Source: Terebella lapidaria
Lineage: Eukaryota; Annelida; Polychaeta; Terebellida; Terebellidae
Assembly (NCBI GenBank): GCA_949152475.1
Contig: OX424560.1
Coordinates: forward strand, 20,957,106 to 21,021,105
Length of the DNA: 64,000 nucleotides
Direction: 5' to 3'
Shown: positions 1 to 64,000 of the stretch, one piece after another
Position numbering within the stretch: position 1 is the first letter of the stretch
How the letters are laid out: every line of letters starts with the position of its first letter
Notes under the pieces: model-generated
The model's database searches: none
What the model was told of the DNA's origin: nothing
What the model saw: the letters and a program-made list of their open reading frames with translations, nothing else
Position numbers and translations under genes: made by a program

Positions 1-3000
1 TATTCTACAGTTTTCAAATTCGTACTTCATGCTCATGAACTAACCGTACGTATAAGCTAATATTTCTCACATGGGCATTGATTGAGTCCTGATACAGAAA
101 TGTCAAATTACAAAGTTTGGTCAATCACAATGCTGTTCTCGTTTCAGGTATATACTAGTGTAGATAATAATGTGAATTGTGTATTAAGTTTGAATCATAC
201 CACTCAAACAGGTTTTAGACAGTATTCCTCTGCAAATATAACTGAGCAAAATAACAAACTAAGGTCATTTCGTTCCCATCATACACATCCCTATGATAGC
301 AATCTAAGTATATAAGAATCAATTAACTCTCTCTCATTAGTGAAACCCAATATACAGTACCGTTTGGAGAAATCGCTCTCTGCAATCTAATATGCCATTC
401 TATCCATCTATTGCCCATACAATTTGATCCATACACCCCATTATTATTCGGGATGGGCACCTTGTAATATCGACTGTGGATTGTGAAGTAATGGTCTCTA
501 TGTCTCACTAGCTGGCGTAATGAAATGACCCAGAGGTCAGTTGGCAATGTCTCCAGCCATTCAGCTCTATGGCTTGTGATACTGTATAGAATACCATGTG
601 ATCTGACTATCGGATGGCAAAGAAAGTGTGCACAATGGAATTCATTTCCTGGTATGGCATGATGTAGCTACTCATAGTTAAAATAATTATCATGAAATTA
701 TATACACATTCTATATCCTAGATGATGTTTTGTTCCTCATGTACAGAAGTGCTGTACCGAATGTTCTACGAGTGCAAAATCATTCAAGACTGAAATATCA
801 TGCGATGGAACAGATCATATAACTATTCAATTGATAGCAGCTTGTTTCATATTACGGGTAAAAAACTAAACATAAAACAAATGACCTTTGTGATACTTTT
901 ATTTAACATTTTTTTCAAGATGAACAATTCTAATCGCATAATATTGCCCTGAAATTGTTAATCATATATTCATTATTGCCTACAAATGTGTGAGATATTA
1001 AGGTAATCGGTTGAGATCTGCGGTGCAGACTCGTTGACTGACGAAAGCAACGAAATGTAGAACTTCATTCCGGAAGTATTTTCGTTTGCAATGATAGTCC
1101 AGAAAAAACGCACTTGTAGCAATTATTAATGGATTTGCTGATGGCTACCGCGGGAGACATTGCCGGATTATCATAACAATTAGCAATTTTGATGGCCTAT
1201 TACGCAAATGAAAAATAATTAGATATTCAACTTGTTGCCATGGCAACATATTGTAAACGAGCGGAGTGTAAACAATATTATGTACTGATGCAATATGTCA
1301 TTTAAAAGATAATTCAAGAATTCTCCTTTCTATATGCGTAGTTCATCCGCATAAAAAGACAAACTGAACTTCGTAGACTTTCAAGGTCATTCCAAAGAGT
1401 ACTCTTTGCATAATGCCAAGTTGCTAATACCTTGGAGATATGTACACGTCATCTAAAAGACCTTCGCCATTTTATGTACATGTAATGATTTGCTCATTGA
1501 AGCCAATGATTTAACAATGCACTGATTACGTTTTGTTTTTGATTGGTTGTTATTCATGTACTGAAGACCCCAACAACAATCTAGATGTGGATGTACATGT
1601 ATATTGAATTACAGAAAAGTATATGTCAAAACTGTTTTACAGTAATGTGTTCAACGGCTCTCCAAAACAAATGCTCGTAATTTGATGAAACTTCGTTATG
1701 TCTGTTTTCTGCGAAGTTATCAAGTTTCTCAGACGACATAATTTGCTTTCAATGGAGAAATCGCTTTTTTTGTTATCTGTGCAGCAAATATAGCAAACGA
1801 CTAAAATATTCGGTTTCTCTTGGTGAATCTAATTCAATTTTATACACTGACTATCACGTTTGAGATGTCCAGGCACTACAAATAATTTTCCCGAATCTAG
1901 ACTAAGCTTTGTTCTGCAATTGTAGGCAAAAAACCATAAACAGAAAAAAAACATTGACGTTTTCTACCATACACGTCGCTGAGATACCGATCGAAGTATA
2001 TAAGAATCGAGTACTTCTATATCCAAATAGTGATACAATATACAAGTACAATTTGAAGGAATCGTATTTTGCAATCTAATATGCCACTAGGCTTATCTAT
2101 GTGCCCAAACAATTTGACCCATACCCTAATATTATTTGGATTAGGTACTCCGTAATATCGATTATGGGTTGTGAGGAAGGAACGATTTTTATGTCCCATT
2201 AACCCTCGCAATGAAATGACCCAGAGACAAGTTGGCAATGTATCCAGCCGTTCTACTCAATGGCTGGTGATACTGTATGGGATACCATGTGATATGGAAC
2301 AATATACCCAGAGAATCCGCTTTTACTCATTTCCTCCACGATTTTGTAGCCTATAATGTTTTACACTCGACACATCTCACATTTAATAAATTCGAATTTT
2401 ATTGGGCAAACGGTTTATTGAACTAACTTTGAAAGAATCCTGTTTCATACAAAGGCTAGTCAGATGCATGTGCATTGTCGCAACATTTCCCAGTTTGGGT
2501 TGAAAATAAGATATTGCTTATATATAAGAAGCATATTGCTGCCCGCAAAAAAAAATCGAGCGAGCGAGCGGAATACTATCTCGCTCGAGCGAGTTAGTAT
2601 CTCACTCAAGAATAATTTTATTTTCATGTGGCAGCAATACGTTTCAGTACATTATAGTATTGAACGAACGGCTGAATTTTTTTCTCGCCATGTCCTTAGT
2701 TTTCCAATGATTAGCTAGTCTTTATATACCAGTGATTCCTGGATATCACACTCAGTTCTATTTCTGTGAAATTACTCAGCGTCATCAATTGTATATCTGC
2801 AAACCGACGTGCAAATGTGCTGTTAACTCGACATTCTTACGTAAGCAAATATATAAATACCAGGCCGGTCATATTTATTAGTTTTTTGTTGAGATCATCC
2901 TACGCAACAATCTCAAACGTACCAACACTAGTACTGAATAATTGATTACAATTTACCCACCAGCGTTATTACAAGTGATATCTTACAAGGAAATATTAAT

Positions 3001-3200
3001 TTGCGAACTATCTGATAGCCAATGTGATTCGCCTGATGGTAGATTACTATGTGATATCGATTATTCCATTATGCTGGATAATGCTTTCTATTGTCCATTA
3101 GCTCATGTAATAAGGCAAACTAGAGGTCATCTGCCGATGTATCCAGATAATAAAACCGTGAGGGCAATAGTAACACAAAATAATTCAGTAATGTAGTGGA
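1..3200. repeat. Duplicated blocks U1-U3 in AT-rich flank
   Basis: Three related blocks in the same orientation: U1 about 300-620, U2 about 1990-2310, U3 about 2950-3200 (more diverged). U1 and U2 share long stretches such as TATATAAGAATC, GCAATCTAATATGCCA and the region around AATGAAATGACCCAGAG. Minus-strand frames of about 70 codons in U1 and U2 share a WVISLR..L..H segment, but neither starts or splices convincingly. The intervening 620-1990 and 2310-2950 hold no recognisable gene. Likely an old tandem duplication of unknown content. Confidence 0.5.
2573..2600. repeat. 28-bp near-perfect palindrome centred on CTCGAG
   Basis: ATACTA..CTCGCTCGAGCGAG..TAGTAT folds on itself with a single mismatched pair (13 of 14). 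It sits next to a short GAGC repeat (about 2557-2570). It may form a hairpin; no function can be assigned. Confidence 0.6.
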
Positions 3201-4778
3201 GTGTTTGAGAATGATGATTGCTTTTGATTGCTGGTGACTGAAACAGTTTCTTTGTTGTGGCTACGTAAAAATTCTTTTCTCAGTATGCAGCTAATATTGT
3301 GGTCTGTCGCTTGGTTTGTAAGCCGATCATAGATGATAAGTATAATGAATCACTAAAAGGATATATATCGATGTTTTCACAAATCCACATACAATTTCAT
3401 GATACTAAATGTATATAATAAATCTACACAAGAAATTTGATTCATTCAATTGGGGTGGGGGGGGGGGTATAGTTTCTGAACCAAAGGGTTGCTTTAATTA
3501 CGTATGACATAATAATGGAACTGCATAATATGAACATACGCAGAACGCTATAACGTGGTTTCATTCAGTACATAATGGTGTGGTCATGAATATACCAATG
3601 ACGTGATCTAGGCATAATGAGCATTTAAGGCCAATGATGACTGATGGCTGAATTTTTGCTTCCAACGATATCTTTCAAAATTTGAAAGTTTGTTGCTATC
3701 GACCTTGGTGATCAAAATTTGAAATTTAAAGATGATTGACCCTTTGATTTATGGAGTACTATATCTTGAAATGACATGATGAAATATAACCAGATTGTTG
3801 AACATTTTCTAAAACCCTTTTCAACGACGTGTTAAACCCACCGCTAGATCGTGAACATAAATGTGCCTATGTTGCTAGAGTCTTGTATGCCTTGTATTTC
3901 TTTCCTATTTGAATAATGAAATATGTTATTAGCTTTCATCAAATATATTATGTTCCACCTGTATATCAGTTCCACCTGTCATCGTAATGCACCCCTGTAG
4001 GCTTGAATTTTTGTGTAATATGTACTCATTACTGCAAAAATTATTTTTTGTTTAAAAAATGATCTGTTCCAAGGAATTTTCCAGAACTTTGATAATTACT
4101 AAAACAGACACTGCTGAAGGAAATAGCGAATATTCGCAAATATTCTCCGATCCATTTATTCGTAATAGCTTCGGAAACAAACTGATCCTCAGTTTTTTAG
4201 GCGTTAAATATTGGATTTGACACGACATATTTCCATTCCCTAAAAAATTGGCCAATTACGTGGAATAACTTATAGTAATCGAAACAATGTTTATTTGGTG
4301 TTGATCGAATAGATTCTGACATAATGCCGTTTGAACAACCCAACCCCTGTAGTTTGTGCGCTCTTCAACCACTGGTTTCAACACCACGCTAATGCGTGCA
4401 CAATGTTGTGACAGGTTTTTTTTTCAAAACGGCTATTGTCATTCGTTTATATATAACCAGTGCACTAATAAACGGCATGACAAGTGATGACATGATATAT
4501 AATTAGGAAATATTCAATACATAGAAAACAAACGGTTGTTTGCACAATTTTACACACTAGGGGCGCCACCCATTCGTCATCCTTGGCCTTAAGCTTGATT
4601 ACGCGAGGGCATAAATGAGCTCTGACCATGCTCAAATGAACATTATGCCTGATCCAATCACATTATTACTATTTTTAATCAATATTGATGTCAAAATGAC
4701 CAGTATAGAATACTAATCAAACAGTTTGCCTCAATAAATACATAGTCTGATTCAAATTCCTGTGCTCTACATAAATTC
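3201..4778. other. AT-rich intergenic stretch without recognisable gene
   Basis: No open frame with a recognisable domain, splice-linked frame, RNA gene or repeat family was seen. It contains a homopolymeric G run (about 3452-3467). Confidence 0.5.
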
Positions 4779-5782
4779 TCAATTGGAACTGTCGAATTCC
4801 AAGTTTCCAGAACGACCGACACACATGTGCCAATCCAAAACATTAACATGCAAAAAGGTCTTGCTGCATGTTGGTGACAGATTTAGTGTATTTATCAACA
4901 GATTGTGATGACGTCCACCAAATTTCTTGAAGGCAGCTTTAAGTCTTGGTAAAACATATCCTTGTCGCAGCAGTTTGGAGACTAGCTGGGAACATGATGA
5001 GTCCTCATATCCGCAACTAGCTCTTGAATAGCGTATGAGTTGGGACATGATCACGTCATATGCTAGCTACATAGGAATGTTGCTGCTTAGAAATGGAAAG
5101 TTGACTATGGAAAAATTAAAATCATCACGCTTGTCATACAATCTAGTTGGCAAGTTAGAACTTTTATCAATTTCTAGCCTTAGATCTAAATGGTTGGAAA
5201 AATAAGAGGGGTCTGTAGTGTCATTAATTTCAATATATCCTCGGGATATATGGCATTCAAAAAATCAACAAACTGAGAATTATTCAGTGACAATAGATCA
5301 TCTACACTCTACAGTATGTACCGGAAAGTGAGATTGAAGCTACTGATTAGTTTCTTAGATCCTTCTCTCCGTAGAAGTTGAATGAAGTCTGACTCATATG
5401 AGTATAAAAACAGGTCTGTCAATAATGGTGCACAGTCTGTATCCACAGGAATGCCAATAGTTTGCTGAAATATTCGACCACCAAACTTCACGAAGATATT
5501 ATCAATCAGAAAATTAAACATATCAACAACTTCCGTTTCTGTATATTTATGTGGAGCATCTGAATCATCTTTAACAAAATAAGCTGTATAATATTTGACG
5601 ACAATATGCTGATTTAGTTCTGACTGTAGTTCTGAATGAGGTGTTTTGGTGTACAACGTGGGAACGTCGATTGTTTTGACAGACGAAACTTTAGAAAGTG
5701 TGTAGATATGCCATGTCGATATGCCATGTAGATATGCCAACAAAGATTTGACTTTCGCTACGTCTAGAATAAATAGTGTCAC
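4779..5782 (-). mobile_element. Penelope-like reverse transcriptase remnant, broken
   Basis: Minus-strand translations in more than one frame match, in order, the reverse-transcriptase type with the motifs TLYT.TPH, GGRIFQQTIGIP, CAPLL.DLFLYSYE..FIQ, FTFRYI, then (downstream) NFPFLSSNIP and SQLIRYSRA...L..QGY...RLKAAFKKF.GR. This RT class occurs in many marine invertebrate retroelements; I assign it tentatively to the Penelope-like group. Only the RT palm/thumb portion is present; no GIY-YIG endonuclease was recognised and the frame is not continuous, so it is a dead fragment. Ends are not defined. Confidence 0.65.
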
Positions 5783-6019
5783 AGTATTTGTGGATATTGT
5801 TGTTTTTCACAATCCTATTTGTTAATACTCAACAAATCATTGCAGTATGATGAAAATGTGTATTGGATCACGCATGGCCATTCTTGGGTGTTGAGTGTAA
5901 GTTTCGATCTATTACCACCAATAGTCAGATATCGATGATGCCAATAACAAACAAAATATAAACATTTTGCAATAGAAACGAGACAATCAGAGATTGCAGA
6001 CCCTCGCCCTTCAGATTTA
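5783..6019. other. Spacer between RT remnant and 337-bp repeat array
   Basis: No recognisable motif. It may be the 5' remainder of the RT element or the flank of the array. Confidence 0.4.
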
Positions 6020-7623
6020 GTCACTAAAATTAGGCGATAATTGAGTTATGGTCTTAAGACCATCGGTTGTACGCCATACGATTGGGAATTGGCCAAAGAA
6101 AAATACAAAAATAGGTTGAAGATTTAATATTGATTAGAACCGGAGTTATAGCCATTTATGTGATTTTCTTTTTTCCGTTGCCATGGCAACCGTTTTGTGA
6201 GCCACTACCATAGCACTCCAGCCCTATAAATTTCAAATCGATCGGACCGTTTGCCTTTGAGTTATGAGCGCAGACATTTGCATTGAAACGTCGCTGGCCA
6301 AAAATAACCGAAATCGTGACCCCCAATTTTTCGACATCGGGCGATAATGGAGAGTTTTCGTCGTACGACCATCGGTCGTACACCACACGATCGAGAATTG
6401 GCCAAAGAAAAATACAAAAATAGTTGGAAAAATTAATATCAAGTAGAACCGGAGTTACAGCCAATTAAGTGATTTTCACTTTTTCCGTTGCCATGGCAAC
6501 TGTTTTCATCCGATTTTGACAAAATTCGAACGGGACCGAGCGATTACCGTAGCACTCCAGCTCTATAAATTTCAGATTGATCAGACCGTTTGCCTTTGAG
6601 TTATGAGCGTAGACATTTGCATTGAAACGTCGCTAGCAAAAAATAACCGAAATCGTGACCCCCAATTTTTCGACATCGGGCGATAATGGAGTTTTCGTTG
6701 TACGACCATTGGTCGTACACCATACGATCGCGAATTGGCTAAAGGAAAATACAAAAATATTTGGAAAACTAATATCAAGTAGAACCGGAGTTAGAGCCAA
6801 TTAAGTGATTTTCACTTTTTCCGTTGCCATGGCGACTGTTTTCATCCGATTTTAACAAATTCGAACGGGACCGAGCGACTACCATAGCACTCCAGCATTA
6901 TAAATTTCAGATTGATCAGACCGTTTGCCTTTGAGTTATGAGCGCAGACATTTGCATTGAAACGTCGCTGGCAAAAAATAACCGAAATCGTGACCCCCAA
7001 TTTTTCGACATCGGGCGATAATGGAGAGTTTTCGTCGTACGACCATCGGTCGTATACCATACGATCGAGAATTGGCCAAAGAAAAATACAAAAATAGTTG
7101 GAAAAATTAATATCAAGTAGAACCGGAGTCACAGCCAATTAAGTGATTTTCACATTTTCCGTTGCCATGGCAACCGTTTTCATCTGACTTTGACAAAATT
7201 CGAACAGGACCGAGCGACTATCATACTGCTCCAGCCCTAGAAATTTCAGATCGATCGGACCGTTTGCCTTTGAGTTATGAGCGCAGACATTTGCACTGAA
7301 ACGTCGCTGACAAAAAATCACCGAAATCGTGACCCTCAATTTTTCGACATCGGGCGATAATAGAGAGTTTTCGTCGTACGACCATCGGCCGTACACCATA
7401 GGGTCGGGAATTGGCCAAAGAAAAATACAAAATTAGTTTAAGAAATTAATATTCATTAGAACTAGAGTTATAGTCAATTATGTGATTTTCTCTTTTTTCG
7501 TTGCCATGGCAACAATTTTTTTCTGATTTTGACAAAAATTGAGGAGGATCGAGCCACGGTGATACCGCTTCTTCCCTATAAATTTCAGGACGATCGGACC
7601 ATTCGGTTTTGAGTTATGCGCGC

Positions 7624-7682
7624 GGACAGACAAACAAACAGACAAACAAACAAACAGACAAACAGACATACAAACTGACAGA
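7624..7682 (+). repeat. Microsatellite (ACAAACAG/ACAGACAA)n
   Basis: Imperfect tetranucleotide-based run of CAAA and CAGA that begins exactly where the last 337-bp unit reaches its GCGC.GACA motif. Confidence 0.85.
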
Positions 7683-7694
7683 CCCAATTACAAT

Positions 7695-7721
7695 ACCCTC
7701 TGCCCCTTTCGGGGCGAGGGT
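7695..7721. repeat. Terminal GC hairpin
   Basis: ACCCTC and GCCCC on the left pair with GGGGC and GAGGGT on the right across a TTTC loop, giving an 11-bp stem with one unpaired base. It lies at the right end of the 337-bp repeat array and probably marks the element's terminus. Confidence 0.7.
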
Positions 7722-7949
7722 AACAAAGCCCTACCAAAGTGATATGCGACCAGTGATATTTGGTCGCATTATGACAATGGTGAGATTTTTTCGACATCAT
7801 GAAGGACTCATGTCGACCCTGGTAGGAACATTTATTAGTTTTAGTTCAATCTTATTTTTGGGAATAACACTTATTATTCAGCTTTATTGTTTGCTGTGCC
7901 TGAGAACTACATTTCATGACGGGAGTTCATGGGATGAAAGTGAATGAAC

Positions 7950-8524
7950 ACAATTGTAATAAAACAACCACGTTTATTAAACATCATACAATAAAAGCCT
8001 GGCAAATATATTCATCTATAGTTTGTACAGCAGGCACCATTTACACGCTATAAACTATCAATCAAATCCTGAAAATATTTTGAAAAGCCGTCTTCCATTT
8101 AATCATATCATAATGCACAATTTGAACATACAAAAATGCCAAATGTTAACATAAATGATTGGTTAAAAATATATATTCAGGCAGATACAGGCAGAAATAC
8201 GTCCTCTTCGGCATTTAATGCCCTTCACTAAATATCATAATATCATTTATAAACATCACGAATAGTATATGTTGTACGAATAATTACACATACTTGTGAT
8301 TAAATTTGTACAAGTCACAATCAAACCTCAACATACAGTGTACGCACATAGATTATGCAGCGCTGTACACATTCAAAGACTTTCCTATGGTATGGTTAAG
8401 TCCTTGATAAAGTCACTGCACAACAGTTTTTGTTTTTGGATATTCAAATCTAGCTTTCACATACATACAAACGCGCACCACCGACTTCAAGCATTTCTAT
8501 GATTTTTGTCGACTCTCATCGAGT
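7950..8524 (-). other. 3' untranslated region of the lectin-CUB-CCP gene
   Basis: AT-rich sequence directly after the TAG stop with no open frame continuing the gene. It runs to a canonical AATAAA on the minus strand (7978-7973). Cleavage is expected about 10-30 bases beyond, near 7945-7963. The plus-strand open frame crossing this area is not conserved or domain-bearing. Confidence 0.6.
7973..7978 (-). terminator. Poly(A) signal AATAAA
   Basis: Canonical hexamer on the minus strand about 550 bases after the stop codon of the lectin-CUB-CCP gene, followed by T-rich sequence on the transcript strand. It is the best candidate 3' end. Confidence 0.6.
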
Positions 8525-9002
8525 CTAAGTCATTTTGCTATTATTTTCTGGGTCCAGTTCGAAGTATTCGGAGTTGACGCCGTCGAGTTCATACTCGTCC
8601 GATGAGTAGTCTTTTCGATCGAACTTAGGCGATTCGTAGATGTGTTCGTTAGCGGACTGTGTACTTCGCTGGTAGGCGCCCGCGTCTGGCGACATCTGCG
8701 CATGACTGTGACAAGCTCCCGCGTGCGCATGCGCGTGGACGCCACCAAACGGCGCATGCGCACCAATGCTGCCACCGGAAGGCACCGCCGGCAATGGTGT
8801 CATCTGCTGAGGAGCATGTCGTTGCATCTGCCACGTCCTATAGTAGGCATTCTCGGATGAGTGGTAGAGCTCAGTGGAATCTCCGGTTTTGTGATTGAAA
8901 GGAGGTCGTGACATTGGCTTGACTTGGCCGTCGGCCGGGCCGTAAGGAACCTCTGGAATAGCTCGCTTCATGTCCGAACGGGCCGCAGGTGGATGTCGCC
9001 TT
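8525..9002 (-). CDS. Exon 8: cytoplasmic tail and stop codon
   Basis: Acceptor CTCATTTTCAG; TAG stop at 8527-8525. The 158-residue tail is polar. It has a proline-rich stretch (TPLPAVPSG), a His/Ala-rich stretch (GVHAHAHAGACHSHA) and about a dozen tyrosines, several in acidic or SH2-type contexts such as IYESP, DEYELD and SEYFELD. No kinase, death or TIR domain is visible, so signalling by recruited partners is an inference. This region is the most GC-rich of the gene and gives open frames on other frames and the opposite strand, which I treat as shadows. Confidence 0.85.
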
Positions 9003-12000
9003 CTGAAAATGAGAAGGGAAATTGTAATCATTTGATAAAAAGAGGAAAGCTGCCGCAGCCATCATATATCATAAGGGCCGGCCGCATAGAACTGTCTACT
9101 GCACAGGGCAACGACGTTGAAAATCACGGACAACAAAACACGCATAAAACCCCCTGGAGTCGCTTTTCCCTATTGTGCACAGGTGGTCCTAACGGCACGC
9201 ATTAAGGCGATAACTCACGAGTTTCCTCCTGTAAGAGACACCGCCCATCCTAGTCGTTTATCTTTTTCTTTTTTCATTAAAGTGATCACGCGTATTGCCC
9301 ATTATGTGACCGTTGGAACACCTGCTTCCAGCTGTATATCGCCTCTATATGAGATGCGTGGCTGAGATATCGAACGCTCCCCGTATCTGATAACACCGCC
9401 ATGAAAAAATAACCGATCCCTCTCCATTATTGTCCGCTGTCTTTTGTAGTGAGATAATCATGTCTCCCTCAATCTCCTCCCTTTGACAAAGGAAATCTTA
9501 GACATTGTGTTTTGATGGCGGAGTAAATGAAACGTTTTAGACTTTCACAATTAAGCGAAATAAAGGGGAAGCTTCCTTCGATATTTAATACACATAAAAC
9601 AGAAACAATGACCTAAGCAGCTGCACAGAAATAAACGTGGTTTTGCCCACTTCCATTCAGATACAATGCAAATGAACTTAGTAAAATAATATCTTTGCTC
9701 TGGTGAGGACTGCGTAATTTTCTTTCCTTTCAATATTTCAAGAACAACAGGGACAAGTTGCTTTTCCAGCTATATTTCCCACGGGATCGGCTGCCTTTTT
9801 ATGATGAAGTATGTTTTGATAGCATCATTGATCATGTCTTGGTTATTGATCGATTCTCAGTGCAATTGCAAATATTCGCTGCGCCGATATAGACGTAATC
9901 ATAAACCATGCACTATTTCATCCAATTTTTATGCACTGTCCTCTTATTTTGTACGGACAATGTACTTAAATGTCTGCGCCTTGGAGTTAGATTGGGATTA
10001 ACTTGGTACAGTTATTATTAAATCATCCTTACCGTTTGATGTATATGAGCCCAGCGGCTAGAATACATAGGCCCACGGATACAGCTATACACAGTATCAC
10101 AATCACGGACAGACCTGGAAATAAATTTTCGATTTTTAAAAACCCCCCATACTGCCAATTGATTCTTTTGTTTTTGGAGAATTGTCAATTTCAAGTAATA
10201 AAAATTGGTACGTTTGTTTCTATATACTCCATACATAAATATATGCAACATATTATGAAAATGTACCATGTCTGCCGTTGAAGAAGCCCCCGTTTGTGTC
10301 ATGTGGCCCGGACAGAACCGATAGTGCTGAAAAAAGGTATTTCGTTCACATCAAAGCACGTATCATCCCGGCAAACAATACATCACAATCATTGACAGAT
10401 GATAACACGATTATGTAGTGGTCAGAAAACTGCTCATGGGAACTCTAGGGTGCAATATATTCATTAATTCCAGTAGTAAACCAGTATGTCGCGTTCGAAT
10501 AAGTTTATTTTTTCTACAAATTCATACCAAAAGTGCACTTGTGTAAATGATAAAAATGCACATTAATTTGAGCAATTATATTATTCAAATCCCTGCAACA
10601 CTATATCGCACTGTTATCGATTTTTTATGTATATCTACTGATACCAACCCTCCGAGCAGTTGTGGTAGTCCATATAGTCCCATCTATTGCCCACACAGCT
10701 CAGTCTGAACTGTCTGTTACTGTCGCCGCCACAGTTGACAATGGCAGTATCACCCGTCCTATTGACCCAGCCATTGGCCGGCTTCAACACATTGGAACAA
10801 CCGTTAGCTGCGAAATAATAGACATTATAAATATCAATAAAACTGTGTTGTAGATCAATAGATGGTACGAATTTAAATGACAACATACAATTTGATGGGA
10901 CTTGCGTTGTATCAGCGCTAGTTTTTGAATATTACATCTAGATGTAGGATTTGCATATTTTCTCACCTTGAAACCGAAATAGAAAGTGGGAAAGTTTCCT
11001 GTTGGATCGCTCGCTGGCCGGTACGAGCCTCACTTCCAGTCTGTTGTTTGATGACGTCAGAATTCTCCGTTCACGTGACCCGGTGGCACAGACAGTGACT
11101 GTGGATCTCCCGCTATTGGGGTTAACCCCTTGTTCCTTGATCACAGCAAACACGTGACAAACATCACCCACCTCGGTCTGCTGAGAGGGAAGGCAGGGTT
11201 AAAGAAATGGAAATGTGAATGAATGGAGCAGTGTTTGATATTTCGAATTTATTACTATGTATCATGTTATCAGCACAGAAAAAAAAAGATTTCCAATACC
11301 AAGTATATTTGAAAGATTTATAGTAATTGATGGATATCACACCGAAAAATATATGACATTGAGTACATATTTGTTGATGTGCTGATGTCACACAGTTTTA
11401 TAAATATCATCAAATCCAACATTATACTTGGTAAATTCTCATGAACCCCCAAACATTAAAATTAGGTCCTCACCTCGGTGCCGAAATCCAGAAGGGTCAG
11501 GGTGATATTCTGTCCTGGGTTGACCGTGACCCACCAGGGGCTATCCAGGGACCCACACCCCGTTTCCATGGTAACAAGACTGGACAGGTATCCCTGCTGT
11601 TCGCGGACCTCCACTGCCTCGGAATTCTCACAGTATGATTTGGAAGCATTGACAACTGAAAAAAAATTGAGGATAAAATGAATAAAATATTTTCTCTGCA
11701 TGCATTCGTTAAAAATGTTGGAGGGGTTTCCCTAAAACCGCCGTTTTATACTGCAGGAACTACACCCAAATTAGCGGTGAACATCTTCGCCAAATCAAGA
11801 CAACACTGCAGTGAATTAGCTTCAAAGCTTGTAAATACAACCTTCAGAACAAAATCCATGCACATACGCCTCACTGAGAGAACCTGTTTTATTAACATCA
11901 ACCGACCTTTGACACATTCGTGGCTCACTTCCAAGTAGCTGCGAAGATCTTTAGAACACGGCTGTCGGTCGCTAGGTATGAGCGTTGCTACGGTAACGGC

Positions 12001-15000
12001 GCACGTACGACGTCCGGAGCAGACGGCGTCTAGGTAAGGACGCGCGTTCGTTTGACAGTTAGTAAATCCGTGCTGTCCGGTGATACAGGTGCCCTCCTTC
12101 ATCCGTCCATAGAGGGCGTGGGTTATCAGGATGACTTCGTTTGGTCCACATGCCGCCTTAAAGACGTCATTCTCGCAGTATTCTTCCACCGCAAACCCTG
12201 TTGAATAGCCAAAACAATTTTTTTTTTAATGTTCTGGACTAGATATCGTTTAGGGAGACATTATAATAGCAATATAAAACACTGCCACAACCAAACAAGG
12301 TGTTAAATGAATTGGGACTCAAATGATCATTTACAAACGAAAGCATATTCTGTCTATGCAATTTTTCGAAAGCCATTCACGATTTCTTATAGTATAGGTA
12401 TAGTATGGGTTGTATAGTATGGGTAGAATGGGTACATATTCCTAAATAACATGTGAAATCGAATTTTCAAACAGATTCTTATATTGTACAACGTTTTTTG
12501 TACATGAAGACTATTACAAAACATTTCACTTTATCTCGAATTGAGAAACGGAGACAGTGCATTAAAACTAAAAGAGACTTAATTCGAGAGTGTAAAACTA
12601 CGATACAGATGCATTCAAACAAAAATGGGCTCCTGTCTGGCAAACCGCCTAATCCTCTTAGGCTTTTTACCACAGAAATTTCCCGCGGGACCGAAGAGGA
12701 GATACCTAGTAAGCTGTTAGTTTGGCCGCGAGGACAAAACGTCGGTCGGACAAACGCTGGTAACATCCCCTTCCAGGGAGATCAAACCCAGTTTTCCCTT
12801 CCCACATTGCAAATCCCTCGTCTTAATTTCGCAGCATTATCCCGCCCGCTTCTCGCCGTCCTAGATTCCATTATCCCGGCCCCGCGGTCATATAAACACC
12901 GGCCACAAACACCTGCCGAGGAAAGGTCTTATGCATCTTTGATGGGCGGCCATTATTCAGTGGCAAATTGTCTCTGTTTGGTACCCATCAGTATGGTCAC
13001 GTTAGGGCAATTCTGCTAATGTAGTTGTGTCGCCGCTACGTTGCAAGTATTAATCGCGTGGGCAGGGTAGGGGTGGATGTGGAGCCACCGTGGATAATTC
13101 TAGGGTGTCCATAAACCGACAACTACAACTCTGGTGACCAAACTGGGGCATTATCTGGAAAATAAGCTTTATATAATCGCAAATAAAGCGAAACCCACCT
13201 GCATGAAATAATGTTTTGTAGCTCGGGTGTGTTTCTTAAAGTGGCTATTTGTTGGGTTATTCCCACGTGTATGTTGTTTGATGGCATATTGACTCACACC
13301 AGGGTATTAAAGAGTGACGCTCAAACTTCTAAATATGGTAACGTTATTCCACAATATCGTTATTTAAATGTTTCTGTCCGCCATTCAAGCCTGATTCAAA
13401 GCCTGTCGCTGTGGGATTTACAAACCGTCTCATCACATCTCATGATTATGCCGATATACATGCGTAGACTATCATCCATCTAATTGCTTAATAGATTGTC
13501 GAACATTTGTATACTGATTCTGTCAGGTGTACAGCATAAACAACTACACAGTGTCTACCTGTGATGACCTCAATTCTTTCATCTCAATGGATAAAGGAAA
13601 ATTAATTGAGCTCTGTTTGCTCCATGATGTTTCATGTTTAGATCTTCTATTGGCATCGTCAAAATCTGGTGGCATTGGTGGTAACAGGCTGATACATAGT
13701 CATGCATTACTTGCATCTTTCTTTACATCAGTTTACGGAGCCCCTAATAGGACATGTTGAGGAAAAAAATTAACTGTTCACTCAATTTAATAAATCCGTA
13801 TTCAGTTGGCATCAGTCTGCGAATGTAAATAAATAGTTCCGGCATCACGGCGGGCAACAGGAGACTGTGGAAATTGCAGTGGGGCATGCATGTTTTTCAG
13901 TTGTTAGAATGTTGTGTTGCGTAACCAACCACTGTAAATAGAAAAGAAGGTTTCGATCGTACGTGTAATGTTGAACGGTAATCAAACAATCGCCTAACCA
14001 ATTATTGCAATGAAACTCTTCGCACCTCAACTATTATCAATGGTATATGATGAATACATGTATGTGGGCCACGTTAGGGGCAAATGACATCGCCTTTTAT
14101 TGACAGTCGAAAATAGGAATATAGGATTATCTACGTGATAATCCGGAAGCGGCACAGGACACGTCATCTGTGATTTGCATCGTTCATTTCGATCCCATGA
14201 CGAGACCCGTTTTTTCCCCACCAAGGGCGGATTAGCGTGATGGTTAATCAGGTCTTGTGTAATCGATAATCAGTTCGCTGTTGGGTAAGCCACCCGAAGG
14301 TGTCAACACAAGTCGATAACAAAAGGGAGCTGTCACTGCCAGCGACATGCAGGCGAAATCTGAGCGCTCAAGGACGGTTCCTTGACAAAAACAGGGGGCG
14401 AAAATCTTAACTGACGGGAAACGGACCGCAATAGAGGGGCATTGTTTTCCGTTCGTCAGTCTTTTTGAAAATATTATTTGAAATCGTGTTTGTGTGTGGC
14501 TGAAAATTGATAAATCGATGGCACCAGCACGCTGGTTTTGTTTGGGCGTACGTTTTTTTCCACACAAAAAAAAATTGCGAAATGACTTTTTCTGCTTCTT
14601 TTCTACTGTATAAAGGCCGATATCATTATATTCTACCATATACTCTGAGGGTTTTGACTCAAATTCATCTTTACAATTGATGGCACACTAGATAGATTTA
14701 CGCTCCATCGTCATGACATTTACTACGTTATTTAAAGTTTGACAACAGCCACCACAACAGAGACAACTCAGTTTCAGTTTGACGATACAATAGTACCAAT
14801 AAACAATACCCAAGTATATAGTATCCGCAAAACCGAGTCCATTATCCAATCTCAGAGTCCGGTGTCAGGCAAATTATGTCTGAATTATACCAAATTATCC
14901 TAAATTATCCTCAGAAAGTATCCTGGAATGAATGATGGGTACTATTTGCGAACCTACACCAGAATACGGTAGTAAAACATCGCCGCTTCCTATATGTACA

Positions 15001-18000
15001 CATCCATCAGTCTTCAGTTGTGTGAATCCTATTATTCGATTCAGATTCAATTTTCTTCAACCATACTGTTAGATTTAACTGGACATAAAGCACCTGGGAT
15101 GAAATGACCGGGAGGGGGGCGCTCACGCACACAGGCACCAGCATGATTACACGGTGTAATGTTCAGAACATAGTAATGATTGGACACTTTCCTCCTGATA
15201 AGAGGGTCTCAGATAGTTATTTTCGGGGCACGTCCAATGAACAAAGGGTACTTTCCTTGTCAAGGTTAGTTGCGCTCAACGTGGATGCTAGATCAAGAGT
15301 GATCACATTTCGCAAGAATATCACCACAATAGCAAGGTAACTGAATACATATTGACGTTGCAGATATTGTTAGGCCCAACTGAATAATATGGGATATGCG
15401 TTAGGGCTGATTGCACGTAAAATACCAGTTATTGCAGTGAGGTACTTTCCCATTGACTTATAATGTGGAAGTAAAGGTAACAATATCACGAAGACAATAC
15501 AATCCCCTGACCCAAAACTTGGCGAACACTCACACATATACTCATGGATGATGAACCGAGACATGGTTTCATAAATAATATCGCGGAAGCTGTGCAATTT
15601 GATGATTAGATAAATCATTTTATACGTTTCACCAAAAGAACATTCGTGTGTTCTGCTTGACAAACGCTGTTGGCTGCGTATGCGTATACTTTGTTGTGGT
15701 CAAAATAACGAGAATATCTAGGGCTATACTTTCTGTGAGATGAATACAATGAGCGGAACATTCTTAATCCCAAGCACCTCGGTGCACCCGAGTGCATATC
15801 ACCCGTGAGTTTTACTAGTATCACTAGCTATTTGCTGTACAAGATAATCCTCTCACTCGCCATGTTGTGAGTGTAGTTTACTGAGAAATAGGTCGGAAAA
15901 TGACATATGAAAACGATGATTTTAACAGATTTAACATCGTTTAGTAAGAAACGGAGTCTCGGTTGGTAATCCTTGATGACTAACAACCAGAAAAGCAAAG
16001 TTTCACGTTGATTGGAAGTATGAAAATGTATGAATTTGTTACCTTTATATTTACATTATAAGTGAATGGACAGCTGGTTAGTTACAGGTCCATGAAAATT
16101 ACATGCGATCAATCCTTAAAGCAAGTGAATAACGTGCAATGATTACGGATTATGAGGACAGACGTTGGAACATATGAAAATATTTGAGACACATGACTGT
16201 TTCAGAAGCAACAAAAAAATCAAGTGTCGCCAATACATTGTGATACTTTACCTCTGCCAATGTATATCATTTTCGTAGTGATTGAGTTGGGCATTGTAGA
16301 AAAGCAGCAAACTTATCTACTGTTGGGACATTCCCCTGTAACACCCAAGACACCATTTGACGACAATTAAGTATTTGATGTCTAAGGTTGTCTGTCCTAA
16401 CTAATGGACTGTACCGTCGTTATTTCCCTATAATGGTGTTCTTCACCCACATCGTCACAAAAACAACAGACACGTTTTCCGATGTCGCTAAGGTGGTCGA
16501 CCACAGTTTCAACTCAACTGAAAGTAAATTGATTTAGACAGAATTCAGGGGAGGAACAGACACCAGATACCTGTAGCCACTGGTCACCGCCCATTGGACA
16601 TTCAATGGGAGTTTCCAGTTTCGCCCCCTTGTGTGAAAGTCCATTCCATTGCTCGCTCCCACCATGCATTACGCTGTTACGTATATCACAAGAACCTTCA
16701 TCTCGAGTGGCAGTGAGTCACATTAACGTTATTGAATACGGCCGTTTCGTGGCCAATATTTGGATATATAGGGTATCGTTCTTCAGGCTGCCTGTGGGAA
16801 GCGCCGTTTATCACAATTGCCGACGCAATTCCCAATTTGGCCCTCGGTCATCTCCACAAGACACATTTACTTGTAGATAAACCTAGACGCCGACCAAGGG
16901 CGAAGCCTCTATCAGTCAGAAGCATTACCCACAAAACGGTTCTGTTATATGCAAAACAGCCTCGCCGGCGCATGAATAATATCAGGCTATTTTGCGTCCA
17001 ATTTTGTCAGGATGCATTGGCACTGTGGCAGACACGAGACGACGCATTTTAATACCACGGAGATGATATGGGAGAAAGCAACATTGTTCACCTATGGTTC
17101 CAACTCGAACGACGCCATCATATAGAAATCCATCTATCCATCGGCCTGACTTCCGGGTCAACACACTGAACGAAATTACGTCTTTCCGCTGCACACTTCC
17201 TGTATTACCTACATCTAACAACGACGTCCATCTTTCTGGCGTTCGACATACTCTCTTCTTTTACGCCTATAGACATTTTCTCCTCTGCAAATGTTTTTTC
17301 TCAGTTGCATCCATATCGTCACAATTACCAAGGAGGATGGGGAATAAATTGTCTTTCCTATCGAATAACACGCCCCGTACATGTATCTTCTAACCTCACC
17401 ACAGGCCAAATACTAAACAGCTTGTCAGACACCTTTGTCTCACTTGATGAAGCTGGAGTCTAAACTTTGACATCAATTAGGACAGTCATTATCATTTTTA
17501 TGTAAGAACGTTTTGCTGGGTGACAATTCCAATCGCGGTTGACTTATATATGCACTTGAGGCAACTATTTGGTGAAGATATGTGCATTGTCTGCGAGGCA
17601 TAAATTTTAACTTATTTTTATTATTGGCTTCTGTTGAAAGTTCAATATTCCAAACGTGAGAGCGGGCATCCCAAGTCATTTTGCAATTGATAGCAATTAC
17701 AAATCATATAGTGGTACATTATAACCTGAAGTAATAACCTCAAAGTGGTTGATATTTGTAGCGTTGTGACGACGTGGTGGTTACACTGGTAGTGTCACCA
17801 CAGTTATAGCGCACATATGCTGGGGGCATTTATAAGACATTCACTGACACTCCAGGATTTATATAAATGTAGTTGCACGTGAAACTATTCACTCATTATT
17901 CACTGTCTGACAGCTAGAAATATATACGACACTGTTTGTGTGATCAATGATTGTTAAGTTATCAGGAAATAATTTCTCCCAATGATCAAATTTGGACACA

Positions 18001-21000
18001 GTAATGCCACCTATGATTCACATCGTCATTTCGATTGTGGGACATTTTCTGTTTTGCTTTTCTCACCCAGAGCAAATGAGCGTGATGGCGAATCATGTCT
18101 TACATAATCTATAACCTGCTAGCTATCGGGTTAGGGACTGAAGGTGTCAGGACAACTCAAATAATAAAGGGAGCTGTCACTGCCAAAATCTGAACTGACG
18201 GGAAAACGAACCATGGATAGAGGGGCATTATTTTCTAATCTTCATCTTCTTCATTTTCTAAGTTTCTGAAATTTTATTTGAAATCCTGCTTAGAAATTGA
18301 TAAATTGATGATATCACCACGCTGATTTTTTTGTACGTAGTTCCTTTTTTTCAAAAGTGGGAATGATTGTTTCCATTATTTTTTTTCTCTTATAAGATCC
18401 GTTGAAATTATATCCTACCACATGCACTGTTGAGTTCAAATGAAACCCATTTTTGCAATTGATGTGGTGGATAGAATGAAATAGTTCTGCGTCATTCCTC
18501 TGTAAAATTCAGTTCGTTATTCAAAGTTTAATAACATTCATTGTGATTAAAGAACACAAAACTGAACTGAATTACCGTTAGAGAGGCACCTCAGTATCAA
18601 TTTGACGATACAGTGGTACCAAATTATCCTCAGAAAATATCCTCGAGTGATTGATTTGAGCTATATGTACTTGCGAACTAACACAGGACTAGGGTAGTCC
18701 ACCAGTCTTCAATTTGTGGGAATCCTATTACTCAATTCAGGCGTATTTTTTTCAGGCATACCGAGATTTAGCTGGACATAACACCGGGGACTAAATGCAT
18801 TTGGTTAGGGAGACCCACAAACACGGACAGTGGCATGGTTACATGGTGTTATGTTAAAATGGAATAACCACACCTTCCCCTCGATACGAGGGTATCAGGT
18901 AGTTATTTCCAGTGAAGCACGCCCAATGATAAAGGGTACTTTCTTTGTCAAGTTCAGGTGTGCTCACTGTATATGTGGGATCAACAATGATCACATTTCT
19001 AAATAATACTATCTGAATTTTTTTTTATTTAGAGTTTCCCTATCTGTTTTCACTTTCTTCTTCCGGTCGGGAGACTCTTTGGTCACGTCGGTCAATCATG
19101 ATGCAATCGAACATTATTGACCATGTTGATATGATTAGAAATTTCCATCTGATTTTTTAAAAACCAATCTTGTTTACTTTTGTGAGGTACGGTCAGGCCC
19201 AACTTTATTTAGATATACGTCAAAGTTCACGAGGTGAGAGTAAGAACATAGAGAAAGGTCTCAGTTTGGAAGCAGCGAAACAACATGTGCCGCCAATACA
19301 TTGTGACACATTCCCTCGGAAAATGTGATCACGTTGATGGTAAGCAAGATACGGGATGTGACCTAAAAAAAGCAGTAACCTAATTTACTGCCGAGACATC
19401 GAAGACACCAATTGACGACAATCAAGTAATTGATGTCTAAGGTGATATGTCCTAACTGATGGACGGTTTGGTGGCTATAACGGAGTTCTTCACCCATTTC
19501 GTTGCCACTAAAAAAAAAAACAGACACGTTTTCCAAGGTCGCTACAGTGGTCGACCACAGTTTCAACTCAACTGAAAGTGAATCGATTTAGACAGAATTT
19601 AGAAGAACAGAAACCAGATAGCCAGCGGTCACCACCCGTTGGACATTCGATGAGAGTATTCACTTCAGCCCCTTGTGTGAAATCTCATTCCATTGCTCGC
19701 TCCCACCAGAGCACGCATTACATCACAAGCCCTGATCCAATCTTAGGCTGCACTGAGTCACATCAACCTTACTGAATATGGCTATTTAGTGGAAAATATC
19801 GTTGGCTCTTTTTCTGTTGTTTTCATATCCTGGCGCCTTTTATCACAACTGCTGGTGCAATTCCCAGTTTGGCCCTCGGTCATCCCCACAATTCACATTT
19901 ACTTGTGGATAAATCCCGACGTTGACCAATAGCGAAGCAGCTATCAGTCAGAGCCATTATCCACAAAATGGTTCTGGTATAAGTAAAACAGCATCGCCGC
20001 CGTATGAATAATATCAGGCTATTTTGCGTCCAATTTTGTCGGGTTGCATTGGCATTGCGGCTGACACGAGACGGTGACGTCCTTTAATATCATGGAGATG
20101 ACATCGGCTAAAGCAACATTGTGTCCCTATTTGTGCCCCCTCGACGGACTGCCAAAATATAGGATTCCATATATCCATCGGGCTGCCACCCGGGTCACAC
20201 ACTGAACGAAATTACGTCTTTCCGCTGCCCACTTCCTGTATAGCTCAAAGCTGTCCATTTCTCGAGCCATACTCGTTGTTTCTGTTCCTGTACACTTTTT
20301 CGCGGCCGCCCATCTCATTCACTACAGACTCTGAGAAAGACTATTATCGTGTATTACTCGCGTCCACATCGTCACAATTACCAAGAAAAGGCATGGTTAA
20401 ATCGACCTCACGATTGAATAACACGGCCCATATTTTCTGCTACTCCCACAAGCCATATAGGAAACAGCTCTGTCACTTTTTTCTCACCTGATGGAGCTGG
20501 CGTCTGAATTGTGACATCAATTAGGACCAGTCACTGTTATCCCCAGTTTGCAGTCACCATACTTTAGGTGGGAGCGTTTCACTACGTGCCAATTCCAACT
20601 ACAGTTGATAAATACTTGCAATTTTGTTAAAACAGAACACTTGTGTGGGCAAAAAATATGCTTTACTGACTATACATACAAAACTACAGATATTAGAGAA
20701 AACGGTATACATACATGAACATTGACATTACATTGTAACTGACATGAAATACCCCCCTGACATAAAATACCGATATAATACAAGCACATATTAATGGTAC
20801 AATTAGGGTTGGGCGGGTGGGATTATTTTGCTGCTTACAGGCCGAGCTCATAAAACAAAGTGACCACCGGTCAGCCGGTTAGTTTTTAGACTGCCACCGA
20901 TTGGTGGCTCCACCACGTGCCCTGATTTTAAAACAATTTTATTTAAAATTTATCTTAAAACAGAACACTTGTGTGGGCAAAAAATATGCTTTACTGACTA

Positions 21001-24000
21001 TACATACAAAACTACAGATATTAGAGAAAACGGTATACATACATGAACATTGACATTACATTGTAACTGACATGAAATACCCCCAAGCCCATGCAGTGAG
21101 GGAAGACAAGTAGTAGTTAATAATTTACACATTATACCAAAATAAAAGGACAAAATTTACATTTAAAGGAATGTCTTTGCTGCTGTGGTTATGATTGTTG
21201 CATTTGAGTCTATATCCGGAGAGAGGTACCTCATGACACAGTCACTGCGCCAATCGCCGACACTTTTGATGACTGGGAGAGGGACCCCCGCCAGCAACAT
21301 CCACGTGGCCCCACCCCGGCGGAGACTGTGTGTACCGTACTTGTTGGCGGGCAGCCCGGTCGTGTTCGCCAGGTCATGAATCCTTCTGCGAACGGTGTCG
21401 GCCGTCAGGTGGACAGTCTGGCGGCCATGGATTGTAGAGAATAACGGTGCTGTCGGAGGCAAGTTTCCCGCCAGCACGAGGAAAGACACCATGGCACTTG
21501 TTGGGCATAGCGGGTGGTCTCTGAGGAACGGCAAGGGGACGACGAACTGTCGGTCGCCGTGCTGTATGGTTTTTGTCCCCGTCACAGTTATCCTGGATCC
21601 CGTGCTTGTGACAGACAAGTCACATCTCCTGAGTGACTTGAAGTCCGGTGAACCGCTCTGGCTCTTTACTGTCACATTGCTGATCCGGAACAGTCCAAAG
21701 AAGCAACATAACAACACTGCCCATAGTTGAGAATCTCTCAGCTGGTTGAGGCGAAGGCGGCTACGGAATTTCAACAGATCGCTGGGGTTGAGAGGAATCT
21801 TGTATGCCTGAGCTCCTCCTTTCCCGCGCTTTATTCCCGCAAGCACCGATTTCAAGGCATAATTATCCTTCAGCGGGTTCACGTATCCCATCTCCAGGTG
21901 GAGGATGCGTAATACATTGAGGTATTGCTGGACCGTGTTGTAGGCTCTGGTACGACCCAGGTAGGCTGCAAATCGGCACAGATTTACAGTCGACACAGGC
22001 AGTGGATCACACTTCACGATCGCACAAAACTTGAGATATATGTCTCTGTGTGTTCTGTAGGTGGACTTGGTGGATTCAGCAAAGGCGATCGATTTCCAGT
22101 ACGCTACCTCTTTGTCTAGATGTGCCACGATGTCAGCTGTTGTATCCACTGGCCCAGCTGTGGGGACAGGTAACGGAGAGAATTTAGTGACATGCAGTAC
22201 GGGAGCCAGAAAAGTGCTGGAGGGGGTGATGGGTGATGGAAGCGATGCAGCAGTGACACAAATCGCTGTATCTGATACGGTTCGTCGAGTCGAGATATAG
22301 AGTCTGCTATTTCATTGGTCGACCCCGGGATATGAACTGCGTCTATCGTGATGTCCCATCGGACCGAGATGAGGGACAACTGTCGCAGTATGAAGACAGC
22401 ATGTCTGTTAGGAGCCCTCTGTCTGTTAACAAAGGCCACTGCCGCGGTATTGTCCATTATCACAGTCACTCGTTTTCCCGCCAGAACAGGGGCCCAGTGA
22501 TCAATTGCCAAGTACGCCATGGCAAGTTCTTTCACATTGATATGACAGCCCGAGAAGCCTGTATCTTTAAGCCAGTTGCGATAAAGCCAAAACCCGTCGC
22601 AGAATGCTCCGCCGCCATTTTGACTCGCGTCGCTGTAAAGCCACTGTGAGGGACGCATGTCCCAGATACGCCTGGTGTTGCTTCCGGATCCTAACGCTGT
22701 GCGCCACCACTTCAGATCCTTGCGTAATGCCTCGTGCAGTACCAGCTTATGGGATTTGTGTTTTAGTGACCCGATAGCACGGAATATGTTGCACAGAAAC
22801 GTCCGACCCCATGGGATAACTGTAGTTGCCCAACTTAGTTTTCCTGCCAATGACTGGAGTTGTGTTTTAGAGAAACGCTTCCGCGTTAGCACTGAGTCCA
22901 ATAGATGTAAGAGTTCGTTAACTTTATCAGGATCTAAGTTAACGCGCCCAGAAGCCGTGTTAATCCGAATCCCGAGAAACACAAGGTCTTGGGTGGGGTC
23001 AACTACTTTCCGCCAGTTGATGCGGAAGCCTAGCGTCCGGAGGAGGGTAATTAAGTCACTGTACGCTCGGACACATTCATCATATGACTCAGCTGCCACG
23101 AAGAAATCGTCGAGTAGCACAACACAGGCATGATATCCCCGGCGAGACATCATACGCCGGATGGATTGGGTGATTCGGTTGAATATTGGTGGGCTTTTGC
23201 GTGCTCCAAATGGAAGTTTACAGTCTACCAAATAGGTGAATGAGTCTGAGTTACTGAACTGCCATTTCAGGCCTGTTAGGGGATATTCCGATGGTTTGAT
23301 GCCAACAGAGCGATAAGCCGCCTGTAGGTCGACTTTCGCCATGAACCAGCCGGGTCTGATAAGTGACAAGGCGTCTGACACAGTCTGATAAGTACACGGA
23401 TCTTTACTGGCGTAGCTGTTTACCGAGCCGTTCAATGGCATGCTGCAATCGTGGATTATGCGTATATCCCCGTCTTTTTTGGGAATACAGCCAATTGCGC
23501 TTGTGATGATTGGTTTTGACTTGGCGATCAGATAATTATTGTCTGTAATCTCGGCGTGTAGTTTGTGTTCAACTTGGGAACGCATATGTGGGGCAGATGT
23601 GGAGCGATGGTTGTCCAGATCTACGGGTTCAATATCAGTGACAATGATGTCTGGGTTTATGAGGGAGAAACCAGTTTTAATCCCATTCAGGATAAAGTCA
23701 GCATCACAATCGTTTGCAAGTTCGTGCTCCCATGCATGTATATTATGGAGTAGTGCCGATATAGGCATATTTGGAGTACGATGGGCTTGAGGGCGACTGT
23801 CCTATGCGGAGGGCTTCGTGGCGGTGGCGGGGGCCGCACAGTCTGTGTGTTTACCATAGCAGGTCTGGCAAACGTGGGAGAACTTGCAAGCTTTCAAATC
23901 ACAACCCGAGGAGTAATTGAATTTTCGGCATATGGGCTTTCCAGTGGACGGATCATATTTGTTCTGCGAGGGCTTTGACTGGTTTTTGGCGGCCATTTTA

Positions 24001-27000
24001 GATTTGGCAGTAGGCTCTCGATAGCCGAGTGATGACTGGAGATGTAGCTGCATTAGATACGGGCTATCGGAGCCCCATGGAAAACCAGTCTCAGCCTGTC
24101 CCTTCCGATATTCATGATCATAGCGCAACAGTGATTCCCAACGGAATGACTGGGCGAATGTGGCAATTTTTATGAGATAGTTCACGTAGTCGAACACTGT
24201 GGACATATTAGCCCCGTCATCTCTAATCATAGCACGCAAGATTTTTAGACTGGCTTCCATGTAGTGCGTGATTTGGACCTTTTCAAGCGGGATTTTTGAT
24301 TCCTTGAGATTCAGGGCGACTTCAACAGAGCCCAGTTTGAGGGTGCCCGTGGGATCATCAGAGGGGTCTCCCTTGCGCACGAAGGAGATGAAGTCTCGTA
24401 TATCCCGGAACTTTGAGTATTTTGGGGCCTTGTCTTCGGATGGAGCGAACGGATCAAAGAGGGTGGGCATGGTATTCATACCTGACGGTGGTGACGATGT
24501 CACTGGTGTTGACCGCGTGCTATCTGGGCCTGCCACCGACACCAGGTTCAGGATATCAGCCGCCGACAACGATCCCGCAGCATTCAGCTTTTCCTGCAGT
24601 GCGTTGACGCCCACAGAGCTTGCTGTCGTTGATGTTCCCGGTCTCGGTTCTTCACCAGCTTGGGAGTTGTTGGTAGACATGGACGGTGCCTTTGACTGTG
24701 TCTGCTGGTCGGCTGGTTGTGTTGACACTGTTGCTGTTGACAACAATGGTGCCGGCTTCAAGCTCTGAACGGCGTCAGACAGCATTAGAAACTGTGCAGT
24801 ATTCACACATTTGCTAAAATCTTTTGTTAAAATGTCCTGTGTGATTCTACTGATCGTTTTGAAGGAATTGAAACCTTTTTTGGCAAGCGCAGCCACTGTT
24901 TCCTCAGTCAATTCAAAGTTTGCCGCCCAATCCGTCAGTGAAAAATCCGTCGCCATTTTTCACCTTCTCAGTGCACAAAGTATTGATTATTTTGCTGCTT
25001 ACAGGCCGAGCTCATAAAACAAAGTGACCACCGGTCAGCCGGTTAGTTTTTAGACTGCCACCGATTGGTGGCTCCACCACGTGCCCTGATTTTAAAACAA
25101 TTTTATTTAAAATTTATCTTTGATCCCGCCCCACTCTGCACCGGGGACAATGCAACTTGCAATTTAGACAACTCTTTGGTGACGTAATATGCACTGTCTA
25201 TGAAAAAGAAATTTTAACCTTTCCTCGTGTGTTGAACTCAATGGAAATCATTTCATACACTCATTTTGTCGCGGCTCGTTTTCTTCATGTTTTCAATAAC
25301 GAATGGGGTTTACCAATTTTAAAATACACCAAACTTTCGTCGACGTGCATTGGCCCATCAGAAAAAGAAGCATCTGGATGAACTTGCTTTTATTGTACAT
25401 CATATTTCACATTATTTGCAGTGAGTTCAGAAAACTAAGTCTTGGTTCGTGATCACGAACATATGAACTTATTGTTGTGCCAGTATCATCGCAAACAACA
25501 CCGTCTTGAGAAAGTTCTACCTGGTTATCCAATGGGTACATTCAGTTATCCATATTTCAAAGACTATAATAATGAATCTTCGTTTCAACATAGTATATCT
25601 ATTATAACGACACATAGCAACTACAGACCAAATTTGAAATAGATTTTACCAGAATTTGCGGAGATATGGACAAAAACGTACACCGGTATGGTTTGCGTGA
25701 CAATGAAATCTCGTCGACAATTCCCCACCTTAACGTTAATGAATACGGCTGTTCAGTGGGCAAGGTTTGGATATATCATAGCTCGTTCTAGTAGCATGAC
25801 GAACGCGACATGTGAGAAAACCGAATACATCTGTGTCGCTACTCTCACAGTAAAATGCTTATTATCGCCCATGTCCCATTTTCCACGCCTGGTGTGATTG
25901 GTGGATAATATTTTATTCCAGTCTGCTTGCAATATTCACATCATAGATTATTTTACTTCTAAATACGTTTCAATTTATTTATTCTTGCATTAGGAAATGT
26001 AAGTTTTACAGACACTTGATGATAATTTGTGTTTTGTCAATGGAATGCTTTGAACTCGTAGGCCTTCTGCACCAGCGTGACTTTCCACTAATGTTCACCA
26101 TATGCACGACTTGAATGGAACGCAACACATAACGCACCCAAAACATCGTTCGATGTGTTGGTCAAATATCGTACCATAAACCCCCCTGTTGAACCAGAAC
26201 CCCCCTCCCCACTCGATTTTAGCGCTGTGTCATGATTCAATATTGCGTGGACGTCCATGAATTGGACGATAATATGGTCATGCATGTCGTGAAACACCAA
26301 AAAAAAAAAAAAAAGAGCGACATGGTCACTTTTATCACATGAGAAAGCCGACCATGTCAGGGTTTTCACAATATTCGGTTCTATAATGCAGCATTCTCCA
26401 AGCAGCACGCGGGAAAGCGCCGTTTATCACATTTGCCGACGCAACTCCCAGTTTGGCCCTCGGTCATCCCCACAGGTCACATTTACTTGTAGATAAACCT
26501 GGACGTCGAACGAGTGTGTAGTGGCTGTTAGTCAAGAGCATTACTCACAAAACGGCGCTGTTATATACAAAACAGCCTCGCCGGGGCTCGAATAATATCA
26601 GACTGTTTTGAGTCAAATTTTGTCAGGGTAACACGAGACGATGACGTTCGTTAATATCATGGAGATGACATCAGCATAACTTTGCTTCAAATGTGCCCCT
26701 TCGACCAATCGCGAATATATGGGAATCAATCTATCCATCGGCCTGGCATCCGGGTCACACGGAACGGAAGTACGTCTTTCCGCTGCCCACTTCCTGTATT
26801 ACCTACAGCTAACTACGCCGTCCATCTCTCACCCAGACGGATATGCTCTTTTCTCTACTCCTGTAAACATCTCTTCTATCCATCTCATTCGTTCCTAACT
26901 CCGAGAGAGATTAATGTAGCGTCTTAGTCACATCCACATCCCCATAATTACCAACGAAAAACCGTGGCTGCATTGACCTCCCCATCGAATAACACGCCCA

Positions 27001-30000
27001 TATTCTCTCCCCTTACTAGAACTGCTGGGACACTTTTCTCTCACCTGATGGAAATGGCCTCTAAATTATGGCATCAATTAGGAGTTGTGGCTGTCAATCC
27101 AGTTTTGGAGTAAACGTAATATGTGGGAGAGTTTCAATGGGTGTCGGTTCCAACCGCAGTTGTTTTTGGGTGCACTTTAGGCAATTATTTGGTGACGTAA
27201 TGTGCATTGTCTGGGGAGCATAATAAATTGTAACTAATTGGCTTCTGGTGGTATTTTGATATTTCGAACGTGACAGCAGACAGTCCCAGTCATTTTGCAA
27301 GTGATGGCAATTACGAATCATATAGTGGTACAACACATGACACGACCATTCAGCTCAATATACTAGTATTGAATATGAGTTCAATGGCGTTTCAGTGATG
27401 GGCTTGGTAGGCAGACAATTTGATAAAAAAAAAACGCCGGCATTGAATATTTCAACTCTCTTACATTGTCTGAATAGTTCCCATAACACTTATACCACAC
27501 CGATGTTTGAATATTTAATGCCAGTCCATTATAGGCACGAATAGTTTACCCCTCAAAGCACCGACAGTAATGACTGTCAATGGTATACATCCATTACTTT
27601 TGAATCTAGGCTTGTATAACATCTGATGTAGGAAGTATATTCTCTTACACCGATGCATCCATGAAAATAATCTAGGCCATCACATAGATGAGTAATTAAT
27701 GGATGTTCAAGTGTCGGATCGGCGCCCATTGAACAACAGCCGATTATCAATACCCAATCGCCCCGATGTAATTTAGCTGTTTATGCCTGTGTGGCATTCA
27801 TTTACTGATTGAGTGTTGTCTTACCACGAAGTGGAAAGAATTTGTCATACTGATCAAGGCCAAAGCACGAAGAAAAGAACATTAGCCTGTCATTCGACGA
27901 AAAAATCTGGAAACCAATCGACCTATTGGTGGGAATAGGTTGATACATATATTTGTATCATTTTTCACAGTTTACAAAAGTTAGTCGATATGAAAAAGTA
28001 ATTCCGGCAACATGGCAGGCAACAGGAAAAATGGGAAAAATTTAGAGCAATTTTTTTTCAGCCATCAGAAAATGTGCAATATTGAACAGTGGAACAACAG
28101 TACCCTAGCCATCAGCTACAAACAGATACGACTCTCTTTGTGTGAACAATGTTCTTAAAATGATCATGAATAAATATCATCCGGACAACTTAGGACATGT
28201 TTCACATCACCATTACGTCCTCTGTGTTACCCAGGGCGATTTCGCGTAATGGTCAATCATCTTTTATATAATTGAAGATACACTGGCTGTTGGGAAAGCG
28301 ACAGAGGGTGTAAAGTCAAGAAGATAAAAACGCGAGCTTCCACTGCAAATGACAGCCAAAATCTGAACACTCAAGGACACTTCCTTGTCCAAAACAGAGG
28401 GCAAAAATCTTAACTGACGGGAAACTGCGATAGTAAGGCATTATTTTCTATTTGTGTTTTTTTAAAATGTTTTTTGAAGTCCTGGTTGTGTGTGGTTGAA
28501 AATTGATAAGTCAACATTATCACATCTTTGGTTTTGTTTGTACTTGCATTTTTTTGCCTTTCTTTTTCTTCATAAATCCGGTATTATCCTTTCCTACCAT
28601 GTTTTCTGTGTGGATGGAATCACATCCATTTCTAAATTTACAGGCAAGGATAGAATTAAATCGATCTGGGTCATATTTTCATGAAATTCAGTGACGTTAC
28701 TAGTATTAAAAGTTGAATTACAGCCACTGTGCTGGCAGAACACAAAACTGGACGGAATTACTACTATAGAGGCACCTCAGTATCCATTTGGTGATACGGT
28801 GACACCAAATTATCCCTAGAGAACATCCTCGAATGACTGATGGGAACTATTTGCGAACCTACACCGGAGTACGGTAGTAAACATCGCCCCTTCCTACACT
28901 CGTCAGCCCTTAATTTGTGGGAATCCTATTACTCAATTCAGACGCAATTTTCTTCAGCGAAATAGTTAGAGTTAGACATAAAGCACAGGGGGTAAAATGC
29001 ATTTTGTGGGGGACACTCACACACACAGGCAACAGCATGATTACACGGTGTTGTGTTCAGAAGATTGCAATAATTGCACACTTTCCCCTCGATACGAGGG
29101 TGAGTGGTAGTTATTTTCAGGGGAGCACGTTCAATGAATAAAGGGTACTTTCCCTAGCAAAGGTTAGTTGTGAACACTGTGAATGTGGAATGTGATCCAG
29201 TGATAACATTTCTCAAGAACACTGTCTGAGCTATAACTGTAACTCAAGACTCATTGATCTTGCATCTATGGTCAGGTAAACTTCATTATATTGGAATCAC
29301 GCCAGAGAAAGTGAATTGCATGAAGTAATCCCAGATTATGAGGAAAAAGGTTGGAAGGTAGAAAAGGATTCAAGCCACATGACTGGTTCAGCAGCTGGTT
29401 CAGCAGCAAATCAACCATGCACTGTGACTTGTTGACTGTGAAGTTTTCTGTCGGTGAATAAGCTACGGGGTGTTGCAGAAGAGCAATAACCTAATTAACT
29501 ACTGGTGCATTCGCCTGTAACATCCAAGACACGAATCGAAGACAACCGAGTAATTGGTGGCTACGGTGGTCTGTGATAACTAATGGCCGGCATTATCGCT
29601 ACTCCTCTATAACAGTGTTCTTCATCGTAATCGTTACAAAAAACAACGGACACGTTTTCCAAGGACCCTATGGTGGTCATCCACAGTTCTAACTCAACTG
29701 AAAGTAAATCGATTCAGACAGAATTTAGGGGTGGAACAGACACCAGATAGCCAGCGGTCACCGTCCGTTTGACATTCAATGAAATTTTTTAGTTTAGAAC
29801 CCTTGTCTGAAATCCCATTCCATTGCTTGCACCCACCAGAGCACGCATTATATCATAAGCGAACCCTCATCTTGAGCTGCACTGAGTCACATTAACGGCT
29901 GTTCAGTGGGCAATATTTGGATATATCGTGGCTCGTTCTTCAAACCTCCCGCTGGAAGCACCGTTTATCACATTTGCCGACGCAATTCCCAGTTTGACCC

Positions 30001-33000
30001 TCGGTCATCCCGTAAGTCACATTTACTGGTAAATAAACCTTGACGTCGACCGAGGGCGAAGCCACTGTCATTTTTTAGAGGCATTACCCGCACAAATGGT
30101 TCTGTTATATGCAAAACAGCTTCGCCGGCGTATGAATATTATCAGGCTATTTTGCGTCCAATTCTGTCAGGATGCATTGGCATATATCGTGGAGATGTCA
30201 TGAGCAAAAGCAACATTGTGCCCCCTCGACTCACTGCCAATATATAGGAATCCATTTATTTATCGGGCTGGCATCCGGGTCACAAAGTGAACAAAAAATT
30301 ACGCCTTTCTGCTGCCCACTTCCTGTATTAACTACAGCTAGTCAAGCCGTCTATCTCTCGTAGTTCAACATACTTTCTTTTCCACTCCTATAAACATCTT
30401 CTCGTTCACCCATCTCATTCGCTCCAAACTCTTGAGAGATTAACGCCACGTCTTAGTCGCATCTACAGCGCCACAATTACCAAGGAAAATGCCCAGTTAA
30501 ATTGACCTCCCGATTGAATAAAATGCCCATATTTTCTCTCCTTCCTGAATGATTTGAACACTTTCACTTGATGAAGCTGTTGTCTGAATTGTGAAATCCA
30601 TTATAGAAATGGACCGTTCCCGGCCATTCTCATTCTGCGATAAGCGTTTTATGTGGGAGCGTTTCAATGGGTGTCAGTTCCAAAAGCAGTTGATTTATAC
30701 ATCCAACTGAGACAGCTACATGGTGATGAAATATGCATTGTCTGGGATATCAGCGGACATTCCCAGTCATTTTTCATGATACATAACACCGCCATTGAGT
30801 TCAACACTAATCCTGAGCAACAGCTCACAAGGTGCTGATAATGTTCCAGTAATGAAATTAGAACTTAAACGAGGTGATGAATATGGATATCATTGAATAT
30901 CCTAAACCTTTTTGATGTCTGAATGATTTCGGTCACACCGATGTGTGAATATTCAATGGTAGTCCATTATACATAATATAATCACCGGACAGAATCGACA
31001 ACACTAGTAGGTAGGGGTGTGAAGAGTAGTGTGTATGCTACATTATATATACCCGTCGAGCTTTGAGGCTCACGGCACGGAAACTCATCTTGTCCATGTC
31101 AATAGAGGCTATCAGTGGTATAAATTCATTTGTTTCCAATCTAAGCTTGTACAACTAATATTGGGAAACTGATGTATTTTTCCCACACAATCCCATGGTA
31201 CAATTTCATATTTAGCTCAATGTATATCAACAAGTTTAGAAGGTGAAGCTCGATAAAAACTTGCAAAATACCCATATAAATGGTATAGCCATGGAAATAA
31301 TCTGGGACATTACGCGGATGTGTCCCATTGAATAGTGCATCAGCATCCATTGAATAAAAACCGAGTATCAATACCCAATTGCTCGGGTAAAATTTCAGCT
31401 CTTCACGCCGGTGTGACCTCCCAATGCTTATTAAATGCTGTTCAAAATTGGAGTAGAATACATTGCTATCCCAACCACCACAAATACATGGAGGACAGAC
31501 AATTGACCTCCTCATTTCGTTGGCAAATATTTCGTTGGTAATAGATTTATACTTATATCAGTATCATTTTCCATAGTTGACAAATGTGAAGTAGTTTTAG
31601 CAGAATGGCAGGAATGAGAATAACTGGCAAATTTGGAGCAGACGATTTTTTTCAATTATCTGATTGCTGTCGGGTGAGTGACTGAAGGTGTCAAGACAAG
31701 TTGATAACAACAAGAGCTGTCACTGCTAACGACATCCGAAATCTGAGCACTCAAGGATGCTTCCTTGACAAAAGCGAGGGAAAAAATCTTAACAAACTGA
31801 CAGGAAACCATGATAGTAGGGCACTGTCTTATATCGTTCGTGTCTTCTAAAAGAATGTTAGTTAAAATCCCGTTTGTGTGTAGTTGGAAAATGATAAATC
31901 GATAATATCAATATGCTTGTTTGTACATCCGTTATTTTTTTCTTTTGAAAGTTGGAAATGATTTGCTCGTGTTTTTCTTTTTTCTGTATGAAAGCCGATT
32001 TCATATCTAGAATTAATGGCAAACACAGAATGAAATCGGTTTGCGTCACGTCCTCACGAAATTCAGTTACGATTTTATAAGTTTAATAACAGCCACCGTG
32101 CTGGAAGAACACTTCAGTATCCATTTGGCGATACAGTGGCACCAAATTATCCCCAGAGAATATCTTCCAATGACTGATGGGAACTGTTCGCGAACTTACA
32201 CCGGAGTATGGTAGTAAAACATCGCCCCTTCCTTTATCCATCAGTCTTCAATTTGTGGGAATCCTATTACTCAATTCAGACGCAATTTTCTTCAGCAATA
32301 TATCGAGATTAACCGGACATAAAGCACTGGGGATAAAATACATTTTGTTGGAGACACACTCACACGCTACCAGCAGCATGATTACACGGTGTTATGTTCA
32401 GAAAATTGTAATAATGCACACTTTCCCCTCGATACGAGGGTCTCAGGTATATATTTTCCAGGGAGCTCGTCCAATGAATAAAGAGTACTTTCTTTGTCAA
32501 GGTTAGTCGTGCACACTCTGGGTGTGGGATATCCAATGATCACATTTCTAAAGAATAATGTATCAACTATAACTGTAACTGAATACATATTGATTTTTAC
32601 GGCATGGTCAGGCCCAACTGCATTTAAATCTACGTCAACATCAATGGAAGTCGTATGCAAAAAATTCAGTTCACGGGAAGGTAGGTTGGAACACAAAGAA
32701 AGATCTGAACCACATGACTGTTTCAGAAGCAACAAGCAACGGGAGTATGATCACTTTCGTGGTGAATGAGCTAAGGGGTACCAAAAAGCAGTAAACTATT
32801 TTTCTGCCAGGCCCTTCGCCGTAACGTACAAGACACCAATCGACAACAATCAAGTAACTGATGTCTAAGGTTGTCTGTCCTAACTAATGGACTGTACCGT
32901 CGATATTTCCCTATAATGGTGTTCTTCACCCATATCATCACACACAAAAAACAACAGACATGTTTTCCAATGTCGCTACGGTGGTCGACCACAGTTTCAG

Positions 33001-36000
33001 CTCAACTGGAAGTAAATAGATTCAGACAGAATTTAGGGGAGGAACAGAAACCAGGTATCCTGCGGTCACCACCCGTTTGACATTCAATGGGAGTTTCCAG
33101 TTTAGCCCTATTGTGTTAAATCCCAATCTTGAGTTGTAGTAAGTCACATTAAGGTACTGAATATGGCTGTTTAGTGGGCAATATTTTGATATATCGTGGT
33201 TCGTTCTTAAAGCCGCTCACAGGAAGTGTCATTTATCACATTTGCCAACGGAATTCCCAGTTGGCCCTACGTCATCCCCAAAAGTCACACTCACTTGTAA
33301 ATAAACCTCGTCGTCGACCTAGGGTGAAACGGCTATCAGTCAGAGGCATTACTCACAAAACGGTTCTGTTTGTGCAAAACAGCCCCGGCGGCGTATGAAT
33401 AAAATCAGGCTATTTTGTGTCCAATTTTGTCATGGGGCATTGGCATTGAGGTAGACACGAGAAGGCGACGTTCTTTAATATCGCGGAGATTACATGGTTG
33501 AAAGCAACATTGTGCTCCAAGTTGCCCCCTCGACCGATTGCCAACATATAAGAATCCGTCTATCCATTGGCCTGGTTTCGGGGTCACACACTGAACGAAA
33601 TTATGTCTTTCTGCTGCCTGTTCCCTCTATTACCAAACAACAGGCTGCAACTCTCACGCAGTTCACTGTACTCTTTTCTTCTAATCTTATACACATCCTT
33701 TCCTATGCCCATCCCATTCGGTCCAAACTCTAAGAGATATTAATGTCATGTCTTAGTCGCGTCCACATCGCCACAAATACCAAGGAAAAACCATGGCTGA
33801 TTCGACCTTCCGATTGACTAACATGCGCCATTTTCTATTATCCATAAGCCATAACTTAAAAAAACCCGGACCCTTTTTTCTCCCCTAAAGTGTGACATCA
33901 ACTGGATGCTGTGGCTGGCATGGGAACATTTCAATAGGTGTCAAATTCAACCGCACTTGATTTAAGCAATTGCTTTAAACAACTACTTGGTAAGGTAGTG
34001 TGCCTAAATTTCTTATTTGCATCAGTAGATAATATTATATTTCAAACGTGACGTGGACATCCCCAGTCATTTTGCAAGTGAGAGCAATCACAAATCATAT
34101 AGCGATACACGACACAGTCGATTAATTCAATATTAGTACTGGACATAACTTCATAGGGGGCTGATAATGCTTCAGCAATGAATTTAGTAGGTGAATAAAT
34201 GGATGAATACAGATCTCATTAAATATCTTAACCTTTATAAGTATGAATAGTTGGCATAACATACTTACTGATCGTCTATTAAAGTACCTGACAAAAATTG
34301 GCAAAAAGAGCATATAAAAGTAGTATATGCCTATTCCCATCAATGCACTGGCAATATATCTTGTCAATGTCAATAATGGCCAGCAATGGTATAAACCCAA
34401 TACATTCATTCTAGGCATGTTAACAACTGATGTTTTCGCGACGCAATTTTCTTCAGCGAAATAGCGAGATTTAGCTAGACATAAAGCACCAGGGATAAAA
34501 TGCATTTTGTGGGGGATACTCACTCACTCGAGAAACAGCATGATTATATGGCGTTGTGTGAAAAAAAGATTGTAATAATTGCACACTTTCCCCCGATATA
34601 AGGGTCTCAGGTAGTTATTTCGAACGCAGCACGTCCAGTGAATAAAGGGTACTATTCCTAGCCAAGGTTAGCTGTGCTCTTCATGAATAAGGAATCCCAA
34701 CGATCACATCTCTGAAGAACTGTCTCAACTGTAAATGTACCTGAAGACACATTGATTTCGTGGGTATGGTCAGGCCCAACTGCATTATGTGGGATGTACG
34801 TCAGAGCAAGTGAATTGCATGCGATAATTCCGGATTAAGGAGGAAGGTTTGAACGTAGAAAAATATATGAACCACATGACCACATGACAGAAGCAACAGG
34901 AAACTTGCATGTGTCAACAACATATTGCGACATGTTAACTCTGCCAGTGCGATCACTTTCGTGGTGAATAAACTTCGGTGTGCTGTGAAGAGCAGTAACC
35001 TAATTTCCTGGGAAATTCGGTCTGTCCTAACTAATGTACCGTACTGTCGTTATTCCTCTACAACGGAGTTCTTCACCCACATCGCCACAAAAGACAACAG
35101 ACACGTTTTCCAAGGTCGTTACAGTGGTCAACCACAGTTTCAACTCAACTGAAAGCAAATCGGTTCAGACAGAATTCAGAGGAGGAACAGAAACCAGATA
35201 GCCAGCAGTCACCACCAGTTGGACATTCCTAGGGAGTTTCAAGTTTGGCCCCGTTGTGTGAAATCCCATTCCATTGCTCGCTCCTTTCATAGTACGTATC
35301 ATATCACGAAGTCTCACACTTATCTTGAGTTGCAGAGAGTCACATTGATGTTATTGAATACGGCTATTTAGTGGGCAATATTTGGATATGTCGTTCATTA
35401 TATTTGCCGGCACGATTCCCAGTTCGACTCTCGGTCATCTCCACAAGCCACATTTACTTGTAGATAAACCTCAACGTCGACCGAGGATGAAGCGTTTATC
35501 AGTCAGAGACATTACCTGCAAAATGGTACTGTTATATACAAAACAGCCCCGCCGGCGTGTGAATAATACCAGGCTATTTTACATCCAATTTTGTCAGGAT
35601 GCAATAGCATTGCAGCAGACATAGTACAAGGACATCATTTAATATCGGGAAGATGCGCCTTTAAGGTGCCCTCTCGGTTAACTTCCAATATATAGGAATC
35701 CATCTATCCATCAGGCTGCTACCCGGGTCACACACTGAATGAAATCACGACTTTTCGCTGCCCACTTCCTGTGGAAAGACCCACAGATAACTAGGCCGTC
35801 CATCTCTCTGGTACGGTGGCTTCTTTCGGCCATAATTTTTTTTTTATTTTCAAGAACTTATGTAAAATTTATTTTGGCGACGAAAATCATTTTAGACGTG
35901 ACGAAAATGTTTTAAACACGTTGAAAAATCATTTTAAACGCAACGAAAATATTTTAAACGCGTTGAAAACGATTTTAAACACAACGAAAATGTTTTAAAC

Positions 36001-39000
36001 GCGACGAAAATAGTTTTAAACGCAACGAAAATATTTTAAACACGTTGAAAATCATTTTAAACACAACGAAAATGTTTTAAACGCAACGAAAATAGTTTTA
36101 AACGCAACGAAAATATTTTAAACATGTTGAAAATCATTTTAAACGCAACGAAAATGTTTTAAACGCGTTGAAAATCATTTTAAACACAACGAAAATGTTT
36201 TAAACGCGACAAAAATCATTTTAAACGCAACGAAAATGTTTTAAACGCGTTGAAAATCATTTTAAACACAACGAAAATATTTTAAACGTGACGAAAATCA
36301 TTTTAAACGCAACAAAAATGTTTTAAACGCGTTGAAAATAGTTTTAAACGTGACGAAAATATTATCGTCATGACCAAAACAATTTTCGTTGCTTATTGTT
36401 GTTTCCGTAGCGTCTTCCAAAATGGCTGCCCTACTCATCACGTGACTCACTACGAGAAAGAGTAATGCATTTTGTTGCACTGTTGCAGTCACGTTTAAAA
36501 CACTTTCGTTGCGTTTAAAATGATTTTCAACGTGTTTAACACATTTTCGTTGCATCTAAAATGATTTTCAACGTGTTTAAAACATTTTCGTTGCGTTTAA
36601 AATGATTTTCAACGTGTTTAAAATATTTTCGTTGCGTTTAAAACTATTTTCGCTGCGTTTAAAACATTCTCGTTGCGTTTAAAATAATTTTCAACGCGTT
36701 TAAAACATTTTCGTTGCGTTTAAAATGATTTTCGTCATGTTTAAAACATTTTCGTTGTGTTTAAAATGATTTTCAATGCGTTTAAAACATTTTCGTTGCG
36801 TTTAAAATGATTTTTGTCGCGCTTAAAACATTTTCGTTGTTTAAAATGATTTTCAACGCGTTTAAAACATTTTCGTTGCGTTTAATACTATTTTCGTTGC
36901 GTTTAAAACATTTTCGTTGCGTTTAAAGTGATTTTCAACGTGTTTAAAATATTTTCGTTGCGTTTAAAAATATTTTCGTTGCCTTTAAAAATATTTTCGT
37001 TGCGTTTAAAATGATTTTCAACGCGTTTAAAATATTTTTGTTGCGTTTAACATGATTTTCAACGCGTTTAAAACATTTTCGTTGCGTTTAAAACATTTTC
37101 GTCATGTTTAGAATGATTTTCAACGCGTTTAAAACATTTTCGTCACGATGAAATTGATTTTCGTCACGTCTATAATGATTTTCGTCTTTCTGCTACTGTA
37201 TACATCTCCTCTTCCCATCCTATTCTGTCCAAAGTCCTAGAGAAATCAATGCCGTGTCTTTTACACATCCACATCGTAACAATTACGAAGAAAAACCATG
37301 GCTAAATTGACCTCATGATTGTATAACGCCATATATTTCTCCCTCCTGTCTTAGTGACAGAAAAATCGTATCTAACTTGACCTACGGATGGAGTAACACG
37401 CCCCATATTTCCTCCCCTCCCGCAATCTGTATACTAAATGGATTGGACACCATTTTCTCACCTATGGAGCTGGCGTCTAAATTGTGACATCAATTAGGAG
37501 AGTTACCTGTCATTCCCATTATGCAGTGAATGCTTTATGTGAGAGCATTTCGATGGGTGTCAATTCCAACCCCATTTGATGTATACGTTCACTTTGGATA
37601 ACTATTTAGTGACGTAGTGTGCATTGTCTGACAGGCATAAATTTGAAATTATTGGCTACTGTTGATAGTTCGATATTTCAAAAGCGACAACGGATATTCC
37701 CAGTCATTTCGTTACAGCAGTTACAGCAATAACAACTCACATAGTGGTACAAAACCCGACCATTGAGTTCAACACTAGCACCAAATATGAGTTCACTGGG
37801 GCTGATACTGCTTCAAACATGAATTAGAGGGTAGACACGTTGATGAATCTGTGAATAAACCTTACAGTGTAAGGATAGATGAATAGACAGCACTCGGACC
37901 TTGTTCTTTTTATCTACAGAACAGAAGGTAGTGAACATCGCCCCTTCCTACACCCATTAGCCTTCAATTTGTGGGAATTCCATTACTCAATTCAGCCGCA
38001 ATTTTCGTCAGCGAAATAGCGAGATTTGGCCAGACAGATAGCACAGGGGATAAAATGCATTTTGCGGGGAACCCTCGCACACACCTAGGCAGCAGCATGA
38101 TTACATGGTGTTGTGTTCAGAAGATTGTAATAATTGCCCACTTTCCCCTCGATACGAGGGTTTTTTTTTCTGTGGAGTTCGTCCAATGAATAAAGGGTAC
38201 TCTTCCTAGTGAAAGCTAGGTTTGCTCAAAGTGAATGTGGAATCTTTAATGATCACATTTTTAAAAAATACTGTCTCAACTATAACTGTAACTGAATACA
38301 CATTGATTTTGCCGGAATATGATCAGCCCCAACTGCATTATATAGGATGTACGTCAGAGCAAGTGAATTGCATCTGATAATTCCAGATTATGTGGAGGAA
38401 GATTCGAAAGTAGAAAAAGATATGAACCACATGACTGTTTCAGAAGCCGAAAAAATAAAAACGTGTGTCAACAATACACTGTGACATGTTAACTCTGCCA
38501 GTGCGATCACTTTCGTGGTGAATTAGCTTCAGGGTGTTACGAGAGCAGTAACCTAATTTACTGCCGGGATATTCCCATGTTACACCCAAGGCACCAATTG
38601 ACGGCAATTAAATTATTGATGTCTAAAATGGAATGTCTTAGAAGTGGACGGCACTGTGGATATTTCTCTATAACCATGACAACAGAGTTCTTCACTCATT
38701 TCGTCACGACAAACACAACAGACACGTTTCCCAAGGTCGCTGCAGTGGTCGGACACAGTTTCAACTCAACTGAATGTAAATAAATTCAAACAGAACATAG
38801 GTGAGAAACAGAAACCGGATAGTCACTGGTCACCGCCCGGAGTGTTTCCAGTTTAGCCCCCTTGTGTGAATTCCCATTCCATTGCTCACTCCTACCACGC
38901 ATTATATCACAAGCTAACCTTCAGCTTGAATAGCAGTGAGTCACGTTAATGCTATTGAATACGGCTGTTCAGTGGACAATATTTGGATATATTTTGTGGC

Positions 39001-42000
39001 TGGTTCTTCAAGCCGCCTCTGGGAAGCGCCGTTTATCACATTTGCCGATGCAATTCCCAATTTGGCTCTCGGTCATCCCCACAAGTCACATTTACTTGTA
39101 GATAAACCTCAAAGTCGACCGAGGGTTAAGTGGCTATCAGTCATAGACATAACGTGCAAAATGGTTCTGTTATATGCGAAACAGTCTCGGCGGCGAATGA
39201 ATAATATCAGGCTATTTTGCGTCTAATTTTGTCAGGGTGCAACGACATTCTTTAATATCAGGGAGATGACATGGGTGAAAGCAACGTTGTGCGCCTGAGG
39301 TGTGTCCCGGCCGATCGCCAATGTATATGAATCCATCTATCCATCAGCTACCACCCGGCTATTTCAGGCTATTTGGCGTCTAATTTTGTCAGGGTGTCTT
39401 TAATATCAGGAAGATGACATGGGTGAAAGCAACGTTGTGCGCCAGAGGTTGTGCGCCTGAGGTGTGTCCCGGCCGATCGCCAATATATAGGAATCCATCT
39501 ATCCATCAGCTACCACCCGGGTCACACACTGAAAGAAATTACGTCTTTCCACTGCCCACTTCCTGTATAACATACAGCTAACTACGCCATCGATCTCTCA
39601 AGCGGTTCAACGTACTCTTTCCTTCTGCTCCCACATGCTTCTTTTTCTCGTTCCATTCCATTTGCTCCGAACTCCTAGAGAGATTATTGTCGGGTTTTTG
39701 TCACATCCACATTGTCACAATTACCAATGAAAACCATGGTTAAAATTAACCTCCCGATTGCTTAACACGCCACATGTTGTTTTCCTCTGGTAAACATGGT
39801 AAACAGCTTGGACACCTTCATCTGATAAAACTGGCGTCTAAATTGTGGCAACTGTTATTCCCATTTTTGACATTAGAGCGTTGGGGGCAAAGCCCCCAAC
39901 TCTCTACATGTCTATGTGCTGACTTTTTTATGGAGGTTTCATGCCAACCTATCGACGCCCGTTTTCGCATGTAAACCTTTGTACACCTACTTCAAATGAG
40001 TATTTTCTTCGTCCTTGACATAAAATCTCTCGATTTGGTGGCAAGCTTTGAATATTCCACAGATATATAATGCATAAATCGATGTGTTAGGTTTGAGAAA
40101 ATTACGCAAAATGGTCAGCTCGTCTGGAAAATGTCAAAATGGCGGAGCCGATGGAAATTCACGTTCCCAGAATGCAAAGCAAATTTTACCGCAATGACGC
40201 GTACTTTGGAACGTACAGTTTTCTGTGCAGCATTTTGTGCATGCATGTACATGTAACCTTGCGTACGGCCTTTTTTGGCGTAATGAAGTAAACACAACGA
40301 TTCGTCTACGGTACCACGACTACATTTACCGTAATTGGACATATTTTATCACATGACAAGGTGTTCCATGCTGGGTTACGAAACCTTTTTATTTTAAACT
40401 GGTCTTTTAATTTGCTCAGTATGCATATGTTATCTATATCATGATATCAGATGCAGATATTCCTCATATTTTATTGAGGTTCAATATCATTTTATCAAGC
40501 GTATCTGTTTCATTGAGTTCAAAATAAATGTTTACTCATTAGGAATATGATTGAAGTAGGCCTATGTGTTTCATCATAATATACGGGAATGAATTGGAAT
40601 CATGTGGGACATGATATGTTTCAATTTTCTTTTTTCGTAAGGGGGGGGGGGGTGTAAGATATATTCAGGTCTCGTGGTGCTGATGGTGTGCTCGAGCTCT
40701 AATGTCGTCTCCCGCAGTTAGCTGCATTTTCTTGTTCAGTAGGCATTTACTACGGAAACTTTTCAATAGGTGTCAATTCCAACTGCAATTGATTTATTTG
40801 TGCACTTTAGACCACTACTTGGTGATGTAATGTGGAATGTTTGGTAGGCATAAATTTTAACTTATTGGCTTATGTTGATAGTTTGATATTTCACATGTGA
40901 TAGCAGACATCCCAATCGTGTTGTATGTGAGAGCAATTATGAATCATATAGTGGTGTATAACACAACCATTGTATTCAATACTGGTACCAAATGAGCTCA
41001 CAAGAGGTTGATAATGCTTCAATAATGAATATATTAGTCAGCCAAGTCAATAAGTATGGATATTGTTGAGTATTTTAAACCTTCACAGTGTCTGAATAGC
41101 TACCACATCACACGTATGTTACCCTAGCACCAAATTATCCCCACAGAATATCTTCGAATGACTCATGGGAACTACATGTATTCGAGCATTTACACCGGAG
41201 TAGGATAGTACATCGCCTCTTCATAAACCCGTCAGCATTCAATATGTGGGAATCCTATTACTCAATTCAGATGCAATTCTCTTTGAACAGCGGAAGAGCC
41301 ACATTTAGCTGAACATAAAGCACCCGGAATAAAATGCATTTTGTGTGAGAAAAAACTCATCCACACGCAAGCAGCAGCATGATTACACGGTGTAATGTTC
41401 AGAACATTGTAATAATCCCCCTGACACGAGGGTCTCAGGTAGTTATTTTCAGCGGGGCACGTTCAATGAATAAAGGGAACTTTCCTTGGACAAGGTCAGT
41501 TATGCTTCTTGTTAATGATGGATCTCCAGTGATCACATCTCTGAAGAATACTATCTCAACTATAACTGTAACTGAATACCTATTGATTTTTGCAGGTATG
41601 GAGATTCGAGTCAAAGCAAGTAAACTCGCTTACTGCATGCGATGATTCTAGATTACGAGGACATAAGTTAGGGCATGTCTGTTTCAGAAACAACAGAAAG
41701 AATCTTTCACATATACATTGTGACACGTTAACTTTACCATTGTGATCACTTTCATGGCGAATAAGCTTTGGCGTGTCGCGAAGAACAGTAACCTAATGTA
41801 CCACTGGGACATTCTGCCGTAACATCGAAGACACCAATTGACGACAATCAAGTAAGTGATGTCTAGGGTGGTCTGTCCTAACTAATGGACGGCACTATCG
41901 CTATTCCTCCATAGGTTCTTCACCCACTTCGTCACAAAAACAACATACACGTTTTTGAATGTCGTTTCAGTGCTAGACCACAGTTTCAACTCAACTGAAA

Positions 42001-45000
42001 GTAAATGGGTTTCGGGAGAATTTAGGGAAGGAACAGAAACCAGATAGCCAGCGGTCACCTCCTGTTGGACATTCGATGGAAGTTTCTAGTTTGGTCCCCC
42101 ACTGTGTGAAAACCCATTCCATTGCTCGCTCCCACCACGCATCGTGTCACAAGCAAACCTTCATCCTGAGATGCACGGAGTCACAATAACGTTATTGAAT
42201 ACGGCTGTTTAGTGGGCAATATTTGGATATACCGTGGCTCGTGTTTCAAGCCGCCCGCGGGAAGCGCCGTTTATCACATTTGCCGACGCAATTTCCAGTT
42301 GGGCCCTCGGTCATCCCCACAAGTCACATTTACTTGTAGATAAACCTCGACGTCGCCTGATTGTGTAGTGGCTGTCAGTCAGAGGCATTACCCGCAAAAC
42401 GGTTCAGTAAAACAACCTTGCCCGCCCTATGAATAATATCAGGCTATTTTGCATCCAATTTTGTCAGGATGCAATGGCACTGCAGCAGACAAGAGACATC
42501 GACATTCTTCAAGATCGTGGAGATGACATGGGTGAAAGCAACATTGTGCCGTAGGGCGCCCCTTCAACCCACTGCCAACATATAGAAATCCATCTATCCA
42601 TCGGCCTGACATCCGGGTCACGCAGTGAACGAAATTACGTCTTTCCGCTGCCCACTTCCTGTATAACCCACAGTTAACTACGCCGTCCATCTCTCAGGCG
42701 GTTCAATGTACCCTTTCTGTCTGTTCATGTACGCTTCGTCTCTTCTTTCCATTCCATTCTCTCCAAACTCCGAGAGAGATTAATGCCGTCATTATCGGCT
42801 TAGTCACATCCACATCATATTTATCAAGAAAACACCGTGGACCTATATATTTCCTTCCCTCCCGCAATCTGTATACTGAACGGCTTTAACACCGTGTTCT
42901 TAGCCGATGAACCTGGCGTCTAAATTGTGACATCAATTAAAGTACTAGTAAAGTGAAAATATAATGTTTTGTTATATGAAAGATCTCATTGATCTGAGCA
43001 AAATGGTTTTTACGGTATATGAATATCTCTATCCGTTCAAAAGTTACAGCCATTTGAAACTGCCATTCCGGCACTACATTACAGAAGCCACTTGAAAAGT
43101 TCTAGCAACTCATTAATATGCAAATTAGATGCTAATGAGAATTCATGACGTCACGAGGGGAACAAATTTTAATTAGGATATTTCAAGCCATGATATAATG
43201 ATTCTTATTGAAGGTTCTGACGATCTGACTAGTGCATATTATTATGTGCCATACATAGTCAATATCCACACAAACTGTACTGTTGCTATGGTTACCAGTC
43301 GTTCCCTATAGCCGTAGTTACCCATGGTTGCCATAGCCAATAACTGCCAAGTCAGTCTATCCACAGACTTTCTGTCGATTATTTATGAAATAAATTATTA
43401 TAGATCTCAAGTTGGCACCATTTTTTGTGTGCATATCCTGTTCTGAGTGAGTTTCTGGCCCCAGCAACCATGGTTGCTATGGGCCATACCAGGTCACTGT
43501 TTACCTTGACAACAACAGAAAAAGTGAAAACACTGATTATTCATATTAGAATCTGTATAAAATAAGTTTTGATGAATAATCATAACAATAAATGAATGAA
43601 AAATACATATCAAAGTACCTAATTAAAACAACTTCCCCCGATGATGTCATGAATATCTCATTTGCATACTAATTAGCTCAATTGTTTTGAAAAAGCAAAT
43701 TCGCCGATTTCAGTCTTCAAAGTGCTATAACTTTTGAACGGACTGTGATATTTACATGCCGTAAAAAACATTTTGCTCAGATCAATGAGATCTTTCATGT
43801 AAATTCACATCATATTTTCACTATACTAGTACTTTAAGAGCGATGCCTGTCATTCCCATTTTGCAGTGAACAATTTTATGTGGGAGCGTTTCGATAGGTG
43901 TCAATTCCAACGGTTGTTGATTAATACGTTCACTTTAGACAACTGCTTAAGGACGTAATGTGCATTGTCTGGCAGGCATAAATCTTGACTTATTGGCTAC
44001 TGTTGAAAGTTCGATATCTCAAATGTGACAGCAGATATTACTAGTAATTTTGTTATAGCAGTTATAGAAATCACAAATGACATAGTGGCACAAAACACGA
44101 CCATTGAGTTCAACACTAGCATCAAATAGGAGTTCAATGGGCTGATACTGCTTAAAAATGAATTAGTCGGTATACACGTAGATAAATACGGATCTCTGAA
44201 TATTTTATACCTTTACAGTGTATGAATAGTTGACACAACACTCAGACCTTGTTTTTCCTCTACAGAACCACACATACATATACTGTATATGTGTGAATAT
44301 TTAATGATAGTCCGTTATAGACACTAGACAGAAAATGACAATGTATGGTATCGTGGCGAAAAGTGTATGCTATATATACACCTCAAAGCACCGGCAACAC
44401 GTTAGTCGTTGTGAGTGTTCGCTATAAATGATATATATCCATTAATTCTGAATCTAGGCTTGCACAATAACTGATGGTGGAAAAAAGTTGTATTTTGTCA
44501 TGGCACACTCATATTAAAACATTTTAAAGCAACAAGTTTAGAACGTAAATCTCGTTGAACCGAGCTTGTATAGTTTCCCATGAAAGAGCGATGTATCCGT
44601 GAAAATACTCTGGGACCTTACACGAATGTGTCCCCTTGAGTAATGCACATAGAAGTGATGGATCAGCATCCACTGAACAAAAGCCGTGTATCAATACCCG
44701 ATTGCTCGGATGTAATTCAGCTCTTTACGCCTGTGCGACATCCCATTACTGATTAAGTGCTGTCCCACCACGAAGTGGAAAGAATTGGGCATACCAACCA
44801 CCACAAAACCATGAAGAGAAGAACGTTGGCCCCTGTCTGGGAGGGTATACACGAAATTCGTCACAAAAGTCATTTCGCAAACAAATCTACCGGGATTTGG
44901 AATTCGATGGGAAAACTGAGAGGTCACTCTTCCTATTTGACTGGGTGGGTTTGATCCCCCATACATTAGGCGGGTTTAGGGAATTTACATGAAATCGAAC

Positions 45001-48000
45001 AGATAACAGGGTGTTTCCTCATCGTTATGTTATTGTAAGGGGGCACCGTGTGAATGGATATGTTCAAAGGGGAATTCGCCGAGATACATGTAGAATGGAC
45101 GTCCATGGTATACTGCATATTGTAAACAAAGGAAACTGTTTCTTATCAACCGATTTTCACAGAGATTTTCTCTTTCAATTCGTTCTGAATTTGACAATGT
45201 GATTTTGGAGTTCATAAGAAAGTATCGTGCTTGCATAAATACCTACCCAGTTAAAATTCTAACATTCTTGTATGAATGGTTTATGAAGGAACATGACATC
45301 TACGGAGATGATTGTGATGCCGAGATTTGGCGGACGCAAAATTAGAGAACCCAATCGAAAGGAGTATCATTTTTTATTCTGACATCAATATGAAATATAG
45401 TCGGTCTATCACGGGTCAACCTCAAATATAAACATCACTAATCGACCCATATTGTTTAATGTCTTTGCCCCTGGGTGGATACACAATAATGTCATTACTG
45501 GTGTACCCCTGGGCTCCCTGTATTCGAAACACTCTAGCCGTGTCAATGAATGAAGCAGGGATGGGATAGCGGATCCTATATGGGGTTGGAGAGATATACC
45601 GGGGAAATATCGTGGACTAAAGCAGGTGGCGTTACACCCGGGGCCCGTGATTGCCAGTGCCGCAAGCCGAAATAACGCGATAAAATCCCCGTGCGCTGTG
45701 AAACGAAGATAATACCAGGAAATTAACGGACGGAGCCACCCGTGAACGGAATGATGCCCCAAGGACGTACGGATTTTTTCTTTCCCTTCTATCTCATTTC
45801 TACATTTCTGGCAGAGAATCTCTGCCCGCCATCCGGCTATAACGTCTGTAGGGCAACAAATACAGGCAGATATCTTCTCTTACGTTCGTTTTGTCTGGCC
45901 GTGGAGGCGCCCTCTGAAATTTCATATCTAAAAAAGTGAATTTTGAAATATCTGGGCTTTGATATCGGGTATGTTGTTGAGCTCTGTTTGGACAACTCCA
46001 AAATTCCACACTTTTTGCCAGATTGTATTGTTACTGTTGCTATTCGTAACTGCGATGAGTGTATATTTTCCATTTACATGCAAATGCGCAAGATTGCATA
46101 TTCGCCAATCGCCCATATTTCTTTCTCCTTTGAGATGAACGATATGCACTGGGACACCCAATCATGCACCAAATCATTGTGTCGCTTTTATCCCTCAACC
46201 AGTCACAGGGGGAGGGAAAGATTGAGTGGATAAAAATGATCGATGGCATGTCGTGATTTCGTACGATCTTTCGCCTAGTTAATTAACCGAGCACCGCACA
46301 ACACGGATTCTCGAGCGTGGAGTGCAGACTAGTGTCAATACCTCGCAAAGCTCAGGTAATTTCCGCTGCGACGGCCAAACTTTAGAAAATCGTGAAAAAC
46401 GCGGACATGTTTCACAAAGACGCATAAGGACCCGCCATGTTTATCCGACTGTTTGCTTTGCGCGTTCCGTTGTCGATAACCTGATGGCCAATTTTTCAAG
46501 AATTTTGCACGAGCGTTAAGTATTCCCGTTTGCTTGGTATCCACCGTGAAGTTACCAGGTAATATTTGCATTGCACTAGACAATCATTTTTCACCTGTAA
46601 TTACTTCATGTTCGTTACGAGTCACTGTGCATATATTCATTGCAATTTAAATGTCACTCTGGATATTCCGGATATGTTGTATCTCGTTGTTCTACTGCCG
46701 TAGACTAATGACGCTCGTAGAATTCTGACATCGACGTAAATTTAAGTGGCTCGCTCATTAATTCGAAGTCATGTACAGTGCCAATTAACCACGGAAGGGA
46801 AAATGGAACCCAGTCATTAACACACGGATGAGAGCACAGGTACACACATTATGTTTTCGCTGGGAAAAACGTAGTGAAACTGGTTTATATTGCAAAAAAC
46901 TATTGGCACCCAGACAGGTGAGAGAAATATAGCTTTATAGCTTCATAGTATACAAAATTGTGTACTTCTCCATTTTCATATACATCGGAAATAATGGCAT
47001 ATCATAGGTAAAAACTGTCGTTGAAGACACTACACCAAGAAGCTATTTCAGAGAAGACCCGCCGATCTTCGATACCGCCTTATCAATTAAGGTCTGTCCC
47101 AGCGTCTTCTCGGACTTTGCCCCTGACGGCGACCGGCTCTCCTTATCACACCACACCACTGTGTGTCTTCATTAGCTGCTGTCGACTCAGGTAGAAATCC
47201 CCCTTTGCCTTGCATCGTCAGCAAGTTGGCAAACGAGGAGATCCCATACAGTTCTCTCTAATACGACGGGACGACTTGCGCTTCTCGCCAGGACGAAGCG
47301 TTGACTTCTGTTGTTTTCAAAGAGAGGAGTCCCCTGTCGTACCAAGGAATTACGTTAAATATGATTGATGGCGGAAGAGCAGAGCATATGATCTGAAGAT
47401 ATTAAGGTGCTCTTGAGAAGATGCCGTTATCAGACGGCTTGCAGGACTTGGACGTTTGACTTGTGGTCCCCTGGTCGCTGTCAGTAATAATTCACAGGGA
47501 CTGGGACCGTCCGTTCGTCAGTCATTAGTGAACGAAAAGCAGCAATGAGATCCGAGTCTAGAGATAGCATATAGTGGAATTTAGCGCAATATTGCGAGGT
47601 TTGAGTTGCAACCGTCATCTAGTAGATCTGAATGGAAAAAGTCGAAGTGGTGGAAAAAGTACCGCATAGTGCAAGAGAATTGAAAAATAAACTCAACTGA
47701 ATATTTTCCCAGAGTTATGTCAACAAAGGCATTCGGACTGACGCCAGTACCCCGACAAAGGAGAAATAACGAGTTTCGATATTTGAAATGGAATGCCTCC
47801 TTCCCCGTAATTATTAAAAGTTTGATATTTTCTGGCGGCGATATTTGCACAAACTGATGAACGGTGTAATCATTGCTGGCGTGTCAGCTACGTTGATTGA
47901 TCTTTTTTGCCACATTGATTAACCAGAGGGGAGCTTTCAATCTCCAGTGAAGAACTCTTTGGTAAATGTGTCAATACCCAAGTCCGGCTAATTTCCGCCT

Positions 48001-48655
48001 TGACGCCAGTCCGCCACGAAAACACGGCTTAAGCTCTAGGTGTGCGACACGAACCGAATCCTGTCAGATATATTGTTATCTATTTACTATGCGTGTTTTC
48101 ACGTTGATAAATCACAAGCTCTACGTTAAAAGCGAGAGATCTGGGTGTCAGATCAAAACACACCAGTCTTTCTAGACGGGGTATTATGGCGGTGACAGTT
48201 CATTCGTCAGGACATCAACCGCGAAAAACTGTCAGAAAGCATCGCCATGGTCAGGTTTTTTTGCTTCTTTTGTATTTGCGAGAAAGGAGCGATGGCGAGT
48301 CGTTGCTGGTTAAATCCACTTTCATCCCGGACGGTCACGTTGTAGACACGTCGTGATTAATGCACGGGCAGACAGGGATATCATGCACTGTGAACGTCCC
48401 AGAGAGGAAGTGTGCTCGGAAAGACGGACTCCCCAGAAACACCGACCAACAAAGTAAAATTTACATTCAGGACGTGACGATGAATTGTACCCGCTGCTAC
48501 AATATGGAAATATGAAATGAAAAGAGAACTGCATAAACAAAGTAAAACATGAGTAGAACTTTTACTCGTCTTACATACGCACCTGAACTTTGGGCATCGG
48601 CAAAAGTCAGTGATATCCAAAGAAAGGTGAACCAAGATGTTCTTTTCACATCCAT
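8525..48655 (-). CDS. SUEL lectin-CUB-sushi single-pass membrane protein, 8 exons, 512 aa
   Basis: Spliced gene assembled by reading splice sites. Minus-strand exons: 48655-48583, 12197-11907, 11655-11474, 11180-10967, 10807-10649, 10326-10267, 10114-10033, 9002-8525. They total 1539 nt, 513 codons including TAG, with matching phases at all seven junctions (1,1,0,1,1,1,2). Layout: signal peptide 1-24; SUEL/Gal_Lectin domain about 26-121 with eight Cys and the YGR and YLEV signatures; CUB-like domain about 128-253; sushi/CCP-like domain about 257-303 with four Cys; stalk; transmembrane helix about 328-351 followed by a K-R-R-R stop-transfer; cytoplasmic tail 355-512. Four N-glycosylation sequons lie in the ectodomain. 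By family, SUEL domains bind galactose or rhamnose glycans and CUB/CCP modules mediate extracellular protein contacts, so a cell-surface glycan-binding or adhesion receptor is inferred. No named orthologue recognised. Exon structure is seen directly; the long join of exon 1 is the least certain step. Confidence 0.85.
9003..10032 (-). other. Intron 7, no gene seen
   Basis: 1.03-kb intron between the transmembrane and tail exons, with consensus ends (CG|GTAAGG ... TTTTCAG). I see no repeat family or conserved frame in it. Confidence 0.7.
10033..10114 (-). CDS. Exon 7: transmembrane helix
   Basis: Acceptor TTTATTTCCAG. The exon encodes about 24 uninterrupted hydrophobic residues (SVIVILCIAVSVGLCILAAG onward) ending YIK, then a consensus donor CG|GTAAGG in phase 2. 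Joined to exon 8 it yields K-R-R-R, a positive stop-transfer, placing the N-terminal lectin side outside the cell. Confidence 0.87.
10267..10326 (-). CDS. Exon 6: short juxtamembrane stalk exon
   Basis: A 60-nt, phase 1-1, stop-free segment after a good acceptor (CCTTTTTTCAG). It encodes about 20 residues rich in Gly, Asn and Ser, a plausible stalk before the membrane. The donor ATG|GTACAT is weak. Because the exon is symmetric, leaving it out would still join exon 5 to exon 7 in frame, so it may be alternative or, less likely, not an exon at all. Confidence 0.6.
10649..10807 (-). CDS. Exon 5: sushi/CCP-like domain
   Basis: Phase 1 at both ends, as is usual for sushi modules. Residues 254-306 contain four cysteines spaced as in CCP domains, the PANGWVN segment (compare P.NG in the family), the second Cys within AIVNC, the third and the conserved Trp in CVGNRW, and a final NC. 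At about 50 residues it is slightly short for a CCP domain. Donor chosen: GAGG|GTTGGT. An alternative GT four bases later would give phase 2 and break the frame to exon 6. Confidence 0.78.
10967..11180 (-). CDS. Exon 4: C-terminal half of CUB-like domain
   Basis: Residues 183-253 carry the second cysteine pair (about 190 and 213), the alternating hydrophobic strands VCHVFAVI and STVTVC, and the terminal HFLFRF strand seen at the end of CUB domains. The acceptor is a tandem CAGCAG, so splicing at 11180 or 11177 is possible; the second choice drops one Gln and keeps the frame. The donor AAG|GTGAGA is strong and phase 1. Confidence 0.82.
11474..11655 (-). CDS. Exon 3: N-terminal half of CUB-like domain
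   Basis: The acceptor has a long T-tract (TTTTTTTTCAG). Residues 122-182 include Cys130 and Cys155, the PWWVTVNPGQNITLTLLDFG segment typical of the CUB core (aromatic, then a hydrophobic strand, then DFG), and sequons NAS and NIT. It ends in phase 0 at a near-perfect donor, GAG|GTGAGG. CUB domains are often split by an intron at this region. Confidence 0.82.
11907..12197 (-). CDS. Exon 2: SUEL-type (D-galactoside/rhamnose-binding) lectin domain
   Basis: The acceptor is TTCAACAG|GG. Residues 25-121 of the protein form one complete SUEL domain. It has eight cysteines (about 32, 41, 62, 72, 84, 90, 105, 119), the ALYGR motif where family members have ANYGR, and the terminal PC..DL.SYLEVSHEC block that corresponds to the family's PC.GT.KYLEV.Y.C. 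The donor AAAG|GTCGGT leaves phase 1, the usual phase bordering this module. The domain is the same type as in EVA-1 and latrophilins, but nothing else in the protein resembles those. Confidence 0.88.
12650..12985. other. GC-rich single-copy segment in intron 1, candidate regulatory block
   Basis: Within AT-rich intron, about 330 bases have raised GC and CpG content (for example CCGCGAGGACAAAACGTCGG and CCCGGCCCCGCGGTCATATA). It is not part of the tandem array. A 188-codon plus-strand open frame (12453-13019) crosses it but has no recognisable domain and no splice or start support, so I do not call it a gene. A regulatory element is possible but unproven. Confidence 0.25.
13600..17770 (+). 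repeat. Array copy 1
   Basis: Complete copy; contains all landmark blocks. A plus-strand frame at 16732-17052 with FITIADAIPNLALGH and VDKPRRRPR is shared in part with other copies. Confidence 0.7.
17990..20626 (+). repeat. Array copy 2, interrupted at its right end by the Ngaro-like element
   Basis: Complete up to the block that precedes TTGGTGACGTAAT. That block continues after the retroelement at about 25146-25220. Confidence 0.7.
21163..22149 (-). CDS. Tyrosine recombinase ORF of the Ngaro-type element
   Basis: 328-codon third ORF, a phage-integrase-like recombinase: an N-terminal SAM-like DNA-binding part (STYRTHRDIYLKFC...) and a catalytic domain with the conserved Arg in LFRISN, the HSLRRGG box, the VGDWRS segment and a downstream Tyr. 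In this element order the enzyme integrates a circular DNA intermediate, which explains the lack of an RT-linked DDE integrase. Confidence 0.9.
   Translation of the reverse strand: MDTTADIVAHLDKEVAYWKSIAFAESTKSTYRTHRDIYLKFCAIVKCDPLPVSTVNLCRFAAYLGRTRAYNTVQQYLNVLRILHLEMGYVNPLKDNYALKSVLAGIKRGKGGAQAYKIPLNPSDLLKFRSRLRLNQLRDSQLWAVLLCCFFGLFRISNVTVKSQSGSPDFKSLRRCDLSVTSTGSRITVTGTKTIQHGDRQFVVPLPFLRDHPLCPTSAMVSFLVLAGNLPPTAPLFSTIHGRQTVHLTADTVRRRIHDLANTTGLPANKYGTHSLRRGGATWMLLAGVPLPVIKSVGDWRSDCVMRYLSPDIDSNATIITTAAKTFL
22116..23768 (-). CDS. Reverse transcriptase-RNase H ORF of the Ngaro-type element
   Basis: 550-codon second ORF. It has an RT domain with the VDLQAAYRS, LPFGARKSPPIFN and LLDDF blocks, then an RNase H domain with LYSDASQNGGG and MDNTAAVAFVNR. 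This RT/RH type groups with DIRS-order elements rather than with LINEs. Its end overlaps the start of the recombinase ORF by about 34 bases in another frame, as overlapping ORFs are common in the family. Confidence 0.88.
   Translation of the reverse strand: MPISALLHNIHAWEHELANDCDADFILNGIKTGFSLINPDIIVTDIEPVDLDNHRSTSAPHMRSQVEHKLHAEITDNNYLIAKSKPIITSAIGCIPKKDGDIRIIHDCSMPLNGSVNSYASKDPCTYQTVSDALSLIRPGWFMAKVDLQAAYRSVGIKPSEYPLTGLKWQFSNSDSFTYLVDCKLPFGARKSPPIFNRITQSIRRMMSRRGYHACVVLLDDFFVAAESYDECVRAYSDLITLLRTLGFRINWRKVVDPTQDLVFLGIRINTASGRVNLDPDKVNELLHLLDSVLTRKRFSKTQLQSLAGKLSWATTVIPWGRTFLCNIFRAIGSLKHKSHKLVLHEALRKDLKWWRTALGSGSNTRRIWDMRPSQWLYSDASQNGGGAFCDGFWLYRNWLKDTGFSGCHINVKELAMAYLAIDHWAPVLAGKRVTVIMDNTAAVAFVNRQRAPNRHAVFILRQLSLISVRWDITIDAVHIPGSTNEIADSISRLDEPYQIQRFVSLLHRFHHPSPPPALFWLPYCMSLNSLRYLSPQLGQWIQQLTSWHI
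23802..24956 (-). CDS. Gag-like ORF of the Ngaro-type element
   Basis: 384-codon first ORF of the element. The N-terminal and middle parts are polar and Ser/Thr/Pro-rich, as in DIRS-order gag proteins. The C-terminal part has a CCCH-like zinc motif (C.KFNYSSGCDLKACKFSH) followed by another Cys pair, consistent with nucleic-acid binding. It is followed after about 30 bases by the RT ORF. Confidence 0.8.
   Translation of the reverse strand: MATDFSLTDWAANFELTEETVAALAKKGFNSFKTISRITQDILTKDFSKCVNTAQFLMLSDAVQSLKPAPLLSTATVSTQPADQQTQSKAPSMSTNNSQAGEEPRPGTSTTASSVGVNALQEKLNAAGSLSAADILNLVSVAGPDSTRSTPVTSSPPSGMNTMPTLFDPFAPSEDKAPKYSKFRDIRDFISFVRKGDPSDDPTGTLKLGSVEVALNLKESKIPLEKVQITHYMEASLKILRAMIRDDGANMSTVFDYVNYLIKIATFAQSFRWESLLRYDHEYRKGQAETGFPWGSDSPYLMQLHLQSSLGYREPTAKSKMAAKNQSKPSQNKYDPSTGKPICRKFNYSSGCDLKACKFSHVCQTCYGKHTDCAAPATATKPSA
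25690..27360 (+). repeat. Array copy 3, partial
   Basis: Starts mid-unit at GTTAATGAATACGGCTG, is broken by about 0.5 kb of unrelated sequence (25.9-26.4 kb), then runs from the TTATCACATTTGCCGACG block to the end of a unit. The 25220-25690 stretch before it shows no match to the unit or to any gene. Confidence 0.6.
27380..30900 (+). repeat. Array copy 4
   Basis: Full-length copy of about 3.5 kb with all landmarks and no visible insertion; the best reference copy for the unit. Confidence 0.7.
30900..34250 (+). repeat. Array copy 5
   Basis: Full-length copy of about 3.3 kb; begins with the segment also seen at 44.2-44.9 kb and 27.4-27.9 kb. Confidence 0.7.
34430..37860 (+). repeat. Array copy 6, carrying the foldback-like insertion
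   Basis: Lacks the first part of the unit (spacing from copy 5 is only about 2.1 kb) and is interrupted at 35.8-37.2 kb by the inverted array of ~20-bp repeats. Confidence 0.7.
35879..37186. mobile_element. Foldback-like element: inverted arrays of ~20-bp repeats
   Basis: The left arm (about 35879-36360) is roughly two dozen direct copies of a 20-21 bp unit of the form TTTTAAACGCAACGAAAATG. The right arm (about 36490-37186) is about three dozen copies of its reverse complement. The outermost 30 bases of the arms are near-perfect inverted repeats starting GACGAAAATC. A ~130-bp unique spacer separates them. Units alternate between CAACGAAAAT and CGTTGAAAAT forms. Long inverted repeats made of short tandem repeats are the hallmark of foldback/TU-type elements. 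The element interrupts array copy 6 and no coding region is visible, so it would be non-autonomous. Confidence 0.75.
37870..41110 (+). repeat. Array copy 7, with internal duplication and a ~0.9-kb insertion
   Basis: A short internal duplication repeats the block with GTCCCGGCCGATCGCCAAT at about 39300 and 39465. The unit is interrupted at about 39.88-40.76 kb. Confidence 0.7.
39876..40757. mobile_element. Insertion of unknown type in array copy 7, with GC hairpin at left end
   Basis: This ~0.88-kb stretch is absent from the other array copies, which run directly from the TTCCCATTTTG block to the GTTTCAATAGGTGTCAATTC block. Its left edge has a perfect hairpin (39880-39900, 9-bp arms GTTGGGGGC/GCCCCCAAC, AAA loop). 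Read on the minus strand, CTAA follows the hairpin within a few bases, weakly recalling a Helitron 3' end, but spacing is short and no 5' TC end was confirmed. It holds a poly-G run near 40641 and no coding frame. Confidence 0.45.
41120..44250 (+). repeat. Array copy 8, carrying the TTAA-flanked MITE
   Basis: Complete landmarks; the 893-bp MITE at 42941-43833 sits in the CATCAATTA site that is empty in the other copies. Confidence 0.7.
42941..43833. mobile_element. 893-bp MITE with long TIRs and TTAA target duplication
   Basis: Inverted termini begin AGTACTAGTA and stay alignable for about 140 bp, including AAAGATCTCATTGATCTGAG and CCGTTCAAAAGTTA. TTAA flanks both ends (42937-42940 and 43834-43837). 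Other copies of the array show the uninterrupted CATCAATTAGGAG-type site. TTAA duplication is characteristic of piggyBac-superfamily insertion; the terminal bases are not the usual CCC, so the superfamily is tentative. No transposase frame. Confidence 0.8.
44260..44960 (+). repeat. Array copy 9, partial
   Basis: Only the first segment of the unit is present (compare 27.5-27.9 and 30.95-31.5 kb, sharing CCACGAAGTGGAAAGAAT). Single-copy intron follows. Confidence 0.55.
44970..48582. other. Single-copy part of intron 1, no gene recognised
   Basis: No array units, no transposon with visible ends and no frame with a recognisable domain. A 117-codon minus-strand frame (45409-45762) and others near 46 kb lack domain, splice or start support. 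A CpG-richer patch lies around 47050-47350. Regulatory content cannot be judged without comparison to another species. Confidence 0.45.
48583..48655 (-). CDS. Exon 1: start codon and signal peptide
   Basis: The ATG at 48655-48653 has a strong context (A at -3, G at +4), and an in-frame TAA lies only two codons upstream, so this is the first possible Met in the frame. The 24 codons read MDVKRTSWF, then a hydrophobic core TFLWISLTF, then ADAQSS, a textbook signal peptide with a likely cleavage after ADA. The exon ends in phase 1 at a good donor, CAG|GTGCGT. Joined to the phase-1 acceptor at 12197 it gives an uninterrupted frame into the lectin domain. An intervening exon, or a different downstream partner, cannot be excluded without transcript data. 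Confidence 0.72.
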
Positions 48656-49400
48656 CGTTTACGTGTGTCAGTTTTCGTAGAAAGTTATTTATCCGAGTTC
48701 AGTAATTTATAAACAAACGGGATGAAAACCTCCGCAAGTTTGTATACTGGCAGTCGATTGAATTGTCTTGAATGGAACTTGGTGATCTTTATATTCTAGG
48801 TGTTCACATATCCAACATTCAATTAGGTGAAATGAACAAACATGATTATTCCAATTAAAAACAGATTGTTGAGTAATCAATTCAGTTCCTTCTAGAGCAG
48901 TACAAACATCAATTGTACATATCACTCCCTTGCTTCCGTGTCTGTCCAATGACGTAACTAAATGTTGTGTCACCACAGCTTTCACGGCATTCTAGTGATT
49001 CACATCTATACCAGACACAGCCGACACTGACGAATTGACCAGCCAACCCCCACCACACAAATACTCCTCTCTCAACAGCCCAACCACTTTGCAGGCTCTG
49101 TGGACTTTGAACAGTGCTCAAGCTTTTCCCACTGTCAACTAAAACTTCCTTCTCCGACTAGCCACTGCTGCGCGTCTCTCACTATGTCCCGAGCAGGGTG
49201 GCAGTTTCCCTCCCGGTTCTTCTGCTGGTGGATGCCAGGTAACCTGCGGGGACACGCGCTCTGATTGGTCAGAGCCATGGCGGCACGCGCGAAGGCAGAC
49301 GATACCAAATATCGACCAGAAACTAAAACTGCTACGCCAGATGCAGACAAAACCCCTGGAAGGAGTCGAGATAAGCAGCTTAGTAAACTTGTTTGTGAGT
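48656..49400 (-). promoter_or_regulatory. Presumed 5' UTR and promoter region of the lectin-CUB-CCP gene
   Basis: Sequence immediately upstream of the start codon. Around 49150-49340 it is richer in GC and CpG than its surroundings and contains GACCAATCAG on the minus strand (about 49260-49275), a CCAAT box in a short palindrome. No clear TATA box at a fixed distance. The short minus-strand frames here have no recognisable domain. The transcription start is not determinable from sequence. Confidence 0.35.
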
Positions 49401-50049
49401 AAGAAGACGGAACAGATGCTTAGTTCGCGGTCAAGTGCTATATTAATTTATATTGACAGGCAGGTTCACTGGTGATTTAACGTCAATATCTCACAAGGAA
49501 AGGCCCTAATACTACAGAGTGTATAAAATCGCGTATATGCACTGTGCTGTTACATCCTTGTTCGTAATATCAACATTCAGCCTGCTGCGATATGGGGCGG
49601 CCATATACCCTAACGAACATCACCTGTGTCAAATGCATTTGTTTAAAAACTGCACCAATGTATTTTCATGAATGCATTCAAGCAATATTTTCGATGTGAT
49701 ACTCCACAGTTGTCAGTGCAAGCTACAGGCAAAACGTGTACAGGAGCAATATACGTTCAGTAACAATGACATGTAATCGAATGGTAGCTGGGTCTGAATT
49801 TTGACCAAAATTGACCGGTAAAATCCCAGAAAATTATTGACAATAATCCACCAGCGAAATACCTATGATTTTCGATTGATCAGATTTCATTGGCATAAAC
49901 CAATCTCTCCACACTGGCTAAACTCCTGCATACATTTCTGGCAATAGAATAATAGTTTTTGATAGGCTTTTATTCAATATGGAAATGTACAACGACGCAT
50001 GCCTGTTGTAATTAGGCTGTATAAGCGTAGACTCGATGATCTCCACATC
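49400..50049. other. Upstream intergenic stretch, no gene seen
   Basis: AT-rich sequence between the presumed promoter region and the repeat cluster; no domain-bearing frame or repeat identified. Confidence 0.45.
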
Positions 50050-50050
50050 T

Positions 50051-50110
50051 TTTACTGTCGGCCATTATATTTTACTGTCGGCCATTATATTTTACTGTCG
50101 ACCATTATGC
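50051..50110 (+). repeat. 20-bp tandem repeat, three copies
   Basis: Three consecutive copies of TTTACTGTCGGCCATTATAT; the third has changes at its centre and end. Confidence 0.85.
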
Positions 50111-50117
50111 TGTTTTA

Positions 50118-50182
50118 CAGACCCCAGAAATATCATAATCACCTCGGCTTCGCCTCAGTCATTATGATATTTCTGGGATCTG
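50118..50182. repeat. Hairpin with 22-bp arms
   Basis: CCCAGAAATATCATAAT (ending 50139) is perfectly inverted at 50161-50177, extended by CAGAC/ATCTG with one mismatch. The 21-base loop contains GGCTTCGCC. Probably part of a palindromic MITE or the end of the repeat element that follows. Confidence 0.75.
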
Positions 50183-50254
50183 TAAGTATGTAAAACAACA
50201 ACATAATGTAGAACATAGGCCCAAGGGACCTGTATCTTACCGGCTAGCCAATAG

Positions 50255-51010
50255 GTGATCGGACCGATGGTCTGGTAACTTCAAGGTTACAAGTATATTC
50301 AGCATAATCATTTCCTATATGTACACATTTGATTTCTAAGCTGCAAAGTCGATAATAAGCGAGATCTTAGCCATTTTGTGCTCTGACCTTAAAAATTAGG
50401 TCAAAGGTCAAATTCAAGGTCAGGAGAATATTCAGCATATATCACTTCCTATATGCCCACAATTGATTCCTAAGCTGTAAAGTCAATAATAAGCGAGTTA
50501 TTGGCCATTTTGTGCTCTGACCTTGAAAGTGAGGTTAAAGGTCAAATTCAAGGTCACGAGAATATTCAGCATATATCATTTCCTATATGTCCACAATTGA
50601 TTCCCAAGCTGTAAAGTCGATAATAAGCGAGATACTAGTGATTTTGTGCTCTCGACCTTGAAAATGAGGTCAAAGGTCAGATTTAAGGTCATCAGAATTT
50701 TCGGCATATATCATTTCCTATATGGTCACAATAGATTTCTAAGCTGTAAAGTCGATAATAAGCGAGATATTAGCCATTTTGTGCTCTGACCTTAAAAAAT
50801 AGGTCAAAGGTCAAATTCAAGGTCACGAGAATATTCAGCATATATCACTTCCTATATGCCCACAATTGATTCCTAAGCTGTAAAGTCAATAATAAGCGAA
50901 ATATTGGCCATTTTGTGCTCTGACCTTGAAAATGAGGTTAAACGTCAAATTCAAGGTCACGAGAATATTCAGCATATATCATTTCCTATATGTCCACGAT
51001 TGATTACTAG
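50255..51010 (+). repeat. Six-copy ~134-bp tandem repeat carrying nuclear-receptor half sites
   Basis: The block CCTATATG recurs at about 50314, 50448, 50582, 50717, 50851 and 50984 (spacings 134, 134, 135, 134, 133). Each unit has TGACCTT near its end, then AGGTCAAAGGTCA-like and TTCAAGGTCA sequence. Perfect AGGTCAAAGGTCA (DR1) occurs at 50398-50410, 50667-50679 and 50801-50813; TCAAGGTCA follows the motif in most units (for example 50414-50422). It lies about 1.6-2.4 kb upstream of the lectin-CUB-CCP start codon. Whether the sites act as enhancers is unknown. Confidence 0.85.
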
Positions 51011-51480
51011 TCTCTAATCTCAACATTAAGTGAGATATCAAGAACATTGTGGCCCATTATAAAGCATAGGAGAATTTAACATGGGAAAGTCTTATTTGGG
51101 CCCCGTAAGCAACATCAAAATGGCCGCCACACGCAGACCGGCGATTCAAGAGCATCGAAACTTATACACATTATAAAGATGCACGAGGGGAACATCTTGA
51201 AACTAAAATCTCAAAACTGATCAGACAGTTTGTGAGAAAATAATTTTTAAAGTTGAAAACATGCAAAAACAGCCATTTTCGGCATAAAAATGGCCGCCAA
51301 AACTGCATAATCGATTCAATAAAAAAAAAATGAAAAAAACATCTGGGGGTATTGACCCAATACATATTCACACAAATGTATGGACAAATTCATCAGCCCG
51401 AAAAAAAGATAAAAAACGTTAACAGATGATGTGGTGGACGACGACGACGACGACGACGGACGACGGACGAAAAACCTAAA
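51011..51480 (+). repeat. Right flank of the 134-bp repeat element with (GAC)n tail
   Basis: Contains two AAAATGGCCGCCA motifs (about 51117-51129 and 51287-51299) and ends in a GAC/GGAC microsatellite at about 51436-51470. The order of core tandem repeats then a microsatellite parallels the 6.0-7.7 kb element. No gene. Confidence 0.45.
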
Positions 51481-53352
51481 AAGTAAGCTAAAAAAGTCAA
51501 TAACTATAGAGTATTTTATAGCATTATTTTATGCAAGACTATGATATGTATGTATTGTACAAGCAATGTCATTACACGTTCATTGACATCATTTGAATTT
51601 GTTCGAACTTTTAAATATTCAGCCATATTAACTCATATGGATAGATATAGTTTGCAATTGTCATCGCATTTCATCCTGTCCGATCCTATGGATTTATTGT
51701 GCAATCTAAGTTTATTATACAAGTATTTAACCCGCGAGCGATTTGTTAACATTCAAAACGATAATGGATTTGTTTTGTTCACAAATGCCACGTGAACACG
51801 CAGTATTAAAATAATCGGTACTAGGTACAATAAGTTACACAACGAACAAGACTATATGTTTACGAACAACAAATTCACGATGTGTCCCGAATGCGAACAA
51901 GGGGATGTAAGATGAATTTGGTAGAGATATATTCGGCTTGGCCAAAGGTCATATTACTAAGTAAAAATACAAATATCAAATGACATATATAAATGCTTGG
52001 CTTTCAATGTGACATTGACATTTCCACGTTCATACGAAGGGACCAACAAACTGCATAGCAGATGAATTCATTTTATAACATCGAAGCACAATCCTTCAAA
52101 TAAATGACATTTGAAAGCATTTAATCTATTTCATGTCAGTTTCAAATAGCGTTGGATTCCTGTGGTACAAGTCTTTTTTCTATTCCAGTTTTCCAAACAT
52201 AATTTGACATTATAGTATTTTTCATCAGAATTATTCGCAGGAGCGATTCTGGGACGCAAACCCGGTTTCACATTTACTATGGTCAAAGTATGATCTGAAG
52301 TCAGATTCAAACGACACCCTCCAAAGTTTTGTAACATGGTTTTGCAATATTACTTTGTTTTGGATCATATGATCAACATGGAATACAGCAGGAAATTCAG
52401 TTAAACAAAGAATTGTAGCCAACTACAGAATACGCACTACACCAGAGTCAGTAGCGCACCATAATCACTACAATAGCCACATGAAATCGACATTGAAGCG
52501 GCACTTGCACTTAGTTACTAATATTTGTTCAATTGAAAAACCGGCTCAGTTGACAAAATTATATCAAAACAAAAATCGCATACACATGGTTATTTATGCG
52601 CTATTTCACCCGAAACAGAAGGCTGAAAGTGGTGTTTACATCAAGATTGACAGGCGCGCAAGTTTATGTTTATGTTTACATTGGAATCAGGTCTTTGAGA
52701 GAGGAATTCCTGACACGTCACACATTCAACCACGGTGGCCAGTCGTTCCACATTGTTGCTGGTAAGATATCGATTTTAGTATGGTTTGGGTCCGTGTCAT
52801 TATAAACACACTGGATGCGACTACGTTCCAACATGGTCCTGGTAAAGTGTGATAATTCATACATAGAATATTGGTGCACACCACCAGTTTCTCTAAATAT
52901 TGATTTTTTTCATGACATTGCTGAAAATAACGGAATTCGTTTTTTAAACTAGCAACAACGCGAAACGAATGGTCACCGTATGTGAGATATCTACACTCAT
53001 CGCGCTCATGAATTCATGAATATGCAAATATTACGCATGACCGCATACTAGGCCATCGAGTGAACCGAGGAAGTGACCGAGGAAATCCCTCGATATTTTA
53101 GCTTACAAGACGCGTGTGTGTTGTTCTATTGTCACCATTTTGCAACTGACATGTCTATCAGTTTATAGGACTAAAAATATGCATAGGCCATAAAAATATC
53201 CTGGGAAGTGGAAAGAAGTGAAAAAGCCGCTTTAAACTGTCTAACACAGTTAAATTTTGTGCCCTACAAATTCCAATCAAGTCTGATTCTTCCCCTATTA
53301 TTCTTAGCACAAAGTTTCTTCAGACTTCTGTTATCTACAACCCCCTCCGCGG

Positions 53353-53381
53353 CACCCCCCCCCCCCCCCAAAAAAAAAAAA
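53353..53381. repeat. Homopolymer C run followed by A run
   Basis: About 16 C and about 12 A in succession within unit 1 of the triplication; a low-complexity spot prone to length change. Confidence 0.85.
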
Positions 53382-56300
53382 TTTAAATACCAAATGTCTG
53401 AAATGCATGTATTGCTAATTATTTCCTCTAAACAAATTTATGTTTGCATATGATCTTGAGTTTGCCTGAACCTACATGTCATGAGATACATCTGCGAACA
53501 GTTGAATTCGAGAGTGAATGTCAGCGTCAGTTTTAAACTCACTATATGAATAATTTCTATTGCTATTTGCTATTTCAAGTCACAATAATATGACTCCCTC
53601 AGTATCACCCCCTTACATCTGTCCCGTGCCGTTCTGTCGTGATCCCACTATCCGCCTCAGAACTCGGTGGCACCTGCTGTCAAATCATGTATAAATATTT
53701 GATGCAGATTCCTCTTCATCTGTGGCCGGAGACATCATGATATACCATGAAGTGCAGCTCTGTATACCTCCTAGTAGTGTGAGATATACATGTAATAAGT
53801 AGACGTCTGATGTATCACACTAAAAGCGTTTGATTAAACACGTAGGGTAAAGGTTGATGATGATGAGATGACATCAAATATTCAGCATGAAATAACATCA
53901 GATCCACTCACGATCCACGCATATAGATACAGAACTCTGGTAATGTGCAGTCGTTTGACGTGGAATGTATAGATTACATCACATGGTGAATATTTGTAGG
54001 GGGCAACTAATATACAAACCAGATGTTACGACTTACATTACGTTTAAGTAGTTTTCGTCAACCACATCTCGATAGCAGTAACACTAGTCACTGCAGACAA
54101 ATTTATGTATCAATATTTTACTTATCACCTATCAATTCCACAAGGAACACACTAACCTTTGTTTCTAGACGATATGGCGTTATTCACTTGATGCATGGAA
54201 TACCACTGTCACCACCGATCCAAATAGAGAGAGCCATGTTCAAATAAACAGTTAATTTAATTATTCAAAAAAGAGAACTGGGTGTCAGCGAAGATTTCGA
54301 TATATACCGAACTAATTTTTTGAAGTCTGAACTTTATTGTGTACGATGCTTCTACCATTCTAAACCCAAATCCCGCTCTCACTATTGTCACTGCGATACT
54401 GCTCACGCAGTACTCGTTTGTCGGGAGCATAAAATATTCAATATGACACCACTTTCAAATGAAAATGTGTCGTTCCATGGACCTAGTTATGGTTGTGTGA
54501 AAATGAAACATGTTCCAATGTCTATGATCTTTCGTCAGCATTTGAGTTGCTTGTAATTTATTGTTCCTTAATTAATACCTGATACTAGTAATGCATTGTT
54601 CGAATTGCTTATTCAAATTCACTAATCACAAGATACATGTACATTGACTTTTACTGATGACCTTATCAAGTCACCCAACCCTATACAAGGTTCATACGCC
54701 GTAATGGTATGTGCTCCTCCCCCCCTTCCCTCCCACCAGACTCTTATGGGTTCCTGCTCTTGCTCAATATCATTACCAGACCAAAGATGCACCTGTTGTC
54801 AAATGATGCATCAAAATTCGTATTTATCTCTGTCTGGATATATTAAGATGCGTCACAGAGCACGGTTTCATACACCTTACTGAATGTTCGACACACAGGT
54901 ACAATGAGAAGGCGTTCGGTATATAAATACGTAGGTTAAAAGTTGATTATAATGTGATAGCATAAAATATCTAACAAGAAATAAAATCATATCACTCACG
55001 ATTGAAGTATATGAATATATTACTTTGGCAATATGCAGTAGTTCCCGGATGCAGGTTATGTAACATCAGATATTGAATTTTGCGAGCCGATGATTAAGTT
55101 AAACCAATGTACAAAAGAAATGTTATGACATATGTTACGTTGATATGTGATTTATATTTGATTGCAGTGATATATTCAATGCGAGACAATTGTCATCCTA
55201 TATTACATATCAACATTTTACCTACCACCTATCACCTCCATTTCAAACAACCATAATATTGTTTCTCTGAATGTTTTTGTCCGTTAAAGCAACATACGTA
55301 ACATAGGATTAAATATAATACCTTGAAATATTAATGATCCAGCTTCGTTTCCAAGAATGTAGTACTGTCGAAGTTATGTTTGTTTGTGTTTCGAAATGGG
55401 TGATATACAAGTTCTGATACAAACACACAACATACATAATCTCCATATTCCATGACCTGGTAAGGGAATGATGACCAGACACCAGTAGCTAATGGCGTGA
55501 TACACATACAACAGAATGGGCAGCAGCTGCCAAGCGATCTCATTAATATTTCACACCGTCCATCCATCTTCCATCTCCATCTGTAGCCAGAGTTATCAGG
55601 ACTTTGTCACAAAGTGCTGGTCCGAGCACCTGTCTGTATGATGTGTGACACCAAACAAGTGGACGCCTGGTATTTGGAAAGGGTCCAGACAATGATGAGT
55701 TTGGTGGTGATGAAATAAATATTTAAGGGAGGATAATGTCAAGAATGGAACCTTTCAGGATGTTCGAACGTGAAACTGATAATCGTATCATGAATGACGA
55801 TGCACTAATACAGTATATGCCACGAACTATGATACAAATCCTCATACAAACACAGTGATGATTGGTATTCCTTTATTGTCCACCTGAACTGAATGATAAC
55901 AGAATAATGGAAATGTACTGCATCACTCATAGTTTCTAACCTATTAAATTAGTTTGAATAAGTCTATATAAGTGAATAATATCCTTAGACATAATACACG
56001 TTCCATGGAATTCAGTCAATGGGGTAAAATGGAGGGAGGGACAATGGTGTACAATGGGGTAGGCCTAATTCACACATTGTCCACCCTTGTTCGCGCTAGT
56101 TTGAATTTTGATGTTTCTGTCCAATCTAATGTCAAAGGTATTCATCATCCTACTATCGTTAAAACAACCAGATTTTAACGATGCCAATAGCAAACCTGAA
56201 ATAAAACATTTTAGAGCATAAACAAAATCTGACTGAATAGTTTATCCAAAGACACACAGCCAAATAACAGATGAAAACAGTTCAGAAACCGGAAACAATT

Positions 56301-58002
56301 CTCATGGAATAGATGTATTACAAGAACATAAGTACTCAATCACAAACCAAAAGGCTACTAATTTTATGGTATATTTGACGCAGTACTGTTCCAGCATTTG
56401 TGCTGGGAGATATTAGTACATGCATCTGCCATGAAGTGTGGCATTATATACCTCCTAATGATGTATTTTATATAATCAGTCGACGTTTGATATAGCACAC
56501 TGAAAGCGTCAGATTATATTTGGAGGTTGAAGTTTGATGATGATGAAATGGTATCAAAAATTCAGCATGACATAACATCAGATCCGCTCACCTCGCACGT
56601 AGCATGACTATAAAACTCTGGCAATGTGCAGTCCATAGATGCAGGATTGATAGATGACACCATGTGCTGAATATTTCGCGCAGGAAGTTGGTAATGTACA
56701 AACCACTTTACTTTAGCTTTTTAGAGTAAGATTAATATTCCCAAATCTGATTGCAGTTAAATTATCCACTTATGCAACATAAACTGTATTAAATATCTCA
56801 TGTATTGCAAACGTATTTATTCGCGTCACTGAGACTATTCCTATTTGATGAAACAACATATTTTGAAAAGAATGCCTATTATACAATCCTTACAATACGA
56901 TACACACACTGAAATTTCTATGTGTAACTTCGTTATCAACTAGTTTCACAACGAACCAGACTATGTTTACAAACAAGTAATTCAAGCTTTCGGCTTGACC
57001 GGAGGTCATAGTACAAAGTAAAAATACAAATATCAAATGACATATATACAAACGCTATAGCTTCAATGTAACATTGACATTTCCATGTAACTATGAAGGA
57101 ACCAACAAGTTGGATAGTACATGAATTCATTCTATGACCACGAAAGCCAATCCTTAAACGAAATACCATTTGAAATCAGTTAATCTATGTCATCCTAGTG
57201 TCAAATGCGGTATTTTTCATCAGTATTGGCATGAGTGATTCTGGGGCGCATACCCTGGTTAACATTTAGTATGATCAAAATATGATCACAAAAAACTGGT
57301 ATACACCCTAAGATCAAATTTGAATAAAAACCTCCAAAGTTTTGTAACATGGTTTTGCAACATAACTTTGTTTTGGATAGTATGATTAACATGGAATACA
57401 GCACGAAATACAGTTATTAAGCGAGGAATGCAGCAAACTGCAGAACATGCAACGCATCAGAGCCAGGGACACGTCACTTCATCGAAATCGACACCTTCCC
57501 GCATTTTCCTCAGCATAAGTTCCTTGAGACATATTCCGTCCACCTATCCCGCACCTTCCAGCAAAAAATGAAATATCGAATGTCAGAAACATTGTTTCCG
57601 GAACCATGAAACAGTGTATTCTGATTTGATTTGAAACAACGTCATGGGGGAAGACATAATTTGACGAGAAACATGTACATTTGTGATGTGTTGAATTTAG
57701 CAGTGAATGCTAGCGTGAGTTTTAAGCTCACTCTATAAACATAAGACATAAGCAATGCTATTTCAAGTAAACATGATATAATCCCCTCACAATCATATGT
57801 CCCACGCCATTTTGTTGTGTTCCCACTATCCTCCTAACTTGCTGTCAAATGGTGCGTAAATATTTGATTCGGGCTCCTCTTCATTTGTGCCCAGAGACAT
57901 CATGATATACCATAAAGTGCAGCCCCGTTTACCTCATAGTGTTGCGAGATATACATGTAATAAGTGAACGTCTGGTGTATCATACTAAAAGCGTCTGATT
58001 AA

Positions 58003-58311
58003 CCCTTTCACTGCCAAAAACTGATTCAGACCTTGTATTCCATTGCCAAGTTATTTTGAAGAAATTATGAAATTTATATTAAAATGACATATTTATTGTG
58101 AAACAGTTTCCATTATAATAAAATATAAAGTGAGTTTGTTCTAAGTACAATGTATAGAATTTAAATTTCAAAATTTCACTATTGGGACATTAATTTAATG
58201 TTAATTTATCATGTTTCAAATTGCCCAGATTTCCCCTAATTTTGGTCGACTAAAGTCGCCTCCGGCAGTGAACCCCTCTGTCGACTAAAGTCGCCTCCGG
58301 CAGTGAAAGGG
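58003..58311. mobile_element. 309-bp piggyBac-type MITE in unit 2
   Basis: Terminal inverted repeats CCCTTTCACTGCC and GGCAGTGAAAGGG, flanked on both sides by TTAA (57999-58002, 58312-58315). Termini beginning CCC plus TTAA duplication are diagnostic of piggyBac elements. An internal direct repeat of GTCGACTAAAGTCGCCTCCG lies near the right end. No transposase. The matching site in unit 1 (GATTAAACACG, about 53833) and unit 3 (GACTAAACACG, about 63055) is empty, so insertion followed the duplication. Confidence 0.9.
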
Positions 58312-60156
58312 TTAAACACGTAGGTTACAGGTTGATGATGATGAGATGACATCAAATATTCAGGATGAAATAACATCAGAACCACTCACGATCCACTAAT
58401 ACATAGATATAGATCGCTGGCGATGTGCAGTCTTTTGATGTAGAAGATATAGAAACCGTCACATGGTAAATATATGTAGCGGTAAGTTGAATTGAATTAA
58501 TACATGAACCAAATGTTATGACACACATTGCGTTGAAGTGGTTTTCGTCATCCGAAATTTCATGAGGAACAAACGCAATTGTGTCTCTGGAATATTTTGT
58601 TCTTTCTACAGAACCAAGGCCAATCATTCAGATCATTTAAATACCCATAAAACAGAGAATTATATGTCAGCAAAGCTTTTTATCTACCGAAGTAAGTGAC
58701 AAGTCTTAACTATGTCTGAAGCCGATTCTCTCTCTCAGTCTTATCACTCTGATATTGCTCGCGAGATATAAAATCATTCCTCAGGAGCCTAAAGTTTTCA
58801 ATATGACACAACTTTCATATGATGATGTGTCGTTTGATGGACCTAGTTATGTGTGAAAATGAAAAGAGGTTCCAAAGTGTATGAACTTCATTGAACACTT
58901 CAGTTCCTTGTTATGTACACGTGTACTGTTGCATAAGCTATATCCGATATGTTTCTGGTTTTGTTTGAATTCCTGATTCATGTACGTACACTTATCACAA
59001 ATACATTGACTGGATGATATTAGCAGTGTTATCGTTTAGCATGATACACCCCCACCATTACCCCATACATCCCCATACCCCATATATCATCCCCAGGACA
59101 AAGATGCACCTGTTATCATGTGAAACATCAATATTAGAGCTTCGTCTTCATTCATGGCCGGATATAATAAGATGCGTTACAAAATGCGGATTCATACATG
59201 TTACTACTGTATGCGAAATACATATACCGTATACCAAAATACATATACTGTATACCGTATATGTACGGTATATCATTATAGAAGTTTTCAAATTAAATAC
59301 ATTGGTTGGAAGATTGATGATAATGAAAATGACATAAAATATTCAACATCAGATCGATTCACCCTCGAAGTATATAAATATAAATTCTGATAATGTGCAG
59401 ATGTTCCTGGTTGCAGGTTATGTATAATCCCATTTTGAATTAAACTATTGTACAAATACCAAACGTTTTGACATATGTTACGTTAATGTGTGATGTGTAT
59501 TTGATTGCAATAATATTATCCATTCCAAGCGACCCTGGCATCCAAACTTATATACCAACTTTCGACTTGTCCCTTGTCACCCCCATTACGAACAAACATA
59601 ATAATGTTTCTAGGAATGTTTTGGTCTGGTAAAATAACATACACAACAAAACAACATACTCAAATACAAAATCTAATGAATGAAACTGATCCAGTTCCGT
59701 TTTCTAAGAATGTAGTACGTGTAACGAAATGGATGGTATACAAGTTTTGATACATACACATAGTACTGAATCTGCATATAACACCACGTTCATTTGTGAC
59801 ATTGTGAGGGGATGATGACCAGACACCAGTAGCTAATGGCGTGATACACATACAACAGAATGGGCAGCAGCTGCCAAGCGATCTCATTAATATTTCACAC
59901 CGTTCATCCATCTTCCATCTACATCTGTAGCTAGAGTTATCAGGACTTTGGCTGGTCCGAGTACCTGTCTGTATGATGTGCCACACCAGACAAGTGGACG
60001 CCTGTTATTTGTTAAGGGTCCAGACAAAAGACTGAGTTTGGTGGTGATGGTATAAATATTTAAGGGAGGATAATGTCAAGAATAGAACGTTTCAGCAGTG
60101 AATAAACGTGACAGTGATATTGGTGTGAAGAACGACGATGCAATAATGCAATATTT

Positions 60157-61665
60157 TTGGCGGATTATTTATCCAATAATTTGGCGGAAAAAGAGTCTAA
60201 AATGGCGGTATTTTTAGACCTATCTAAGGCGTTTGATAATATAAACCATGCAATTTTGCAATTTTTCAATTTTGCACTCAATGCCACGAAAACTAACTAT
60301 ATACTGTATAACAACAATAATAGTGCTCGAGATTGTCTAGAATTAAAATTAGCTGACCAGGTTATCAACAAATGTAGCTGCACTAAATTCCTTGGGGTTT
60401 TATAGATAACAAATTGAAATGGAATCAGCATATAAACGTTGTGAGAAAAAAAAAATTGAAATTATATTTTGCTCTGAACAGAGCCAACAAATATTGCCGA
60501 CTTCCAGTCTTATTACGCTATATTACACATTGGCATATCCGCATCTGGGCTATGGTATAATATATGGGGAGGTACTCATGCTGTACACCTTAATACATTG
60601 TTAATCCTGCAAAAGAAGCTTGTCAGAATAATATGCAATGCCCTGTACAACGAACATTCTGAGCCCCTTTTCAAAACAGCCCCTTTTGAAACTTTCAGAT
60701 ATATACACACCACATGTTTCTAAGTATGTATTATCTGCGCTCACAAATGCTCTGCCCGATTCAATAAATGACATGTTTGCTCCATCGATTGATGTACATG
60801 AACATAACACACGACATAGCGCAGCCTTCAAGCTGAAATCTTCAGATGCAAAATGTGAGGCTGTCTGTCGATCTATAAAAAGAAATGGCCCAATTATTTG
60901 GAATAAATTACCCTCGACGATTTACACAAATATTCACCAGAAACTAGTGAACAAGAAAACGTTTTCTTCACGCCTCAAGCGAGAGACCTTGCGGGGCTAC
61001 CGCGGCTAGGGATGGACAGACCTGGATTCTGTGTGGTCTTGGAAGCCATTTTCTTAAAATATATTTATACAAATTTCCTTTGTGTACCTTTGTGATGTGT
61101 ATAGGTGTTGTTGCCTTTGACTTGACGGTCTGTGAAAATATGTAATTATCGGGAAAAAAATTTCAAGATGTAACTTCATTTCGAATTTTATTCCATAAGA
61201 AAATGTGTGTTCGGCAACATTTCACGAACATGTTTTGACAATAGAGTTGAAAATCAGTGTAACAATTTGCATTTTGGAAAAGCAATGCTATCTGCAATTC
61301 TCATGATTGCCGGTAAGCTACAGCACCCTTGGTGCTATGTTCTCTTCCTTTTTTTGTTCATCTGTGCTCATATTTGTAGGTACCTGTATCCACAATATTC
61401 ATGTGATTCCTATATTGAGATGTAGTTATGTTCGTGAAGTCTTACTGTTTATGATGAGCTGTGGGGTGCCTCATTTATCATAATATCAGATCTACCACGC
61501 GTAAGCTGTTCAAATTACGATTGAGGTGTACAGTCTGACAGACTTCAACCCCATAGCTCAGGGCTATACAAAGTTTTATGACTATTATTATACTTTAACA
61601 TGATATGATGAACATGTATGTATGTATAGTTCCTGAATAAATTCAATCAATCAATCAATCAATAT
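60157..61665 (+). mobile_element. 5'-truncated non-LTR (LINE) retrotransposon 3' fragment
   Basis: Plus-strand pieces match the RT and C-terminal region of a CR1/Jockey-group LINE: AVFLDLSKAFDNINHAIL at 60203-60256 (RT block around the first catalytic Asp); then, after an internal deletion of the palm region, CSCTKFLGVL; then LYYTLAYPHLGYGIIYG (about 60517-60567); then a long C-terminal segment (60638-61009) with HNTRHSAAF and GPIIWNKLPS. The frame shifts more than once, so the copy is dead. It ends after about 650 bp of 3' UTR in a TCAA tetranucleotide tail (about 61643-61662). Inserted into unit 2 of the triplication between the C block and a block found at 55.82-55.98 kb in unit 1. Confidence 0.8.
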
Positions 61666-64000
61666 ATATATTTATGCCACCAAAGTAACTACATGTACTA
61701 CAAAAATACACAGTGATAATTGTCAACCTGAACTCAGTCATGACAAAATAACGAAATTGTACTGCATCACTCATTGTTGCTCACATAGTAAGTTGGTTTT
61801 AAGTGAATAGCATTCTCAGTCACAGACAAAAACACACGTTCAATTTAATTATCAGTCTATCCTGCACTCTATTGTGTTCAAGTTGTATAATGAGTGGCGT
61901 GTGTCCATTTCACACACAATCCACTTTTTTTTCGTTTGAGTTTTGATGTGTCTATCCCATCTCGTGCCAACTGTAATTATCAACATATTACCGTCAATAC
62001 AACCATTTTTTAACATCTATAGGATAGTAGGAATGGAAAGCATAGTACTCCACGTCTATTACGTCCAGGAAACACTTTTTCGACATGCCGTATGGTGACA
62101 AATATTTTGAATGTATGCGCTGTTCATATCCACATGGATTGAGCACATTGCTGTAATATGGTTTGTGATATTACACTATTTGTGATTATATGTATTATAT
62201 GTATTGTTTTGCACAAATAAGCTAGTTACCAAATACATCATATTTCAATGCGTTTCCGTGGAATCGGCTCAAATGCGGACACCACATTCAAACAAATCGT
62301 GCCCTTGGGGTGATTCCCTGTCCATCGATTCCAAAATAGTCTAACTGTATTTTCTTTTTTTCAGCCCTTTATTCCCAAAGCAGATACTCCCAAAGCAGAT
62401 ATTTAGTATAATTAAATGAATAAAATGTGGAACACAATACAAACTTCAGCTGTTAAGCAAGGAAATACAGCAAACTGCAGAACATGCAATACATCAGGGC
62501 CAGTGGCACGCCACCTCATTGAAATCGACATTTACCTGTCTGAAACATTTACGTCTTATAACCTACAAAATTCCGACAGAATTTGAATAACAAAACACTG
62601 TATTTCAACTTGATTCAAAACAAATTTATGTGCTAGAATAATTGGATGTTTTCATGATTGTGATCCTGATTTTACATGAATCTAGATCTCATGAGATACA
62701 GGAACAGATACGCGAACAGTTGAATTCAACAGTGAATATTAATGTGAGTTTAAACACACTATATGGACTAAATATCAACATCAGCAATGTAATTTCAAAT
62801 AAAAATATGATATCACCCCTCACCATCACACCCATACAGTTGTCCCGCGCCATCCTTATGTGTTCCCACTACCCTCCTCAGAAATCAGAGGTAACTGCTG
62901 TCAAATGGTACATAAATATTTGATGCAGATTCCTCTTCATCTGTGCCCGAGGCATCATGATATGCCATAAAGTGCAGCAACTCTGTATACCTCCTAGTAG
63001 TGTGAGATATACATGTAGTAAGTAGACGTCTGGTGTAACACACTAAAAACGTCTGACTAAACACGTATGGTAAAGGTTGATGATGATGAGATGACATCAA
63101 ATATTCAGCATGAAATAGCATCAGATCCACTCACCACCCACGTATATAGATACATAACTATGGCAATGTGCACTGGCAATGTATAGATTACATCACGTGG
63201 TGAATAATTGTAGGGGCAGCTTGAATTGTACTAATATACAAACCAAATGTTATGACATACATTACGTTTTCGTCATCCTGAATGTTTCTGGAATATGTGT
63301 GGACGTATATGTTTTTAGGATAATATTCTGGAGACCAATGTCACCACTGGTCCAAGTACAGAGAACTAGGTCCAATTAAACCATTACTTTAACTATCCAA
63401 GAAAGAGGGTATTGGACGTCGGTATAACTTTTTATCTACCGAAGTGAGTAACAAGTCTTAACTAGATGTATGCTTGAAGCCGAACCCCCCACTCAATATC
63501 ATTCTGATAATGCTCGCGCGATAATATAATTCCTAGGGAGCATATATTTTTTTCAGTATGGCACCACTTTCACATGATAATGTATCATTCCATAGACCTA
63601 GTTATGTGCGAAAATGAAAACACGTTCCCAAGTGTATTAACTTGAATGTATTAACTTGAACTTACATTGCTTTCAATGTTTTGTTGCGCAAGCTATATCT
63701 GATACCTTTCTGGCATTGTTTGAATTCCTGTCTCACAATCACATTTACGGATGACCTTAGCCGTGTTATCAGCGAGCGCAATAAACCCACAACATAACCT
63801 CCATACCGCTTTCCCACGCCGTGATGGCACGTTTTCACTCTCCTTTCCGTATCACCACCACAATACAGCTGCACCTGTTATCAATTGACGCATAAATATA
63901 AGACGGAGCTTCGTTTCCAAAATAATGATGTAATAAGATGCGTTACAAAATGCAGCTTCATACATTTTGTACTGTGTGCGAGATACGAAAATGCACTGCA

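Follow-up and report, generated by a model that had tools for sequence, protein, structure and literature searches.

The SUEL, or rhamnose-binding lectin (RBL), motif is defined by eight half-cystines and a YGR sequence and occurs in proteins of several architectures. EVA-1 carries two or three SUEL domains before one transmembrane helix and has no CUB domain. Latrophilins (ADGRL) are seven-helix adhesion GPCRs with a GAIN domain, and their SUEL domains are known to bind proteins. Both EVA-1 and the latrophilins are encoded by single or few conserved genes. SUEL domains are also found in secreted egg and mucus lectins. Cubilin and procollagen C-endopeptidase enhancer are CUB proteins. For one annelid, enrichment of SUEL-type proteins has been published: a genome study of Alvinella pompejana names PANTHER PTHR46780:SF9, 'protein EVA-1', among the enriched families, listed with 42 (PMC12403961). 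Seven expressed SUEL lectin transcripts and one detected protein are reported from Olavius (PMC5117596), and a rotifer survey describes SUEL lectins as having an elusive role in lophotrochozoans generally (PMC8878817).

The locus described here lies in a window of 64,000 nucleotides, the whole stretch of DNA that was analysed (C6:20957106-21021105); the genome searched comprised 761.6 Mb in 438 contigs. Like EVA-1/EVA1C (PTHR46780:SF9), the predicted protein places SUEL on a single-pass type I receptor and has many copies in an annelid genome, but it contains one SUEL domain (a single Pfam stretch) followed by a CUB domain, a four-cysteine module and a tail of its own. Latrophilins provide the nearest solved SUEL/RBL structures; unlike them, the model here has one hydrophobic segment, and Pfam searched at E up to 10 gave no domain beyond SUEL and CUB. 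With CUB receptors (cubilin, neuropilin/tolloid-like) the protein shares a domain that is CUB-like by family profile, here a single divergent CUB beside a lectin domain. The secreted rhamnose-binding lectins have the same SUEL domain with eight cysteines and YGR, whereas this protein is predicted to be membrane-bound, with a single SUEL, extra modules and a signalling-type tail. A literature search by title and abstract opening found, among the papers listed, no published SUEL-CUB(-4Cys) receptor family with such a tail, which is weak evidence.

Gene model and nearest paralog

The sequence-only reading had joined eight exons with matching phases into a 512-aa type I membrane protein, and rebuilding the model from the window reproduced this result. 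The predicted CDS of 1539 nt encodes 512 aa without internal stops and ends in a TAG stop at 8525; 7/7 introns are GT-AG, and exons 2-8 are entered in phases 1,1,0,1,1,1,2. The TAA reported before the ATG is indeed in frame, beginning 6 nt upstream of it, and introns 2-7 are short, as had been claimed (152 to 1030 bp). The donors after exons 5 and 6 are weak (scores of 4.2 and 3.3 with a rough donor matrix), and in-frame skipping of the 60-nt exon 6 is possible. The features are as follows.

48583..48655, minus strand: exon 1 (predicted; best-scoring candidate), ATG and signal peptide MDVKRTSWFTFLWISLTFADAQSS, ending in phase 1
12198..48582, minus strand: intron 1, 36,385 bp, 57% of it sequence recurring within the window
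21163..24959, minus strand: DIRS-like retroelement in intron 1, on the same strand as the gene, with a tyrosine-recombinase ORF, a reverse-transcriptase ORF and a third ORF
11907..12197, minus strand: exon 2, the SUEL lectin exon (gene model, Pfam)
11474..11655, minus strand: exon 3, first half of the CUB-like domain (gene model, family CUB alignment)
10967..11180, minus strand: exon 4, second half of the CUB-like domain; a single CUB exon in the C6:21.05 Mb paralog
10649..10807, minus strand: exon 5, module of four cysteines spaced in a CCP-like way, unrecognised as sushi
10267..10326, minus strand: exon 6, short linker of 60 nt with a weak donor
10033..10114, minus strand: exon 7, putative transmembrane segment, taken from a hydrophobic stretch of the translation, with basic stop-transfer residues
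8525..9002, minus strand: exon 8, predicted cytoplasmic tail of ~159 aa with YYRTW, EHIYESPK and YFELDPE; TAG stop

The closest paralog lies upstream on the minus strand, at C6:21056429-21048232, with 42 kb between its 3' end and the exon 1 predicted at 48.6 kb. With hand-chosen splice sites and a predicted exon 1, its seven exons yield 508 aa with entry phases 1,1,1,1,1,2; the signal exon, the best of five candidates (three of them with a common donor), is 5.6 kb upstream of the SUEL exon. The two genes agree in module order, phases and tail, except that a single exon encodes the CUB of the paralog. Exon 6 gains support from its counterpart there, a 45-nt linker exon flanked by phase-1 introns, again with splice sites chosen by hand. 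The two proteins can be aligned over their full length, and SUEL and the tail contain long stretches of identity (YYRTWQxQRH, EHIYESPKFDR, YFELxPE). Because this paralog, whose SUEL is 49% identical and the closest by identity among 36 family domains, repeats the layout and phases except for its one-exon CUB, the exon layout goes beyond chance. Downstream of the ectodomain, a hydrophobic 19-mer was present at 10/10 paralog loci in a scan without a chance control; by judgement, nine of the ten have a credible transmembrane exon, and one locus (L046) offers several competing candidates. We regard the locus as a believable gene for a lectin-type cell-surface receptor, as predicted from its sequence.

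The predicted distant signal exon

The 36-kb first intron claimed previously stood in part. The model gives 36,385 bp and sets a phase-1 signal exon apart, as is likewise predicted in paralogs, but the exon 1-2 junction itself is a prediction. Strict thresholds returned three signal-exon candidates, and exon 1 was missed since its hydrophobic core (1.91) fell below 2.0. At looser thresholds it ranked first of 26 candidates on the gene strand, overlapping variants counted. Its combined score was 17.8 (donor 10.3, signal 7.5), and nothing on any strand or locus scored higher in the 0.68 Mb scanned, overlaps included. Signal-exon candidates were found in four of ten paralog genes, upstream sequence being short for some, and all four are followed by a phase-1 intron.

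Two further approaches to exon 1 were tried and set aside. Likeness of its signal peptide to that of the C6:21.05 Mb paralog was not significant (252/2000 shuffles scored just as well), and two overlapping candidates at 34.4 kb aligned slightly better than exon 1 to the predicted signal peptide of that gene. The idea that exon 1 is a piece of a repeat was dropped as well: its 701-bp surroundings matched the genome once, at the exon itself, in a search that skips very common words.

We believe that the exon at 48655-48583 is likely the correct first exon, as predicted. It is somewhat unlikely that the receptor is right and exon 1 wrong, the lectin exon joining some other signal exon, nearer or farther, so that the 36-kb intron would not exist. 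On the gene strand 25 further candidates passed the loose thresholds, and the opposite strand had 19; such an exon could also lie in the ~21 kb that separate the window from locus L044, beyond the sequence scanned. The predicted paralog signal exons, that of the C6:21.05 Mb gene included, are separated from SUEL by phase-1 introns of only 0.13-5.6 kb, and 5/150 first-order random sequences of the 51.8-kb region held a candidate scoring at least as high as exon 1. Set against these points are the lead of exon 1 over the runner-up upstream candidate (17.8 versus 11.8), its top rank over all strands and loci scanned, and its start context, in which a stop closely precedes the ATG and positions -3 and +4 are A and G. 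We also considered whether the long intron may reflect a wrong join of two genes; repeats account for its length, and the same prediction gives some paralogs a signal exon of their own before a phase-1 intron.

Sequence recurring within the window makes up 57% of intron 1, 53% of the flank at 48.7-64 kb, 26% of 1-8.5 kb and 0% of exons 2-8. As repeats are about as abundant in intron 1 as in the adjoining 5' flank, the length of the intron is in itself no mystery and would be an ordinary result of insertions; since their share does not exceed that of the flank, the repeats explain the length and do not prove one intron. The element at 21163-24959 matches Pfam tyrosine recombinase (PF00589, 2.6e-6) and reverse transcriptase (PF00078, 9.7e-14), and from this gene pair we call it DIRS-like; its third ORF had no Pfam match. 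Insertion of repeats and of the DIRS-like element into intron 1 best explains how far the predicted exon 1 lies from the remaining exons. Intron 1 also contains satellite arrays of 41/82-bp units, which occupy 35882-37185 in two blocks whose units look mutually reverse-complement by eye. Elsewhere in the window, a 339-bp tandem repeat of 4.2 copies, in which short open frames recur, lies at 6199-7628. A weak reverse-transcriptase fragment was seen at 60118-60405 (plus strand; PF00078, 2.2e-5, below cut-off).

Ectodomain modules and cytoplasmic tail

The lectin assignment of the earlier reading was confirmed by a Pfam SUEL_Lectin match at residues 40-119 (E 6.6e-10, 39.7 bits against a cut-off of 31.4), and the domain contains the eight half-cystines and the YGR motif. 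Across 36 family SUEL domains the eight cysteines were kept at 97-100%, as were G and R of the YGR motif at 100% and Y at 92%. The nearest solved structures were latrophilin SUEL domains (8suf, 1.2e-4; 8djg, 3e-4). The CUB-like module stayed below the Pfam cut-off in this protein but was recovered as CUB by the family profile. Residues 138-241 matched Pfam CUB at E 0.057 and 14.2 bits in the whole protein, and at E 0.0051 and 17.6 bits when the region was searched alone (cut-off 21.4). CUB regions of the family matched Pfam CUB in 11/11 cases at E up to 1, the lowest being 1e-5, and the profile built from these 11 regions matched cubilin at 3.1e-6 over the whole chain, with no single stretch significant alone, and procollagen C-endopeptidase enhancer (PCPE-1) at 2.6e-4.

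The name 'sushi' given earlier to the module in exon 5 did not hold, as Pfam Sushi matched 0/8 family members at E up to 1. The hallmark of Sushi/CCP domains is four cysteines with a Trp between the third and the fourth. In the alignment of eight members the four cysteines have CCP-like spacing and the Trp and an Arg are invariant; six of the eight rows show the four cysteines with Trp between the third and fourth, and two rows end before the fourth. The family profile of the module found no CCP in the PDB at E up to 5. AlphaFold modelled exon 5 alone with four strands (pLDDT 80); sushi identity by way of this model and Foldseek was rejected, with a best E of 1.0 and no CCP in the best 50 of 186 matches. 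Among the best 150 of 378 candidate Sushi places in the genome, which were those scored, none fell in the four SUEL-CUB clusters described below. As Pfam, PDB and Foldseek failed to recognise the module, we call it CCP-like by spacing only. Sushi repeats do fill a single open frame of 2664 aa elsewhere in the genome, at C3:27595-27604 kb.

A degenerate DNA pattern for EHIYESPK gave four exact matches in the whole genome, and the pattern read backwards gave none. The four loci (this gene, C6:21.05 Mb, C6:30.74 Mb and C3:32.08 Mb) each have a family SUEL upstream on their own strand; at C6:30.74 and C3:32.08 Mb only ectodomain and tail were matched, the exons between them being unassembled. One mismatch admitted four further places, of which C3:29655804 (QHIYECPK) sits 3.7 kb downstream of a same-strand SUEL. 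When the four tails were aligned, EHIYESPK was invariant despite overall identities of 26-37% to the tail of this gene. A plain protein search with the tail recovered three gene loci at E below 1e-4, its own included, and C3:32.08 Mb only at 2.4; it was the EHIYESPK motif pattern that recovered this locus securely.

Other tails were read by eye. The C3:26.05 Mb tail contains YAHVWELQ and HSYESPRF and the C6:21.17 Mb tail YFELEPE; EHIYESPK was not seen in the latter or in the clustered genes read. Two clustered SUEL-CUB genes at C6:34.60-34.86 Mb (L049/L050) have a different tail with an INYATV stretch, in a cluster whose 21 CUB places are 84-99% identical to the query. As tails differ between subfamilies, the EHIYESPK tail marks a dispersed subset. 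ITIM-bearing receptors have a [SILV]xYxx[ILV] pattern in the tail that becomes phosphorylated; SEYFEL fits the pattern in this protein, and strict spacing at the last tyrosine was seen by eye in 2/6 tails. The tail, absent from the sequence-only reading, holds by these alignments the most distinctive conserved motif of the gene.

The SUEL-CUB family and its possible function

The genome contains at least 150 SUEL matches, scored among 231 candidates, and the whole protein as query gave at least 103 matches, its own exons included. A query of CUB plus the four-cysteine module gave 178 matches, the best 150 of which were used. After merging, at least 163 SUEL places were counted (105 on C6, 28 on C3) and at least 113 CUB places of the family type, 110 of them on C6, the chromosome of this gene, although CUB queries taken from C6 genes may favour C6. 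Four C6 clusters hold 99 of the CUB places (44 at 13.35-13.80, 22 at 14.47-14.68, 12 at 18.07-18.14 and 21 at 34.60-34.86 Mb). A family CUB lay within 5 kb downstream on the same strand at 89/163 SUEL places, against 5 in the strand-flip control, and 19 places had a same-strand CUB in the 5 kb upstream, as expected in tandem arrays. Since the search scores only the best candidates, these counts are lower bounds. Places do not equal genes, because some SUEL proteins carry several domains (for example, a 1162-aa open frame at C6:7.15 Mb), and some copies may be pseudogenes, given stop codons in their matched stretch. In a tree of the 36 SUEL domains, 6/33 inner branches were starred, and the gene was placed in no subfamily. 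By these matches, the gene is a member of an annelid SUEL-CUB family of about a hundred or more related genes; the sequence-only reading mentioned neither the family nor the annelid origin.

The same assembly includes a mitochondrial contig (C438, 15,973 bp, invertebrate code) with all larger genes on one strand in the order nad4L, nad4, nad1, nad3, nad2, cox1, cox2, cox3, nad6, cob, atp6, nad5, as named from translations. This is the annelid ground order and identifies the genome as that of an annelid. A second mitochondrial-type COX1 was observed on contig C417 (61,412 bp; loci L040/L041) as two matches with a gap; it needs TGA to be read as Trp, and its protein looks ciliate-like, so that a ciliate associated with the worm, on its surface or inside it, may have contributed its mitochondrial genome to the assembly.

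On balance, we think that the locus probably is an intact type I receptor gene of the SUEL-CUB family, with recognition through SUEL, tail phosphorylation and the signal exon predicted at 48.6 kb. The protein would consist of a signal peptide, SUEL lectin, CUB-like domain, four-cysteine module, one transmembrane helix and a tyrosine-motif tail. SUEL, helped by CUB, would most likely bind glycans or glycoproteins carried by microbes or by other cells; ligand binding would then lead to phosphorylation of tail tyrosines (EHIYESPK; YFELDP) and recruitment of SH2 proteins. The analysis itself establishes the exon layout, the SUEL domain, the CUB domain through its family, the size of the family and the conservation of the tail. 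A role as recognition receptors would suit genes that are clustered and diverged and that combine a lectin domain with a conserved tyrosine tail, and we infer that the family would signal by tyrosine phosphorylation. As latrophilin SUEL domains bind proteins, sugar binding is not assured here.

That last point bears on whether the gene is instead an adhesion or guidance receptor of EVA-1/latrophilin type, its SUEL binding partner proteins in cell contacts and not microbial sugars. We consider this unlikely: about a hundred clustered, diverged copies count against it, since EVA-1 and latrophilins have few genes, although the best solved SUEL relatives are latrophilins and SUEL proteins appear under the PANTHER name 'EVA-1' among the enriched Alvinella families (PMC12403961). 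Less probable still, in our judgement, is a role in self/non-self or gamete recognition, with diversity kept by mating or fusion and not by microbes. A large clustered family would suit such a role, as would the statement in the rotifer survey that sea urchin eggs are protected by SUEL lectins (PMC8878817), but the conserved tyrosine tail fits this reading without singling it out.

A single gene of this kind is of modest interest alone. A species-specific system for recognising microbes or self would be expected to look like this, with membrane lectins in large tandem families and with conserved tyrosine tails, and a family with a shared tail provides a concrete, testable signalling motif in annelids. 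Tentatively, and as a possibility short of a probable one, this annelid lineage may possess a recognition system concentrated on one chromosome: more than 100 SUEL-CUB-4Cys membrane receptors with a new small extracellular domain, a dispersed subset of them sharing a signalling tail built around the invariant EHIYESPK. Such a system would form an independent, lectin-based counterpart of the immune-receptor families that are large and clustered.
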